Positions 1-64,000 of a stretch of DNA of 64,000 nucleotides are shown here, piece after piece. This DNA is from Azonexus hydrophilus (lineage in GTDB: Bacteria > Pseudomonadota > Gammaproteobacteria > Burkholderiales > Rhodocyclaceae), in the NCBI RefSeq assembly GCF_905120355.1, contig NZ_CAJHOB010000003.1, positions 1-64,000 of the forward strand. The letters are read 5' to 3'. Both the position numbers and the translations under genes were made by a program. Position 1 is the stretch's first letter, and each line of letters begins with the position of its first letter. The notes under the pieces are model-generated. The model was not told where the DNA came from. It worked only from the letters and a program-made list of their open reading frames with translations, and searched no databases.

Positions 1-1467
1 TGTGTCGTAGTCAGTACCTGAGGTGGCGCTGCCACCCGTCGTGAAGCTGTAGGTCACTGCCGTCTGCGTCGGCTCCGTCAGCGTCACCGTGTACGACAGG
101 GGCTGACCTTCTTCCACTGCATCGTCAGTGATCCCCGGGCCGTTCGGCTCAATGCCGCTGATCCCCGGCTTGTCGTTGTCCAGAATCGTGCCCGTACCGC
201 TTGCCGACGTATTGCCCAACACTGGCGTCGCCGTCAGGGTGAAGCTTTCATCACTCTCGACCAAGGCATCATCAATAACCGGAGTACGCACCAGAATCAC
301 ACCCGCCCCCGGCATTGTTACCTTGTCGCCTGGCAGATAGTTACTCCAGGACAAGCCACCGTCCGTCGAAACTTCCAGCGCAGGGCCGTAATCGCCACCG
401 GCCTTGGCGTCACCGTCATTCAATGTCAGCGTGATCTGATTACCCGGCTTGCCCGTGACCTCAAACTCGGCATAGGGTGATGACTCACTCACCACGACGT
501 TGTTGACACTGACCACATGGTCGTTATCCAACCCCGACAGCGGATAAGCCGGATCGGTCGAATCGATCGGCTCGCCCGTCTTTGGATTCTGTATCTCGCC
601 CGTGCCGTCATCCTTGATCGTACCGGTACCGCGGGACGGGGCACCGCCCCCCTCCGGCACCACGACCAGAGTCAAGGTTTCCTCCCCCTCCGCCAGATCG
701 TCGTTAACAATAGGAGTCCGGACGAGAATTTCACCTGTCTGATTTGCGATCGGGCCACCAGGGTAGGTCGTCCAACTATTTCCGCCATCAGTAGAGACTT
801 CGATGACCGGGCCGTAGTCCACCCCGCCGCCGGTGGCGCTGCCATCTTCAAACTGCAGCGTCACGTTTTGCCCAGCGTCTCCCTTCACGGTAAACACCAC
901 ATAGGGGGAAGCCTCGTTAACCTCCGGGCTATCTACTGTCACTGGACCATAAACAACGATGGCTTCAGCGTCTGCTCGCGGCAAGAGCGGCGCCCCCTCA
1001 ACAGTATTCAGAACACCACGATCACCGGTGCCAAAGCTATAGGACTGCGGATCAACAGTTTCCACAATCCGCAAGAATTCGACGAAGCTGTGCCCTTCGT
1101 TACCCGGGCCAGTCTCACCTGCGGCCGGCGCTTCAGCATCGAGCAGGGCATCGAGATCCTCCCCCTCTTGCAGGGCGGCGGCAATTTTCTCGAAACCATT
1201 TTTTTGCGCCAGAGCACTATCGCTGGCATCCGGCTTCACCTCTGCCGCGACTTCCGCATCAACCGTCACCGACTGGCGCTCGCCGACCACCAGCGAACGG
1301 CCATCCGCCAGCGTCAGAACGACCTCGGCGCCATTGCCGGCGACCACGGTTTCGCCCTCACGGATCACATCACCGGGCTGCAGCCGGCGCAAGTTGCCAG
1401 AAGAGTCACGGGCGAAAGCTTCGCCAGACAGGGAGGAAACTTGGGCAATGACGTTAGCTTGGGCCAT
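1..1467 (-). CDS. LapA-like giant T1SS adhesin with retention module, N-terminal part (3' end beyond window)
   Basis: The frame is open from an ATG at 1467 to the window edge (489 codons, no stop). Residues 1-110 look like the LapA-type retention module that plugs the outer-membrane secretin. A di-alanine PAAG at residues 114-117 matches the TAAG/PAAG site cut by the periplasmic protease LapG in Pseudomonas. From about residue 176 there are two related Calx-beta-like repeats (each with an STDGG...SW and ILVRTP signature), and a third begins at about residue 435. A GGAG ribosome site lies 7 bases before the ATG. It is the last visible gene of a minus-strand block with its transporter and a LuxR-type regulator. 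Family knowledge says such proteins are very long and end in RTX repeats; that end is not visible. Role: cell-surface adhesion and biofilm formation (inferred). Confidence 0.88.
   Translation of the reverse strand, partial: MAQANVIAQVSSLSGEAFARDSSGNLRRLQPGDVIREGETVVAGNGAEVVLTLADGRSLVVGERQSVTVDAEVAAEVKPDASDSALAQKNGFEKIAAALQEGEDLDALLDAEAPAAGETGPGNEGHSFVEFLRIVETVDPQSYSFGTGDRGVLNTVEGAPLLPRADAEAIVVYGPVTVDSPEVNEASPYVVFTVKGDAGQNVTLQFEDGSATGGGVDYGPVIEVSTDGGNSWTTYPGGPIANQTGEILVRTPIVNDDLAEGEETLTLVVVPEGGGAPSRGTGTIKDDGTGEIQNPKTGEPIDSTDPAYPLSGLDNDHVVSVNNVVVSESSPYAEFEVTGKPGNQITLTLNDGDAKAGGDYGPALEVSTDGGLSWSNYLPGDKVTMPGAGVILVRTPVIDDALVESDESFTLTATPVLGNTSASGTGTILDNDKPGISGIEPNGPGITDDAVEEGQPLSYTVTLTEPTQTAVTYSFTTGGSATSGTDYDT
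175..942 (-). repeat. Tandem Calx-beta-like repeats in the adhesin
   Basis: Two protein repeats of about 110 residues occupy 607-942 and 175-513. Both run SPY-x-F-x-V-x-G...DYGP-x-x-EVSTDGG-x-SW...ILVRTP-x-x-x-D. They differ at many positions, so this is an old duplication and not a recent DNA repeat. A 30-residue linker separates them. Confidence 0.7.
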
Positions 1468-1574
1468 GACGGCGCTCCATACAAAATGGGTAATGCGCAC
1501 AGTCTATGGGGGGCCAGCCCAGGCAGCCATTGGACTTTGGTACAAATCCAGGCTGCGCCATGTAAAGAAGTGTA

Positions 1575-2171
1575 CTAGTCGCGCACCCCGTTGATGCGCA
1601 GCGAGAGTTGCAATCGGTCACGTACCTGCAATTTTTCAAAAATTGCCGTCAGATGCGCCTTGACCGTGCGCTCAGCGATATCGAGCTGGCGTGCGACTTC
1701 CTTGTTGCTGGCACCTTGCCCGACCAACTGGGCTACCGTGATTTCACGCCCGGACAGCAACAACTGCCAGTCCTGTGGTGCAGACTCTGCTTTTTTTTCC
1801 AGAATCCGCTGGGTGCTAGCCAGGACATGCTGCAGCAGACTCCGCCCGACCCACAAGCCGCCGTTTGCGACCACCACATCGACCTGGCGCAAGACGTCCG
1901 GCGCTGCGTACGTGTTGCAGCACCCGGCCGCACCGACCTCCAGCGCCTGCACGGTGATGGCTTCACTCGGCGCATCCGCCAGAATGACGAAATTTGCCGG
2001 CAGATTCAGCGTTGGCACAAGCTGCGCCGGCAGTTCGCCAGGCAACAAGCGGACCCAGCATAGCCGGGCGCTGGCAGCAACATGCTCAGTCCGCCGGCGC
2101 CACAAACCCTCTGGGAAAGCTTCCCGCCAGTTTGCTGGCATCCTGGCTGTGTCATCGATCAGGTAATGCAT
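1575..2171 (-). CDS. LuxR/NarL-type regulator with a degenerate receiver, inside the adhesin secretion operon
   Basis: The protein is 198 aa. The C-terminal 60 residues form a LuxR-type helix-turn-helix (LSGREITVAQLVGQG...NKEVARQLDIAERTVKAH). The N-terminal 130 residues resemble a response-regulator fold, but the beta-3 segment where the phospho-accepting Asp should sit reads CWVRLLPG, so phosphorylation is doubtful. I chose the ATG at 2171, 8 bases after a GGAG, over a TTG at 2177 that overlaps the upstream stop. It lies between the membrane-fusion protein and the adhesin, which suggests it controls adhesin or T1SS expression. It ends 107 bp before the adhesin ATG, a gap that could hold a separate promoter. 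Confidence 0.8.
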   Translation of the reverse strand: MHYLIDDTARMPANWREAFPEGLWRRRTEHVAASARLCWVRLLPGELPAQLVPTLNLPANFVILADAPSEAITVQALEVGAAGCCNTYAAPDVLRQVDVVVANGGLWVGRSLLQHVLASTQRILEKKAESAPQDWQLLLSGREITVAQLVGQGASNKEVARQLDIAERTVKAHLTAIFEKLQVRDRLQLSLRINGVRD

Positions 2172-2173
2172 CC

Positions 2174-3586
2174 TCAACGCTCCGTCAAAGCGACGTTCTT
2201 TGCCCGCAGGACAGGCTTCAGCAGGTAAGACAGCACACTCTTCTTGCCCGTCAGGATATCGACCTCCGCCACCATCCCGGGAATGATGGGCAGATTGGTC
2301 TCGCCAAAACCGGAGTTCAGCGTTCGCACCCGAACCAGGTAAAACGCATTGCCTTTATCATCCATGACCGTATCGGCACTGATGTGCTCAAGCACCCCTT
2401 CGAGGCCGCCATAGACGGAAAAATCATAGGCCGAGAACTTCACCATCGCTGACTGCCCCGGACGCAGGAAAGCAATATCGCGCGGCAGAACCCGGGCTTC
2501 GAGCAGCAGGTTGTCTTCCAGCGGCACGATTTCGATCATGTCCTTACCCGGTTGCACCACGCCGCCCACCGTGTTGACCAACAGGCGCTTGACCACCCCT
2601 TTTACTGGCGAACGGATGGACGACTGCTTGACCCGATCGGTCAGTGCCACACTGCCTTCCGACAGGCTATTGAGCTTGGCGGCCGCATCCGACAGTTCCT
2701 TGCCTGCTGCGTTACGGAAAGACAGCTCAACTTCCTCGATCTTGCGCTGCGCCTCGCTGATTGCCGCCTGGACGCGACTGATCTGGGCACTGGCCATGTC
2801 ACGTTCACCCCGGTAGCGAGAGACATCACGCTCCAGACGCAGCAGTTCAACTTCCGACACGGCGCCGGAGTTGATCAGCGGGCGCGTTTGCGTCAATTCC
2901 TGGGCAGTCAGGTTATAGCTGTGCGCAGCCTGCTCACGCCGCGCCACTGCCTCGTTCAATTCCTGCCGCCGCTGCGCCAGTTGCTGTTGGGCGATCGACA
3001 GAGCTGCCGTCAACTCGTCACGCGTCGCCAGATAAAGCTGCTGTTCCTGCGCCACGATTTCCGGGCTTTCCTTGACCGCTTCTTCCGGCGGCACGAAATC
3101 GGTGCCTTCGCTGACGGCTTTCAGGCGCGCCACTTTCGCCAGATGACTCAGATACTGGGCGCGATTCTCATTGACCGAGGACTGGAAGCGCGTCTCGTCG
3201 ATCTTCACCAGCAACTGCTCCGGCTGCACCACGTCGCCCTCATGCACGAGAATTTCCGAAACCAGGCCGCCATCGATACTTTGCAGCACCTGCAACTGCT
3301 TGGACGGAATGACCTTGCCTTCACCGCGCGTCACCTCGTCCAAACGGGCCACTGCCGCCCAGAGAATGAAGATCAGAAAAACGATGCCGATGGCGCGCAG
3401 CAGCACCCTGGCGCGCAGGGGTTCTTGACGCAGCATGGCGAGGTCGGCATCGGTGGCGAAATCGACGACTTCCACGTCTTCCTGATTGGGCAGCCGCCCC
3501 AGCACCCTTTCGACGCGCGGCTTGTTCTTTTCGGCGACGCGCTCCAGCCAGCCGTTCAGGCGCTTGATCCAGTTCGGGAAAGCCAT
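2174..3586 (-). CDS. T1SS membrane-fusion protein (HlyD/LapC family)
   Basis: 470 aa, the usual length for HlyD-type adaptors. There is a cytoplasmic N-terminus, one transmembrane helix at about residues 61-80 and a biotinyl-lipoyl half-motif at 95-130. A long coiled-coil hairpin (Q/E/A/R-rich, about 140-310) is followed by a second lipoyl half and beta-barrel. It would bridge the inner-membrane ABC exporter to a TolC-like outer-membrane channel; no TolC/LapE gene is in view. The ATG overlaps the stop of the ABC gene (TAATG) behind a GGGAGGAG ribosome site, so the two are translationally coupled. Confidence 0.92.
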   Translation of the reverse strand: MAFPNWIKRLNGWLERVAEKNKPRVERVLGRLPNQEDVEVVDFATDADLAMLRQEPLRARVLLRAIGIVFLIFILWAAVARLDEVTRGEGKVIPSKQLQVLQSIDGGLVSEILVHEGDVVQPEQLLVKIDETRFQSSVNENRAQYLSHLAKVARLKAVSEGTDFVPPEEAVKESPEIVAQEQQLYLATRDELTAALSIAQQQLAQRRQELNEAVARREQAAHSYNLTAQELTQTRPLINSGAVSEVELLRLERDVSRYRGERDMASAQISRVQAAISEAQRKIEEVELSFRNAAGKELSDAAAKLNSLSEGSVALTDRVKQSSIRSPVKGVVKRLLVNTVGGVVQPGKDMIEIVPLEDNLLLEARVLPRDIAFLRPGQSAMVKFSAYDFSVYGGLEGVLEHISADTVMDDKGNAFYLVRVRTLNSGFGETNLPIIPGMVAEVDILTGKKSVLSYLLKPVLRAKNVALTER

Positions 3587-5751
3587 TACACACTCCTCCC
3601 GATCCGTCCGCTCTGCAGCGCCTGAATGACCTGATCGCGCGGCCCGTCGGCCACCACCTTGCCGTCATCGACGACGATGATGCGGGTGGCGAGTTCGAGC
3701 AGGCTGTTGCGGTGGGTGACGATGAGCACCGTCTTGTGCGCGGCGATCTTGCGCAGGCGGTCCTTGAACTGCTGTTCGGAAGAAAAATCCATCGCGCTGG
3801 TCGGCTCATCCAGCAACAGGATGGGCGGATCCATCAGGAAAGCACGGGCAATGGCCACCCCCTGGCGCTGCCCGCCGGACAACGACTCGCCACGCTCACC
3901 GATGAGCATGTCGAAACCATCCGGATGGCGATTCACGAACTCGCTCAAGCCGCCCGCCTCCGCTGCCGCCAGAATGGCCGCATCATCGGCATAAGGCGCC
4001 CCGATGGCGATGTTGTCACGCAGCGTGCCGTAAAACAGCGTCACGTCCTGCGGCACGTAGCCGATGTTGCGGCGCAGGTCGGCCGGGTCGAGCTGGCGCA
4101 CGTCGACGCCATCGACGCTCACCGTGCCCTGTTCCGCCTGATACAGGCCGAGCAGCAGTTTTTGCAGCGTGGTCTTGCCGCTGCCGACGCGGCCGATAAT
4201 GACCACCTTCTCGCCCTGTTCGATGCGCGCCGTCACGCCGCGCAGCGCCGCCACCTGGGTGTTCGGATAGGAAAAGTGCACGTCGCGGAATTCGATGCTG
4301 CCGCGCAGATCGGGCCGGTGCACGAAATTGGCGTCCGCCGGACGCTCCACCGGATGCCCCATGATCTGTTCGAGCGACGTGAGCGAAATGCGCGCATTCT
4401 GGAATTGCAGGAGCAAGCCGACCATCTGCCCCAGCGGCGCCACCGCACGCGAGGAAAGCATGGTGCAGGCGATCAGCCCCCCCATGCTGAGCATGCCTTC
4501 GCCGATCAGATAGACCCCGACGATGACCACCGTAACATTGACCAACTGCTGAATTTCAGCCGCACCGTTGGTCGCAGCGGCGGACAGGAAACGCATGCGA
4601 TTATTGACTCGGGCCACGAAGGCCACCGACTTCTCCCATTTCGACTGCATGACATTTTCTGCCGCCTGCGTCTTGATGGTTTCCAGCGCCGACAGGCTCT
4701 CGATCAGCGTGGCGTTGCGCAGCGCCCCTGCGCGGTAGGTCGTTTCCGACAATTCGTGCATCTTGTATTGCAAAACATAGGCATACACCGCCACCGCCAG
4801 CATCGCCGCCAGCACCGGGAAAATCAGCGGCCAGGCGATCAGACCGATAACGATCACGAACAGGAGCGCGAACGGCAGGTCGATGAAGGCTGTCACGCTG
4901 GCCGAGGTAATGAAATCGCGCACCGATTCAAACGAGCGCAGATTCGCCGAAAACGAACCGACCGCCGCCGGCCGCGCTTCCATGCGCATGCCCAGGACGC
5001 GCTCCATGATCAGCGCTGACAGCTTCATGTCGATGCGCGCGCTCGCCAGATCGATGAAGTAACCGCGCAGTGAGCGCAGCAGAAAATCGACGCCGATCAC
5101 GATGAGGATGCCAAGGGCCAGCACCCACAAGGTTTCCAGCGCCCGGTTCGGCACCACCCGGTCGTACACGTTCATGGTGAACAAGGGCATTGCCAGAGCC
5201 AGCATGTTGATCAGGAAAGCAGCCCCCAGTACATCACGGTACACCGGCCACTGCTCAGCCAGCGCCCCCCAGAACCAGTGGCGCAGGCGCACCTGGCCGA
5301 CGGCGGGCGTGCGTTGATCGAAGCGGAAATGCGGCCGGGCGAAAATAGCGATGCCGGCGTAGCGCTCGGCCAGTTCGTCCCGGCTCAAACTCACCGAACC
5401 CTGCCCGGTTTCCGGGAAAAGAAGCTGCGCGCGCTGGCCGCCTTCGTCCCAACCAAGCAGGACGCAGGCTTCCTCGCCATGCAGCAGCAACACCGCGGGC
5501 AGCAAGGCGGTGTCGATCCTGTCCAGGGCGCGCCGCCCCAACTTGGCGGCCAGACCGGCGCGCGCCGCGGCGCGGGCAAATAATCCCGGGGTCAATTGCC
5601 CGGCCTCGAGTGGCAATCCAGCAGTCAAGGCCGCACGTGTGCTGGGACGACCATGAATCCGTGTCAACTCGACCAGACAGTCCAGCAACGGATCATGGTG
5701 CAAAAGATCTTCCCGAATATCGGATAAACCGACTCCCCCGCTGATGCTCAT
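3586..5751 (-). CDS. T1SS permease/ATPase (LapB/LssB family)
   Basis: 721 aa in three parts. A C39-peptidase-like domain spans about residues 10-140; it begins DPLLDCL, whose surroundings do not match the active C39 motif, so it probably binds substrate and does not cleave it. A six-helix membrane domain spans about 165-450. The nucleotide-binding domain has Walker A GRVGSGKT (520-527), signature LSGGQ (624-628), Walker B ILLLDE (644-649) and a switch His at 680. It exports the LapA-like adhesin encoded downstream. It is the first gene of the minus-strand block; an AGGA ribosome site precedes the ATG. Confidence 0.93.
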   Translation of the reverse strand: MSISGGVGLSDIREDLLHHDPLLDCLVELTRIHGRPSTRAALTAGLPLEAGQLTPGLFARAAARAGLAAKLGRRALDRIDTALLPAVLLLHGEEACVLLGWDEGGQRAQLLFPETGQGSVSLSRDELAERYAGIAIFARPHFRFDQRTPAVGQVRLRHWFWGALAEQWPVYRDVLGAAFLINMLALAMPLFTMNVYDRVVPNRALETLWVLALGILIVIGVDFLLRSLRGYFIDLASARIDMKLSALIMERVLGMRMEARPAAVGSFSANLRSFESVRDFITSASVTAFIDLPFALLFVIVIGLIAWPLIFPVLAAMLAVAVYAYVLQYKMHELSETTYRAGALRNATLIESLSALETIKTQAAENVMQSKWEKSVAFVARVNNRMRFLSAAATNGAAEIQQLVNVTVVIVGVYLIGEGMLSMGGLIACTMLSSRAVAPLGQMVGLLLQFQNARISLTSLEQIMGHPVERPADANFVHRPDLRGSIEFRDVHFSYPNTQVAALRGVTARIEQGEKVVIIGRVGSGKTTLQKLLLGLYQAEQGTVSVDGVDVRQLDPADLRRNIGYVPQDVTLFYGTLRDNIAIGAPYADDAAILAAAEAGGLSEFVNRHPDGFDMLIGERGESLSGGQRQGVAIARAFLMDPPILLLDEPTSAMDFSSEQQFKDRLRKIAAHKTVLIVTHRNSLLELATRIIVVDDGKVVADGPRDQVIQALQSGRIGRSV

Positions 5752-5861
5752 TGTTTTTTCCTGTTGTTGCCGACAATTTTAGTGCCCGAAAAATTCCTGG
5801 GTGCCAAGAATTGTAAATTGGGCGCAAACAGACAATGTCGGTTTGTATCCTGCACACTTGC

Positions 5862-7112
5862 CTAAACCGCGTAGACCGGGAGCCGCCGGGTCACGCTCTG
5901 GTTTTTCAGGCGCACATAGACCGGCAGACCGTTCGCGAATGGCGGCAGATCCTCGCCGGCGATCAAGGGCGCCAGGTAACGCCGGCAGGCTTCGGTAATA
6001 TGGAAGCCATCCGCCGAAATGAACTCCGGCGGCAGACGACGCTCCACATTGGCCAGGGCCGCCAGCGGTGCAGTGCGGATTTCCCAGCGATAAGGCGCAT
6101 CGGACAAGCGGTGCAGGATCGGCGCCACATCGCTTTCGCCGGCCAGTGCCAGGCGCAATGCGGCCGCGCCCAGCGCATGCGCCTGCGCCACATCCACCGC
6201 CGAAGCCAGGTGACGCGCCGAGCGTTGCAGATAATCAGCCACCGCCAGATGCTGCTTGTAACCCAGGTGCACTTCCACCATGTCGGCAATGTAGCGCCCG
6301 ACCGTGCCGGCGCGGCGGCTAGAAACACCAAAATTGCACCCCCCGGCATCGCACAGCCCCTCTGCCGTCACCACCACGCAATAACCATAGGTTTCGACAC
6401 AGTGCCTAACCCGAGCCAGGAATTTGCGGTCATCAAACCCCACTTCCGGCAGCAGCAGAATGTGCGGCGGCTCCCCCTCGGCTTCACTGGCCAACCCCGC
6501 AGCGGCTGTAATCCAGCCGGCGTGCCGCCCCATCACTTCGAGCACGAACACCTTGGTCGAAGTCTGCGACATGGAGGCCACGTCATAACCCGCTTCGCGC
6601 ACCGAGGTGGCGATATATTTCGCGACCGAACCAAAGCCTGGACAGCAATCGGTCAGCACCATGTCGTTATCAACGGTTTTGGGGATGCCGATCACCCGCA
6701 ACGGCTGGCCGATTTCTCGCATCATTTGCGACAGGTGCCAGGCCGCGCCCATCGACCCTTCACCCCCGTTGATGAAGAAATAACCGATATCATGCGCCGC
6801 CAGAACCGCTGCCAGGCGCTCATACATGGCGCGATGCGTGGCCAGCGGCCCGAGGTGGAAACGACTCGAACCGAACGCGCCACCCGGCGTCTGGCGCAGG
6901 CGGGCGATGTCGGCGTCACTTTCCAGGCTGGTATCGATCAGATCCTCGCGCAAAGCGCCCAAGATACCGTCGCGCCCGGCATAGACCTGGCCGATGCGCG
7001 TCGGATCGGCGAGGTGCTGACGGCGCGCTTCCTCGATCAGGCCGCACGCCGTCGCATTGATGACGGCGGTGGCGCCTCCTGACTGCGCGTAGAAGGCGTT
7101 GATTGCCGCCAT
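5862..7112 (-). CDS. 6-phosphofructokinase (PfkA/PFP family; phosphoryl donor uncertain)
   Basis: 416 aa. It phosphorylates fructose 6-phosphate in glycolysis. Family motifs are clear: an N-terminal SGG nucleotide loop, GGEGS (116-120), GIPKTVDND (142-150) and VEVMGRHAG-like MGRHAGW. In this family Asp at the second position of GG-x-D-S marks pyrophosphate enzymes and Gly marks ATP enzymes; here it is Gly. The Lys of PKT is typical of pyrophosphate-type and some actinobacterial ATP enzymes. The donor therefore cannot be assigned safely, although the overall type is the one usually labelled PPi-PFK in this lineage. It starts 7 bases after the adk stop, so it is probably co-transcribed. Confidence 0.9.
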   Translation of the reverse strand: MAAINAFYAQSGGATAVINATACGLIEEARRQHLADPTRIGQVYAGRDGILGALREDLIDTSLESDADIARLRQTPGGAFGSSRFHLGPLATHRAMYERLAAVLAAHDIGYFFINGGEGSMGAAWHLSQMMREIGQPLRVIGIPKTVDNDMVLTDCCPGFGSVAKYIATSVREAGYDVASMSQTSTKVFVLEVMGRHAGWITAAAGLASEAEGEPPHILLLPEVGFDDRKFLARVRHCVETYGYCVVVTAEGLCDAGGCNFGVSSRRAGTVGRYIADMVEVHLGYKQHLAVADYLQRSARHLASAVDVAQAHALGAAALRLALAGESDVAPILHRLSDAPYRWEIRTAPLAALANVERRLPPEFISADGFHITEACRRYLAPLIAGEDLPPFANGLPVYVRLKNQSVTRRLPVYAV

Positions 7113-7119
7113 AGCTGCC

Positions 7120-7824
<705 letters not shown>

Positions 7825-7873
7825 TCAGCAGCATGCATGGACGCAGCCGGAACGCTCGAACTTACCTGCTAAT

Positions 7874-8647
7874 TCAGGCAGGGTCAAACAGTTTGCGCAC
7901 GCGGACAGCATCCTCCGGGGTATCCACCCCCGCCGCCGGTGCGGCATCCACCAGCGTGACGCTGATGCGGTAGCCGTGCCACAAAGCACGCAACTGTTCC
8001 AGAGCCTCGAACTGCTCGCACGGCGCTTCTTGCAGGCTGGCATAGGCGTTGAGAAAGCTTGCCCGATAAGCATACAGGCCAACGTGTCGGTATGCCGGCA
8101 AACCCGCCGGCAAACTGGCTGTACCGTTCGCTGCGAAATGATCGCGGGCGTAGGGCATCGGGGCGCGTGAGAAATACAGCGCATCGCCATCGGCACGGCA
8201 GACCACCTTAACCACATTGGGATTGAAGAAATCCGCCGCCACGGTCAGCGGATGTACCACCGTCGCGATATCCGCACCGCTCACTGCCAGCTGCCGCGCC
8301 GTCTGCGTGATCAGCTCCGGCTCGATCAACGGCTCGTCGCCTTGCACATTGACCACCAGCGTATCGCTCGCCCAGCCTCGCTGCGCCACCACTTCCGCCA
8401 GCCGGTCGGTCCCCGAGGGATGATCCGCGCGCGTCAGGAGCGCTGCCACGCCATGCGCCGTGCAGGCCGCATGCACTTCCGGGTGATCTGTGGCCACCCA
8501 CACCTCTTCCGCGCCCGACAAACGTGCACGCTCGGCAACGCGCACCACCATCGGCTTGCCACCGAGATCAAGCAGGGGCTTGGCGGGCAGACGCGAAGAA
8601 GCGTAACGCGCCGGAATGACCACCTTGAACGCGGGCAGCACGCTCAC
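7874..8647 (-). CDS. kdsB: 3-deoxy-manno-octulosonate cytidylyltransferase
   Basis: 257 aa. It activates Kdo with CTP to CMP-Kdo for lipid A-core assembly. It begins [23 protein letters not shown], with the family signature [15 protein letters not shown] and a later [11 protein letters not shown] chose the GTG at 8647, which overlaps the TGA of the Trm112-like gene (GTGA). A longer in-frame extension to 8734 reads through the Trm112-like gene and does not look like family sequence. Confidence 0.95.
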
Positions 8648-8817
8648 GCTTCGTCTGCCAGCTGGCGTGCTTCGTCGGCGAGCATCACGGGAATGTCGTC
8701 GCGGATCGGGTAGGCCAGGCGACAGGGTTTGCACACCAGCTCCTGCTCCGCCTTGCGGTAGTCGAGCGGGCCTTTACACAGGGGGCAGACCAGAATTTCA
8801 AGCAGACGAGCATCCAC
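8644..8817 (-). CDS. Trm112/YcaR-family small zinc-ribbon-like protein
   Basis: 57 aa from a GTG at 8817, too short for most ORF callers. The sequence starts [16 protein letters not shown] and continues with a second CKPC pair, four cysteines in all, as in the YcaR/Trm112 family. In bacteria this family sits between lpxK and kdsB, as here; its role is not firmly known, and eukaryotic Trm112 activates methyltransferases. It overlaps the lpxK 3' end by 20 bases and the kdsB start by 4 bases. Confidence 0.93.
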
Positions 8818-9847
8818 GTAGTTTCTCCACGATCAAATCCATCAAGGCCGGCGGCAACTGGGCCGTCACCGGCAACACCCAGGCCTCAGCCACGGCTTCA
8901 GACAAGGGGAGAGCGGCGCATTTTACTGCATCCTTCTCGGTCATCAGCAGTACGGTCTGCGGCCCGAAGGCGAGATCGGCCAGCTGATACGGCTGATGAT
9001 CTGCAAACGCATGCGCCTCGAACTGCAGCCCCACGGCGCGCAGCGTCGCAAAAAACCGCTCCGGATGGCCAATACCGGCAATGGCATGCACGTTTTTCCC
9101 GGCCAGCCGGGTCACCAACTCGGCCGCCGGACACCGCTGCTGCGGTGATCCCAGGCGATAAAAGCCGTCCGTTTGCAATGTCATCGTAAACGCCGGACGC
9201 CCCAGCGCCAACGCATCCACCGCACAGCCATTGCCGACCACCGCATCCACCTGCGCCAGACGCGCCAGTGGCTCACGCAACGGCCCCAAGGGCAAACGCC
9301 AGCCGTTACCGGCCCCACGCGCATCGAATACGGCAATTTCCACATCGCGCGCCAGACGATAGTGCTGCAAACCGTCATCGCATAGCAGCACGTTCACCTC
9401 CGGATGCGCCGCCAGCAGGGCACGCCCTGCGGCCGCCCGATCGCGCCCGACCCAGAGCGGACAGCCGCTGCGCCGAGCCAGCAAACACGGTTCATCGCCC
9501 ACCTCCTGCGGCAGACTGTCGGCCGTCACTGCCCGCACCGCTGTACCAAGATCGGCACCGTAGCCCCGGCTGATGATGCCCGGCTGCCAGCCCCGGGCAC
9601 GCAGCTGCTCGGCCAAGGCCAGGGTGAGAGGCGTTTTTCCCGCCCCCCCAACAATCAGGTTGCCGACCACCACCACCGGCACCGGCAAATGCCGCCGCGC
9701 CGACCAGCGCCGCCGTCCGGCGGAACCCAGGACAAAAAGCAGGTGTAGCGGCCACAACACGAGCCAGCACAAGAACCAGGCAAGAAACCACAACGCCGGC
9801 CTCGGCCGGCGTTGGAACCACAATCGCTGCAACCCGTCAGCGCGCAT
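8798..9847 (-). CDS. lpxK: Tetraacyldisaccharide 4'-kinase (lipid A)
   Basis: 349 aa. It adds the 4'-phosphate to the lipid A disaccharide precursor at the inner membrane. An N-terminal hydrophobic helix (about residues 18-42) precedes the P-loop [12 protein letters not shown] (about 62-73). Further family motifs are SRGYG, GDEP, DDGLQHY and the MTEKDAVK near the C-terminus. The start overlaps the exbD stop (TAATG). Part of the exbB-exbD-lpxK-kdsB envelope operon. Confidence 0.96.
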
Positions 9848-10263
9848 TAATCGGCACTTTGCGTGGCAAACGAGATATGCGGATAACCGGCCGACTGCGC
9901 CGCCTGCATCACATCAACGACGCGCTGGTGCGTCGCCTTGGCATCGGCATTGATGACGATCACCGGTTTCTCGCGACCAGCCGCAGCCTGCTGCAGTGCC
10001 ACCGCGATAGCCTGGTTGTCGCCAGCGGCGAGCGGCACCTTGCTGACCAGAATCTGCCCGGCAGCCGTCACCGCCACATCGATTTCATTAGGCTGTCCGG
10101 TCGACTGGGTGGCATCCGCCATCGGCAAATCAATTTCCAGGCCGGCGTATTTCGAATAGGTGGTGGTCAGCATCAGGAAAATGATGATGACCAGCAGCAC
10201 GTCGATCATCGGAATCAGGTTGATTTCCGGCTCTTCCCACCTGTTATTGCGCTGGAATCGCAT
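9847..10263 (-). CDS. exbD: ExbD/TolR-type energy-transducing protein
   Basis: 138 aa. One N-terminal membrane helix (about residues 15-37, LIPMIDVLLVIIIFLML) contains the proton-path Asp of the ExbD/TolR family, followed by a periplasmic domain. With ExbB it should form a proton-driven stator that powers TonB-like or Tol functions. It lies 2 bases downstream of exbB. Coupling to lpxK is typical of betaproteobacteria, so a role in lipid export or envelope maintenance has also been suggested for such loci. Confidence 0.92.
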   Translation of the reverse strand: MRFQRNNRWEEPEINLIPMIDVLLVIIIFLMLTTTYSKYAGLEIDLPMADATQSTGQPNEIDVAVTAAGQILVSKVPLAAGDNQAIAVALQQAAAGREKPVIVINADAKATHQRVVDVMQAAQSAGYPHISFATQSAD

Positions 10264-10265
10264 GC

Positions 10266-10871
10266 TTACTTCCGCTCGCCGTGCATGTATTCCACCAGCC
10301 GAACCGCCTGCTGTTCCATCTGGATGACGAAGGTATCGACCAACGCCCGGAAATGACGCCAGAAAATCATGGCCGGCACGGCGATGAAAATACCGAAGCC
10401 GGTGTTGTAAAGGGCAATCGAAATCCCACTGGCCAACTGCTGCGGACTGCCAGTACCGGGCGTTTGCGAACCGAAGATTTCGATCATCCCGACCACGGTA
10501 CCGAACAGCCCCATCAGCGGGCTGATCGAAGCGATGGTGCCGAGCGTGGTCAGGTAGCGGTTGAGTTCGTGCGCGACGGCTGCGCCCGCTTCCTCGATTG
10601 ATTCCTTCATCACCTCACGCGACGTGCCGACATTGCGCAAACCTGCCGCCAGCACCCGTCCCAGGGGGGAATGCCGCTCCAGGTCCGCAAGTAGACGGCT
10701 ATTGTCGGCACCACGCCGGAACTCACCGACGGCACGCTGCAGCAACCCAGGGGGAACGATCTTGTTGCGGCGCAAGGTCAGCAAGCGTTCGAGGATCAGG
10801 GCAACGGCAATGACCGAAGCCAACAATAAGGGCCAGATCGGCCAACCTGCTGCTTTGACGATTTCAAACAC
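10266..10871 (-). CDS. exbB: ExbB/TolQ/MotA-family proton channel protein
   Basis: 201 aa with three membrane segments (about residues 10-28, 110-130 and 150-172). The conserved core around LGTIASISPLMGLFGTVVGMI is clear. It partners the ExbD encoded 2 bases downstream. It is the first gene of the minus-strand envelope operon; the 359-bp gap to the divergent xseA must hold its promoter. Confidence 0.93.
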   Translation of the reverse strand: MFEIVKAAGWPIWPLLLASVIAVALILERLLTLRRNKIVPPGLLQRAVGEFRRGADNSRLLADLERHSPLGRVLAAGLRNVGTSREVMKESIEEAGAAVAHELNRYLTTLGTIASISPLMGLFGTVVGMIEIFGSQTPGTGSPQQLASGISIALYNTGFGIFIAVPAMIFWRHFRALVDTFVIQMEQQAVRLVEYMHGERK

Positions 10872-11230
10872 GTGCCAATGTCCTTAGAAAATTCAGTCCA
10901 CAATTTTGCCCTGCCCTGCCCCCCCCGGCAAGACATTCGCTCATGTGCGCAAAAAAGAAAGCGCAGTTGCCGAGGTATTTTCACGTTTTCCCCCAGCTTT
11001 ATGCGCCATCTCATTGAAAGCACAGGGAGCAGCCCTTTTATCCCCAAAAGCTGTGGATAAGTCTGTGGATGAACTGTGGCAAACCCGACCAAAGCCGCGC
11101 CAGAGCGCCTCCCGCCTTATCCTGCCAAAAAACGAGGCATACTTTTAACCTCCTTAAAAATCAATTAGTTATGTTAATTCAACATTGTCAAGCCCATAAC
11201 CCATGAATTTTTTCCAGTTAAAATCCGGCG
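10872..11230. other. Divergent intergenic region exbB / xseA
   Basis: 359 bp without a convincing gene. It must carry promoters in both directions. The right half is AT-richer than the flanks. The only clear structure is a cluster of DnaA-box-like 9-mers at 11038-11083, listed separately. I could not pick a confident -35/-10 pair. Confidence 0.6.
11038..11083. promoter_or_regulatory. Cluster of four DnaA-box-like sequences
   Basis: TTATCCCCA (11038-11046, plus) has one mismatch to TTATCCACA. TGTGGATAA (11052-11060) is a perfect box on the minus strand. TGTGGATGA (11064-11072) has one mismatch, and TGTGGCAAA (11075-11083) is a weaker match. The spacing is 11-14 bases. It lies upstream of xseA. 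Binding is inferred from sequence only. Confidence 0.5.
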
Positions 11231-12454
11231 ATGCACACCCCGCCCTCCGCTGTCAATAACTCTCCACTCAGCATCAGCGTCCTGAACCAGCAGGTCCGCG
11301 CGCGACTGGAAGAATCCTTCCCCCTGCTCTGGGTGGCTGGCGAAATATCCAACCTGACCCGGGCTGCGTCTGGCCACCTGTATTTTTCCCTCAAGGACAA
11401 GGATGCCCAGGTCCGCTGCGTCATGTGGCGCAGCCGCGCACAAACACTCGGCTGGCAACCGCAGAATGGCGCGCAGGTCGAAGCGCGGGTGCTGGTCTCT
11501 TTTTATGAGCCCCGCGGCGAATTTCAATTAAGCGTCGAAGTCCTGCGCCAGGCCGGTCAGGGCGCCTTATTCGAGCGTTTCCTGCGGCTCAAGGCAGCAC
11601 TCGAAAGCGCCGGCCTGTTTGCCCCGGAACGCAAACGCCCGCTTCCTCCCCAGCCACGCCGCCTGGCCATCGTGACCAGCCTGCAGGCTGCCGCCCTGCG
11701 CGATGTCTTGAGCACCCTGGCGCGACGCGCACCGCAACTCAAGATCGACATCTTCCCCACGCCGGTACAGGGCGAAGGTGCCGCCCTCCAGATTGCCGCA
11801 GCACTGCAGGCCGCCGGCAACAGCGACTGCCAGCTCGTCATCCTGTGTCGCGGCGGCGGCAGCATCGAAGACCTGTGGTCGTTCAATGAAGAAATCGTCG
11901 CCCACGCCATCGCCCACTGTCCGTTACCGGTCATCAGCGGCATCGGACACGAAACCGACTTCACCATCGCCGATTTCGTTGCCGACCAGCGCGCCCCCAC
12001 TCCCACCGCTGCAGCCGAGCTGGCCGTCCCCGAGCAGGCGCTCGTCTTGCGCCAGCTGGCACAGCAGCAGCATCGCCTGCAACGCGCCTGCCAGCGCCGC
12101 CTGGCTGACCTGCAGCAAAGCCTTGACCGACTCGCCCACCGGCTCGTCCATCCCGCCGAAAACCTCGCCCGGCAACGGGAAAAGCTCGACCAGCTGCAAC
12201 AACGCCTGCAGCGCGCCAGCCAGCGCCTGCACGAACAACGGCACGCCCGTCTGTTGCGCCTGATGGACAACCTCAAGCAACTCGACCCATTGGCCGTGCT
12301 CGACCGCGGCTACGCCCTCGTCACCGACGGTAATGCGCAGGCATTACGCAACAGCAGCCAGACCCATCGCGGCGCCCAGCTGCACATCCAGCTGGCCCGT
12401 GGCCAGCTGCGGGCGCAGGTCACCGAGGTTGTCGCCCCCGGCGAAGCTGACTAG
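11231..12454 (+). CDS. xseA: Exodeoxyribonuclease VII large subunit
   Basis: 407 aa, slightly shorter than E. coli XseA (456). It degrades single-stranded DNA together with XseB, which is not encoded nearby. An OB-fold spans about residues 12-105 (LWVAGEISNL...GHLYFSLKD). The catalytic domain contains ILCRGGGSIEDLW and the downstream GIGHETDFTIADFVAD motif. A Q/R-rich coiled coil (about 270-360) follows. The ribosome site is weak. DnaA-box-like sequences lie about 150 bases upstream. Confidence 0.95.
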   Translation: MHTPPSAVNNSPLSISVLNQQVRARLEESFPLLWVAGEISNLTRAASGHLYFSLKDKDAQVRCVMWRSRAQTLGWQPQNGAQVEARVLVSFYEPRGEFQLSVEVLRQAGQGALFERFLRLKAALESAGLFAPERKRPLPPQPRRLAIVTSLQAAALRDVLSTLARRAPQLKIDIFPTPVQGEGAALQIAAALQAAGNSDCQLVILCRGGGSIEDLWSFNEEIVAHAIAHCPLPVISGIGHETDFTIADFVADQRAPTPTAAAELAVPEQALVLRQLAQQQHRLQRACQRRLADLQQSLDRLAHRLVHPAENLARQREKLDQLQQRLQRASQRLHEQRHARLLRLMDNLKQLDPLAVLDRGYALVTDGNAQALRNSSQTHRGAQLHIQLARGQLRAQVTEVVAPGEAD

Positions 12455-12518
12455 AATCGAACTCGTCACTAGCGCAACACACATTTGACGCCCCCCCATC
12501 AACACAACGGAGAAAACA

Positions 12519-13103
12519 ATGGAACATCAACTGCCCGCCCTGCCGTACCCCAAGGACGCCCTGGCCCCGCACATGTCGGCCGAAACCTTCGACTACCACT
12601 ACAGCAAGCACCACAACGCCTACGTGGTTAACCTGAACAACCTGATCAAGGGCACCGAGTACGAGAACCTCGACCTCGAAGCCATCGTCAAGAAGGCACC
12701 GGCCGGCGGCATCTACAACAACGCCGCCCAGGTCTGGAACCACACCTTCTTCTGGAACTGCATGACCCCGAACGGCGGCGGCGCCCCGACCGGCGCGCTG
12801 GCCGAGGCAATCATCGCCAAGTGGGGCTCGCTGGATGCCTTCAAGACCGCCTTCCAGACCGCCGCCGTCGGCAACTTCGGTTCCGGCTGGACCTGGCTGG
12901 TGAAAAAGGCCGACGGTTCGCTCGACATCGTCAACATGGGCGCCGCCGGCACCCCGCTGACCACCAGCGACAAGGCCCTGCTCTGCGTCGACGTCTGGGA
13001 ACACGCCTACTACATCGACTACCGCAACCTGCGCCCGAAGTTCGTCGAAACCTTCCTCAACCATCTGGTCAACTGGAACTTCGTCGCCGCCAACTTCGCC
13101 TGA
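12519..13103 (+). CDS. sodB: Superoxide dismutase, iron type
   Basis: 194 aa. It dismutates superoxide in the cytoplasm. Metal ligands are visible as the His of SKHHNAY, the His of QVWNHTFFW, and the Asp/His of DVWEHAYY. An [10 protein letters not shown] motif and Ala-Gln patterns fit the Fe-type. A CGGAG ribosome site precedes the ATG. A strong hairpin terminator follows 48 bases after the stop. Confidence 0.97.
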
Positions 13104-13150
13104 CCCGGCGCCGGCATTCCGGCATAAAAACTCGTCAGCCGAGTTTGTAG

Positions 13151-13180
13151 AAAGAGGGAGCGTTTGGCTCCCTCTTTTCA
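13151..13180 (+). terminator. Rho-independent terminator of sodB
   Basis: A perfect 11-bp stem (13151-13161 with 13167-13177), a 5-base GTTTG loop and a short T-tract. Confidence 0.85.
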
Positions 13181-13514
13181 TTGCACTATTGCTTAATAGT
13201 CCGTTTTTAGGCCGAAGCAGCCTTTGCAATAAGTCGATGTAAAAGGCAGCAGTGGGCCATGTGTGGCCAACCATCAATCGATCCGGATAGCGATCATCGC
13301 GGCGGGAGGGTATGCTAAACACCTCTGCCCGGAGTCGATCAGATCACACACCATGCCGGCTGCTGCTTTTCCTGCGTTGTTATCTTGCCTTGCGCAAGAT
13401 TTATTCTTCCAAACAGGAGATTGCAGAACATGTTATCCGGCATCCCAATGTTATTCGGCAGAACGGTCACCCGAAAATAAGGTTATACCTCACACTCTCC
13501 ACCACGGTATACGT
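13181..13514. other. Intergenic region upstream of the GIY-YIG gene
   Basis: 334 bp between the sodB terminator and the nuclease start. The nuclease frame stays open upstream to 13263, but that stretch has no recognisable domain, so I treat it as non-coding. Composition drops in GC toward the right. No clear promoter or repeat was identified. Confidence 0.45.
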
Positions 13515-14309
13515 ATGAAAAAAGAACTTACATGGCGTCAGGCAATTGACGAAGTGCTTGGAGCTTCATCAACCCCTTTGCATTACAAAGAAATCGCTGA
13601 GCGGATCATTTCTAGTCAACTCAGATCAAATGTTGGGGCCACGCCAGCCGCGACCGTCAACGCTCAGATCAGTGTTTCAATAAAACATGATGGAGCCGCC
13701 TCACCATATGTGCGTATCGCAAAAGGTACTTTTTCTCTTACAAAGGCGACAGCCACGCAACAATCCCATACAAAAGAAAAGCTCACTCCAATCGTCTCAG
13801 AATCTGAAGAGTCGGAAGAACAATACGAAATTGTCAGTTCGTTTGGCATGTTCTGGCGCCGTGATGCTATTCAATGGAGTGCAACTCCAAAACTTCTCGG
13901 CATGCAGCAATTAGGCGCAACTCCCGTAGATTTCAACAAGCAACTTGGCATCTATTTACTTTATGACGGCCGCGAGGTCATCTATATCGGTCGCACAACA
14001 GACCGCCCACTTGGGCGGCGGCTCTATGAGCACACACTTGATCGGCTGGCAGCTCGCTGGGATCGTTTTTCATGGTTCGGTCTCCTGCCAGTTTCCGAAT
14101 CCGGCCAGCTCGCCTCACTACCAACCACCTATGAAGCGGCAAAAATCATTCCAGCGCTAGAGGCAATTCTGATCGAAGCACTTGAGCCTCGCCAAAACAG
14201 GAAGAGGGGTGATGATCTTTCTGCTGTCGAGTTCATCCAAAAGGAAGATCCAGAAATCCACAAGAAGAGGGTCAAAGCATCACTGGAAGCAGCAATTGAA
14301 AAGCTTTGA
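13515..14309 (+). CDS. HARE-HTH / GIY-YIG domain nuclease (solitary)
   Basis: 264 aa from the ATG at 13515. Residues 4-77 fit a HARE-HTH (winged helix found in chromatin and restriction proteins; LTWRQAIDEVL...PLHYKEIAERI, ending in YVRIAKGTFSL). Residues 144-230 form a GIY-YIG nuclease: GIY (145-147), YIG (157-159), the following Arg160, an acidic helix with Glu216/Glu221, and Asn228 in PRQNRK. All core catalytic positions seem present. Local GC is about 42-48% in sampled lines against about 65% in sodB, which suggests horizontal acquisition. No methylase or restriction partner is adjacent. Function is unknown; a DNA-modification-sensing nuclease is plausible. Confidence 0.78.
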   Translation: MKKELTWRQAIDEVLGASSTPLHYKEIAERIISSQLRSNVGATPAATVNAQISVSIKHDGAASPYVRIAKGTFSLTKATATQQSHTKEKLTPIVSESEESEEQYEIVSSFGMFWRRDAIQWSATPKLLGMQQLGATPVDFNKQLGIYLLYDGREVIYIGRTTDRPLGRRLYEHTLDRLAARWDRFSWFGLLPVSESGQLASLPTTYEAAKIIPALEAILIEALEPRQNRKRGDDLSAVEFIQKEDPEIHKKRVKASLEAAIEKL

Positions 14310-14522
14310 GGTCTAACGATTGACTCCGCCAGACCTTGGGCATAAAGCCGCACAAGGCCGCTCATTCCCACGTTGAACGTCCGCTTTCACAACTCACCAA
14401 CTTCTGCTTCGGGTCGGCTACTGACATTCAATTGCCGCTCCGTTAACGGCAGCAAAGACCGATAAGCTGCCCCAAAAAATATCCCAGGCTCCAAACCAGA
14501 CTGGCAAAAAGCAGCGCGCGAA
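14310..14522. other. Intergenic region with a weak attC-like element
   Basis: GTCTAAC (14311-14317) follows the nuclease stop directly and fits the integron R'' core RYYYAAC. GTTGAAC (14372-14378) fits the opposite core GTTRRRY. Between them is an imperfect hairpin (CCTTG/CAAGG). The two cores are not fully complementary, so this is at best a decayed cassette site. The rest of the gap shows no gene. Confidence 0.25.
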
Positions 14523-15425
14523 TCAGTGGGTCAGCCAGCCAACCGCCGGCACCACCGCCACCCCGGTGGCGATCCACAGGCTCTGGCGGATGAAGCCGTC
14601 GCCCTGCTTGTGCAGCAGGGGAAAGATGTCTGCCAGCGCCACGTAGATGAAGCTGGAAGCGGCGATGACCAGCACGTAGGGGAGCGCGACGCTGACTGTG
14701 TTCAGAACGAAGAAGCCGAGGGCGCCGCCGAGGACTGCGCTGAGGCTGGAGGCGGCGTTGGCGAGAAAGGCCCGGGTATTGCTCCAGCCGGCATTTTTCA
14801 GCAGCAGGAAGTCGCCCATTTCCTGCGGCACTTCGTGCGCGATGATGGCCACGGTGGTGGTGATGCCGAGCATGGGATCGGCGATGAAGGCAGCGGCGAT
14901 CAGGACGCCATCGACAAAATTGTGGAAGCCGTCGCCCACCAGAATCAGCAGGGGGGCGGTGACGGTAGCGTGGTGTCCGTCGTGCGCCTTGCAGTCGCCG
15001 TGTGAATGGCGCCACAAGGCAAGGCGTTCGAGCGTGAAGAAAGCGAAGAGGGTGGCCAGCATGACGGCAAACAGGGTCGTCGCCGGACCTTCGTGATGGT
15101 GATGTGCCGACGCAGCGGCAGTGTGCTCGCCGGAGTGCTCATGGTCGTTGTAACCAGCTTCTTCCGCAGGCGCGGCATGCCCTTCCCCGCTGTGCGCACT
15201 GTGCGCTTCCCCGGCCGGCCCCACCGTTTCCACTGGCGATTGCAGGCTGTTGAAAGCTTCCGGCAGGACGTGCAGAAATGCGGAGGACAACATCACACCG
15301 GCGGCAAACGCCACCAGAATGGCAGTCGCCCGCTGCGACAGACGGAAAACGACGGTTGCTGCAGCCGCCATGCTGATCAGACCACCTACCAGACAGGCAA
15401 GCAGGATCATGCTCAAGGTGTGCAT
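14523..15425 (-). CDS. ZIP-family divalent metal transporter
   Basis: 300 aa with about eight membrane helices. A long His-rich cytoplasmic-type loop lies at about residues 70-125 (HEHSGEH...HHHHEG). The ZIP metal-path motifs HNFVDG and HEVPQEMGD lie in the fourth and fifth helices. It is predicted to import zinc or a related metal. It is monocistronic on the minus strand. Which metal is moved cannot be read from sequence. Confidence 0.9.
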   Translation of the reverse strand: MHTLSMILLACLVGGLISMAAAATVVFRLSQRATAILVAFAAGVMLSSAFLHVLPEAFNSLQSPVETVGPAGEAHSAHSGEGHAAPAEEAGYNDHEHSGEHTAAASAHHHHEGPATTLFAVMLATLFAFFTLERLALWRHSHGDCKAHDGHHATVTAPLLILVGDGFHNFVDGVLIAAAFIADPMLGITTTVAIIAHEVPQEMGDFLLLKNAGWSNTRAFLANAASSLSAVLGGALGFFVLNTVSVALPYVLVIAASSFIYVALADIFPLLHKQGDGFIRQSLWIATGVAVVPAVGWLTH

Positions 15426-15473
15426 TTTTGATTCCGGGGAAAACAGTACGCCAGGGTACCTGGGGCGGCGATG

Positions 15474-16214
15474 TTATAACAAATCACTGCGTTCGCGCTC
15501 GACGCGGATGATGTAACGTTGGATGTCGTGCGCGGCGCCTGGCGGCAGATCAAGGAAAGACACGCCCACCCGCCAGCTTTTAACGCCGTTGCGCCCTTCC
15601 ACTTCCGTCACATGGCGGACCTCGCCGGTACAGGCGATGGGCACGGTGCCTTCGGCCAGCTGAAAGCTGCAGTCATGCAGCAGGGCACCGCGCTCCAGCC
15701 CGGGAATGCGCCGCGCCACCGTCAGACCAATCCCCTCCACGGAAATGTCGTGCACCGGCAGGGTGATGGCCTCTTCCGCCGCTCCAACCCGCGCCTGAAA
15801 ATCGAGGGGACGGCTGCGCGGAGTCAGGATGCGGAAGCTCTCCCGCCGCTGCAGGCGCAGGATGAACGGCGGCAGTTGTGCCACCAGGGCCAGACGCCCG
15901 GCATAGGACACCGGGCGGACTTCTTCGACCGCAAACTGCACCAGCACCCCTTCCGGGCGCGCCACGAAGGTGCACTGTCCCCAGTCGAGCAGGTGCCGGT
16001 TGAGGATTTCCGAGCCGCCCCGGTCAAACACCAGCTCCCCCCGCTCGGCGTTTGCCGCCAGCAGGGTGGTCAGCATCAGCTCCTGACCAAAGTGCACCGT
16101 AAACCGCTCGCCGGCGCGGGCCAGTCCTTCCAGCGTCAAGGCAATCGCACGGCGGCCGGTAATGTGAAAGCGTTCTTCGAGTTCTGCCTCGGAAAGTTGC
16201 GCCAGCTGGCTCAT
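15474..16214 (-). CDS. YcgR-type PilZ c-di-GMP receptor (flagellar brake family)
   Basis: 246 aa from an ATG at 16214 that overlaps the previous gene's stop (ATGA). An N-terminal YcgR-N-like beta domain spans about residues 1-115. The C-terminal PilZ domain has the c-di-GMP contacts RRESFR (RxxxR) and DISVEGIG (D-x-S-x-x-G). It would slow or adjust flagellar rotation when c-di-GMP rises. A related protein is encoded at 62480-63268 inside the flagellar locus. The neighbouring dehydrogenases seem functionally unrelated. Confidence 0.87.
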   Translation of the reverse strand: MSQLAQLSEAELEERFHITGRRAIALTLEGLARAGERFTVHFGQELMLTTLLAANAERGELVFDRGGSEILNRHLLDWGQCTFVARPEGVLVQFAVEEVRPVSYAGRLALVAQLPPFILRLQRRESFRILTPRSRPLDFQARVGAAEEAITLPVHDISVEGIGLTVARRIPGLERGALLHDCSFQLAEGTVPIACTGEVRHVTEVEGRNGVKSWRVGVSFLDLPPGAAHDIQRYIIRVERERSDLL

Positions 16215-17065
16215 GCGCCCTCCAGCACGCGCAGCAAGGAAGCGGTGTCCTCCTTGCCCCAACCGGCACCCATCAGGGCATTCAGTTGCTGCCCGACGCT
16301 GGCGGCCAGAGGCACGACCACCCCGCTTTGCCGTGCCGCCGCCAGCAGCAGACCGAAATCCTTGTGGTGCAGACGCGCCTCGATCCCGGCGGCAAAATTG
16401 CGCTCCACCATCCGCTGGCCCATCACATCGAGCACGCGCGAGGCTGCGGAGCCCCCTGCCAGGGCAGTGCGCACCTTGCCCACATCGACGCCGGCGGCGC
16501 GCGCCAGATGCATGGCCTCGGCGACCGCCTCGATGGCCGCCACCATGATCATCTGGTTGCAGGCTTTTGCGACCTGCCCCGCCCCGGCTGCGCCCACATG
16601 CACGATGCGCTGCCCCAGTTTTTCCAGCAAAGGCTGAACCCGCGCCAGAATCGCTGCTTCACCGCCAACCATGATCGCCAGCGTGGCCGCTTCCGCCCCC
16701 TGCACGCCACCAGACACCGGCGCGTCGAGCATATGGATACCTTTCCCGGCAAGCTGCGTCGCAATCGCGCGCGCCACATCCGGTGCGATGGTCGAACAGT
16801 CGACCACGATCGAATCGGCTGCCAGCCCGTGCACCAGCCCCTCTTCGCCCAATACCACCGCCTGCACGTCGGCGCTGGAGGTGACCATGGTGAACACCAC
16901 CTCACACGCGGCGCCGAGGGCTGCCGGTGTCGCATGCACCTGGGCCGGCAGACCGACCGTACTGTGCGGACGCCGTGCCCAGACATGCAGCGCATGCCCG
17001 GCCTGTGCCAAATGCAGTGCCATGGGCCGTCCCATCACGCCCAGACCGATGAATCCCACTTTCAT
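16211..17065 (-). CDS. Beta-hydroxyacid dehydrogenase (3-hydroxyisobutyrate DH / tartronate semialdehyde reductase family), copy 2
   Basis: 284 aa. It starts with the Rossmann loop GFIGLGVMGRPMA. The substrate-binding stretch DAPVSGG and the catalytic Lys in KACNQM are present. It should oxidise or reduce a short beta-hydroxyacid with NAD(P). It follows a paralogue with a 4-base ATGA overlap, so the two are one transcription unit; substrate is not decided by sequence. Confidence 0.88.
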   Translation of the reverse strand: MKVGFIGLGVMGRPMALHLAQAGHALHVWARRPHSTVGLPAQVHATPAALGAACEVVFTMVTSSADVQAVVLGEEGLVHGLAADSIVVDCSTIAPDVARAIATQLAGKGIHMLDAPVSGGVQGAEAATLAIMVGGEAAILARVQPLLEKLGQRIVHVGAAGAGQVAKACNQMIMVAAIEAVAEAMHLARAAGVDVGKVRTALAGGSAASRVLDVMGQRMVERNFAAGIEARLHHKDFGLLLAAARQSGVVVPLAASVGQQLNALMGAGWGKEDTASLLRVLEGA

Positions 17066-17931
17066 TGCACACCTCCGGCCAACTGTTCCAGCACGCGCAA
17101 TACCGCCACCGAGTCGTCCTCGCCCAGCCCCTGCGCCACCGCCGCAGAGAACAACTGCGCTGCCACGGCGGTTCCTGGCAGGCCAACATGCAGTTCGTGC
17201 GCCGTCTGCAGGACGATGTTGAGATCCTTCTCGTGCATCCAGCTTTTGAAGCCCGGCTTGAAATTACGTTCGATCATGCGCTGACCGTGATTCTCGAGAA
17301 TTTTCGACGCAGCAAAACCACCCAGCAGGGCCTCGCGCACCTTGGCGGCATCGACGCCGTTTTTCTGCGCAAAATTCACCGCTTCCGCCACCGCAACCAC
17401 ACCCATGCCGGTCACGACCTGATTCGCGGCTTTGGCCACCTGCCCTGCCCCCGGCCCGCCGACATGGACAATGTTGCCGCCCATGCACTGAAACGCCGGC
17501 AAGGCGCGGGCAAAGGCCGTTTCCGAGCCGCCCGCCATGATCGACAAAGTACCGGCAATCGCCCCCGGTTCGCCGCCAGACACGGGCGCATCGACAAAAT
17601 CGATGCCGCTTTCTGCCAGTTCGGCATGAATGGCGCGGGCCGCTGCCGGCGCAATGGTGCTCATATCCACCGCCACCAGCCCGGGCTGCGCCTGACGGGC
17701 CAGCGCCCGCATGACCTCGGCCACATCCGGCGCATCGGCCACCATGGAAATCACCAGCGCCTGCCCCGTCGCAAGCTCGGGCAGGCTGGCCGCCACCGCG
17801 GCCCCGGCGGCCTGCAGCGGCGCTACCGACTCCAGCCGCCGCGCCCATACCGTCACGGTATGTCCCGCCCGCAACAAATTAAGGGCCATCGGCCGCCCCA
17901 TGATGCCCAACCCGACAAACCCGATGCGCAT
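17062..17931 (-). CDS. Beta-hydroxyacid dehydrogenase family, copy 1
   Basis: 289 aa from an ATG at 17931 behind a GGAGG ribosome site; the longer in-frame start at 18024 lacks this and adds non-family sequence. It has Rossmann GFVGLGIMGRPMA, DAPVSGGEPGA and the catalytic Lys in KAANQVV. This form looks closest to tartronate semialdehyde reductase (GarR/GlxR), used in glyoxylate/glycerate metabolism. It is coupled to the paralogue downstream. Confidence 0.88.
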   Translation of the reverse strand: MRIGFVGLGIMGRPMALNLLRAGHTVTVWARRLESVAPLQAAGAAVAASLPELATGQALVISMVADAPDVAEVMRALARQAQPGLVAVDMSTIAPAAARAIHAELAESGIDFVDAPVSGGEPGAIAGTLSIMAGGSETAFARALPAFQCMGGNIVHVGGPGAGQVAKAANQVVTGMGVVAVAEAVNFAQKNGVDAAKVREALLGGFAASKILENHGQRMIERNFKPGFKSWMHEKDLNIVLQTAHELHVGLPGTAVAAQLFSAAVAQGLGEDDSVAVLRVLEQLAGGVQ

Positions 17932-18085
17932 GCATCCTCCTTCGACGCTGAAATTCCCGGTTAACAAGCGGTCCTCTTCACTGCGCGGCAGATGCACCCA
18001 CAGTTCGCCCACCGCACCGCCCATGATCTGGCTGCTAGATAACGCCGATCCCGACCGCTGTCAATGCGCCGCCCACAGACAAAAA

Positions 18086-18121
18086 CGGGGTGGGCGGTGC
18101 CTTGAGCCACCACCCACCCCG
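18086..18121 (-). terminator. Terminator of the fixABCX/ferritin-like operon
   Basis: On the minus strand a GC-rich stem of about 13 bp (18121-18108 with 18099-18086, one bulge) with an 8-base loop is followed by TTTTTG. It lies 19 bases beyond the ferritin-like stop. Confidence 0.85.
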
Positions 18122-18139
18122 ATCACTTCCATCCTTCGC

Positions 18140-18595
18140 TCAGCCGGATAAACGTTGCTGCATCGCCTCCAGCTGGCGGACGTGGTCAGCTTCTTCTTCC
18201 ACGAACTCCTGCGCCATGGCCACCACACGCGGATCGGCAGATGCATCGGCAACGCTCTGGTAATACGCCAGCCCCTGTCGCTCGCTCGCCAGCGCCAGTT
18301 CCAGCGCCGACGGCACGTCCATCAAGGCATCAACGCCCCACCAGGCCGCCGCTTCCGGCGACTCGCCATCCGGCCAGTCGTAGCCATCGGCGGGCAGTTC
18401 GCTGATGTAGCGGAAGCCGCCCCGGGCCATAGCCTCCTTCAGATGCAGGCGGGAAAAATCGGCAAACTGGCGGAACAGGGCAGACACTTCGGCATTACCC
18501 AGGGTGTCGAGATGGTCGGCCAGCTCATCGAAGCGGCGGGCGGCCTCGGCTTCGAGGCGGACGGCATGGGCGAGAAAGCGGCGGATACTGTCCAT
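18140..18595 (-). CDS. Ferritin-like (rubrerythrin-type) four-helix protein
   Basis: 151 aa from an ATG at 18595 preceded by GAGGTGG. It is helical and rich in Glu/His, with likely diiron ligand positions in RLEAEAARRFDE, FSRLHLKEAM, ALELALASERQG and EEEADHVRQLE. It lacks the rubredoxin-like cysteine tail of true rubrerythrin. The ATG is only 8 bases downstream of the fixX stop. The link suggests peroxide or oxygen protection, or iron handling, for the low-potential Fix electron pathway (inference). Confidence 0.8.
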   Translation of the reverse strand: MDSIRRFLAHAVRLEAEAARRFDELADHLDTLGNAEVSALFRQFADFSRLHLKEAMARGGFRYISELPADGYDWPDGESPEAAAWWGVDALMDVPSALELALASERQGLAYYQSVADASADPRVVAMAQEFVEEEADHVRQLEAMQQRLSG

Positions 18596-18602
18596 CTCCA
18601 CC

Positions 18603-18908
18603 TCAACCGAATTTGAACAGGATGCCGAAACCACCGCGCGGGTAGTTCCAATCCACGTTGTTCTGGTCGCAAATCAGGCGGCAGGTGCCGCATTCGAGGC
18701 AGCCATCCACCACCAGCTCGATCCCGCCCGCCGGATCGGCACGCCAGCAGCCCGCCGGACAACAGACGGTGCAGGCCTTGGCATCACAACTGACGCAGGT
18801 GCTTTCGTTGCGCACGCGGATGTGCGGACGCCCGGTATCGACCCGATAGCGGTTCTGGAACAGTTTTTCCTCGACATTGAGTGTCGGAGGCACAAAGGTG
18901 GCGCTCAT
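18603..18908 (-). CDS. fixX: FixX ferredoxin-like protein
   Basis: 101 aa from an ATG at 18908 that overlaps the fixC stop (ATGA). Two cysteine-rich segments, CVSCDAKACTVCCPAGC and CLECGTCRLIC, are as in FixX and the ETF-QO ferredoxin domain. It passes electrons with FixC to quinone or ferredoxin. Confidence 0.94.
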   Translation of the reverse strand: MSATFVPPTLNVEEKLFQNRYRVDTGRPHIRVRNESTCVSCDAKACTVCCPAGCWRADPAGGIELVVDGCLECGTCRLICDQNNVDWNYPRGGFGILFKFG

Positions 18909-20206
18909 CTGAAAGCCCTCCAAAAGCGGTAGGCGTCTCCCAGCAGGCCCAGCAGCGAACGCTTGCCCTTGAGATCGGCCATGATTTTCTGTTGTTTGGC
19001 ACGTTTGCTGACGCCATCGACCGTCAGCAGCTCGCGCGCGGCATCACCGAGGAAGCGCGGATACATGCCCAGCATATGCGGCTGTTCCGTCAGCAGGGTT
19101 GGCACATCCTGATACTTTTTCAGGTCGGCCATGACGAAGCTGTCATCGAGTGTACGTTTGTAGGCCGCCAGATTGGCGGCGCTATACGGTTTGCCGGCAG
19201 CTTTGAGCGCAATCAGGGTTTCCGCCGCCATGCGCCCGGAGGTCATTGCCAGGTTGGAGCCTTCGCGGTGCACGGCATTGACGAAGCCGGCCGCGTCGCC
19301 AACGATCATCCAGCCGTCGCCGTACAACTGCGGCAGGGCCTTGTAGCCACCTTCCGGAATCAGGTGCGCGGAATACTCTTTCATTTCCGCCCCTTCGATC
19401 AGTGGCTTGATCGTGGGATGACGCTTCAGCCCTTCCAGCAGTTGATAGGGCGTCAGCGACTGCTTTTTCATATCGGACAGCATGCAGCCGATGCCGATCG
19501 CCAGCGAGTCCTTGTTGGTGTACAGGAAGCCGGTCCCCAGCATGCCGTGGGTGACGTTGCCGGCAATTTCGATCACCACCCCTTGCGTGCCGCTGATGTT
19601 GAAGCGCGCATCCACCGTTTCCTTGGGCAGGAACAGCACTTCCTTCACGGCCAGCGCCATGTCGTCCGCCGTGATCTCCGGCCGCAGCCCGGCACGACTG
19701 CCGACCAGGGCATTGGCGCCATCAGCGAGAATCACGCAATCCGCGTAAATATCGCCTTTCTCGCGCTCGGTGCGCACACCGATCACCTTGCCCGAGCCAT
19801 TGCGCAGCAGCTCGGTCACCGTGGTTTCGCACACCACCAGAGCGCCGGCCTTTTTGACCTGATCGGAAAACCAGCGGTCAAAACGGGCGCGGATGATGGT
19901 GTAGCGGTTGTACGGTTCCTGCGAAAAGCGGGCGTCGCGATAGCTCATGCCGGTGCAGGTCTGATCTTCATCCATCAGCCACATGCGCTGTTCGATGATG
20001 TGCCGTTCGAGCGGGCAGGTCTCGCGAAAATCGGGAATGATCTTTTCCAGGGCATCGGCGTACAGGATCGCCCCCTGCACGTTCTTGGTGCCCGGCGATT
20101 CGCCGCGCTCCAGCTGCAGCACCGACAGCCCGGCCTTGGCCAGGGTGTAGGCGGCGCCATTGCCCGCCGGGCCGGCACCGACCACGATGACGTCAAATTT
20201 TTCCAT
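18905..20206 (-). CDS. fixC: FixC, ETF-quinone oxidoreductase-like flavoprotein
   Basis: 433 aa. It starts with the FAD dinucleotide motif VVGAGPAGNGAA (about residues 8-19); a second FAD motif (VGDAAGFVN) lies at about 305. It works with FixAB as an electron-bifurcating complex that reduces ferredoxin/flavodoxin for nitrogenase at the expense of NADH and quinone. It overlaps the fixB stop by one base (TAATG). Confidence 0.95.
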   Translation of the reverse strand: MEKFDVIVVGAGPAGNGAAYTLAKAGLSVLQLERGESPGTKNVQGAILYADALEKIIPDFRETCPLERHIIEQRMWLMDEDQTCTGMSYRDARFSQEPYNRYTIIRARFDRWFSDQVKKAGALVVCETTVTELLRNGSGKVIGVRTEREKGDIYADCVILADGANALVGSRAGLRPEITADDMALAVKEVLFLPKETVDARFNISGTQGVVIEIAGNVTHGMLGTGFLYTNKDSLAIGIGCMLSDMKKQSLTPYQLLEGLKRHPTIKPLIEGAEMKEYSAHLIPEGGYKALPQLYGDGWMIVGDAAGFVNAVHREGSNLAMTSGRMAAETLIALKAAGKPYSAANLAAYKRTLDDSFVMADLKKYQDVPTLLTEQPHMLGMYPRFLGDAARELLTVDGVSKRAKQQKIMADLKGKRSLLGLLGDAYRFWRAFR

Positions 20207-21327
20207 TAGCGTGCTCCCTCATCCTGTGCCGCCGCACCTTGTCGTGCCCGCGCCGCAGCCAGGCGTTTCTCAAATGCCGCCTGCAGCGCCGGCAGCAATT
20301 CAAGGGCGTTACCGACCAGGGCGTAATTGGCGAAATCGAAAATCGGCGCATTGGCATCGACGTTGATGGCCGCAATGGCATCCGCCCCCTCCATGCCGAC
20401 CCGGTGCTGCACCGCGCCGGAGATGCCGGCAGCTATGTACAGTTTGGGCCGCACCGTCTTGCCCGACTGTCCGACCTGCCGTTCCGGGTCAGTCCAGCCG
20501 GCATGTACGGCCGGACGCGATGCCCCGACTTCGGCCCCCAGCACCTTGGCCAGCGCAAACACTTTCGCGAAGTTTTCCGGTTTCGCCAGGCCGCGCCCGC
20601 CAGACACGATGAAGTCGGCAAAAGCCAGTTGCGGTTTGTCCGCCCGGGCATCGGGAATGAAATCGATGACCTTGGTCACGACCGCCTCTTCCACCAGGGA
20701 GAAAGGATGCTCGATGACGCGAATCGTGCGGCCGCTCTGCCGGGCCGGCATCGGCATCACGCGCGGCCGCACGGTTGCCATCTGCGGCCGGGTCGCCAGA
20801 TTGACGATGGTGCACATCAGGCTGCCGCCAAAGGTCGGCCGACTGGAGAGCAGCGATTTGTCGCTGGGGTCGATTTCCAGCCCGGTGCAATCGGCGGTCA
20901 GCCCGGTGAGCAAGGTGGTCGCCACCGAACCGGCCAGATCGCGCCCTTGCGCCGTCGCGCCCAGAAGCAGGATTTCCGGTTGGTAAGCATTCACCAACTC
21001 GGTCATCCCCACCGTGTAGGTCTGATTGCGGTAATCGGCCAGCACGTCGCTTTGCATCAGGTAGCACAAATCGGCGCCATAGCAGGCCGCTTCATCCACC
21101 AGGGCGCGCACTTCCGGTGCGGTGCCACCGAGGATGGCGACCGCCAGCTCGCAGCCCAGGGTATCAGCCAGCTTGCGTCCCTTGCCCAGCAGTTCCCAGG
21201 ACACGGGATGGACATGGCCGTGTTCGTGCTCGACGAACACCCAGACATTCTTGTACGACTTGAAGCGTTCGGGCAGAACGCGCTTGGGTTTCTTGATCGG
21301 CTTGGCGATATCGGTATCGTCGCTCAT
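20206..21327 (-). CDS. fixB: FixB, electron-transfer flavoprotein alpha subunit
   Basis: 373 aa. The C-terminal ETF-alpha FAD domain is clear: VSGGRGL, GASRPAVHAGW, the signature GQSGKTVRPKLYIAAGISGA-like run and a terminal AINVDANAPIF. A charged N-terminal extension of about 30 residues is typical of the FixB group. It overlaps fixA by 4 bases. Confidence 0.95.
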   Translation of the reverse strand: MSDDTDIAKPIKKPKRVLPERFKSYKNVWVFVEHEHGHVHPVSWELLGKGRKLADTLGCELAVAILGGTAPEVRALVDEAACYGADLCYLMQSDVLADYRNQTYTVGMTELVNAYQPEILLLGATAQGRDLAGSVATTLLTGLTADCTGLEIDPSDKSLLSSRPTFGGSLMCTIVNLATRPQMATVRPRVMPMPARQSGRTIRVIEHPFSLVEEAVVTKVIDFIPDARADKPQLAFADFIVSGGRGLAKPENFAKVFALAKVLGAEVGASRPAVHAGWTDPERQVGQSGKTVRPKLYIAAGISGAVQHRVGMEGADAIAAINVDANAPIFDFANYALVGNALELLPALQAAFEKRLAAARARQGAAAQDEGAR

Positions 21328-22214
21328 GCGCTTTCTCCTTGTGGTGCCGCAAGGCCCGAGTCCTGCCCGGCCAGTTGATCGAGATGGGCCAGCAACTCGC
21401 CTTCCAGTTGCGGGAAGTCGGCAAACAGTTTGTCCACGAACGCTTCGGCCATTTCCGCCGGGGTCGCCCCTTCGATGCGCTGCGCCTTCACCGCCTTGGG
21501 TTTCGGCCCGAACACCTGGGCAACAGCAGTCGGCGAGCCTTTCAGACCAACCTGCGTCAGATCGGTGATGCCCGCACCATCGCGGTTCCAGATTTCCACT
21601 TCCTGCCGTGCCGCACGGAACATGCCCGGCATGTCGGCAAAGCGCATTTCATTGCCGCCTTCAAGCATGGTAATGACCGCCGGCAAAGCCGATTGCAGCA
21701 CCTGCACGCCGCCTTCCGCACGCCGTTCGACCACCAGCCGACGCGCCGCCGGATCGAGTTCGCGGATTTTGGACACATAGGTCAGCAGCTGATAACCGAG
21801 ACGGATGGCAATCCCCGGCCCAACTTGCGCGGTATCGCCGTCGATGGTCTGCTTGCCGGTGAAGATGAGGTCGAGCGGCTGGCGCTCGTTAAGAGTGCGC
21901 AGGGCGGAAGCCAGCACAAAAGATGTGGCCAGGGTATCGGCCCCGGAAAACACCTTGTCGGTGATCAGGATGGCGTGATCGGCGCCAAACGACAGACACT
22001 TGCGCAGCGCCTCTTCGGCCGGCGGCGGCCCCATGGTCAGCACGGTCACGGTGGCACCGGTGGCATCCTTGATGCGCAGCGCCTCTTCCAGCGCGAACAG
22101 ATCGAAGGGATTGACGATGGCCGGCACCCCCTGACGCATGATGGTATTGGTCACCGGATGCACGCGAATCTGCGCACTATCCGGTACTTGCTTGATACAA
22201 ACGGCAATATGCAT
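21324..22214 (-). CDS. fixA: FixA, electron-transfer flavoprotein beta subunit
   Basis: 296 aa, the first gene of fixABCX. The start MHIAVCIKQVPDS and the internal NPFDLFALEEALRIKD and GKQTIDGDTAQVGP stretches are ETF-beta hallmarks. Presence of fixABCX suggests nitrogen fixation, though no nif genes lie in the window. I did not find a GG-N10-GC sigma-54 site or a TGT-N10-ACA NifA site in the 110 bases upstream. Confidence 0.95.
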   Translation of the reverse strand: MHIAVCIKQVPDSAQIRVHPVTNTIMRQGVPAIVNPFDLFALEEALRIKDATGATVTVLTMGPPPAEEALRKCLSFGADHAILITDKVFSGADTLATSFVLASALRTLNERQPLDLIFTGKQTIDGDTAQVGPGIAIRLGYQLLTYVSKIRELDPAARRLVVERRAEGGVQVLQSALPAVITMLEGGNEMRFADMPGMFRAARQEVEIWNRDGAGITDLTQVGLKGSPTAVAQVFGPKPKAVKAQRIEGATPAEMAEAFVDKLFADFPQLEGELLAHLDQLAGQDSGLAAPQGESA

Positions 22215-22324
22215 GGTTGATCCCGATTCAATGAAAAAGAGCGGGCCGGAAAAAAACGGCCATTTTAGAGTTTCCTGATCGTTCAGTCATGTTTCACGCG
22301 CAGATTTCAGGAGTGATCCCCTGT

Positions 22325-23011
22325 TCAGAGCTGAAACCGGTAGCCCACCCCGATTTCAGTCAGGATGTGGCGCGGCTGGGCAGGATTGCTTTCGATTTTC
22401 TGCCGCAGATGGCCGACGTACACCCGCAGATACTGATGGTTTTCCACCGCCTGCCCACCCCAGACCTGAGCCAGCAGGTGCCGATGTGTCAGCACTCGTC
22501 CCGGGTGGGCGGCCAGATAGGCCAGCAGACGGTATTCAATCTGCGTCAGATGTAGCGGCATGCCCGCCTTGCTCACCGTACGCCGGACGCAGTCGATCTC
22601 GAAGTCGCCGAAACACAGCTGTGCCTCGGCCACCACCCCCTCCGGCCGCCGACGCAACAGGGCACGTACCCGTGCCAGCAATTCGGCCATGCCGAAAGGT
22701 TTGCTCAGGTAATCATCGGCACCGGCATCGAGCGCATCCACCTTGCTGTCCTCGGCGCTGCGGGCTGAAAGAATCAGGATCGGCGTAGCAGACCAGGCGC
22801 GCAGATCACGAATGAAATCAACCCCGTCGCGATCCGGCAGACCCAGATCGAGAATGATCACATCTGGCTTGCGCTGCGCCACCTGTTCGCCCGCACGCGC
22901 CGCTGTCGCGGCCTCGCAGGCGGCGAAGCCTTCGCATTCGAGGGCCAGGACCACGGTTTCACGAATCTGTCGTTCATCTTCAACGACCAAGATCAAGGGC
23001 TGCTCGCTCAT
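22325..23011 (-). CDS. KdpE-like OmpR-family response regulator
   Basis: 228 aa from an ATG at 23011 that overlaps the kinase stop (ATGA). The receiver has the phospho-Asp in VIILDLGLPDRDG and the Lys in LSKPFG. The winged-helix DNA-binding domain ends ILTEIGVGYRFQL, the KdpE signature. The usual target would be kdpFABC, but that operon is not in this window. Confidence 0.85.
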   Translation of the reverse strand: MSEQPLILVVEDERQIRETVVLALECEGFAACEAATAARAGEQVAQRKPDVIILDLGLPDRDGVDFIRDLRAWSATPILILSARSAEDSKVDALDAGADDYLSKPFGMAELLARVRALLRRRPEGVVAEAQLCFGDFEIDCVRRTVSKAGMPLHLTQIEYRLLAYLAAHPGRVLTHRHLLAQVWGGQAVENHQYLRVYVGHLRQKIESNPAQPRHILTEIGVGYRFQL

Positions 23012-24111
23012 CCCGCTTCCATCCCCGGCATGCATGCCGGCGCTTCCCCCAGGGGTAGGCGGAGGACGACGCAACTGCCCCCAGCGGCCGGCCGGGTCGC
23101 CTCGATACTGCCGCCGTGCGCTCTGGCAATGCTCTGGGCAATCGACAAGCCCAGCCCGGTACCGGCAATGTCCGATTCCGTCTGGCCGCGCTGAAAAGCC
23201 GTAAACAAGCGGGCCGCATCCGCCGGATCAATCCCCTGGCCCGCATCACACACCGCCAGCAGCAGCTCGCAGCCGGTACGACTGACATCGACCGTCACGG
23301 GCTGATCCGGCGGCGAATACTTGGCCGCATTGTCGAGCAGATTCCAGAGCGCCCGCTCCAGCAGCACGGCATCGATATTCACCGGCGGCAGCTCAGCCGC
23401 GATCTGTATCGCGAACTGGCGCTGCGGCCACTGACTGCGCGCCTGCTGCAAAGTCACCCCGACGATTTCCTCGATCGGCTGCCAGGCGCGTTTCAGCTCC
23501 ACCGCGCCACTGGCGAGGCGCGCCATGTCGAGCAGATTATTCATCTGCCGGCTCAAAGCCAGGGCCTGCTGGCGCAAGGTTTCCAGCAGCGCAGCCTGGC
23601 GCTCCGGTGGCAATCTGCCCATCTGCAGGGTTTCTGCCTGACTGACCAGGGCCGTCAAGGGCGTGCGCAAATCATGCGACAAGGCCGCCAGGATCGAACT
23701 GCGCAGCGCTTCCGCCGCATGCTTCAACTCGGCGGCCCGCATCTGCTCCGACAGCTCGGCCCTTTCCCGGCTCTGTCGCCGCAGCAGTTCAGCGTGCCGA
23801 CGCAAACGCGTGGTGACTTGACCGGCAGACAGCGCAATCAGCAGCAGTACGCCCGGCACCAGCCATTCCCGGCGATCTGCATCCGCAGCGAAGATGACGT
23901 GATACGCCACCCCTCCCACCAAAGCGGCCAGTACGGCCGGCCCCGTACCGTAACTGATGGCCAGCACCACGGCGGCCAGGGCGTACAGCAAAGCCGCGCC
24001 CGCCGGCGTCACCGCCTGCTGCCAGGGCGCGAGCAACAGCGTGCCCAACGTCGCGGCCAGTGCTGCCCACATATAGCCGGCCCAACCGGCAGAAAACGGC
24101 TCCTGTTTCAT
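23008..24111 (-). CDS. KdpD-like sensor histidine kinase lacking the N-terminal KdpD/Usp region
   Basis: 367 aa. Four hydrophobic helices at about residues 12-115 match the DUF4118 membrane part of KdpD. The H-box LAALSHDLRTPL, N-box NLLDNAAKYS and G-boxes (DAGQGI, GTGLGLS) follow. KdpD proper is about 900 aa; the cytoplasmic ATP/Usp part is absent here and there is no room for it upstream. The start at 24111 is chosen because the membrane part begins directly after it; the frame is open to 24219. Confidence 0.82.
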   Translation of the reverse strand: MKQEPFSAGWAGYMWAALAATLGTLLLAPWQQAVTPAGAALLYALAAVVLAISYGTGPAVLAALVGGVAYHVIFAADADRREWLVPGVLLLIALSAGQVTTRLRRHAELLRRQSRERAELSEQMRAAELKHAAEALRSSILAALSHDLRTPLTALVSQAETLQMGRLPPERQAALLETLRQQALALSRQMNNLLDMARLASGAVELKRAWQPIEEIVGVTLQQARSQWPQRQFAIQIAAELPPVNIDAVLLERALWNLLDNAAKYSPPDQPVTVDVSRTGCELLLAVCDAGQGIDPADAARLFTAFQRGQTESDIAGTGLGLSIAQSIARAHGGSIEATRPAAGGSCVVLRLPLGEAPACMPGMEAG

Positions 24112-24286
24112 AACGCCCGATGCTAGAGCTTGCAGTATAAAAATGCCATCAAAGACCCAGCGGTACGCACTGTTGCAAACCGTTACTTGAGCTTCAGCAT
24201 CCGGGCCTTTATCGTTCACCCATGTGCTGACCAGACATCAGCCCTGACGGTGAAAACCCTCCTCTCCCTCACCCCAACACCGTCCG

Positions 24287-24318
24287 AAAGCCCTGTACAT
24301 CCCCCAGTACAGGGCTTT
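24287..24318. terminator. Strong intergenic hairpin, possible bidirectional terminator
   Basis: A perfect 12-bp stem (AAAGCCCTGTAC with GTACAGGGCTTT) and an 8-base loop. Its T-rich side is on the plus strand, yet the nearest ending gene (cytochrome b561, stop at 24339) is on the minus strand, where only the stem's own TTT follows. Confidence 0.65.
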
Positions 24319-24338
24319 CTTCTTTTCCCCCGGCAGAT

Positions 24339-25031
24339 TTACCAGGCAGGCGTTTCCACCGCAGCCGGCGGTGGCGGTTCGGGCAACCAGGCTCCACTAG
24401 CGCCATACACGGCCAGAACAGCCAGGGCAAGCGCCACCACGAAAGCAATCCAGCCGCCTCCACGTGCCGATTCTCCGTGCGCTGAGTCTTTCCAGCCCAG
24501 CACCATCGGCTTGACCAGGTTGTCCTTCTTGATATGCGCGTAGAACAGGATCGCCGCCACATGCAAAGCCACCAGCGCCAGCAGGACATTCACCGCCAGG
24601 AGGTGCCAGCGGGTGGCCAGGTTGCTCAGATCGCGCCCGACCAGATCGTAGAGCGGCCCGACAAAGGCAATGTCGTCGTTGGCCACCAAGCCCGTCAGTG
24701 CCTGGAACAGCGGTACAGCCAGCAAAGCCAATACCGAACAGGCACCGAGTGGATTATGCCCAGGCGCATGCCATTGGCCGCGCAGATAGGCAGCCACTTT
24801 GGCCGGCGTTGGAAAAAACCCGGCAAAGCGCGCATAGGTCGACCCCATGACGCCCCAGAGCAGGCGGAAGACAAGCAAACCAAGCACCAGCAGGCCGAGC
24901 CGACCATGCCACTCCATCCAGCTGCCACCGGCCTTGCCCGTGACGACCAGGGCAACGATGGCAAGCACCAGCAGCCAGTGGAAAAGGCGGGTGGGCAAAT
25001 CCCAGATCAGAATCTTGCGTGTTTCAGACAT
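24339..25031 (-). CDS. Cytochrome b561-type membrane protein
   Basis: 230 aa with four main membrane helices plus one near the C-terminus. Haem-ligand His candidates sit in RLFHWLL (helix 1), EWHGRLGL, RWHLLAVN and ALHVAAILFY. It resembles the di-haem cytochromes b encoded next to soluble c-type cytochromes and should pass electrons from quinol to a periplasmic cytochrome. It follows the cytochrome c' gene with a hairpin between, so its expression may be lower. A CGGAG ribosome site is present. Confidence 0.88.
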   Translation of the reverse strand: MSETRKILIWDLPTRLFHWLLVLAIVALVVTGKAGGSWMEWHGRLGLLVLGLLVFRLLWGVMGSTYARFAGFFPTPAKVAAYLRGQWHAPGHNPLGACSVLALLAVPLFQALTGLVANDDIAFVGPLYDLVGRDLSNLATRWHLLAVNVLLALVALHVAAILFYAHIKKDNLVKPMVLGWKDSAHGESARGGGWIAFVVALALAVLAVYGASGAWLPEPPPPAAVETPAW

Positions 25032-25054
25032 CGCGATCTCCGTCAGTAATGAGC

Positions 25055-25078
25055 AAAAAAGGGCGCCTCACGGCGCCC
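25055..25078 (-). terminator. Hairpin after cytochrome c' gene
   Basis: GGGCGCC (25061-25067) pairs with GGCGCCC (25072-25078); on the minus strand TTTTTT follows. It lies between the cytochrome c' stop and the cytochrome b561 start, so it may act as a partial terminator within the pair. Confidence 0.75.
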
Positions 25079-25098
25079 CCATAGTCATTCCAGAAAAA

Positions 25099-25551
25099 TT
25101 ACTTGGCCCGGTAATCGTCGTGGCAGCTCTTGCAGGTGCCGCCCACCGCACCGAATGCAGTCTTCACGGCAGCAGCGTCCCCCGTAGCGGCCGCCTTGGC
25201 CAGATCATTGGCAGCCTGATTGAACTCACCGGCAATCTTGCCCACTTTCGCACCTTCGGTGAAGAAAGCCGGCTTGACGCGGGTATCCACCCAGCCCTTG
25301 CCCTTGTCGCTACCCGGCAGATAGAGCGAACCCATGCCCGAATTGGCAATCGCCTGCAGCACGGTCGCTGCCTTCAGCACTTCTTCCTTGTTGTAGGTGC
25401 CTTTCAGGTTGCTGTCGATGCGAGCCATGCTCCAGCCCATAGTGGCGTAAGCCGACTGGCGCCATTTGATGGCATCTTCAACTTTCACCTGGGCGTGCGC
25501 CGTCGCGGTCAAAGCCGTAGCCAGGGCAGCAAGAAGGATTTTGGTTTTCAT
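25099..25551 (-). CDS. Cytochrome c'
   Basis: 150 aa with a Sec signal peptide (MKTKILLAALATALTATAHA, cut after about residue 20). The C-terminal CKSCHDDYR haem site and four-helix character fit class II cytochrome c'. Family members bind NO or CO in the periplasm and protect against nitrosative stress. A CGGAGATAT ribosome region precedes the ATG. Paired with the cytochrome b561 downstream. Confidence 0.93.
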   Translation of the reverse strand: MKTKILLAALATALTATAHAQVKVEDAIKWRQSAYATMGWSMARIDSNLKGTYNKEEVLKAATVLQAIANSGMGSLYLPGSDKGKGWVDTRVKPAFFTEGAKVGKIAGEFNQAANDLAKAAATGDAAAVKTAFGAVGGTCKSCHDDYRAK

Positions 25552-25698
25552 GGCATATCTCCGTTGTGACTAGAAAAAACGAGATCCCGTCGCACACGGC
25601 GCAGGATCAAGCTAGCGGACGATTGTAACTCACAGCATTGTCATACAGCACTTCCTGATACAGACTGATACACAAGCCCCTTGAATCTGCCCACACCC

Positions 25699-25735
25699 AT
25701 AAAAACAAAACCCCGGCCACACTGTGCCGGGGTTT
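25699..25735 (-). terminator. Terminator of the isocitrate dehydrogenase gene
   Basis: A 10-bp stem (25708-25717 with 25726-25735) and an 8-base loop; on the minus strand TTTTGTTTTTA follows. It lies 18 bases beyond the stop. Confidence 0.9.
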
Positions 25736-25753
25736 CATGTTCAGGACCGGCGC

Positions 25754-27991
25754 TTAAGCACGCACGGCCTTCAGTGCCGCATTCAGCGTCGGGCTCGGGC
25801 GCATGACAGCCTTGCATTTTTCAGCATCCGCCTTGTAGTAGCCGCCGATATCAACCGGCTTACCTTGCACGCTCTTCAATTCCGCGACGATGGTTGCCTC
25901 ACCATCGGACAGGACCTTGGCCAGCTTGGCAAAATGCGCGGCAAGCTCAGCGTCTTCCTTCTGCGCCGCCAGCTCCTGCGCCCAGTACATAGCGAGGTAG
26001 AACTGCGAGCCGCGATTGTCGAGTTCGCCAGTCTTCGGCGAGGGCGACTTGTTGTTGTCGAGCAACTTGCCGGTGGCAGCATCCAGCGTCTTGGCCAGCA
26101 ACTTGGCGCGCGGGTTGTTCTCCTTGAGCCCCAGGTCTTCCAGCGATACCGCCAGGGCCAGGAACTCACCCAGCGAATCCCAGCGCAGGTGGTTTTCCTG
26201 CGTCAGCTGCTGCACGTGCTTCGGGGCCGAGCCGCCGGCACCGGTTTCATACATGCCGCCGCCGTTCATCAGCGGGACGATGGACAGCATCTTGGCCGAG
26301 GTACCCAGTTCCATGATCGGGAACAGGTCGGTCAGGTAGTCGCGCAGGATGTTGCCGGTGACGGAAATGGTGTCGAGACCGCGGGCAACGCGTTCAAGCG
26401 TGAAGCGCATGGCGCGCACCTGGCTCATGACATGAATTTCCAGGCCGCTGGTGTCGTGATCCTTGAGGTATTTGTTGACCTTCTTGATCAGCTCGGCTTC
26501 GTGCGGACGGTAGGGATCGAGCCAGAAGACGGCCGGCATGCCTGAATTGCGGGCACGGGTAACGGCCAACTTGACCCAGTCGCGGATCGGCGCGTCCTTG
26601 ACCTGACACATGCGCCAGATATCGCCCTGCTCGACGTTCTGCGTCAGCAGGACTTCACCAGTGTCGATGTCAACGATATTGGCGATACCGTCTTCGGCGA
26701 TCTCGAACGTCTTGTCGTGCGAGCCATACTCTTCGGCTTTTTGCGCCATCAGACCAACGTTGGGCACGGTCCCCATGGTGCGCGGATCGAAATTGCCGTT
26801 CCACTTGCAGAAGTTGATCATCTCCTGGTAGATGCGGGCAAAGGTCGATTCCGGCATCACGCACTTGCTGTCGTACTGCTTGCCGTCAGAGCCCCACATT
26901 TTGCCACCTTGGCGCATCATGGCCGGCATCGAGGCGTCGACGATGATGTCGTTGGGCGAATGGAAATTGGTGATGCCCTTGGCGGAATCCACCATGGCCA
27001 GCTCAGGACGGTGTTCGTGGCAGGCGTGCAGATCGCGGATGATCTCGTCGTGCTTCGATTCGGGCAGCGTCTTGATCTTTTCGTACAGATCGACCATGCC
27101 GTTATTCACATTGACGCCCAGCTCCTCGAAGGTCTTGGCGTGCTTGGCGAAGGCATCCTTGTAGTAGATCTTGACGCAGTGACCGAAGACGATCGGGTGC
27201 GACACCTTCATCATGGTCGCCTTGACGTGCAGGGAGAACAGGATGCCAGCCTGACGACAGTCTTCCAGTTCCTTCTCGTAAAACTCGCACAAGGCCTTCT
27301 TGCTCATGAACATCGAGTCGATGATCTCGCCTTCGAGCAGCTTCACTTCCGGCTTCAGCACGGTGGTTTTGCCACCTTTGCCGATCAGTTCCATGCGCAC
27401 CCGGCGCGCCTTGTCCAGAGTCATGGACTTTTCGCCGTGGTAGAAGTCGCCATGATGCATGTGCGACACATGGGTCTGCGACCACTGCTTCCATTCACCC
27501 ATGGAATGCGGATGCTTCTTGGCAAAATTCTTCACCGCCTGCGGCGCGCGGCGGTCGGAGTTACCCTCGCGCAGTACCGGATTCACCGCCGAACCCAGGC
27601 AGCGGCCATAACGCGCACGGATTTCCTTTTCTTCGTCGGTGGTCGGATTTTCCGGATAGTCGGGCAGCTTGTAGCCCTTTTCCTGCAATTCCTTGATACA
27701 CGCCTTCAGCTGTGCCACCGAGGCAGAAATGTTGGGCAACTTGATGATGTTCGCGTCCGGATCCAGCGTCTTCTTGCCCAGCTCAGCCAAGGTGTTGGGC
27801 AGGCGCTGCGCCTCTTCCAGGTACTCGGGGAATTCGGAAATCACCCGCGCCGAGACGGAAATATCGGCCTTTTCGACCGTGATGCCCGCCGGTTCGGTAA
27901 AGGTGCGGATGATCGGCAAAAAAGCACAAGTCGCCAGCAGCGGCGCCTCGTCGGTAAGCGTATAGATGATCTTGGATTTGCCTTGCGACAT
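25754..27991 (-). CDS. icd: Monomeric NADP-dependent isocitrate dehydrogenase
   Basis: 745 aa, the length of the monomeric IDH family (dimeric Icd is about 415). It oxidises isocitrate to 2-oxoglutarate with NADP in the TCA cycle. Typical stretches include [48 protein letters not shown] and [13 protein letters not shown]. The ATG at 27991 follows GGGGG; the longer frame to 28051 adds unrelated residues. A sigma-70 promoter is visible upstream and a terminator downstream, so the gene is monocistronic. Confidence 0.97.
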
Positions 27992-28071
27992 GCTAACCCC
28001 CTGAGATGGTTTCAATATGCGAGCCGGCACGATACGCCCGCTCCCTTGCACAACACTTACAAAACCCTGGG

Positions 28072-28100
28072 AGTATCGCGAAGGGGGGCCGCGTGGTCAA
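28072..28100 (-). promoter_or_regulatory. Sigma-70-type promoter of icd
   Basis: On the minus strand TTGACC (28100-28095) is followed by a 17-base spacer and GATACT (28077-28072), about 80 bases upstream of the icd ATG. Confidence 0.65.
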
Positions 28101-28214
28101 CGGTGCAAATCAATTTCACAATATGAAAGAGCAATCAGAGCATGAAGTTGCCAGACTCTCCCTTGGTCACCAACCGGGCGTCAATCAGAAGAGCTGCCTG
28201 CCGCAAGAAAACAA

Positions 28215-28272
28215 AACGCCCCATCGCAGCCATCGCACGAAAGGGCTTGTGCGAGTGCTGCGATGGGGCGTT
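28215..28272 (-). terminator. Long terminator hairpin after the pseudouridine synthase-like gene
   Basis: A 15-bp outer stem (28215-28229 with 28258-28272) and an inner stem of about 8 bp with a bulge. On the minus strand TTTTGTTTTCTT follows. Confidence 0.85.
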
Positions 28273-28292
28273 ACCCGGTTTTTATTCTGCGC

Positions 28293-29612
28293 TCAGAGAC
28301 TTTCGTCCGGGCGCAGGAAGCGCCATTGACCCGGCGCCAGTTTATCCAGGCGCAGATGCCCGATACGGGTGCGCAACACGCCCTTCACCGTCAGCCCGAC
28401 TGCCTCGCACATCCGCCGCAAGGGGCGCTTCTGTCCTTCACGCACGATGAAATGCAGTTGGCCGGGATCGAGTTGCTTGACCCAGGTTTTACCCAACGAA
28501 CGGCCATCGAGCGACAGGCCCTCGCGCAACAGCTCCAGGTTCTTGCGGCTCAACTCGCCACTGATGCGCACCAGATATTCCCGCTCCAGCTCACGCTCAT
28601 CGGCCAACAGACGGCGTGCCGTGCCGCCGCTGCGCATCAGCACCAGGAGGCCGCTGTTTTCGGTTTCCAGGCGTCCAGCAGCAACCAGATTACGTAACAT
28701 CCAGGGCTGCAGCGCCGGATCGCCCGGCTGCGGCAGGCGGTTTTCTTCACTCAGCAATGTCAGCGCAGCGGTTTCTGCCGTCCCGCGCTCACAACTGTAG
28801 CCGGCCGGCTTGTGCAGAAGGAAAATCACCTCACGCGGCGCCGGCACGCTGCTCACCCCCTCGTCCTGACGCACCTCAATCTGCACGTCAGGGGCCACGC
28901 GCGCGCCGAGTTGGCCAATGCGCACTCCATCAACCCAGACCCAGCCGCGCTCGATCCAGAGATCTGCCTCACGCCGTGAGGCCAGGCCGCGCTCAACCAT
29001 GATCTTGGACAAGCGCACGCCGCTGGGCGCAGGCAAGCCTGCCGCCGGTTCGCCCACCGGGCGCTGCGCCTTGGCTACCGCGGTTTTTACCCCTGCGCTG
29101 CTCTTGCCGGCACCACCCAGCCACTTACCGGGCCCAGCTTTTCTGCTGCCGTCTGGCGCGGGCGTCCTGGCGGTTTTCTTACCGGGCGCCCAAGCCTCCG
29201 AGCCCGCTGCCGATGCTTTCCGTGCACCACCCTCCCCTGGCTTCGATGAACGCTGAGCTTCCGTTGCACGCGTCTGCCCGCGCTCACCTGTGCGCAGTGT
29301 CCACGGTGACTGGGGCGCATTTTCCGGGGAGGCCGCCGCCGGCGCCTCCTGCGGCCTGGGGCGACGCGTCAACGCACCGCCACGTACCGGGCGCTTGCGA
29401 TTCGCTGCCACCGCCGCGCCAGCAAGACCCAGACGACCACTGACCGGCACCGGATCGGCTGGCTCTGCCGCCACTGGGGCAGGCGCAACGGCCAGCTCGA
29501 CTACCCTGGCAGCAGGTTCTGCCGCCGGTTCAGCTGCCTTCCGCGCCGGCTTCTTGGGTGCAACAGCCTCCGGCTTGCGCCATTTGGCCCACGGATCGTC
29601 GGCCTGGCTCAT
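28293..29612 (-). CDS. RsuA/RluB/RluF-type pseudouridine synthase with long disordered N-terminus and altered catalytic Asp
   Basis: 439 aa. Residues 1-195 are low-complexity, rich in Ala, Pro, Arg and Lys, and probably disordered. An S4 RNA-binding domain follows at about 199-245 ([19 protein letters not shown]) and a pseudouridine synthase fold at about 262-435. The universally conserved catalytic motif GRLD reads GRLE here ([13 protein letters not shown], Glu316). In other families of this enzyme class the Asp is essential, so activity is doubtful or altered. The ATG overlaps the FKBP stop (ATGA). Confidence 0.85.
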
Positions 29613-29953
29613 TGCAGATCGAGCAGTTCGACTTCGAAAATCAGCGTCGCATTCGGTGGAATCACGCCGCCAGCGCCGCGTGCGCCATACCCCAGCGCCG
29701 CCGGGATGGTCAGCTTGCGAGTACCGCCGATCAACATGCCCTGAACACCCTCGTCCCAGCCCTTGATGACATGACCGCGCCCCAGGGGGAACTGAAAGGG
29801 ATCGTTGCGATCCTTGCTTGAATCAAACTTGCTGCCATTTTCCAGCCAGCCGGTGTAGTGCACCGTGACCAGATCGCCTGCCTGCGCCGTGCGCCCCGTG
29901 CCGGGCACGGTGTCTTCATACACCAACCCGGATGCCGTCGTGATTGCTGCCAT
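29609..29953 (-). CDS. FKBP-type peptidyl-prolyl isomerase
   Basis: 114 aa, a single FKBP domain without a signal peptide, so cytoplasmic. Key stretches are [37 protein letters not shown] and [25 protein letters not shown]. It catalyses prolyl cis-trans isomerisation. It is first in a two-gene unit with the pseudouridine synthase-like gene and divergent from rplU. Confidence 0.95.
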
Positions 29954-30015
29954 CTACCTGCTCCAAAAAGAGGCGCAGTCTAGCACAGCAGGGGTAAAAA
30001 AATTGGGCCAAGGCT

Positions 30016-30043
30016 TTGACCTATTGGCAATTTTCCGTATAAT
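30016..30043 (+). promoter_or_regulatory. Sigma-70 promoter of rplU-rpmA
   Basis: TTGACC (30016-30021), a 16-base spacer and a perfect TATAAT (30038-30043), about 60 bases before the rplU ATG. Confidence 0.85.
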
Positions 30044-30103
30044 GCGCGGTTCTTCGTAGTACCTTTTGTTTTCAATTTCCGTTTATTTTTCGGAGTCCAA
30101 CTC

Positions 30104-30415
30104 ATGTATGCGGTCGTAAAAACCGGTGGCAAGCAGTATCGCGTGTCCGCTGGCCAAAAACTTAAAGTAGAACAGATACCGGCAGAAGTTGGCGCAGAAA
30201 TCACTCTCGATCAGATCCTCATGGTAGGCGAAGGCGAGTCGGTGAAGGTCGGCGCCCCGTTCATTGCTGGCGCTGCCGTCAAATGCACCGTGGTGTCGCA
30301 AGGTCGCCACGATAAGGTCAAGATCTTCAAGATGCGCCGTCGCAAGCACTACCAGAAGCGTCAGGGCCATCGTCAGAATTACACCGAACTGCGCATCGAC
30401 TCGATCGCTGCCTAA
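30104..30415 (+). CDS. rplU: 50S ribosomal protein L21
   Basis: 103 aa, the standard length. It starts [14 protein letters not shown], with [10 protein letters not shown] and the basic [19 protein letters not shown] tail that binds 23S rRNA. CGGAG lies upstream of the ATG. First gene of rplU-rpmA-obgE-proB. Confidence 0.98.
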
Positions 30416-30431
30416 GTTAAGGAGCTCATAA

Positions 30432-30695
30432 ATGGCACACAAAAAAGCAGGCGGTAGTTCGCGTAACGGCCGCGACTCACAGGCTCAGCGACTGGGCGTC
30501 AAGCGCTACGGTGGTCAATTCGTCCTGGCTGGCAACATCATCGTCCGCCAGCGCGGCACCGAATTTCACCCGGGTGAAAACGTCGGCTGCGGCAAGGATC
30601 ACACCCTGTTCGCACTGAAGGACGGCGTGGTGCAGTTCTCGATCAAGGGCGAAAAGAAACGCCGCACGGTCACCATCGTTCCGGCGGCTGAATAA
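30432..30695 (+). CDS. rpmA: 50S ribosomal protein L27
   Basis: 87 aa. It starts [17 protein letters not shown], with no N-terminal cleavage extension. It lies 16 bases after rplU with AAGGAG before the ATG. Its N-terminus reaches the peptidyl-transferase centre (family knowledge). Confidence 0.98.
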
Positions 30696-30715
30696 CTCAG
30701 CCCGGCGACAACCGA

Positions 30716-33002
<2,287 letters not shown>

Positions 33003-33094
33003 GCCTGGCGGCCATCAGGCGGTGCCGCGACTGTACGTATCGCGGGGCGAATGCAGGCGTGAGGCTGCGGTCAAACACTCACTGAACGAGCACC

Positions 33095-33796
33095 TCACCC
33101 CTGCAAAACAAAGGCCATTTTCGTTCCGGCAATCTCGATCACATCCTGATCGCCCAACGGATGTGCCTGTGCATCGATCGTCTTGCCATTGAGCGAGGGA
33201 TAGCTCTCGCCTTCGACGTGGGTGAGGAAATAACCATGCGGGCGACGGGCAATCACGGCCACCTGCAGACCGGGCTTGCCCAGGGTGGTCAGCGTCTTTT
33301 CCAGCTTCAGCAACTTGCCGGCATTGGGGCCGTTGAGCAGCTGAATCGCCGCCACCGGCAAAGCACTGGTGCGACTGGTTGTGCCAATATGGCTGCGCGT
33401 CTGGCTTTCCGCAGGCATCAGGGATAACTCACCGCTGGCCGCAGCCTTGCCGATATCCGAGCGAATCATAGCCGTCTGCTCCGTGTCCGGCATCACGCTG
33501 TTACCGGTATTGTCGGCCATGTACTTGAGCTTGTACTTCCCCAGTTCGACGATATCGTTATTGCGCAGGAAATGTTTCTTGATCGCCTGACCGTTGACCA
33601 GGGTGCCATTGGTGCTGTTCAGGTCTTCCAGAAAGGAATCCTGCAGGATGGTGACGACAACGGCATGCTCACCCGAGATGGCAAGATTGTCGATCTGTAT
33701 GTCATTGTGCGGCTTGCGCCCGATCGTCAGGCGCTCCTTGTTCAGCTCGATTTCCTTGAGTACCAGACCATCCATGGAAAGAATCAGTTTTGCCAT
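33095..33796 (-). CDS. Double FHA-domain protein
   Basis: 233 aa. The first FHA domain (about residues 20-95) has the phosphothreonine-binding GRKPHNDI, SGEHA and NSTNGT motifs. A second, more divergent one (about 150-228) has SLNGK in place of STNG. The linker carries Thr/Ser that could be phosphorylated. It lies 15 bases downstream of a PP2C phosphatase gene, suggesting a Ser/Thr phosphorylation switch, although no kinase gene is in view. Confidence 0.9.
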   Translation of the reverse strand: MAKLILSMDGLVLKEIELNKERLTIGRKPHNDIQIDNLAISGEHAVVVTILQDSFLEDLNSTNGTLVNGQAIKKHFLRNNDIVELGKYKLKYMADNTGNSVMPDTEQTAMIRSDIGKAAASGELSLMPAESQTRSHIGTTSRTSALPVAAIQLLNGPNAGKLLKLEKTLTTLGKPGLQVAVIARRPHGYFLTHVEGESYPSLNGKTIDAQAHPLGDQDVIEIAGTKMAFVLQG

Positions 33797-33811
33797 GTCA
33801 CTGTTCCTGCT

Positions 33812-34648
33812 TTATTTCGCTTGATTGAGAAAACCGTGCCACCAGCGTTTGGCGGCAGGTTGCGCTGCGCTGTGCGCATCCAGGCGCAGCAAAATGACGG
33901 ACACATTGTCGCGACCACCATATTCATTGGCCCGCTCGACCAGATGCTCTGCCCGCGTTGCCAGGCTGAATTTATCCTGACCGAGCAATTCGCCGATTTC
34001 CTGATCTTCCAGCATGTCGTTCAACCCGTCGGAGCACAGCAGGACGATATCGTCCGGCTCCAGTAGGTGTGTCGCTGTATCGACCAGCACGTCGCTCTCA
34101 ACCCCCAGGGCGCGGGTAACCAGGTTGCGGTGCTCTGCATGGCGTGCTGCCTCTGGCGAAATCAGGCCTTCATCGAGTTGCTCCTGCAGCAACGAATGGT
34201 CCTTGGTCAGCAAGTGCAGCGTGCCACGCCGCCACAGATACGCCCGAGAATCCCCGACATGCGCCAGGTGCAACTGACGCCCGAGAATCCAGGCAAACAC
34301 CAGCGTCGTCCCCATGCCGGCACAGGCTGCACTGCTCTGGGATGCACGGTAGATGGCAGAATTGGTGCCACGCACTTCATCGCTCATGATCTGCTCAGGA
34401 TGGCCGAGCACTTCAGGCGCCTCGGCAGCGCCCCGCAACAGGCGGGAGAAACTGGTGGCCAGCAACGTTGTCGCCATGCTGCTCGCCACTTCACCCGCGT
34501 TGTAGCCCCCCATCCCGTCGGCCAGTACAGCGATACCAAAATCTGCGTCGACAAAAACGGCATCCTCATTGTGGGCGCGCACGACGCCGGGGTCACTGCA
34601 TGCAGCGACCGTCAGCGCATCGTGTAAAACAATTTCCGCAAGTGCCAT
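33812..34648 (-). CDS. PP2C-type Ser/Thr phosphatase
   Basis: 278 aa from the ATG at 34648. Metal-binding motifs of the PPM family are present: VRAHNEDAVFVD, VLADGMGGYNAGE, LAHVGDSRAYLWR, LLCSDGLNDML and GGRDNVSVILLR. It is soluble and dephosphorylates phospho-Ser/Thr proteins. It pairs with the FHA-domain gene downstream; together such pairs often act with a Hanks-type kinase. Confidence 0.94.
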   Translation of the reverse strand: MALAEIVLHDALTVAACSDPGVVRAHNEDAVFVDADFGIAVLADGMGGYNAGEVASSMATTLLATSFSRLLRGAAEAPEVLGHPEQIMSDEVRGTNSAIYRASQSSAACAGMGTTLVFAWILGRQLHLAHVGDSRAYLWRRGTLHLLTKDHSLLQEQLDEGLISPEAARHAEHRNLVTRALGVESDVLVDTATHLLEPDDIVLLCSDGLNDMLEDQEIGELLGQDKFSLATRAEHLVERANEYGGRDNVSVILLRLDAHSAAQPAAKRWWHGFLNQAK

Positions 34649-34734
34649 GTCTGTCCTGTTCCTCTGCCACAAAGAGGCGGGGGCTTATTGTCCGGCGTCT
34701 GCGACTGCCGGTCAATTTTTATCTTAAAAGCATT

Positions 34735-35688
34735 TTACAAATCGATTTCCTGCCCCAGAGCGCGCTCGCGTGCCGCCGCAACGACACGTGATGCCAGGGC
34801 TAGATCCTGGATCGCCATCCCCTGAGACTCAAACAAGGTGATGTCGTCTGCCCCCTGCCGCCCAGCTTGCCGGCCGATGAGAATATCGCCCAGTTCCAGC
34901 AACTGCCGCGCATGCAGACGCCCTTTTTCCAGCGCCGGCAGCAAATCGCCCGCTTCCGCCAGCGCCGTGGGCACGCTATCCACGGCAATCAGACTGCAAC
35001 GACGCAGGGTTTGTTCAGAGATTTCCTGGCGGATCAAGGAATTCGATCCTGCCGCATTGATATGCACACCAGGAGACAACCACTGGGCATCAAACAAAGG
35101 CGTACTGGCCGTCGTCACCGTACCGAGCACGTCGCTATCGCGCACCGTCGCCTCGGCGCTTTCTGCTGCCAGCACCTGACGCCCGGTCACCTCGCTCAAG
35201 CGAGCGCAAAAATCGCTCAGTCTTGCCTTGTCCCGAGCAAACACCTTGACCACCTCCAGTGGCAGCGCCGCACACAACGCCCGCACATGACCTTCGGCCT
35301 GCCAGCCAGAGCCGAACACACCGGCCACCCGGGCAGCGGGGCGGGCCAGACAGCGCGCAGCGACACCACTCGCGGCGCCGGTGCGAACCATGCCCAGATA
35401 GTCCGCCGCCACAACGGCAATCAACTCGCCGCTGGCCGCATCGAACAGGTGCACCCGGAACCGGTTGCCGCTACGATTGCTGGTGTAAGCCTTGTAGCCG
35501 ATCACCCCCTGCGCCGGCAAGGCACCCTGCAGGATGTGCAAAGTGGTCTGCGGCAAGCGACTGCGCTGACGGGGAATGTCGATCGCGCGACCGTGCGCCA
35601 GTTCGCGGTGCGCTTCCTCCACGGCTGCCAACGCCATGTCCATGGTCAACACCTGGCGGACATCATCCTCAGTCAACAAGAGCGCCAT
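34735..35688 (-). CDS. Ornithine cyclodeaminase / mu-crystallin family NAD(P) enzyme
   Basis: 317 aa from an ATG at 35688 behind GGAGG. It has the NAD-binding stretch GVFGSGWQAEGHVRAL, GMVRTGAASGVA upstream of it, and NAAGSNS. Family members include ornithine cyclodeaminase, alanine dehydrogenase and ketimine reductases; the substrate cannot be fixed from sequence. Monocistronic on the minus strand. Confidence 0.85.
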   Translation of the reverse strand: MALLLTEDDVRQVLTMDMALAAVEEAHRELAHGRAIDIPRQRSRLPQTTLHILQGALPAQGVIGYKAYTSNRSGNRFRVHLFDAASGELIAVVAADYLGMVRTGAASGVAARCLARPAARVAGVFGSGWQAEGHVRALCAALPLEVVKVFARDKARLSDFCARLSEVTGRQVLAAESAEATVRDSDVLGTVTTASTPLFDAQWLSPGVHINAAGSNSLIRQEISEQTLRRCSLIAVDSVPTALAEAGDLLPALEKGRLHARQLLELGDILIGRQAGRQGADDITLFESQGMAIQDLALASRVVAAARERALGQEIDL

Positions 35689-35716
35689 CTTTCCTCCGCA
35701 AGCACACTGAAACAAT

Positions 35717-35741
35717 AAAAAAGCGGGCACGAAGCCCGCTT
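35717..35741 (-). terminator. Hairpin between the cyclodeaminase-like gene and sucD
   Basis: AAGCGGGC (35721-35728) pairs with GCCCGCTT (35734-35741), loop ACGAA; on the minus strand TTTTTTATTG follows. It lies 21 bases beyond the sucD stop and terminates sucCD. Confidence 0.88.
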
Positions 35742-35761
35742 CTTTGAGCTGAAGGCCGATT

Positions 35762-36655
35762 TTACAGCATGGCCTTGAGCAGCTTGGCCATTTCCGACGG
35801 GTTGCGCGTCACCTTGAAGCCGCACTCTTCCATGATGGCGAGCTTGGCATCAGCGGTATCGGCACCACCGGAAATGAGGGCGCCAGCGTGGCCCATGCGC
35901 TTGCCGGCCGGGGCAGTCACGCCAGCGATGAAACCGACGATCGGCTTCTTCATGTTGGCCTTGCACCACTGGGCGGCTTCGGCTTCGTCCGGACCGCCGA
36001 TTTCACCGATCATGATGACGGCGTCGGTATCCGGGTCGTCGTTGAACATCTTCATGACGTCGATGTGCTTCAGACCGTTGATCGGGTCACCACCGATACC
36101 GACAGCGGAGGACTGGCCGAGGCCCAGTTCGGTCAGCTGACCGACGGCTTCGTAGGTCAGCGTACCAGAACGGGAAACGACGCCGATACGCCCTTTACGG
36201 TGGATGTGACCCGGCATGATGCCGATCTTCACTTCGTCCGGGGTGATCAGGCCGGGGCAGTTCGGGCCGAGCAGCAGGGTCTTCTTGCCGCCCTTGGCTT
36301 CCTTTTCCTTCATCTTGTTGCGCACCATCAGCATGTCGCGGACGGGGATGCCTTCGGTGATGCAGATCGCCAGATCGAGGTCGGCTTCGACAGCTTCCCA
36401 GATCGCGGCGGCAGCGCCAGCCGGCGGCACGTAGATGACGGACACGGTGGCGCCGGTTTCAGCGGCGGCTTCCTTGACCGAAGCGTAGATGGGGATGTTG
36501 AAGATCGACTCGCCAGCCTTCTTCGGGTTCACGCCGGCAACGAAACATTCCTTGCCGTTTGCATACTCCTGGCACTTTTCCGTATGGAATTGACCGGTCT
36601 TGCCGGTGATGCCCTGGGTGATGATCTTGGTGTTCTTGTTGATCAGGATAGACAT
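35762..36655 (-). CDS. sucD: Succinyl-CoA synthetase alpha subunit
   Basis: 297 aa from an ATG at 36655 behind AAGGAG. It starts MSILINKNTKIITQGITGKTG (CoA-binding). The phospho-His is in the GKRMGHAGALI segment. With SucC it makes ATP/GTP from succinyl-CoA in the TCA cycle. An apparent longer frame to 36856 runs into sucC and is not real. Confidence 0.97.
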   Translation of the reverse strand: MSILINKNTKIITQGITGKTGQFHTEKCQEYANGKECFVAGVNPKKAGESIFNIPIYASVKEAAAETGATVSVIYVPPAGAAAAIWEAVEADLDLAICITEGIPVRDMLMVRNKMKEKEAKGGKKTLLLGPNCPGLITPDEVKIGIMPGHIHRKGRIGVVSRSGTLTYEAVGQLTELGLGQSSAVGIGGDPINGLKHIDVMKMFNDDPDTDAVIMIGEIGGPDEAEAAQWCKANMKKPIVGFIAGVTAPAGKRMGHAGALISGGADTADAKLAIMEECGFKVTRNPSEMAKLLKAML

Positions 36656-36666
36656 TCGGTGGCTCC

Positions 36667-37827
36667 TTACTTGACCGCTTCGACGATCTTGGTGGCGGCC
36701 TCGGCCATGGAATCGGCAGAGATGATGGGCAGACCGGAATCCTTCAGGATCTGCTTGCCGAGGTCTTCGTTGGTGCCCTTCATGCGGACGACCAGCGGCA
36801 CCGACAGGTGGGTTTCCTTGGCTGCGGCGACAACGCCGGTGGCGATGGTGTCGCAACGCATGATGCCGCCGAAGATGTTAACCAGGATGCCCTTGACCTT
36901 CGGGTTCTTGAGCATGATCTTGAAGGCTTCGGTGACCTTCTCGGTCGTGGCACCGCCGCCGACGTCGAGGAAGTTGGCCGGCTCGGCACCGAACAGCTTG
37001 ATCGTGTCCATGGTGGCCATGGCCAGACCGGCACCGTTCACCAGACAGCCGATGTTGCCGTCGAGCGAGATGTAGGCCAGGTCGAACTTGGAAGCTTCGA
37101 TTTCGTCGGCGTCTTCTTCGTCCAGGTCGCGCATGGCGACGATCTCTTCCTGACGGTAGAGGGCGTTGGAGTCGAAGTTGAACTTGGCGTCGAGCGCCTT
37201 GACGGTGCCGTCGGCTTCGTGGATCAGCGGGTTGATTTCAGCCAGCGACGCGTCGGTTTCCATGTAGCAGGTGTACAGGTTCTTCAGCGTTTCGATGCAC
37301 TGCGGAATCGAGGCTTCGTTCATACCCATGCCCTTGGCCAGGGTCAGCGCCTGCTCGTCGGTCAGGCCGACCAGCGGGTTGACGAAGACCTTGACGATCT
37401 TTTCCGGGGTCTTGTGGGCGACTTCTTCGATGTCCATGCCGCCTTCGTAGGAGGCCATGATGGCGACCGATTGCGTGGCGCGGTCGGTCAGCGCGGCAAC
37501 GTAGTATTCGTGCTGGATGTCAGCGCCTTCTTCGATCAGCAGGTGACGGACCTTCTGGCCTTCCGGGCCGGTCTGGTGCGTGATCAGCTGCATGCCGAGA
37601 ATCTGGCTGGCGTACTCGCGCACTTTTTCCAGGGAGGTCGCGACCTTGACGCCGCCGCCCTTGCCACGGCCACCGGCGTGAATCTGTGCCTTGACGACCC
37701 AGACCTTGCCGCCCAGGGTTTCGGCTGCCTTGACTGCGTCATCGACGGTCGTGCAGTGAATCCCGCGCGGAACCGTAACGCCGAATTTCTTCAGGATTTG
37801 TTTGCCCTGATATTCGTGAATTTTCAT
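36667..37827 (-). CDS. sucC: Succinyl-CoA synthetase beta subunit
   Basis: 386 aa. It starts [17 protein letters not shown], with the ATP-grasp segment [16 protein letters not shown] and the C-terminal [10 protein letters not shown]. It precedes sucD by 11 bases in one operon. AAGGA precedes the ATG. Confidence 0.97.
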
Positions 37828-38109
37828 GCGCTTTCCTTGCGTTGAGTTGAGTTACAAGCGATGGGCGGCCCCGATTCCTCCACCGATTCCGCCCCGTTTT
37901 TTCCTTTTTGGAGCCGAAAATCTTACCACAGGCGTAACAGAATATTACGGCTTGAAATTCATAATTATGCGCGCAGACGCTGCCAAAACCTGGCAGCACA
38001 CCAGATCGCACCACTATAATGCCGACAGCCTGCCCGTTGCTGCCCGACACACCGGCCAACAGCGCGCCCTTCCGCACGTACAGCGCGAACGAACACAGGA
38101 TTGTCATCG

Positions 38110-38880
38110 ATGAAAGCCGTCATTCTTGCCGGGGGTCTAGGCACCCGCATCAGCGAGGAATCCCACCTCAAACCAAAACCGATGATCGAGATTGGTGGCA
38201 AGCCGATCATCTGGCACATCATGAAGATGTATTCCGCGCACGGCATCAACGATTTCATCGTTTGCCTCGGGTACAAGGGCTACGTGGTCAAGGAATATTT
38301 CGCCAATTATTTCCTGCACATGTCGGACGTGACCTTTGACATGCAGAACAACCGGATGGAAGTGCACCAGCAACATGCCGAACCCTGGCGGGTGACGCTG
38401 GTGGATACGGGCGAAAACTCACAAACCGGAGGACGTCTACAGCGCATCAGCCACTTCCTTGATCCGGAAGAACCGTTCTGCTTCACCTATGGCGACGGGG
38501 TATCCGACATCAACATCACCGCCCAGATTGCCTTCCACCGTCGTCATGGCCTGCCCGCCACAGTCTGTGCCGTACTCCCGCCGGGGAGATTTGGCACGCT
38601 GGACATTCAGGATGACCGGGTCTGCGGCTTCCAGGAAAAACCCCACGGGGAAGGTGGCTTCATCAACGGCGGTTTCTTCGTGCTGCAAAAAGAAGTCATC
38701 AGCTTGATTGAAAACGACAATACACCTTGGGAGAGTACTCCCATGCGCGAACTTTCCCGCCAGGGAAAACTGGCCGCCTGGCAACACGACGGTTTCTGGC
38801 AACCGATGGATACCCTGCGGGACAAGATGCTGCTGGAAAGTCTCTGGCAATCGGAAAAGGCCCCCTGGAAGATATGGTAA
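38110..38880 (+). CDS. rfbF: Glucose-1-phosphate cytidylyltransferase
   Basis: 256 aa from an ATG at 38110, 9 bases after AGGA; a TTG at 38101 is a worse choice. The nucleotidyltransferase motif [17 protein letters not shown] and [12 protein letters not shown] are diagnostic. It forms CDP-glucose from CTP and glucose 1-phosphate, step 1 of CDP-3,6-dideoxyhexose synthesis (ddhA equivalent). It opens a 16-kb plus-strand sugar island with many overlapping genes. Confidence 0.95.
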
Positions 38881-39944
38881 ATCTGCCGATCACCCCCTCT
38901 TTCTGGCGGGGAAAACGAGTATTCCTGACCGGCCACACAGGCTTCAAGGGTAGTTGGCTGGCCCTCTGGTTGCAACAGCTTGGAGCCCAAGTCACCGGCT
39001 ACGCCCTGCCTCCGACCACCACACCGAGCTTATTTGAACTGGCCGGGGTGGCCAAGTACATGCACTCAATCTTGGAGGATATCCGCAACCCCGCCGCCCT
39101 GCAGCAGGCTTTGGAGACGGCTAGGCCCGAAATCATCCTGCACCTAGCGGCCCAGGCCCTGGTCAGCGACGGCTACACAGACCCGGTCGGCACCTATGCC
39201 ACCAATGTCATAGGTACCATCAATCTGCTCGAACAAGCCAGGCAACTCTCGGATGTTAGGGCTATCGTCATCGTCACCACGGACAAGTGCTACGAAAACC
39301 TGGAAAGCACCCACGCCTACGTGGAAAGCGATGCTCTGGGCGGGCACGACCCATACAGCAGCAGCAAGGCCTGTACGGAAATTGTTGCCGCATCCTGGCG
39401 CCGCTCCTTCTTCACCTCAGGACAAGCAGCCATTGCCACGGCTCGAGCAGGCAACGTAATCGGCGGTGGCGACTGGGCCCCGCATCGCCTAGTCCCCGAT
39501 CTGCTCCAGGCCTTTACCAAAGGGGAAGAAGCCCGCTTGCGCAATGGTCAGGCCGTACGCCCCTGGCAACACGTACTCGAACCCCTGGCGGGCTATCTGA
39601 TCCTGGCCGAGCAACTCTGGGATGACCGCAGCCGGGCCTGTGCCTGGAACTTCGGTCCGGAGCTGGAAGACTGCGTCAGCGTTGCCGAATTGGCTGAGCT
39701 CCTGGGGCGTCTCTGGCCCCGGGGCGGCCGCCACACAATACAGGCTTCACCCTTGCCCCATGAAGCCGGACTCCTGCGTCTGGACGCCAGCCGGGCAAAA
39801 CAGCTACTCGGCTGGAAACCCCGCTGGCACCTGAAAGAAGCCCTGCGCCAGACCGTAGAATGGCACCAGGCCTGGCTTGGCGGTTCAAGTATGGGAAACT
39901 TCTGCCGACAACAAATCGAACGCTACTCCCACACCGACACATGA
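38874..39944 (+). CDS. rfbG: CDP-glucose 4,6-dehydratase
   Basis: 356 aa from an ATG at 38874 inside the end of rfbF, with GGAAG upstream. It is an extended SDR: NAD motif [10 protein letters not shown], then TTDKCYEN and the catalytic YSSSKACTE. It makes CDP-4-dehydro-6-deoxyglucose (ddhB equivalent). The stop overlaps the rfbH start (ATGA). Confidence 0.94.
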
Positions 39945-41254
39945 ACGAGAACAAAGAACGGCAGGCGATCCTGGATCAGGTACGTGTCTATGCCGAAAAG
40001 AGACTTTCGCCCCCGCAATTCCTTCCTGGTCAGAGCACAGTCCCTCCTTCGGGTAAGGTACTGGGGGCTGAGGAATTCGTACATATGGTGGACGCCGCCC
40101 TGGATGGCTGGCTCACCACCGGGCGTTATAACGAGGCCTTCGAAGCAGGGCTGGCCGGATACCTGGGGGTAAGCCACGCGCTGACCTGTAATTCTGGTTC
40201 CAGCGCCAACCTGCTGGCCCTCTCGGCCCTGACTTCACCCATCCTGGGGGCCCGTGCCCTGCAAGCCGGAGACGAAGTAATCACCGCCGCTGCCGGATTT
40301 CCCACCACGGTCAACCCCATTCTCCAGAATGGGCTCGTCCCGGTATTCGTGGATTCCCACATTCCCACCTATAACCCGACGCCAGCCAGCATCGAGGCCG
40401 CCATTGGGCCACGAACCCGGGCCATCATGATGGCCCACACTCTGGGAAATCCGCTGGAAATGGAAGCCATCCGAGGGATCGCCGACCGTCACGACCTGTG
40501 GCTGGTGGAAGACTGCTGTGACGCCCTGGGATCTCTGCATAAAGGACGCAAGGTGGGTGGCTGGGGCCATATCGGCACCCTCTCCTTCTACCCTGCCCAC
40601 CACATCACCATGGGTGAAGGCGGCGCTGTTTTCACCCAGGACGCGATGCTGAAACGGGCCATCGAGTCCTTCCGGGACTGGGGCCGGGATTGCTGGTGCA
40701 ATCCCGGCTGCGACAACACTTGCGGCAAGCGCTTCGACTGGCAGCTAGGAGAACTCCCGGCCGGCTATGATCACAAGTACGTATACTCCCATGCTGGTTA
40801 CAACCTCAAGATCACCGACATGCAGGCCGCCCTAGGGCTGGCCCAATTGAACCGGGTCGACGGCTTCTGCCAGGCGCGCCGCGAGCATTTCGCCTACTTG
40901 AGCCAACGCCTGAAGGGGCTGGAAGAGCTCCTGATCCTTCCCGAAGCTACGCCGGAAAGCGATCCAGCCTGGTTCGGTTTCCCCATCACCCTGAGCCCGG
41001 ACGCCCCCTTCAACCGGGTAGATCTACTGCGTTTCCTGGACCAGCGCAAAATCGGCACCCGCCTCCTGTTCGCCGGCAACCTGATCCGGCAGCCCTATTT
41101 CGCCGGGCGCCAGTATCGGATCGCCGGCACCCTGGAAAACGCGGAAACCATCATGCAGCAGACCTTCTGGGTCGGCGTCTGGCCCGGACTGGGACAGGAT
41201 CAGCTCGACTACATTGCCAATTCCCTTGCCGATTTTTGTGGCACGAATTTCTGA
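39941..41254 (+). CDS. rfbH: CDP-4-dehydro-6-deoxyglucose 3-dehydratase (E1, RfbH/DdhC)
   Basis: 437 aa. A PMP-dependent, [2Fe-2S] enzyme that removes the C3 hydroxyl. Two family hallmarks are visible. A His replaces the usual PLP lysine ([14 protein letters not shown]). The cysteine spacing C-x57-C-x-C-x7-C matches E1 exactly (second Cys of EDCC, then CWC, then the Cys of NTCG). The partner reductase E3 (RfbI/DdhD) is not in the window, so an outside reductase is needed or the E1 intermediate is used differently. Confidence 0.93.
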
Positions 41255-41262
41255 GGCTCACC

Positions 41263-42753
41263 ATGACCCGACCTCTTTTCATCTTCGAGATGGCCAACAA
41301 TCACATGGGCGACACGGCCCATGGGATCGCCATCATTCATGCCATCCGGGAAGCTTGCACAGGCTTCGACGAATTCGACTTTGCCTTCAAGCTCCAGTAC
41401 AGGGATCTGGACACCTTCATCCACCCCAGCTTCAAGGGCAGGGATGACGTGAAATATGTAAAGCGCTTTGAAGAAACCCGGCTTAGCCACGCCCAGTTCG
41501 CCAGTCTGCTGGACACCATGCGGAAATGCGGCTTCAAGACAGTCTGCACGCCCTTCGACGAGCCCTCAGTGGACTTGATCGAAGCTCAGGGAATCGAGGT
41601 GATCAAGATTGCCAGTTGCTCCCTCACCGACTGGCCCCTGCTCGAACGCATTGCCCGGAGTGACAAGCCGGTGATTGCCTCCACCGCAGGAGCCACCCCG
41701 GAGGAGGTAGACGATGTGGTGAGTTTCTTCCTGCACCGTGGCAAGCAGCTCACCATCATGCACTGCGTCGCTGAATACCCGACCCCCGCTGCCCATCTGC
41801 ACATCCGCCGCATTGATGCTCTACGCAGCCGCTACCCGGAAGTCCAGGTCGGCTTCTCGACTCATGAACCCCCCGACGAGACTGAGCCGGTCATGCTGGC
41901 GCTGGCCAAGGGCGCCACCGTTTTTGAAAAGCATGTGGGCCTGCCATCTGAGCACTACAGTCTGAACGCCTATTCCGCCAATCCTGCCCAGATACGCAAC
42001 TGGCTCGAAGCTGCACGACGTGCCTTGACACTGTGCGGCAGCGAAACTTGGCCTGCAGCGACCACCGAAGAGGCCGCCAGTCTGGAAAGCCTGCGGCGCG
42101 GCGTGTTCCTGACCCGGGACCTGCAACCCGGGGAAACAATCCCCGACGACGCTGTCTGCCTTGCTTTCCCCCCGGCCCCCGGTCAGATTACTGCGAACCA
42201 ATGGTCCAAATACACCCGGCACATTGCCCTCCAGCCCCTCAAGGCCGGCTCGCCCCTGATGGCCGAAATGGTGGAAACCCACCGGGAGCGAGAACACGTG
42301 CTGGATACCGTGATGGCTGTGCGGCAACTGCTCCAGGATGGGAACATCGTAGTCCCGGGAAAATCAGACCTGGAAATCTCCCATCACTACGGCATGGAGC
42401 ATTTCAAGGAATTCGGGCTAGTGATGATCACCGTCGTCAACCGGGAATACTGCAAGAAACTGATCGTCATGCTCCCCGGCCAGACCCACCCGGAGCAGCA
42501 CCACAAACAAAAAGAGGAAACCTTCGTGATCCTGCACGGGAGCATGACCTTGTGGCTGGATGGCAAGCAACGAGAGGCGAACCGGGGAGATGTGATTACC
42601 GTCCAGCGGGGTGTCCGGCACAAGTTCTACTCCCGGGAAGGCGTCGTGTTCGAGGAGATATCCTCTACCCACTACACCGATGATTCCATTTATACCGATC
42701 CTGCGATCACGGCCAATCCGCGACGCAAAACCATGTTGACCTACTGGCTGTGA
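41263..42753 (+). CDS. NeuB-family synthase fused to SAF and C-terminal cupin domains
   Basis: 496 aa. Residues 5-260 form a NeuB TIM barrel that condenses PEP with a sugar aldehyde: FEMANNHMGD, TPFDEPSVDLIEAQGIEVIK, IASCSLTDWPLL, HCVAEYPTP and FEKHVG. Residues 275-340 look like the SAF domain. Residues 345-490 form a cupin with candidate metal ligands His409, His413/His414, Glu418 and His453. No NeuA/CMP-sugar synthetase is present nearby, so the product and its activation are unknown. The cupin may act as an isomerase that feeds or processes the NeuB reaction (inference). It starts 9 bases after rfbH. Confidence 0.83.
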   Translation: MTRPLFIFEMANNHMGDTAHGIAIIHAIREACTGFDEFDFAFKLQYRDLDTFIHPSFKGRDDVKYVKRFEETRLSHAQFASLLDTMRKCGFKTVCTPFDEPSVDLIEAQGIEVIKIASCSLTDWPLLERIARSDKPVIASTAGATPEEVDDVVSFFLHRGKQLTIMHCVAEYPTPAAHLHIRRIDALRSRYPEVQVGFSTHEPPDETEPVMLALAKGATVFEKHVGLPSEHYSLNAYSANPAQIRNWLEAARRALTLCGSETWPAATTEEAASLESLRRGVFLTRDLQPGETIPDDAVCLAFPPAPGQITANQWSKYTRHIALQPLKAGSPLMAEMVETHREREHVLDTVMAVRQLLQDGNIVVPGKSDLEISHHYGMEHFKEFGLVMITVVNREYCKKLIVMLPGQTHPEQHHKQKEETFVILHGSMTLWLDGKQREANRGDVITVQRGVRHKFYSREGVVFEEISSTHYTDDSIYTDPAITANPRRKTMLTYWL

Positions 42754-42755
42754 CC

Positions 42756-44561
42756 ATGCGCGTTGCCGATTACCTGATGCACCGCCTCGCCGAGGCGGGT
42801 GCCGAACATGTTTTCCTGCTACCAGGCGGGGGAGCCATGCATCTCAATGACGCCCTGGCCTGCGAACCCCGCTTGGTGCCCGTGCCCTGTCACCACGAGC
42901 AAGCCTGCGGCATCGCCGCTGAAGCCTGGGGCCGGGTGAGGGAAAGTTTTGGGGTCTGCATGGTGACTACGGGTCCCGGTGCCACTAATGTCATCACCCC
43001 GGTTGCCGGCGCCTGGATCGAATCCGTGCCGATGCTGGTCATCTCCGGCCAGGTAAAGCGCCCAGACCTGCTGGCGGGTCGCCCCTTGCGCCAGGGAGGT
43101 GTTCAGGAAGTGGACATCGTGCCCATGGTGAAGTCGATCACCAAGTATGCAGTCACCCTCGACGATCCTAAACAGGTCAGCTATCACCTGGAGCGTGCGC
43201 TCCATGAAATGCTCGAGGGACGCCAGGGTCCGGTCTGGCTGGATATCCCCCTGGATGTTCAAGGCGCCCCCATCGACCCCGCCGACCTTGTCGGCTTCAC
43301 CCCACCATCGGTGGAAGCCGCCGGCCTCAAGACTGAAGCAATGCAACTGATGGCCTTGATCGCCAAAGCTGAGCGCCCCCTGCTGCTAGCCGGCCATGGC
43401 GTGCGCCTGTCCGGTGCCGCCCAAGCTTTCTTGGCCCAGGCCGAAAGGCTGCAGATTCCTGTGGTCACTACCTGGAATGCCCTTGACCTGCTCCCCTGGG
43501 AACACCCTCTACATGCCGGCCGCCCCGGTGTGGTGGCCCTGCGCAGCGGCAATTTTGCAGTGCAGAACTGCGACCTGCTGATCAGCATCGGCTGCCGCCT
43601 GGACAATATCATCACCGCCTACAACCCGAGGGGATTCGCCCGAGCTGCCAGGAAGGTGGTAATCGATGTGGACGCCCATGAGATAGAAAAGCTCGACATG
43701 GATCTGGAGCTTGCTATCGTGGCCGATGCTGCACGGATTCTGGATGCCCTGGCGCACCAGCCCCTGCCAACGGAGCGATCAGATCCCGGCCCCTGGATCC
43801 AACGCTGCGCCGACTGGAAGCAACGCTATCCAGTCAATGATGGCCGACCTTTTCCGTCGACCGGCCCTATCAACCATTACCAATTCGTCTCCGCCCTGGC
43901 TGACGCCCTCCCACCCGACACCATAGTCGGCACAGGCAGCTCCGGGCTGGCCGTGGAAGTGTTCTACACGATCTTCCGCAACAAACCTGGTCAGCGGGTA
44001 TTTCTAACGTCAGGCCTTGGCTCCATGGGTTACGGTCTGCCAGCTGCCATCGGCGCCTGCCTTGCCAATGACAGCAAACCCATGGTGGCCGTGGAAAGCG
44101 ACGGCAGCCTGCAACTCAATCTTCAGGAGTTGGCCACCCTGGCTGCCCAGCACCTGCCCATCAGCCTGATCATCATGAACAATGGCGGCTACGCCTCCAT
44201 CCGCAACACCCAACGCAACTATTTTGCGGGCCGTTATATCGGCACAGGCCCAGAAGCCGGCTTGATGCTCCCCGACCTGGAGAAAATTGCAGCCACCTAC
44301 GGACTCCCTTTCGCACGCATCTCGGACGCGGCAGAACTCCCCCGGCTGAAAGAACTGCTGGCCAGCCCCGGTCCCCGCCTGATCGACATGCAGCTGACTC
44401 CGGAGGAAACCCTGGCCCCCAAGGTGGCCGCCCTGCCCCAGGCCGACGGCGCCATGCTTTCCATGCCTCTGGAAGATATGTCCCCGCTCCTGCCCCTCGA
44501 ACAGCTACAGGCGGAAATGCTCATTCCCCTGAGCCCAGCTTCCCTGGCCGCCCGTCACTGA
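42756..44561 (+). CDS. Thiamine-diphosphate enzyme, acetolactate synthase / YerE-like
   Basis: 601 aa from an ATG at 42756; a GTG at 42750 overlapping the upstream stop is possible. The activating Glu is in CHHEQACGIAAEAWGR. The ThDP/Mg site is ESDGSLQLNLQELATL...NNGGY. Its position right after rfbFGH recalls YerE of Yersinia, which transfers an acetyl unit from pyruvate to CDP-3,6-dideoxy-4-ketoglucose to make the branched octose yersiniose. That function is inferred from context. There is no small regulatory subunit (IlvN) nearby, against a role in valine synthesis. Confidence 0.82.
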   Translation: MRVADYLMHRLAEAGAEHVFLLPGGGAMHLNDALACEPRLVPVPCHHEQACGIAAEAWGRVRESFGVCMVTTGPGATNVITPVAGAWIESVPMLVISGQVKRPDLLAGRPLRQGGVQEVDIVPMVKSITKYAVTLDDPKQVSYHLERALHEMLEGRQGPVWLDIPLDVQGAPIDPADLVGFTPPSVEAAGLKTEAMQLMALIAKAERPLLLAGHGVRLSGAAQAFLAQAERLQIPVVTTWNALDLLPWEHPLHAGRPGVVALRSGNFAVQNCDLLISIGCRLDNIITAYNPRGFARAARKVVIDVDAHEIEKLDMDLELAIVADAARILDALAHQPLPTERSDPGPWIQRCADWKQRYPVNDGRPFPSTGPINHYQFVSALADALPPDTIVGTGSSGLAVEVFYTIFRNKPGQRVFLTSGLGSMGYGLPAAIGACLANDSKPMVAVESDGSLQLNLQELATLAAQHLPISLIIMNNGGYASIRNTQRNYFAGRYIGTGPEAGLMLPDLEKIAATYGLPFARISDAAELPRLKELLASPGPRLIDMQLTPEETLAPKVAALPQADGAMLSMPLEDMSPLLPLEQLQAEMLIPLSPASLAARH

Positions 44562-44565
44562 CCCC

Positions 44566-45597
44566 ATGCGTACTTCAGCCTGCCCCTGCTGCGCCAGCCC
44601 GGCCGAGGACTCAGCCAATACTCCGGCCTACACCCAATGCCGACAATGCGGGCACCGCTGGCGTGTGCCTGTAAAGCCCACAGAACGGCAGTACTACGAA
44701 ACCCTGGTGGCGCGCAACGATCCCCATACCCCCTGGTTCAAGCGGAAGATTGCCGAACGAACTGCTGCCCTGATCCCTTTGCTCATCCCCCGGGTTCGAC
44801 GCATCCTGGAAGTAGGTTGTGCCGAGGGGGAACTGGGCAGAGCCATCAAAGCACACTCCCCGCTTGTCTACGACGGGGTGGAACTGTCCAAGGATGCAGA
44901 GCTGGCCCGGACAAAATTGGACCAAGTATTCCGGACTCCGGTGGACCAACTGGATAGCGCCCCTTACGAGCTGATTGTTTCCTTCCACGTATTGGAGCAC
45001 ATCGCTGACCCCGGGCAGGAACTCCAGGCCTGGGCGGCACGGCTAGCCCCGGAAGGGACGTTGCTTATCGAGGTTCCCAACCAGGCCGGCCACCCACTGC
45101 TCGCTAATGATCTGAACCCAGAACATCTGCACCAGTTTTCTCCCGCCTCCCTGGCAGTCCTGCTCGCCAGCCAGGGCTTTTCCATTCAAACCCTATCCCT
45201 AGGACATTACGAATCACCTGTCTATCCAGATTCCATCAGGGTCCTAGCCCAGCGCCAGTTTCAGGCAGAGCGACAGCAGGCAGATTTGCTGCAGCGTTTC
45301 CGTGCCAGACTCCCTGGGCCATGCATTGCCTATGGTATCGGCGGGGATTTCCTCAATTACGTGGCGCCTGTGGCAGAGTATTTGGAGATACAGGCGCTGG
45401 TTGACTCCGATCCGGGCAAGCGTGGCCTACAGTTTGGCCGCTACCAGGTGGAAGCCTACGATCCGGAGCACCATGGCGCCGTCCCCATTCTCATCTGCTC
45501 AATCAAGTTTGGAGCCAACATCCGGCAGCAGTTGCTTTCCATGGGAGTCGCCCCGGAACTCATCATCGGCCTGGAAGAGATTTATGAGGCGCCCTGA
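44566..45597 (+). CDS. Zinc-ribbon class I SAM methyltransferase with C-terminal Rossmann-like domain
   Basis: 343 aa. An N-terminal zinc ribbon (CPCC...CRQCG) is at residues 6-28. The SAM domain has ILEVGCAEGELG (about 80-91) and a HVLEHIADP post-motif. A C-terminal Rossmann-like domain (about 240-343) has YGIGGDF and LVDSDPGKRG. This layout matches sugar C-methyltransferases of deoxysugar pathways (TylC3-like). It could methylate the ketosugar intermediate of this island. Starts 5 bases after the ThDP gene. Confidence 0.8.
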   Translation: MRTSACPCCASPAEDSANTPAYTQCRQCGHRWRVPVKPTERQYYETLVARNDPHTPWFKRKIAERTAALIPLLIPRVRRILEVGCAEGELGRAIKAHSPLVYDGVELSKDAELARTKLDQVFRTPVDQLDSAPYELIVSFHVLEHIADPGQELQAWAARLAPEGTLLIEVPNQAGHPLLANDLNPEHLHQFSPASLAVLLASQGFSIQTLSLGHYESPVYPDSIRVLAQRQFQAERQQADLLQRFRARLPGPCIAYGIGGDFLNYVAPVAEYLEIQALVDSDPGKRGLQFGRYQVEAYDPEHHGAVPILICSIKFGANIRQQLLSMGVAPELIIGLEEIYEAP

Positions 45598-46666
45598 CCC
45601 CATCCTTGCTGAAGACCTGTCCCAGATTATCGCGGCTAATCTCCCCTGGGAGGACTTACATGGCTGTCACATCCTGGTGACTGGCGCCTCCGGTTTCATC
45701 GGCGGCCATCTGGTGGAAGCCCTGGCCTGGCTCAACCGCTGTCACCCGCAAGCAGGGCTACACATCCATGCCATGGCCCGTACTTCCGAGAAACTGCAGC
45801 AGCGCCTCCCCTGGCTTGACATCCCCGGAGAAGTCAGCCCTCTGATCCAAGATGTCACCCAGCCCTGGAATCCGCCCCCCCCCCTGGATATGATCATCCA
45901 CGCTGCCAGCCCTGCCAGTCCCAGGGATTACTTGGCGCGTCCGGTAGACACCATTCTAGCCAACACGCATGGCTCCCATCAGTTGCTGGAGCTCGCCAGA
46001 GCACACCGTGCCCGTTTGCTCTTTCTCAGCAGTGGTGCGGTCTACGGTGAAAACACCTTGAAGATCGACGCCATCCGGGAAACCGATTTTGGCGGAGAAG
46101 ACCCACTGGCACCCCGGGCCTGTTACAGCGAGAGCAAGCGCCTCGCGGAGACCCTGTGTCAGGCCTACCACACCCAATACGGAGTGGATGCAAGAATTGC
46201 CAGGGTCTCCCACTGCTACGGCCCGGGGATGCGCCTGGATGATGGCAGGGCTATCGCCGATCTGTTGTCTGACGTTCTCAACAACCGGGATATCCAACTT
46301 GATTCCGATGGTAACGCTACCCGCCCCTTCTGCTACATTTCGGACACTGTCCTGGGGCTCCTCCATGTCCTGCTCAAGGGTATGCCAGGAGAAGCCTACA
46401 ACGTGGGAGAAACCCAGGAAACCAGCATCCTCGAGCTAGCCCACAAGCTGATCACAGCTGCAGGGCAGCAGGGACATCTGTCAGTCAAGGCCAAGGCCCT
46501 AAACGCGATGGCCCCGGCCGCCCGGAGTTCGGGCCATTTCAATATCGACCGAATCCGCCAGCTAGGCTGGAGCCCCCGCATTAGTCTGGATACGGGATTG
46601 AGCAGAACACTCAGACGGGCAGAGCCTCGGACTGCCAACCTGCGCGAACGCCACCTCCCCCTTTGA
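45584..46666 (+). CDS. NAD-dependent epimerase/dehydratase (extended SDR)
   Basis: 360 aa from an ATG at 45584, overlapping the methyltransferase by 14 bases. The longer frame to 45302 lies over the methyltransferase and is not real. It has NAD motif TGASGFIGGH (about residues 30-39), a substrate-side SSGAVYGEN and the catalytic YSESK. It is predicted to reduce, epimerise or decarboxylate a nucleotide sugar. In this setting it could supply the final ketone reduction after the ThDP enzyme (inference). Confidence 0.85.
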   Translation: MRRPDPILAEDLSQIIAANLPWEDLHGCHILVTGASGFIGGHLVEALAWLNRCHPQAGLHIHAMARTSEKLQQRLPWLDIPGEVSPLIQDVTQPWNPPPPLDMIIHAASPASPRDYLARPVDTILANTHGSHQLLELARAHRARLLFLSSGAVYGENTLKIDAIRETDFGGEDPLAPRACYSESKRLAETLCQAYHTQYGVDARIARVSHCYGPGMRLDDGRAIADLLSDVLNNRDIQLDSDGNATRPFCYISDTVLGLLHVLLKGMPGEAYNVGETQETSILELAHKLITAAGQQGHLSVKAKALNAMAPAARSSGHFNIDRIRQLGWSPRISLDTGLSRTLRRAEPRTANLRERHLPL

Positions 46667-46677
46667 AGACCTCGCCC

Positions 46678-47049
46678 ATGCCCGACCAAAATTCGAAAAA
46701 CACACCTTTAGAGCAGGCATCTACCGGCCCCGATACCGCCGCCCCATCCGACAGCATGGTGTTTTGGCGTCCTGGCCATGTAACCCGCAGTGTCCGGGAA
46801 CGTCTGGCAGGTCAGAAAGCACTGATTATTTGGTTGACCGGGCTAAGTGCCTCAGGAAAATCCACAACCACCTACGAGCTTGAGCAACAGCTTGCCAGTA
46901 AACAACGGCTCTGCTATGTCCTGGATGGCGACAATCTGAGACATGGCATCAACAGGAACCTGGGGTTTTCCCACGCGGACCGTACGGAAAACATCCGGAG
47001 AACAGCAGAAATTGCCCACCTCATGAATGAGGCGGGCCTGGACAACTAA
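46678..47049 (+). pseudogene. Truncated adenylylsulfate (APS) kinase, CysC-like
   Basis: 123 aa against about 200 for intact CysC. It has the P-loop GLSASGKST, then VLDGDNLRHGINRNLGFS and RTENIRRTAEIAHLMNEAGL, all typical. The frame stops straight after AGL (DN then TAA), losing the whole C-terminal half including the lid and the PAPS-site residues. The next gene begins 28 bases later. Most likely a remnant left by rearrangement in the island; a residual function is unlikely. Confidence 0.85.
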
Positions 47050-47076
47050 TCTGCCACTACGAACCTGACCTTCATC

Positions 47077-48243
47077 ATGAGAATCTGCGAAATCTGTAGC
47101 AGCGTTGATCTGGCTCCCCTGCACCGCCAGCACTTCCTCTTTCCTGGACTGCCCTACCCCATCCACTATGATGTAGTGGCCTGCCGGAGCTGTGGCTTTA
47201 GCTTTGCCAATGACATCCCGGATCAATCCAGCTTGAACCAGTTCTATCAGGCCGCCGAACACCATCTGCATACCGCCCTGCCCCCCGGCCTGCAACGTAT
47301 CCATGGCAATTTCTTCCAGTTTATCCTGAGCCAAACAGCACTTTCGCCCCAGATAGACATTTTGGACATCGGCTCCGGCATGGGACACTTCCTGCAGCAT
47401 TTCAAGGCCGCAGGCTTCACCTCACTACTGGGGACAGAACCCAGCCCGGCAGCAGCTCAACTGGCCCGGGAAACCTACGGACTGGAAATCCAGACCGCCA
47501 CAGTGAATACCTTCAACAGCAATAAAACCTTTGATCTAATCACCCTTTGCGGCGTTCTGGAACATATTGCCGATCTGCGCCAGAGCATAGCCAAGGTTGC
47601 GGCCCTATTGCGCGACGGCGGATACCTGTTCATCGCCGTCCCCGATACTGCTGCTTTTGGCAAAGCCCCACCCACCGAGGCGTTTCTTGAGTTCGCCTTG
47701 GAGCACATCAATTTCTTCAGCACCAACAGCCTCGACAACCTCTTAAGACACGGCGGGTTCACTCGCACAGCTATAGAGTCCCAGCACAACGACTTTTACG
47801 ACAACCACTATCTTCTGGCGCTGTACCGAAAAACCCCAGAAGCAAAGACAGGCCCCCTACTAGACACTGAAGCAAGCGCCAGCATCATGGCCTACGCTGA
47901 TCTTTCCCGCAAAAAGCTTCAACCCCTAGCGGAGCGCATTGTACGTCTGGTCGAAACCCAAGAGCCGGTAATCATCTGGGGAGCAGGCGCCTTGACCAGC
48001 CGCCTGCTCTGCGACACCCGCCTGGGCGAGGCCAACATCCGCAGCATCGTAGACAGAAATCGCAATCTGCAGGGGAAGACACTGAACGGCGTATGCATCA
48101 GCGCACCGGAATCCATTAACGGCCTCCCCGGTGCCACCATCTTCATCGCCAGTACGACCTACGCAGCCGAAATCAAGGCCTCCCTAAAAGACCAATTTTT
48201 CTGGACTGGCGACATCATCACCCTTACCAACGAGCCCCTCTGA
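47077..48243 (+). CDS. Zinc-ribbon class I SAM methyltransferase, TylC3-like
   Basis: 388 aa. N-terminal zinc-site cysteines are in CEICSS and CRSCGF. The SAM motif is ILDIGSGMGHFLQHF (about 91-105), followed by LCGVLEHIADL. A C-terminal Rossmann-like domain (about 300-388) has IIWGAGALTSRLL and SIVDRNRNLQGK. This three-part layout is that of NDP-ketosugar C-methyltransferases, and the same layout occurs at 44566-45597. The sequences differ enough that they probably act on different positions or substrates. Confidence 0.83.
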   Translation: MRICEICSSVDLAPLHRQHFLFPGLPYPIHYDVVACRSCGFSFANDIPDQSSLNQFYQAAEHHLHTALPPGLQRIHGNFFQFILSQTALSPQIDILDIGSGMGHFLQHFKAAGFTSLLGTEPSPAAAQLARETYGLEIQTATVNTFNSNKTFDLITLCGVLEHIADLRQSIAKVAALLRDGGYLFIAVPDTAAFGKAPPTEAFLEFALEHINFFSTNSLDNLLRHGGFTRTAIESQHNDFYDNHYLLALYRKTPEAKTGPLLDTEASASIMAYADLSRKKLQPLAERIVRLVETQEPVIIWGAGALTSRLLCDTRLGEANIRSIVDRNRNLQGKTLNGVCISAPESINGLPGATIFIASTTYAAEIKASLKDQFFWTGDIITLTNEPL

Positions 48244-48251
48244 GCTAGCCC

Positions 48252-49178
48252 ATGAATGCACTCACCGATATCCGGCAATCCTATGAAACAGGGAAACTAC
48301 GCAAACAGGACTACATTGAGGCTATCCATGCTCGACATAGGCGCCTGTTCGACTATCCGGATTTCATGGTCGACACCGACGTAGAAGCCCTGCAAATTTT
48401 GCCTGAGGGCATTTATGTCCGCTCCCGCTCCCAGCAGATCGAACTCCTCTTGGATCCCCGGGATCAGCATCTGGTGCCTTACACCCTGATGAACTTCCGG
48501 GCTTACGAAAGCGCCGAGACGGAATTTCTCAAATCCATAACCCAGCCAGACTGGACCATTCTAGATATTGGTGCCAATTGCGGCTGGTACGCCCTGGCAC
48601 TGGCCAGGCAATATCCCACTGCTCAAATCCATGCATTCGAGCCGATTCCAGGTACCCATGATCTCCTTTTGCGCAACATTAGGCGCAACGGCTTCACCAA
48701 TATCCACGCCCACCGCCAGGGCTTCTCGGACCACGAAGGCACCCTGGAATTCCTGTACACCCCCAACTGTTCTGGCGCCACTTCCTTGATCCATGCCGGC
48801 CAACCCGCAGCAGAGGACGCCTTGCAGAAGATTGCCTGCCCGACCAGCACTCTGGATCTCTTTTGCAGCCGGAACTGCTTGGAGCCTCAACTCATCAAGT
48901 GCGACGTGGAAGGCGCGGAATTGATGGTAATGCAAGGGGGAGAAACAACCATTGCCACCCACAAACCAGTAATCCTCATCGAACTGCTGCGGAAATGGGC
49001 ACAGAAATTCGGTTACCACCCCAATGATGTCCTCACCCTACTAGGCCGGCACGGCTACGGGGCCTACACCCTGAAAGAGGGACGGACCGTGTCATGCCAG
49101 GGTATCCACGAAGAAACCCCCGAAACCAATTTTGTTTTCCTACATAGGGAGCAACATCGTTACATTATCCAGCCATGA
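48252..49178 (+). CDS. FkbM-family methyltransferase
   Basis: 308 aa. It has SAM motif ILDIGANCGWYAL (about residues 98-110) and the FkbM signature IKCDVEGAELMVMQGG (about 216-231). FkbM proteins O-methylate sugars and polyketides, and several sit in glycan islands. The gene is AT-richer than the housekeeping genes. The stop overlaps the next gene (ATGA). Confidence 0.88.
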   Translation: MNALTDIRQSYETGKLRKQDYIEAIHARHRRLFDYPDFMVDTDVEALQILPEGIYVRSRSQQIELLLDPRDQHLVPYTLMNFRAYESAETEFLKSITQPDWTILDIGANCGWYALALARQYPTAQIHAFEPIPGTHDLLLRNIRRNGFTNIHAHRQGFSDHEGTLEFLYTPNCSGATSLIHAGQPAAEDALQKIACPTSTLDLFCSRNCLEPQLIKCDVEGAELMVMQGGETTIATHKPVILIELLRKWAQKFGYHPNDVLTLLGRHGYGAYTLKEGRTVSCQGIHEETPETNFVFLHREQHRYIIQP

Positions 49179-50551
49179 ATGAACAAGCCCCTACCCCGGA
49201 TACCCCCCTGCTAACTCTCTGCATCCCGACCTGGAACCGGGCCAACCGTCTATCCCTGCTGCTCGAAAACATTAAACGGGAAATTCAAGGTCTGGAAGAC
49301 TGGATTCAGGTCGTGGTAGCCGACAATGCCTCCAGTGACGACACCTCAGCTGTCGTTGCCACCTCACCACTGACGATTACCTATGGCCGCCAGGAAAGCA
49401 CTGTCGGAATCACCAACAACATCTTCTTTGCGACCTGCACCCTAGCGCGCGGCAGATTTATCTGGATCATCGGAGATGACGACCTGATCGCCCCGGGAGG
49501 TTTGGCGCGCATCCTGGCCTCCCTACAACGAGCAGCAGATATCGACTATCACTATGTAAACTTCTGTGCCATCGACGCCGACTATCGCGATAAAGTCATC
49601 CAACTGATGGGCGGCATTCCCCCAGCATCCGCCATGCAGATCCGCCAATGCGATGAACCGGGTTGGAAACTGCTCGAACGGGCAGAACAGCTGGCCTTCC
49701 TGCCAGGCTACAACCCTTCATCCCTGTTTAGCTCCCTGTTCTGTTATGTGGCAAGCAGGGCATTCTATCTGGAAGCCAGGACTCGGCTGACTCCCTCCAA
49801 TAGCCTGGATGGATCGTCCAGATCTCTGGACGACATGTTCCCCCAGGCCCTGATCACCCTGCCTCACATCATTGGTCGTCCGATAGCCTATATCGGCGAT
49901 CCCTGTGTGCTGCAAGGGGCCCATGCCTGGGAATGGAATAGATACCTGTCCCAGATATCCATCCTCGGCATCCACAAGCTCATGAACTGGATGGCCGGGA
50001 TAGGATTTGACGCAGCCGCCCTGGAACAGATGCGAAACAGTCATGCCCGCACCATCGCCACCAAGCTCCCTCCCATGTTATTGGCACCAGATGGTAACCT
50101 GGGGCTGAATGATGAGCTCAGGAAGCTGATCGCCGATTACACCCAAGTAACCGACTTCTGGCAGATATTCACCTTGCGGATGAAAGCCAGGATGGAAACG
50201 GAATTCATCGCCCGCCAACTGGTCATTGTGCTTGACAAGCTCCAGGAGTGCAGCGGCAAGATCGGCATTCTCGGAGAACGAGCGCTCAAAGAAAAAGTGC
50301 TTGAGCTTTCCCCCAACATACGCACCTCCCTCTCCTGGACTGGTTTTAACGATGGTTCGTGGACCGGACAACGCCAGGAAAATGGCAAATCCTCTACAAG
50401 CCACGGACATCACCTGCGCGACCAGGATATTGATGTCCTGATCCTTGCCGTACATCCGGAATATACCCCCCCTCTGCACACAACATGCTCGCAATATATG
50501 AAACCAGGTAGTTACATCATTGATGCGCAAAGCGTCACCCCGATTAACTAA
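49175..50551 (+). CDS. GT2-family glycosyltransferase with extra C-terminal domain
   Basis: 458 aa. GT-A fold: TLCIPTWNRANRL at the N-terminus, VVADNASSDDT, and the metal-binding IIGDDDLIAPGG (about 99-110). After the catalytic part the C-terminal ~120 residues look Rossmann-like (KIGILGERALKEKVL...VLILAVHPEY), resembling the tail of the two zinc-ribbon methyltransferases in this island. Likely transfers a sugar to the growing glycan or to flagellin. Confidence 0.82.
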   Translation: MNEQAPTPDTPLLTLCIPTWNRANRLSLLLENIKREIQGLEDWIQVVVADNASSDDTSAVVATSPLTITYGRQESTVGITNNIFFATCTLARGRFIWIIGDDDLIAPGGLARILASLQRAADIDYHYVNFCAIDADYRDKVIQLMGGIPPASAMQIRQCDEPGWKLLERAEQLAFLPGYNPSSLFSSLFCYVASRAFYLEARTRLTPSNSLDGSSRSLDDMFPQALITLPHIIGRPIAYIGDPCVLQGAHAWEWNRYLSQISILGIHKLMNWMAGIGFDAAALEQMRNSHARTIATKLPPMLLAPDGNLGLNDELRKLIADYTQVTDFWQIFTLRMKARMETEFIARQLVIVLDKLQECSGKIGILGERALKEKVLELSPNIRTSLSWTGFNDGSWTGQRQENGKSSTSHGHHLRDQDIDVLILAVHPEYTPPLHTTCSQYMKPGSYIIDAQSVTPIN

Positions 50552-50571
50552 GCCCAAGGCAACATACAGAA

Positions 50572-53172
50572 ATGACGCAGCTCAACCAGCCCGCCACCAG
50601 TTTCTACCAGAGCCACCACTCCCCCTACTACATCGTCAGCCCTAATTTTTCGCAGAAATCCTCCGGGCCGCGCATGCTGCACTATCTGTGCCATACCCTC
50701 AACGAGTTGGGCTACGAGGCATATATCACGGCCAAGGCATTCAGCCCTTGGCTACGGACACCAGAGCTCACCCGGGAAATCCGCCTTAAACACAGAGAAA
50801 CAGGCCGCACACCTATTGCCGTTTACCCTGAAGTAACCTGCGGTAACCCCTTGCAGGAACCGGTTGTCGCGCGCTGGATACTAAACAAGGCCGGTCACCT
50901 GGGAGGCCATAGGGAATTCCATCCCGACGAGCTACTGTTCTATTGGGACGAGTGGGTATTACAGGGAGAAAAGAACGCTGACCGCTTGTTTCTGCCCAGC
51001 GTCGACGACAGGGTCTTCAACGATCACGACATCCAATCTGAAGACAGGAGTGGATTCTGCTATTACGCCCACAAATATCTGATGTTCGGCGGACAGATCG
51101 CCGAATCCATCACCCGGGACGGTATCAGCCTATGTCAGGACATACCCCGCACGGCAGAAGAAATTGCCCACATCCTGCGCACCTCCCGAGTGCTGTACTG
51201 CTACGAGCCCTCGAACATCGTGGCCGAAGCCTATGCTTGTGGCTGCCCAGCAATTCTCGTCCAGACCGATTACTTGAAACAGTTTGATTTGAACAGACTT
51301 AAAATTGTCAAAGTCCCCGAGTCCGACATCGATTTTTCATTTATTCCCCCCATCGGGGACCGCCTGAAAGATGCGATGGAGGCAGACAAGGTCAGATCAT
51401 GGGACGCAATAAGGCATTTCATCGACAAGACCCAGGCGGCAGCACGAGCTCACAAGGCTTACGCCGAACAACCAGAGCAGAAGCTCAAGGCTGCCATCAG
51501 CGCTTTTCAGGCCAATATGCTGGTAGAAGCCACAGATATCTTCTCGCCGCTCCTGGACGCCCTGCCGGAAAACCCCCAGCCCCCCGCCTACCTGGCCTTC
51601 ATTTGTGCCGCCCAGGGGCTGGCCCAGGAAGCCCGGGAGTTCATGGACAGGGCCATGGAAATCGCCCCTGACCGGGCCGACCTCAAGGCGGCCCTGGGAG
51701 AGAGCTTCCTGAAGGCAGGCCAGCCCGGGCTGGCCGCCGAATACCTGGAGGAAGCCGTGCACCTCCAGCCGGACATGCTCTCGGCCTACCCGGCCCTGGC
51801 CCGGAGCCTGCACCTGACCCAACAGAGCGATACGGCCCTGGCCCTCCTGAAAGGCGCTGCCCAGATGTCCTCCTCTGCCCAGGCCCACATCCAGACCACC
51901 TTGCTGGAAATACTGGCGGAACAAGGCAATATTGCCGAGTTTTCCCAAGCCTGCCTGCGCTACTCCAACGGGATCGCCGATGACCTCCTGGCGGTGCGCT
52001 GCCTGTCCCGCTTCGATGCCAGTGGCGAACGCCTGGTGGAAGCCCTCGGGGCAGCCCAGGCACGCTTGGCCAGCCAGCTTCCCGGGTTGGGCGAGGCCTC
52101 CGCGCTGCCCATCAAGACGGCCCAGCCCTGGAAGATCGCTTTCCTGACGAGCGACCTGGCCCGGGAAGAACAGCAGAGCCGCCTCAAGGCCCTGCTCAAC
52201 CACCTGCCGCCCGAGCAGTTCGTCACCACCTTGATCATCAACGACCCCCAGGCCGGACTCAGCCATTTCGCCCAGGCCTGCTCCCTGGTGGCCGATCACA
52301 CCCTGGTCATCCACGACCAGGACGACAGCACCGCCCTGGAACGCCTCAACGCCAATCCTGCCGACATCCTCATCGACCTGGACAGCTATGGCCCCGCCGA
52401 CCGCCTGTCCCTGTTCGTGCAGGCCCAAGCCGGGGTGAAACTGCTCTGGGGCGAGGCGCCGATGCCGGCTCTGGCGCCGGACTGCCTGCCCCTGCAGGGG
52501 GAACTACTGGCCGACCAGGCCATGCTTCCCGGCATCATCCTGCCGGGACTGGGCGAGTGCTGCGAGCTGCCTGAATTGCCCATCACCCCGGCCCCCGGCA
52601 CACCTACCCTGGGCTGCCTGACCCCGGCCATCAGGATCGGGCCGGAAGGCTGGCGCCTGTTCGCAGAAGTCCTGCAGGCCAGCCCGGACATCCAGTTACT
52701 CCTGAATCTGATGGACCTGGGCGACAGTGCCCGGGCCTACATTACCCGGCAATTTACCCAGGCCGGCGTTGCCGCCTCGCGCCTGCGCTTCGTCCACGCC
52801 CATACCCGGGAAGCGCTCTGCCAGTACTGGCAGGAGGTCCAGCTAGGTCTGGCGCCGCCCGTGGATGCCGGGGACCAGGCCTTGAGCACCTGCCTCTGGA
52901 TGGGCCGCCCCTTCGTGGCCCTGGCTGCGAGCCTGCCCTGGTCCCATCGTCCCGCCGCCCTGCTCCACTGTGCCGGCGCCTCGGCCTGGATCGCCGATTC
53001 GGCGCCCCGCTACGTGGAGCTGGCAAGCCGCCTGCCCCAGGCCCCCGATCCCAGCCTCCGGGCACGCCTGCGCGCCGCCGGCCTGGATGATCCCGCCGCC
53101 TTCGCCCGGGGGTTTGCCGCCACCATGGCAGACCTGATGCAGACCGCTCCGGCCCCCAGCTCCGCTCCATGA
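50572..53172 (+). CDS. Chimeric GT-B glycosyltransferase - TPR - degenerate OGT-like protein
   Basis: 866 aa. Residues about 18-285 look like a GT-B domain (SSGPRMLHYLCHTLNELG, and the donor-site EPSNIVAEAYACGCPAIL). TPR-like helices follow at about 300-460. The C-terminal ~350 residues resemble the GT41 (SPINDLY/OGT) catalytic half. However, the OGT His motif (SDxxxHPV) reads SDLAREEQQ, and the DPFPxNGGTT motif is replaced by APPVDAGDQALST. That half is probably inactive or specialised. GC content rises sharply near 51.45 kb (47-52% to about 70% in sampled lines), suggesting a fusion of two sources. Confidence 0.75.
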   Translation: MTQLNQPATSFYQSHHSPYYIVSPNFSQKSSGPRMLHYLCHTLNELGYEAYITAKAFSPWLRTPELTREIRLKHRETGRTPIAVYPEVTCGNPLQEPVVARWILNKAGHLGGHREFHPDELLFYWDEWVLQGEKNADRLFLPSVDDRVFNDHDIQSEDRSGFCYYAHKYLMFGGQIAESITRDGISLCQDIPRTAEEIAHILRTSRVLYCYEPSNIVAEAYACGCPAILVQTDYLKQFDLNRLKIVKVPESDIDFSFIPPIGDRLKDAMEADKVRSWDAIRHFIDKTQAAARAHKAYAEQPEQKLKAAISAFQANMLVEATDIFSPLLDALPENPQPPAYLAFICAAQGLAQEAREFMDRAMEIAPDRADLKAALGESFLKAGQPGLAAEYLEEAVHLQPDMLSAYPALARSLHLTQQSDTALALLKGAAQMSSSAQAHIQTTLLEILAEQGNIAEFSQACLRYSNGIADDLLAVRCLSRFDASGERLVEALGAAQARLASQLPGLGEASALPIKTAQPWKIAFLTSDLAREEQQSRLKALLNHLPPEQFVTTLIINDPQAGLSHFAQACSLVADHTLVIHDQDDSTALERLNANPADILIDLDSYGPADRLSLFVQAQAGVKLLWGEAPMPALAPDCLPLQGELLADQAMLPGIILPGLGECCELPELPITPAPGTPTLGCLTPAIRIGPEGWRLFAEVLQASPDIQLLLNLMDLGDSARAYITRQFTQAGVAASRLRFVHAHTREALCQYWQEVQLGLAPPVDAGDQALSTCLWMGRPFVALAASLPWSHRPAALLHCAGASAWIADSAPRYVELASRLPQAPDPSLRARLRAAGLDDPAAFARGFAATMADLMQTAPAPSSAP

Positions 53173-53180
53173 GGCCCACC

Positions 53181-53984
53181 ATGAACGCCAGCCCCCGCTT
53201 CTCCGTCATCGTCTGCAGCATCGAGGCCCTCAAGTTCGCTCGTATCTGCGAGTGCTACACCCATCTGCTGTCCGGCTATCCCCATGAAATCATCGGCATA
53301 CACGATGCCGCTTCCCTCGCCGAGGCCTACAACCGGGGTATCACCCAAGCCAGCGGCGACATCCTGATCTTTTCGCATGACGACTTACTGATTCTCGACC
53401 CTCTCTTTGCCGACAAGATCGTCGACCGTCTGCACACCTTCGACCTCCTGGGCTTTGCTGGCACCAGCAAATTGATCACCGCCACCTGGTTCGGTGCCGG
53501 CCAGCCGCACCTGCACGGCGCCATCGGACACGCCAAACCGGGCGAACCACAACTGGCTTTCAACATTTACGGCGCCGCCACCTGGCCCGTGGTCGACAAC
53601 ATCCAGGCCATCGATGGCTTCTGCATGATCGCCCGTCGCGCCCTGGCAGAAACAGTACTGTTCGACGCCAGCACCTTTGATGGTTTCCATCTCTACGATC
53701 TGGATTTCAGTTACGCCGCGTATCGGGCCGGACACCGGCTTGGCGTGTGCTGCGACATCCCCATCCTGCACGAATCAGCCGGCAATTTTGCCAACCAGCA
53801 TCTGCATTACGCCGAGCGTTTCGTCATCAAGTACGCCGATCAACTGGCCGACACTCGTCCGGAAGAGATTTCCGGCCAACGCCCGGGACGCGGCGCCTTG
53901 CTCCCGGACCACCACGCCCTGCTGCGCGCCTGGCAACCCGAAGTGATGCTACGTGCCACGCAGGCAATGCGACGCAGCTTATAA
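53181..53984 (+). CDS. GT2-like glycosyltransferase (short form)
   Basis: 267 aa from an ATG at 53181 behind GAGG; an ATG at 53169 overlapping the upstream stop is also possible. It has GT-A features: FSVIVCSIEALKF, ASLAEAYNRGI, and an acidic SHDDLLIL in the metal-binding position. A DLDFSYAAYRAG motif near residue 180 is typical of small glycosyltransferases that glycosylate proteins or lipids. It ends the plus-strand island and converges with the OGT gene. Confidence 0.8.
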   Translation: MNASPRFSVIVCSIEALKFARICECYTHLLSGYPHEIIGIHDAASLAEAYNRGITQASGDILIFSHDDLLILDPLFADKIVDRLHTFDLLGFAGTSKLITATWFGAGQPHLHGAIGHAKPGEPQLAFNIYGAATWPVVDNIQAIDGFCMIARRALAETVLFDASTFDGFHLYDLDFSYAAYRAGHRLGVCCDIPILHESAGNFANQHLHYAERFVIKYADQLADTRPEEISGQRPGRGALLPDHHALLRAWQPEVMLRATQAMRRSL

Positions 53985-54022
53985 GTCAGCAGCACTGCAT
54001 TCCTCCGCCGGGCATCGCAGTT

Positions 54023-56401
54023 TCACTGCTGGGCACACCACTTCCGCCACATTCCCCGGAAGGCATTTTCCAGGCTGCGCGCCATTCTCGGCGCATCCAT
54101 CAACGGGCTAGCCCGCATGCGTTGCCGCAGGTTGCCCCGCAGCTTCAGCAAGCGCTCATGGTCATTGGCCAGCGCTACTGCAAGTTCAAAGTAGGCATCC
54201 GCGCTATCGACCACCAGCTCTGACAGCCCCACATTGTCAAGAATGGGCTTGCCCATCCGCGACACCAGCATATCCCCTGGCCAGGTGATGAAAGGCACCC
54301 CCATCCAGATCGAGTCATAGCCTGTGGTGCCACCATTGAAGGGGAAGGGATCCAGACATAGATCGGCTTCGTTGTAAGCATCGAAATAGCCATTGGTCGG
54401 CATGATGCCTTTTATATTCAGCCGCTCCGGGGCGATGCCGTGGCGGCCAAACTGGCCGTGGATGTATTCGATCAGACTACTGTCATCCCCACCGCGGGCC
54501 ACCAAGATCAGGCGACTGTCCGGCACGGCACGCAGGATACGGCTCCACAGCCGGATCGCTCCCTGGCTCACCTTGCGGAAGTTATTCAGGCAGGCGAAGG
54601 TAAACGGGCGCTCAAGGCGCTGGCAGGGCAGCCCTGGCTGGATCGGCACATCCGGAATCATGGTGCGCACCCCATAACAGTGTGGCAATGGCCAGGGGGT
54701 TTCGGTGCACCAATCGCCTTTTTCCAGAACCGGATCAGGCGGAATGAAGATGTAATCCATGGCAGTCATGCCGCTGGTTCCCGGAAAACCCAGCCAAGTG
54801 ACCTGTATGGGTGCCGGCTTGCGCGCCACTGCCAGCAGACGGCTCCCTTCCGTATTGCCATTAAGATCGACCAGAATATCGATCGCATCGGACTGAGTCA
54901 GTTTGGCCAACGCTTCATCGCCCAGCGCCACAACTTCGCGCCATTTATCCGCTCGCTCGTGCGCCATGGTCGTGGTCGAGTCGGACGATTGCGAGTTGAA
55001 ATAAATGACCGTTTCCAGCTGCGTTCGATCCAATTCGCCGAGAAAAGGCACGACAAATGCGGCCACCGGATGGTTGCGCATGTCGGAAGTCAGCCAGCCG
55101 ATGCGCAGACGCCGCTCGGGATCACGATCCCGAGCGGCAAAATTTACCGCTGGCAAAAGGGGCAAGCACAAATTGCGATCGAACGCCTGCGCCGTGGCCA
55201 CAACATCTGCTGCGCGCGTTTCCGTCGAATGCACCAGCGCCCACAATGAATTGGTATACCCAATCTGATTGTTTGGTGCCACCGCCAGCGCCTGACGGAA
55301 CATCGCCAGCGCTTCATCGCTACGCGCCTGGTCGGAATACCAGCTACCCAGGTTGAGCAAGGCATTCACATGCCGTGGGTCCTGCGCCAGCACCGTCTCC
55401 GCCGCCTGGCGCGCTTTGCCGCTTTCCCCCAGTTTGGTATAGACGACGATCAAGCTATTCCATGCATTGAGATTCGCCGGCTCCCGCTCCACCGCCATTT
55501 CCAGATTCTCACGCGCTGCAGCAAGCTGGCCGCGCGTGGTAAACAACAATCCCAGACTCTCCAGAATCCAGTCTTCGGACACCCCCATCTGATGGGCTTT
55601 CTCCAGCACATCAACCGCTTCAACGGCATCTCCAGCCTGCACCAGGGCAATGCCCAGCTTGGCCGTCATTTCCGCAGAGTCCGGGGCGCGCGCCACCGCT
55701 GTCCGGAAAAATGCAGCCGCCTCGTGAAAATTCCCATGCCGCAAGGCAAGCTCCCCGGCCAGATTGAGGGTAGTCGGCAGCTGCGGCACCAGATCAAACA
55801 GTTTTTTTACGCAGCGCTCAGCTTCTTCCAGCAGCTGTTTCTGCAAATAAAGGTGACCGAGCGACAACCAGGCATCCGGATAACGTGGCGCCAGGCGTGT
55901 TGCCTTGCGTAACTGGACCATAGCCTCGTCCAGTTCCCCCAGCTGCTGGTGCGCCAGGCCGAGCAGACAGAAATGTCCCGCCTGCACACCGGGGCGCGCC
56001 ACCACATCCCGCAACACACTTTTGGCCTGCTGCCACTCACCCACCTTGACATAGGCCCCGGCAAGACTGCACAAAACCGCAATATCCTTGGGGGCACGCC
56101 GGCGGGCAGCCTGCAGCACTTCAAGACCTTCCTTCTCCAGGCCGATACGCCCGTACAACTCACCGAGTCGTTGCAGGTAGCTGGCCTGTTCAGGCTGCAG
56201 TTGCACCGCCTGCTCGAAAAACTGCACCGCCGTATCAAGCTGACCAATACCCTGCGCCACTTCGCCCAGACCAAACCAGGCGGCATGCGTTTCTGGCGAG
56301 ATCGTCACCACTTCTTCGAACAACGCCCCCGCAGCCTGGTAATCCCTGTTTGCCAGTTGTTTCTGGCCGCGCGCCAGCAATTGTTTGATCGTGACCGCCA
56401 T
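54023..56401 (-). CDS. SPINDLY/OGT-type protein O-glycosyltransferase (GT41) with N-terminal TPRs
   Basis: 792 aa. About eleven TPR units fill residues 5-385. The GT41 catalytic part follows with intact motifs: TSDMRNHPVAAF (catalytic-site His), QVTWLGFPGTSGM, FACLNNFRKVSQGA, and DPFPFNGGTTGYDSIWMGVPF. Such enzymes O-glycosylate Ser/Thr of proteins in the cytoplasm. Divergent from, and immediately beside, the first flagellin gene; flagellin is therefore the obvious substrate. The gene has the housekeeping composition, unlike parts of the island. Confidence 0.9.
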   Translation of the reverse strand: MAVTIKQLLARGQKQLANRDYQAAGALFEEVVTISPETHAAWFGLGEVAQGIGQLDTAVQFFEQAVQLQPEQASYLQRLGELYGRIGLEKEGLEVLQAARRRAPKDIAVLCSLAGAYVKVGEWQQAKSVLRDVVARPGVQAGHFCLLGLAHQQLGELDEAMVQLRKATRLAPRYPDAWLSLGHLYLQKQLLEEAERCVKKLFDLVPQLPTTLNLAGELALRHGNFHEAAAFFRTAVARAPDSAEMTAKLGIALVQAGDAVEAVDVLEKAHQMGVSEDWILESLGLLFTTRGQLAAARENLEMAVEREPANLNAWNSLIVVYTKLGESGKARQAAETVLAQDPRHVNALLNLGSWYSDQARSDEALAMFRQALAVAPNNQIGYTNSLWALVHSTETRAADVVATAQAFDRNLCLPLLPAVNFAARDRDPERRLRIGWLTSDMRNHPVAAFVVPFLGELDRTQLETVIYFNSQSSDSTTTMAHERADKWREVVALGDEALAKLTQSDAIDILVDLNGNTEGSRLLAVARKPAPIQVTWLGFPGTSGMTAMDYIFIPPDPVLEKGDWCTETPWPLPHCYGVRTMIPDVPIQPGLPCQRLERPFTFACLNNFRKVSQGAIRLWSRILRAVPDSRLILVARGGDDSSLIEYIHGQFGRHGIAPERLNIKGIMPTNGYFDAYNEADLCLDPFPFNGGTTGYDSIWMGVPFITWPGDMLVSRMGKPILDNVGLSELVVDSADAYFELAVALANDHERLLKLRGNLRQRMRASPLMDAPRMARSLENAFRGMWRKWCAQQ

Positions 56402-56475
56402 GCTCCCCTCGCTCTTCGGTGAAATGAAATCGCCGCAGTGTAATCGGATTCACTTCAAGCGCCCAAAAACAAAAC

Positions 56476-56490
56476 TGGCACGCTACATGC
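56476..56490 (+). promoter_or_regulatory. Sigma-54-type promoter of flagellin 1
   Basis: TGGCACGCTACATGC has the invariant GG-N10-GC (GG at 56477-56478, GC at 56489-56490) and a full TGGCAC -24 element. It lies about 76 bases before the flagellin ATG. Confidence 0.75.
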
Positions 56491-56565
56491 TTAAAACAAA
56501 CCAGGTCCGTGGCACATCGTGCCTGCCAACAGTTGCTATCGAAAATTTCTCCTGAGGAGATTGTC

Positions 56566-57381
56566 ATGCCGCAAGTCATTAACACCAATATTGCTTCACT
56601 GAATGCGCAGCGCAACCTGAATACGTCCCAGGGTGCCTTGAGCACCGCCTTGCAGCGCCTCTCCTCGGGCCTGCGTATCAACAGCTCGAAGGACGATGCT
56701 GCCGGTCTGGCGATTGCCGAAAAGATGAACGCCCAATCGCGCGGCATGGTCGTCGCCATGCGTAATGCCAACGACGGGATTTCTGCCGCCCAGACCGCAG
56801 AAGCAGGCATTTCCGTCATCAGCAATCACTTGCAGCGCATGCGCGAACTGGCCGTGCAGGCAGCCTCCGGCCAATATGACTCGATCAATCGCGGCGCACT
56901 GGACAAGGAATACCAGCAGTTGCGCAGCGAAATCACCCGTGCCATCGACGCCACCCAATTCAATGGCAAAGCACTGCTTGACGGCTCCTTCACCAGCGTC
57001 ATTTTCCAGGTGGGCGCCACCACCACCAGCGAATCGCAGATTTCCGTCACCATCAATTCAGTCAGCACCGCCAGCCTCGGCGCCATCACTGACGTTGCCG
57101 GCGCCACCACCGCGATGGCCGCACTGGATACTGCCATCACCGACATCAATACCGCACGCGCCGACCTCGGTGCCATCCAGAACCGCTTTGAAGGCGTGCT
57201 CACCCAACTTTCCGCAGCACAGGAAAGCACCGAAGCCTCCCGCAGCCGCATCATGGATGCCGACTATGCCTCTGAAACAGCAAAGCTGGCCCGTGCTCAA
57301 ATTCTGCAACAAGCCGGCACGGCCATGCTGGCGCAAGCCAATGCACTGCCGCAGAATGTGCTAAGCCTGCTCCAGGGCTAA
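56566..57381 (+). CDS. fliC: Flagellin 1
   Basis: 271 aa from an ATG at 56566, after GAGGAG; the longer frame to 56509 is in the leader. Conserved D0/D1 ends are seen (VINTNIASLNAQRNL at the start, ANALPQNVLSLLQG at the end). The centre is short and Ser/Thr-rich (TTTSESQISVTI...), leaving almost no D2/D3 domain; the exposed Ser/Thr there are likely glycosylation sites. About 80% identical by eye to flagellin 2. Confidence 0.96.
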   Translation: MPQVINTNIASLNAQRNLNTSQGALSTALQRLSSGLRINSSKDDAAGLAIAEKMNAQSRGMVVAMRNANDGISAAQTAEAGISVISNHLQRMRELAVQAASGQYDSINRGALDKEYQQLRSEITRAIDATQFNGKALLDGSFTSVIFQVGATTTSESQISVTINSVSTASLGAITDVAGATTAMAALDTAITDINTARADLGAIQNRFEGVLTQLSAAQESTEASRSRIMDADYASETAKLARAQILQQAGTAMLAQANALPQNVLSLLQG

Positions 57382-57399
57382 ATTTGACCGCTCAATCCA

Positions 57400-57421
57400 G
57401 GCCGCCTCTCGCGGCCTTTTT
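57400..57421 (+). terminator. Terminator of flagellin 1
   Basis: GGCCGC (57400-57405), loop CTCTC, GCGGCC (57411-57416), then TTTTTC. It separates the two flagellin genes transcriptionally. Confidence 0.88.
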
Positions 57422-57470
57422 CATTTGATGAATGACGACAGTAGGCCGCCAAAAAATCTCTCCTGCACGC

Positions 57471-57497
57471 TAAAGTAATTCCGCCACCCGCCGTTAA
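57471..57497 (+). promoter_or_regulatory. Sigma-28 (FliA) promoter of flagellin 2
   Basis: TAAAGTAA (57471-57478), an 11-base spacer and GCCGTTAA (57490-57497), close to the consensus TAAAGTTT-N11-GCCGATAA. About 77 bases before the ATG. Confidence 0.85.
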
Positions 57498-57573
57498 TCA
57501 TCTCAAGCGGACGTAGCAACACAAACACTAGGTCTGACTTTCCGAACAATTTTGTTATCCAAGGAGTAGAAAA

Positions 57574-58389
57574 ATGGCCTCCGTTATCAACACCAACATC
57601 CCGTCGCTCAACGCCCAGCGTAACCTGACCACTTCGCAAGGCTCCCTGAACAACGCCCTGCAACGCCTGTCTTCCGGCCTGCGCATCAACAGCGCCAAGG
57701 ACGACGCCGCTGGTCTGGCTATTGCTGAAAAAATGAGCGCCCAGTCGCGCGGCATGACGGTCGCCATGCGTAACGCCAATGACGGCATCTCTGCAGCACA
57801 AACCGCCGAAGCCGGTATCTCGGTCGTTTCTGGTCACCTGCAGCGCATGCGTGAATTGGCTGTGCAGGCGGCTTCCGGTCAATATGACTCGGTCAACCGT
57901 GGTGCCTTGGACAAGGAATTCCAGCAACTGGCAAGCGAAATTACCCGTGCAGTCAGCGCAACCGAGTTCAACGGCAAAAAATTGCTTGACGGCACTTTCT
58001 CCTCCATCAATTTCCAGATCGGTGCCACCACGACCTCCGAATCGCAGATTTCTGTCACCATCAGCTCGGTCAGCTCGTCGGGCCTGGGCAGCATCTCCGA
58101 CGTTGCAGCAGCCACCACCGCCATGGGCGCTCTGGATACGGCAATCACCAACATCAACACTGCACGTGCTGACCTGGGTGCCATCCAGAACCGCTTCGAA
58201 GGCGTGCTGAGCCAGTTGTCTGCCGCCCAGGAAAACACCGAAGGTGCCCGTAGCCGCATCATGGATACCGACTACGCCTCTGAAACTGCCAAGCTGGCCC
58301 GTTCGCAGATTCTGCAACAAGCCGGTACGGCCATGCTGGCCCAGGCCAACGCCCTGCCGCAGAACGTGCTCTCGCTGTTGCGTGGCTAA
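57574..58389 (+). CDS. fliC: Flagellin 2
   Basis: 271 aa. Same architecture as flagellin 1, with near-identical D0/D1 ends and most differences in the central Ser/Thr-rich part (SSVSSSGLGSISDVAAA in place of NSVSTASLGAITDVAGA). AAGGAG precedes the ATG. It has its own sigma-28 promoter, so it is probably the bulk filament protein expressed after hook completion. Confidence 0.97.
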   Translation: MASVINTNIPSLNAQRNLTTSQGSLNNALQRLSSGLRINSAKDDAAGLAIAEKMSAQSRGMTVAMRNANDGISAAQTAEAGISVVSGHLQRMRELAVQAASGQYDSVNRGALDKEFQQLASEITRAVSATEFNGKKLLDGTFSSINFQIGATTTSESQISVTISSVSSSGLGSISDVAAATTAMGALDTAITNINTARADLGAIQNRFEGVLSQLSAAQENTEGARSRIMDTDYASETAKLARSQILQQAGTAMLAQANALPQNVLSLLRG

Positions 58390-58524
58390 GGTTTCGCGCC
58401 AAAGCTTGATACGGCATAACGCCAGCTTCGCTTGAAACTGGTCTGGGTGGGGTGGCGAAAGTCACTCCACCCTTTGCCGCTTGTGCGGCACCCCCGCGCC
58501 GCCCTGAACGCACAGGAGAAAGAG

Positions 58525-58953
58525 ATGGATATCAACAGCATCGGCTCAATGACACGTTTAACCGCAGTCACGCCTACGCCTGCACAAACTCCCAACCCCG
58601 GCAACACCCAGGCGGCCGTACGGGAAAATTCTGCCGCAGCACCCCACGCGCCGAATACCCCGCCGACTGCGGTCAACAGCGCAGCTCGCGGTAGCAATGC
58701 CGAGCAAGGCAAAGACAGCGCGCAAGACCAGCGGCAAAATTTGCAGAGCAGCATTGACGCGTTAAACGAATTCATCAAACCGCAAAACACCTCCCTGGAG
58801 TTTTCCATCGACGACGACAGCGGCACCGTCGTAGTCAAGGTGATGGACAAGGAAACCAAGGAAGTCATCAAGCAGTTCCCCTCGGAAGAAGCCCTTGAAC
58901 TCGCGAAAGCGCTGGATAAACTAAAAGGGCTGCTGGTGCAGCAAAAAGCCTGA
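58525..58953 (+). CDS. flaG: FlaG family protein
   Basis: 142 aa from an ATG at 58525 (AGGAGAAAGAG upstream). The N-terminal 70 residues are Pro/Ala/Thr-rich and unstructured. The C-terminal FlaG domain shows SLEFSIDDDSGTVVVKVMDK and EVIKQFPSEEALELAKAL. FlaG affects filament length. It lies between flagellin 2 and fliD, the usual place. Confidence 0.92.
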   Translation: MDINSIGSMTRLTAVTPTPAQTPNPGNTQAAVRENSAAAPHAPNTPPTAVNSAARGSNAEQGKDSAQDQRQNLQSSIDALNEFIKPQNTSLEFSIDDDSGTVVVKVMDKETKEVIKQFPSEEALELAKALDKLKGLLVQQKA

Positions 58954-59009
58954 GCCACACACGTCCAGAGCACCCGGACAAATATTGTTTTCAGTAAAGG
59001 AGAAACATC

Positions 59010-60353
59010 ATGGCCACCATTTCTTCACTCGGCGCCGGTTCCGGCATGGACCTGGAAGGGCTGGTCAAAAGCCTGATGTCGGTTGAAAAACGCCCGCTGA
59101 CCCAGTTACAAAACCAAGCGAGCGCCTACAACGCAAAAATTTCCTCCTTGGGAAAATTGAGCAGCAAACTCAGCGCCCTGCAAACAGCCGCCAAGGACAT
59201 GAAACCCAATGTCTTGCAAAGTGCGCTGGAAAAATTTGCCAAATTTGAGGCCAGCCTCTCAAAAACCCCGAGCGGCGGCGAAATCGGCACAGTAACTGCC
59301 GGTACCGGCGCGGTAGCAGGCACCTACAAACTCGACGTAACCCAGCTCGCGCAAGGCCAGAAAATCAGTGCCGGCTCCCTGGGGGGGGTAACTGCCGGTA
59401 CCTTGAAGATCACCGTCGGCAGCACAGAAACCGATATCAACATTACCGACACGTCGGCCGAGGGCATCCGCAATGCCATCAATCAGGCCAAAACCGGCGT
59501 TACCGCTACCGTCGTCAATGGCACGAGCGGGCCGACGCTGATGCTTTCCGGCGAAGACGGTGCCGGCAAAGCGTTTTCCCTGAGTGGCATCGCCGGCCTG
59601 AATTACAACGCCGCCAGCAACGCGGGCGATTTCACGCGCAGCCAGGCGGCGCGCGATGCCGCATTCACTGTCGATGGCATCGCCGCCAGCAGTGGATCGA
59701 ACAAGGTCACCGATGTGATCAGCGGCGTCACCCTGAATCTCACCGGCGAAGGCCAGGCGACGCTGTCTATCAAGCAAGACAACAACAGCAACCTCAAAAA
59801 AGCGCTGGAAGGCTTTGTCACCGCCTACAACGATGCCGTTTCCAGCATGTCGAGCATGGGCAGCTACAACAAAGACAGCAAGGTTGCCGGCGAGCTGCAA
59901 GGCAACGATATTTTGCGTAACGCCCAGCAAACCTTGAGCCGCCTCGTATTCGACACGACCGCCACGACCGACGGTGCGACCCAGCGTTTGAGCGATATCG
60001 GCATTTCGTTCAAGACCACCGACGGCAAACTGACGCTCGATGCAGACAAATTTGCCGCCGCCATCGACAAGAACCCGGAGGCGGTCGCCAATCTTGCCGC
60101 CGCTGTCGGCAGTGCTTTCGACACCGGCATGGACCGCATCACCGGCACCGGCGGGCAAATTCAGGCCAGCACGGAAGGTTTGCGCCTCACCGTAAAAAGC
60201 TTGGAAAGCCGCCAGGAAGCGCTTACCATGCGCCTTGAAACGGTCGAAAAACGCTACCGCGCCCAGTTCAGCGCGCTGGATACCCTGATGAGCAACATGA
60301 ACTCGGTCAGCAGTTATCTGGCGCAAAACCTGTCGCGATTAACCACGAGCTAA
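59010..60353 (+). CDS. fliD: Flagellar filament cap protein FliD
   Basis: 447 aa. The N-terminus SSLGAGSGMDLEGLVKSLM and the C-terminal coiled coil (ESRQEALTMRLETVEKRYRAQF) are typical of FliD. It caps the growing filament and helps flagellin fold. A GGAG ribosome site precedes the ATG. Confidence 0.96.
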   Translation: MATISSLGAGSGMDLEGLVKSLMSVEKRPLTQLQNQASAYNAKISSLGKLSSKLSALQTAAKDMKPNVLQSALEKFAKFEASLSKTPSGGEIGTVTAGTGAVAGTYKLDVTQLAQGQKISAGSLGGVTAGTLKITVGSTETDINITDTSAEGIRNAINQAKTGVTATVVNGTSGPTLMLSGEDGAGKAFSLSGIAGLNYNAASNAGDFTRSQAARDAAFTVDGIAASSGSNKVTDVISGVTLNLTGEGQATLSIKQDNNSNLKKALEGFVTAYNDAVSSMSSMGSYNKDSKVAGELQGNDILRNAQQTLSRLVFDTTATTDGATQRLSDIGISFKTTDGKLTLDADKFAAAIDKNPEAVANLAAAVGSAFDTGMDRITGTGGQIQASTEGLRLTVKSLESRQEALTMRLETVEKRYRAQFSALDTLMSNMNSVSSYLAQNLSRLTTS

Positions 60354-60361
60354 GCACCACG

Positions 60362-60772
60362 ATGTTTTCCAGCCGCAACTACAGCCCAGCCGGCGTCTAC
60401 GCCGAGTTGGGCCGCGATTCCGACGTTCGATCAGCCGACCCACATCGGCTGATCGTTTTGTTGTTCGAAGGTGCCGAGAGCGCCATTGCCATCGCTCGTG
60501 TGCACGCCGAGCAAGGTAACCACGGAGAGCGGGGTACGCACATCTCAAAAGCCATTGACATCATCTCCAACGGCCTCAAAGCTAGCCTGGACATACAGCA
60601 AGGCGGCGAGCTGGCCGAGCGCCTGGCCGCACTCTACGACTACATGGTGTCGCGCCTGCTCTGGGCCAACATAAAGAACGACATCCCGACCATGGATGAA
60701 GTCCACGGCCTGCTTTCCGAAATTCACGATGCCTGGAATCAGATCGAACCCGGCAAACAGCAAACGCGATGA
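60362..60772 (+). CDS. fliS: Flagellin export chaperone FliS
   Basis: 136 aa. YAELGRDSDVRSADPHRLIVLLFEGAESAI near the N-terminus and YDYMVSRLLWANI are FliS signatures. It binds the flagellin C-terminus in the cytoplasm before export. The stop overlaps the next start (ATGA). Confidence 0.95.
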   Translation: MFSSRNYSPAGVYAELGRDSDVRSADPHRLIVLLFEGAESAIAIARVHAEQGNHGERGTHISKAIDIISNGLKASLDIQQGGELAERLAALYDYMVSRLLWANIKNDIPTMDEVHGLLSEIHDAWNQIEPGKQQTR

Positions 60773-61035
60773 GTGGACGCACGCCTTATCAATCCTTCGC
60801 CATCATTGCCAGCGAAATGCGCAAGTACGGCGAAGCGGGCAACTGGGAAAAATCTGCCGAAATTGCCGCGCAGATGGATACATTGCTCCGTAGCGGCAAA
60901 CTGCCGGCGCCTCAGGCCGCAGATCGAGAAGCGATTGCTGCCGTGCTTACAGACATTGCCGCACTGACAGAACGGGCCGGGCCACTGAAAGAAGATATCG
61001 CTCGCCTCCTCGCCGCTTTTGGCGACACGCCTTAA
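60769..61035 (+). CDS. fliT: FliT-like small flagellar protein
   Basis: 88 aa, all helical. Assigned by position directly after fliS and by small, helical character (QSFAIIASEMRKYGEAGNW). FliT chaperones FliD and tunes FlhDC in enterics. Family resemblance is weak by eye. Confidence 0.65.
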   Translation: MSGRTPYQSFAIIASEMRKYGEAGNWEKSAEIAAQMDTLLRSGKLPAPQAADREAIAAVLTDIAALTERAGPLKEDIARLLAAFGDTP

Positions 61036-61077
61036 CCTCCGCATTTCACTTTTTACCCACCACATCTTCGTTATTTT

Positions 61078-62196
61078 ATGATCCCCGCCGACCTTGCCAG
61101 CACGCTGCGGGCGGTGATCCCGGAGCAGAAACCTGCCCAGCCGCAGCCGACACAGCCTGTCGCGCCTGCCTCACGCGTTGCTGATGTACTCAGCAACCTT
61201 GTTCCCGGCCAACGGGTACTCGCCGAAGTCCAGGCCATGCTGCCCAATGGCAGCTATCGCGCGCTGGTTGCACAGCGTGAGGTCACACTCTCACTCCCTT
61301 TTGCTGCCAAAGCCGGCGACAGCCTGGAACTAGAAGTCACTGAAACCAACGGCAAACTGACGCTCGCTATCGTCACCAATCGTGGCGAAGCGCAGGCCAA
61401 GGATCCCTCTGTCCCCACCACCTTCAGTAATACAGGCAAACTGATCGGCGACCTGATGAAAGGCGTCGACGGTGAAGGTGACCGCCGGCCGCCGCCGGCT
61501 GCGCTCAATGGCAACCAGGCGCTACTCGAACAAGGGCCGAAAAGTGGCGCTGATTTTGCACCGTTGCTCAAACAAGCCCTGACCCAGAGTGGTATGTTCT
61601 ACGAAGCCCACCAGGCGCGCTGGGTGGCCGGCAAGCTCCCCACCGAAGCCCTGCGGCAAGAGCCGCAAGGCCAACTGCCCGCCCCCGCACAGGGGCAAAA
61701 TCCCCAACAGGCAAGCACAGCGGCACAGAGTGGACGTGAGGCTAGCGCACAGCAAGCACCACAACCCCAGCAAAACGCTCAGCCCGCAGCTCAAACCACT
61801 GCACAAGCCGGTATTCCGCGTGAAATCACTCCCCTGGTGCAACAGCAACTCGACGGACTGGCTAACCAGAACTACGCCTGGCAAGGGCAAGTATGGCCAG
61901 GGCAGCAAATGTGGTGGGAGATCGGCGAACAGAATGAAAACGCCAGCCCTAATGACGATGGCGAGCAAAAACACTGGCGTACCCGCCTGAAACTGGCACT
62001 GCCGCGCCTCGGCGGCGTCGACGCTCAAATCCATCTGCAACCCGATGGCAGCATCGCGCTGCGTATCGAGGCAGACTCTGATTTCGGCGAAAACCACCTG
62101 CGCCAGGCCATCCCCGGTCTACAGTCACAGATGGAAGCAGCCGGCCTGAAAATCCAGCACGTCCTGATCGAACATGCCCCCACCGAATTCGAATGA
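61078..62196 (+). CDS. fliK: FliK-type flagellar hook-length control protein
   Basis: 372 aa. A Gln/Ala/Pro-rich middle (about 195-260), as in FliK rulers, is followed by a compact C-terminal domain with LPRLGGVDAQIHLQPDGSIA and a substrate-switch region. FliK measures hook length and toggles the export gate to filament substrates. It overlaps the next gene by 23 bases. Confidence 0.8.
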   Translation: MIPADLASTLRAVIPEQKPAQPQPTQPVAPASRVADVLSNLVPGQRVLAEVQAMLPNGSYRALVAQREVTLSLPFAAKAGDSLELEVTETNGKLTLAIVTNRGEAQAKDPSVPTTFSNTGKLIGDLMKGVDGEGDRRPPPAALNGNQALLEQGPKSGADFAPLLKQALTQSGMFYEAHQARWVAGKLPTEALRQEPQGQLPAPAQGQNPQQASTAAQSGREASAQQAPQPQQNAQPAAQTTAQAGIPREITPLVQQQLDGLANQNYAWQGQVWPGQQMWWEIGEQNENASPNDDGEQKHWRTRLKLALPRLGGVDAQIHLQPDGSIALRIEADSDFGENHLRQAIPGLQSQMEAAGLKIQHVLIEHAPTEFE

Positions 62197-62467
62197 GACA
62201 GCGCGCCAAGCCATTGCGCTCACCTACCAGCAAACCGACGCCGCCCCCCGCGTGGTGGCCAAGGGGCGCGGCCAGATTGCCGAACAGATCATAGCCAAAG
62301 CCAAGGAACACGGCGTTTACGTACATGAATCACCTGAACTGGTCGCCCTGCTCAGCCAGGTAGATATTGACGAACACATCCCTCCCCAGTTATACATGGC
62401 CGTTGCCGAGCTTCTTGCCTGGCTTTACCGCCTGGAACAAGGGGACGTCACCGAGGCCCCAATCTGA
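62174..62467 (+). CDS. FlhB C-terminal-domain homologue
   Basis: 97 aa without membrane helices. The sequence AIALTYQQTDAAPRVVAKGRG resembles the FlhB cytoplasmic autocleavage domain after its N/PTH site, but it lacks the NPTH motif itself. Stand-alone FlhB-C proteins (FhlB/FlhX) follow fliK in many proteobacteria; they may substitute for the cleaved FlhB tail in export specificity. Confidence 0.88.
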   Translation: MPPPNSNETARQAIALTYQQTDAAPRVVAKGRGQIAEQIIAKAKEHGVYVHESPELVALLSQVDIDEHIPPQLYMAVAELLAWLYRLEQGDVTEAPI

Positions 62468-62479
62468 ATCACGAGTGCC

Positions 62480-63268
62480 ATGTCCGATTTGTCCGAAACA
62501 ACCTTGCACCCTGTCTTTGAAATCGACCAGCCCAACCGCTATGGCCGGTACATCATCAGTAATCCACGCGAAATCATCTGGCATCTGAAGCTTCTCAAGG
62601 ACCAGCGTAACTTCATTACGCTCTATCCGAATCACCTTGACCAGTTTTTCCTGACCTCCATCATCAGCATCAATGAAAAAACGGGGGAACTGATCCTTGA
62701 CGCCCCTGGCTTGCCGGAATTGCTGGAAAGCGCCCTGAAATCGACCAGTTCCACGCTGACGACCAGCATGGACAAGGTCAAGGTGCAAATTCGTCTCGGC
62801 CCCTTGCAACAAACGCAGCACGAAAACAGTCCGGCACTCCTGACCCGTCTGCCACAAGCCATGCTCCGCCTGCAGCGGCGCGAATTCTTCCGCATCGACA
62901 CACCGCGCATCAATCCCTTACGCTGCAAATTGGTCAAGCACCATGGAGAGACGGAAAGTGAAGTATTCGACTTCCCGCTACTCGACATCAGCGGGGGAGG
63001 ACTGTGCCTGAGCGGCCCAGTCGAGGCAGCAGAGCATTTTTCGCTAGGCGAACTGTTCACCGACTGTCGCCTGGAAATACCGGACGAAAGTGTGATATCC
63101 GTCAACTTGAGGGTCCGCGAAATATCGCGCCTGGAAACAGCCAACGGACAGATGCAGCTCAGACTGGGCTGCGAATACGTCAACCTGCCCAGTGCCAGAC
63201 AGAACCTGATCGAACGCTACATTACCCGTCTGGAAAGAGCACGCAAAGCTCAAACCGACCTGATCTGA
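62480..63268 (+). CDS. YcgR-type PilZ c-di-GMP receptor
   Basis: 262 aa. An N-terminal YcgR-N domain is followed by a PilZ domain with RREFFR (RxxxR) and DISGGG (D-x-S-x-x-G), so c-di-GMP binding is likely. A second member is at 15474-16214. Its place inside the flagellar cluster, 12 bases after the FlhB-like gene, points to motor braking. Confidence 0.9.
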   Translation: MSDLSETTLHPVFEIDQPNRYGRYIISNPREIIWHLKLLKDQRNFITLYPNHLDQFFLTSIISINEKTGELILDAPGLPELLESALKSTSSTLTTSMDKVKVQIRLGPLQQTQHENSPALLTRLPQAMLRLQRREFFRIDTPRINPLRCKLVKHHGETESEVFDFPLLDISGGGLCLSGPVEAAEHFSLGELFTDCRLEIPDESVISVNLRVREISRLETANGQMQLRLGCEYVNLPSARQNLIERYITRLERARKAQTDLI

Positions 63269-63319
63269 TCCCCATCACAAGCACACACAGAGCCCATTCC
63301 AGGACTGGGCGATATCCAC

Positions 63320-63613
63320 ATGCAAGAAAGCAGTATCCAATTCCAGCATTTCTGGATCGACCTCATACTTGGCCTGATCATGATTTACATCCTGATCGAC
63401 ACTCCCCTCGAGCAGGCCTTGGTTGGCATCGCAGTTGTGGCCTCGCTCGTCTTCTTCAGCCGAGCGATACAGCGCAGCCGACGTGCCAGCCTGCGTCGTG
63501 CCGAAGCACGCCTGCGCAAGGAAGAGGCCGAGGCAGCGCGCCGGGCTGCCATCCTGGCCAAGCAAGAGGCACTGCGCCGGGCACAGGAAGAAGCCTCAAG
63601 AAAATATCTATAA
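63320..63613 (+). CDS. Small membrane protein with charged helical tail, unknown function
   Basis: 97 aa. One or two hydrophobic segments (about residues 11-30 and 32-48) precede a strongly charged, Arg/Ala/Glu-rich helix (about 52-97) likely to form a cytoplasmic coiled coil. No family recognised. It follows the PilZ gene by 51 bases and ends about 90 bases from the convergent fliE, so it may belong to the flagellar cluster. Confidence 0.6.
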   Translation: MQESSIQFQHFWIDLILGLIMIYILIDTPLEQALVGIAVVASLVFFSRAIQRSRRASLRRAEARLRKEEAEAARRAAILAKQEALRRAQEEASRKYL

Positions 63614-63705
63614 CCGCTGGAAACCGGAAAATGTGTTTGCGCACTCAGCAGACACGGCAGGACAGGCAGGCAAGGCACCCCCACCTGCGAACAAACAGAT
63701 CCGTA

Positions 63706-64000
63706 TCAGACCTGCATGTTCATCATTTCCTGATACGCCGTCACCAGTTTGTTGCGCACCTGCACCATTTCCTGGAAGGAAACACTGGCTGTCTGCAACG
63801 CCACCATCACCTCATGCAGATTCTGGCTGGTATCACCCGCCACCATCTTTTCTGCCATCTGTGTGGCTGACTGCTGCGTGGAATTGACCTTGTCGATCGA
63901 GCCCTTGAGCACGCTGGCAAAATCCACCGCCCCGTCAACAGCGGGGGTTTCCGGGGTCTTTCCCGAAGCCTGTGCTGCCGTCGTGCGCAGCACGCTCAGC
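63706..64000 (-). CDS. fliE: Flagellar hook-basal body protein FliE (5' end beyond window)
   Basis: At least 95 residues. Conserved C-terminal part: DFASVLKGSIDKVNSTQQSA, then VMVALQTASVSFQEMVQVRN and the terminal KLVTAYQEMMNMQV. FliE joins the MS ring to the rod. A GTG at 63993 is the only start inside the window, but the frame stays open to the edge and FliE usually has a few more residues, so the true start is probably outside. Confidence 0.93.
   Translation of the reverse strand, partial: LSVLRTTAAQASGKTPETPAVDGAVDFASVLKGSIDKVNSTQQSATQMAEKMVAGDTSQNLHEVMVALQTASVSFQEMVQVRNKLVTAYQEMMNMQV

Follow-up and report, generated by a model that had tools for sequence, protein, structure and literature searches.

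Pathways of the YerE type, which lead to yersiniose A, caryophyllose and gastriose, include a YerF-like ketoreductase for the branch of the sugar. The branch of gastriose is reportedly a 1,3-dimethoxy-4,5,6,7-tetrahydroxyheptyl chain, and a literature search for 'tetrahydroxyheptyl' returned 0 matches. The ThDP-dependent enzyme for this sugar in M. gastri, MygE, accepts C3 to C8 keto acids and was not active on ketones in vitro, with MMAR_2332 yet to be tried with a ketone (PMC12247030). Caryophyllose of M. marinum is C4-branched as well and carries a 1,3,4,5-tetrahydroxyhexyl chain (PMC5706390).

Within the window (the whole 64,000 nt stretch of DNA analysed), positions 38110–56401 contain genes for RfbF, RfbG and RfbH, a NeuB-SAF-cupin fusion (NeuBc), a ThDP carboligase, three methyltransferases, an SDR, three transferases and then a GT41-family OGT (Table 1). 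The predicted gene content and its surroundings suggest a flagellin glycosylation island, of which the donor would be a CDP-activated, C4-branched 3,6-dideoxyhexose with a long chain, a reading to which we assign a probability of roughly 0.6. Pfam and curated-family profile matches bear out the gene inventory of an initial annotation of this DNA, coordinates included. That list did not contain the ORF of a truncated adenylylsulfate (APS) kinase, for which no continuation was found in the three forward frames. This truncation could signal decay of the island and loss of its product, but the remaining island genes are open reading frames which each match their family, and decay is therefore highly improbable. 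The start codon of the SDR gene was set by eye, and there is no phosphatase gene in this island.

Table 1. Features of the island and the adjoining flagellin genes (positions in the window)
Feature	Position	Strand	Profile evidence
rfbF, glucose-1-phosphate cytidylyltransferase	38110..38880	+	TIGR02623 equivalog 462 bits, cut-off 300
rfbG, CDP-glucose 4,6-dehydratase	38874..39944	+	TIGR02622 equivalog 471 bits, cut-off 278
rfbH, CDP-6-deoxy-4-hexulose 3-dehydrase	39941..41254	+	NF011936 713 bits, cut-off 423
NeuBc, NeuB-SAF-cupin fusion	41263..42753	+	PF03102 147 bits, SAF, Cupin_2
ThDP-dependent carboligase, YerE/JanthE/MygE-like	42756..44561	+	three TPP_enzyme domains
MT1, SAM methyltransferase	44566..45597	+	PF13489 77 bits
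SDR, candidate reductase of branch ketone or epimerase	45584..46666	+	PF01370 150 bits
Truncated APS kinase remnant	46663..47049	+	matches profile positions 2-74 of 152 only
MT2, SAM methyltransferase, weak C-methyltransferase C-terminus	47077..48243	+	PF13489 84 bits; PF08484 22 bits, below cut-off
FkbM-type methyltransferase	48252..49178	+	TIGR01444 104 bits, cut-off 37.7
GT2a, family-2 glycosyltransferase	49175..50551	+	PF00535 36 bits, cut-off 23.3
GTtpr, 866 aa, N-terminal glycosyltransferase-like domain, TPRs, weak GT41 C-terminus	50572..53172	+	PF13844 27.2 bits, cut-off 25
GT2b, glycosyltransferase	53169..53984	+	PF13712 75 bits, cut-off 27
OGT, TPR + GT41, candidate flagellin O-glycosyltransferase	54023..56401	-	PF13844 163.4 bits, cut-off 25
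Flagellin A, probable acceptor	56566..57381	+	PF00669 + PF00700
Flagellin B, probable acceptor	57574..58389	+	PF00669 + PF00700

The RfbH protein has His residues at 220 and 221, which we take to be the position of the PLP lysine in aminotransferases, and both are kept in 63/63 aligned sequences, that of the window included. Presumed cluster cysteines are similarly conserved (C251 and C261 in 63/63, C253 in 62/63), while a fourth Cys of the window sequence, C257, is Cys in 20/63. These counts come from an alignment of 63 sequences, used instead of a strict regular expression which matched just 18/65. The E3 reductase partner of RfbH is DdhD/RfbI, and domain calls, made on the island only, found no such partner among its genes.

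The solved structure closest to the NeuB part of NeuBc is 3g8r (508 bits), named as a probable spore coat polysaccharide biosynthesis protein E, the 350-residue chain of which is without the cupin half that NeuBc carries. The C-terminal part, including sequence ahead of the cupin core, resembles the D-lyxose isomerase 2y0o (4.8e-13 by profile), and we propose that NeuBc acts as a PEP-dependent 3-deoxy-2-ulosonate synthase, its C-terminal domain being of the D-lyxose isomerase type. At cupin position 412, 60/81 aligned sequences, including the one described here, have Gln and 21/81 have His, and because of this Gln the isomerase activity may be altered. NeuBc stays below the equivalog cut-offs for both PseI (137.8 bits, cut-off 340.25) and NeuB (136.2 bits, cut-off 399.65). 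Arg314 of NeuB, which we take to be the residue binding the N-acetyl (acetamide) group of the acceptor, aligns to Pro303 of NeuBc, a Pro that is invariant in 27/27 sequences. The sole CMP-sugar synthetase (CTP_transf_3) above cut-off in the same genome is KdsB; a further, weaker match on contig 7 does not reach it. Since KdsB is the only CMP-sugar synthetase and the acetamide-binding Arg is absent, the NeuBc product is probably not sialic-type; sialic or pseudaminic acid as product was rejected on these two grounds together with the missed cut-offs.

The best solved-structure match of the ThDP enzyme is 8rph (393 bits), which is JanthE (PMC12188165), followed by acetolactate synthase (257 bits). 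An HHEQA motif is found at position 46, and the structure match together with 56% identity to the M. gastri enzyme places the protein in the YerE-like subclass. The NeuB-cupin and ThDP genes are a conserved gene pair: they are at most 1.2 kb apart in 74/80 named loci and adjacent in 6/7 order-level orthologues, while a ThDP gene was found beside ordinary NeuB in 0/22 loci, for which the same 1.5 kb flanks were scanned. The combination of CDP-3,6-dideoxyhexose enzymes with NeuB and a YerE-like enzyme, not recognised in the initial annotation, turned out to be a widespread block, arranged as F-G-H-NeuB-ThDP on a single strand in 37/80 named loci.

This pairing also bears on whether flagellin might carry two separate sugars, a yersiniose-like CDP-sugar, with pyruvate as the ThDP donor, and a nonulosonic acid from NeuB. 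YerE itself takes pyruvate (PMC12247030), and NeuB homologues yield nonulosonic acids for flagellin elsewhere, for example in Caulobacter (PMC7591256), but the missed equivalog cut-offs, the loss of the acetamide-binding Arg, KdsB as only CMP-sugar synthetase above cut-off and the joint occurrence of the NeuBc and ThDP genes all argue against two sugars, which we regard as quite improbable.

An HAD-like ORF, identified via a common PWN motif, sits between the NeuBc and ThDP genes in 21/80 loci, and a Pfam search with three of these 21 gave NT5C below cut-off for two and nothing for one. Mapped on the NeuBc tree, presence of the HAD gene requires 11 changes, and the gene therefore comes and goes. 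A Gln/His switch at cupin position 412 that tracks this gene was considered and rejected (Gln with HAD 12, His with HAD 9, Gln without HAD 48, His without HAD 12).

The locus of M. gastri (L087) spans no more than 12 kb and comprises rfbF, rfbG, rfbH, NeuBc, ThDP, an SDR, an HAD phosphatase and two methyltransferases, of which one is of the FkbM type, with the phosphatase located after the ThDP gene and differing in type from the HAD-like ORF of the 21/80 loci. The SDR of the island is 40% identical over 341 residues to the M. gastri SDR, and has an Epimerase domain, leaving it a candidate either for the branch ketoreductase or for an epimerase. A branching route from NeuB to ThDP is suggested by M. 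gastri, which has a C4-branched 3,6-dideoxyhexose and the same gene pair, and we propose this order of the two enzymes on the basis of the gene pairing. RfbF, RfbG and RfbH, as judged from their curated families, would convert glucose-1-phosphate and CTP to CDP-3,6-dideoxy-4-hexulose. The cupin half of NeuBc may supply an aldose, most likely a pentose, which the NeuB half would condense with PEP to a 3-deoxy-2-ulosonic acid, and the ThDP enzyme would then decarboxylate this acid and attach the resulting acyl anion at the ketone carbon C4 of CDP-3,6-dideoxy-4-hexulose. The second branch carbon would be deoxy because it derives from PEP, and this carbon is deoxy in caryophyllose too (structure from PMC5706390). 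Counting against this route are the lack of MygE activity on ketones, the absence of a phosphatase gene from the island and the Gln at cupin position 412. The SDR may reduce or epimerise the product, with the methyltransferases decorating it, and from their linkage to flagellin both TPR transferases, together with the GT2 proteins, are predicted to build the sugar onto Ser/Thr of the flagellin centre before export, in an FlmG-like manner. The length of the branch is conjectural: with a C5 acceptor it would be C7, for a residue mass of 324.142 plus 14.016 per methyl group. None of the literature matches listed joins NeuB, ThDP and flagellin, and the same NeuB step may already be proposed in a dissertation on sugars with longer branches (Steitz 2019, cited in PMC12247030).

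The OGT combines TPRs with a Glyco_transf_41 domain above cut-off, as in GT41 O-GlcNAc/SPINDLY proteins, and is encoded divergently from the two flagellins, as annotated initially. Both flagellins are 271 aa with only the N and C domains matched, in agreement with the earlier view that they lack large D2/D3 domains, and the Ser/Thr-rich centres described with it are confirmed, although the enrichment is modest: 18 and 20 Ser/Thr in the 50 residues from position 143, levels reached in 147 and 54 of 5000 shuffles. Flagellin A is preceded by a sigma-54-like site (56476–56491) and flagellin B by a sigma-28-like site (57471–57497). GTtpr is another candidate flagellin transferase; its N-terminal domain, without a match among solved structures in a profile search, recurs in relatives in ORFs some 1,180–1,540 residues long, which there lie between sugar module and flagellin. 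Both GT41-matching proteins of the genome are located in the island. The 41 searched genomes yielded two further OGT orthologues with 43% identity or more, and both are divergent from flagellin. Flagellin was not matched in the 1.5 kb flanks of more distant OGT homologues (29 to 41%), or in wider stretches at eight such places in seven genomes.

Flagellin was located within 32 kb of the NeuBc module in 16/26 flagellin-bearing genomes, versus about 0.8 (0.79) expected on the assumption of independent genomes, several being close relatives, and in three of the 16 (L070, L116, L124) the nearby flagellin was known before selection, leaving 13/23 without them. In 13 of the 16 the linked flagellin is downstream of the module on the same strand. 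The 41 genomes searched were hand-picked from the 80 loci (42 picked, L054 left out), and flagellin matches below about 101 bits, many of them FlgL-like, were dropped, reducing the flagellin-bearing genomes from 31 to 26 (G304, G321, G330, G332 and G336 out). For the 38 loci that were not picked, flanks of up to 10 kb showed no flagellin. Two of the seven order-level orthologues (G226 and G106) show the linkage. A rule that flagellin is always within 32 kb of the module was rejected on an extra test genome, G370, which has its flagellin 35.9 kb downstream of the module, on the strand of the module.

Domain calls on the 14 island genes found no Wzx, Wzy or Wzz domain, confirming the earlier remark that O-antigen polymerase, flippase and Wzz are missing, and an O-antigen or capsule locus was rejected on this basis. 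The branched sugar could still be made as proposed and enter LPS or another surface glycan, with the flagellin neighbours incidental and only the OGT modifying flagellin with a common donor. Known branched 3,6-dideoxyhexoses do occur in LPS and LOS (PMC12247030, PMC5706390), Wzy_C and flippase-type matches are present on other contigs of the genome, and 10/41 NeuBc-bearing genomes searched gave no flagellin match; we nevertheless consider such a destination unlikely, given the missing polymerase, flippase and chain-length genes, the flagellin linkage described above and the conservation of the MT2-FkbM-GTtpr-GT2b-OGT-flagellin tail in GT-UBC 1_9. The comparison of gene order suggested with the initial annotation finds sugar and transferase genes conserved beside flagellin. 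Because this linkage is conserved, the two other OGT orthologues are divergent from flagellin and both GT41 proteins are in the island, flagellin is likely to be the acceptor of the island glycan. The flagellin glycosylation island annotated earlier is thus favoured by synteny, OGT orthologues and GT41 location, but its sugar module is not flagellin-specific, as seen from the 10/41 genomes without a flagellin match.

Beyond flagellin glycosylation in this island, the odds seem evenly poised that NeuB-cupin and ThDP form a general two-enzyme machine of many bacterial phyla and some archaea, in which a 3-deoxy-2-keto sugar acid would be decarboxylated and joined to C4 of a CDP-3,6-dideoxyhexose, yielding sugars of 12 to 14 carbons with no recourse to CMP-sialic chemistry, and which would serve flagellin modification in Rhodocyclaceae and related Betaproteobacteria. 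If true, this would explain the origin of the chain in long-branch sugars such as gastriose, provide a function for a NeuB family of which the structure (3g8r) is solved yet unexplained, and extend the known flagellin modifications by a very large sugar.

The island resembles the YerE-type pathways (yersiniose A; caryophyllose/MMAR_2332; gastriose/MygE) in having RfbFGH and a ThDP carboligase for which C4 of a CDP-4-keto sugar is the proposed site of action, and the M. gastri locus further shares NeuBc, the FkbM methyltransferase and the SDR, whereas the island differs in adjoining flagellin, in its protein-glycosylation-type TPR transferases and in the lack of a phosphatase gene. FlmG of Caulobacter crescentus, which the candidate transferases of the island resemble, is a cytoplasmic flagellin O-glycosyltransferase of TPR + GT-B type with a NeuB-family donor enzyme, but uses pseudaminic acid (PMC7591256), while the genome described here has no CMP-nonulosonate synthetase above cut-off. 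RfbF/G/H orthologues are also found in the flagellar island of Clostridium butyricum, with paratose as predicted sugar (PMC13317340), and CDP-4-keto-6-deoxyglucose genes in those of Erwinia and Pantoea (PMC4875605); 'thiamine' is absent from the main texts of both reports, and 'NeuB' from the main text of the second. Compared with these flagellar islands, the new element is the branch.

Domain and curated-model matches bore out the gene families that the initial annotation had given for the island, with the curated-model cut-offs for RfbF, RfbG and RfbH exceeded by wide margins. The set includes a NeuB-SAF-cupin fusion (NeuBc) and a YerE-like ThDP-dependent carboligase (ThDP), followed by three methyltransferases, a candidate reductase/epimerase (SDR), a truncated adenylylsulfate kinase, two GT2-type proteins and a TPR protein that matches GT41 weakly at its end (GTtpr). 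A TPR-GT41 protein (OGT) is encoded on the opposite strand to the other island genes, with 164 bases between its start and that of the first of two flagellins (271 residues each, with flagellin domain matches), and the only two GT41-matching proteins of the whole 2.88 Mb genome both lie inside the island. The genes after the flagellins are presumably flaG, fliD and fliS. We infer that flagellin is the acceptor of a CDP-derived C4-branched 3,6-dideoxyhexose, the branch of which would be produced by NeuBc and ThDP.

Features of the island and of related loci (window coordinates unless a locus is named)
Feature	Position	Strand	Remarks
Island	38110-56401
NeuBc	41263..42753	+	fourth gene; NeuB, SAF and cupin domains
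ThDP	42756..44561	+	fifth gene; all three ThDP-enzyme domains
Region compared with PDB 3g8r	41266-42297		within NeuBc
Adenylylsulfate kinase ORF	46663-47049		shortened to 128 residues
Sigma-54-like site	56476-56491		upstream of flagellin A
Sigma-28-like site	57471-57497		upstream of flagellin B
ORF in L172 island	11786-12385		199 residues; 49% over 102 to the adenylylsulfate kinase ORF
HAD-like ORF, L096	11488-12099		between NeuBc and ThDP
HAD-like ORF, L111	11444-12031		between NeuBc and ThDP
HAD-like ORF, L125	5684-6259		between NeuBc and ThDP
Second ThDP gene and NeuB-like ORF, genome G319	6627-9958		L178 and L179 joined and reversed

Each of the two promoter-like sites was the sole match in the window with one mismatch to the sigma-54 or sigma-28 consensus. 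With two mismatches allowed there were 37 sigma-54-like matches (25.4 expected) and 5 sigma-28-like matches (1.8 expected), so weaker promoter-like matches mean little. Since flagellin A is preceded by a sigma-54-like and flagellin B by a sigma-28-like site, expression of the two may begin at separate stages.

Comparison with curated models placed NeuBc far below the cut-offs for PseI (138 versus 340 bits) and NeuB (136 versus 400 bits), and its product is probably not a sialic-type acid. Pro303, invariant in 27 aligned relatives, aligns with an Ala of the 4ipi chain (meningococcal SiaC; number 314 by count), which we take to be an Arg-to-Ala mutant position. No CMP-nonulosonate synthetase exceeded the cut-off in the window's genome, KdsB being the only CTP_transf_3 protein to do so. 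A profile of the C-terminal domain (27 sequences) matched D-lyxose isomerase 2y0o (4.8e-13, 52 bits, model positions 350-435) and quercetinase (39 bits); H414, E419 and H453 are invariant in the 27 sequences, and position 412 is Gln in the window's protein and His in 21/81. The same NeuB family includes PDB 3g8r, whose name, probable spore coat polysaccharide biosynthesis protein E, is likely to mislead.

The window's genome is of the same genus as Azonexus hydrophilus ZS02 (locus L055, genome G302): the congeneric genome G348 agrees with G302 in both the coordinates and the E-value of NeuBc. NeuBc was found in 9/76 genomes of this genus, the window's included, indicating a patchy distribution of the island. 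The scan of named genomes retained 80 of 121 confirmed loci and detects relatives with short patterns common to the query, so these loci are a sample; they came from Pseudomonadota, Actinomycetota (five mycobacteria), Nitrospirota, Spirochaetota, Verrucomicrobiota, Elusimicrobiota, candidate phyla, two archaeal records and others. A ThDP gene lay within 1.2 kb of NeuBc in 74/80 loci and was not found in three. All of rfbF, rfbG, rfbH and ThDP were present in 50 loci and the window's gene order on one strand in 37, both counts being depressed by short contigs. At the order level, six of seven NeuBc orthologues had a ThDP match, versus 0/22 ordinary NeuB-family loci of the same order (1.5 kb flanks), and the pairing is thus specific. 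The island of genome G319 has another ThDP gene, at 40% to that of the window, which adjoins a 345-residue NeuB-like ORF (28%); these two may be a form of the pair that lacks the cupin.

The island had initially been read as feeding a flagellin locus, and gene order in related genomes agreed with this. A flagellin-domain match was present in 31 of 41 module-bearing genomes searched and absent from the other 10, some of them drafts; keeping matches of at least about 101 bits left 26 genomes. NeuBc lay within 32 kb of flagellin in 16 of these (0.79 expected at random positions), 13 with flagellin downstream on the same strand, a count lowered by contig breaks and raised by relatedness. Three of the 16 had entered the search with a nearby flagellin already known (Rhodoferax L070, Caenarcanales L116 and Myxococcota L124); without them 13/23 were linked, every one downstream on the same strand, comprising Azonexus- and Rhodocyclus-like genomes, Thauera, four Chromobacterium and other Rhodocyclales. 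The 38 loci outside the search had no flagellin in their own flanks (≤10 kb). At the order level flagellin was present in 2/7 regions (G226 and G106; 30 to 38 kb fetched), and in G370, examined later, it lay 35.9 kb downstream on the same strand, beyond the preset 32 kb limit. A tail of methyltransferases MT2 and FkbM, GTtpr, glycosyltransferase GT2b and OGT is conserved in GT-UBC 1_9 (identities of 56 to 67%); it is set apart from the sugar module by other genes but still leads up to flagellin.

We propose that PEP and an aldose are condensed by a NeuB-type reaction to a 3-deoxy-2-keto acid, which would place a deoxy carbon beside the new carbonyl; a pentose as acceptor would lead to a C7 branch (residue 324.142). 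YerE decarboxylates pyruvate and moves the two-carbon unit to CDP-3,6-dideoxy-4-keto-glucose; MygE takes part in the synthesis of the branched sugar gastriose in M. gastri and accepts keto acids from C3 to C8 together with benzaldehyde, ketones giving no activity under the tested conditions (PMC12247030). In the M. gastri locus (L087), rfbG and rfbH share a strand, and the opposite one carries rfbF, a gene judged by eye to be GT2-like, NeuBc, ThDP, a HAD_2 phosphatase and two methyltransferases, the second of FkbM type, followed by an SDR; its FkbM and SDR are 36% (218 residues) and 40% (341 residues) identical to those of the island, and its ThDP gene would, from species and position, be mygE. 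A HAD-like ORF with weak Pfam support lies between NeuBc and ThDP in 21/80 loci, which together with the M. gastri phosphatase suggests a phosphorylated acid as the initial product; no phosphatase gene was found within the window's island. Those of L096, L111 and L125, from distant phyla, score under Pfam cut-offs and may represent an undescribed phosphatase family.

The term "NeuB" is absent from the main text of the review describing these enzymes (PMC12247030), which assigns MMAR_2332 of M. marinum to caryophyllose, and no proposal of NeuB as branch source appeared among the literature matches and passages listed. Caryophyllose, a 3,6-dideoxy-4-C-(1,3,4,5-tetrahydroxyhexyl) sugar (PMC5706390), shows the deoxy-carbon pattern expected of a NeuB-made 2-keto acid. 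CDP-3,6-dideoxyhexoses have already been predicted for flagellin islands (PMC13317340, PMC4875605), and YerE-like enzymes with long-branch sugars are known from LPS and LOS (PMC12247030, PMC5706390); new here are the union of such flagellin islands with long-branch YerE-like chemistry and the proposed NeuB origin of the branch.
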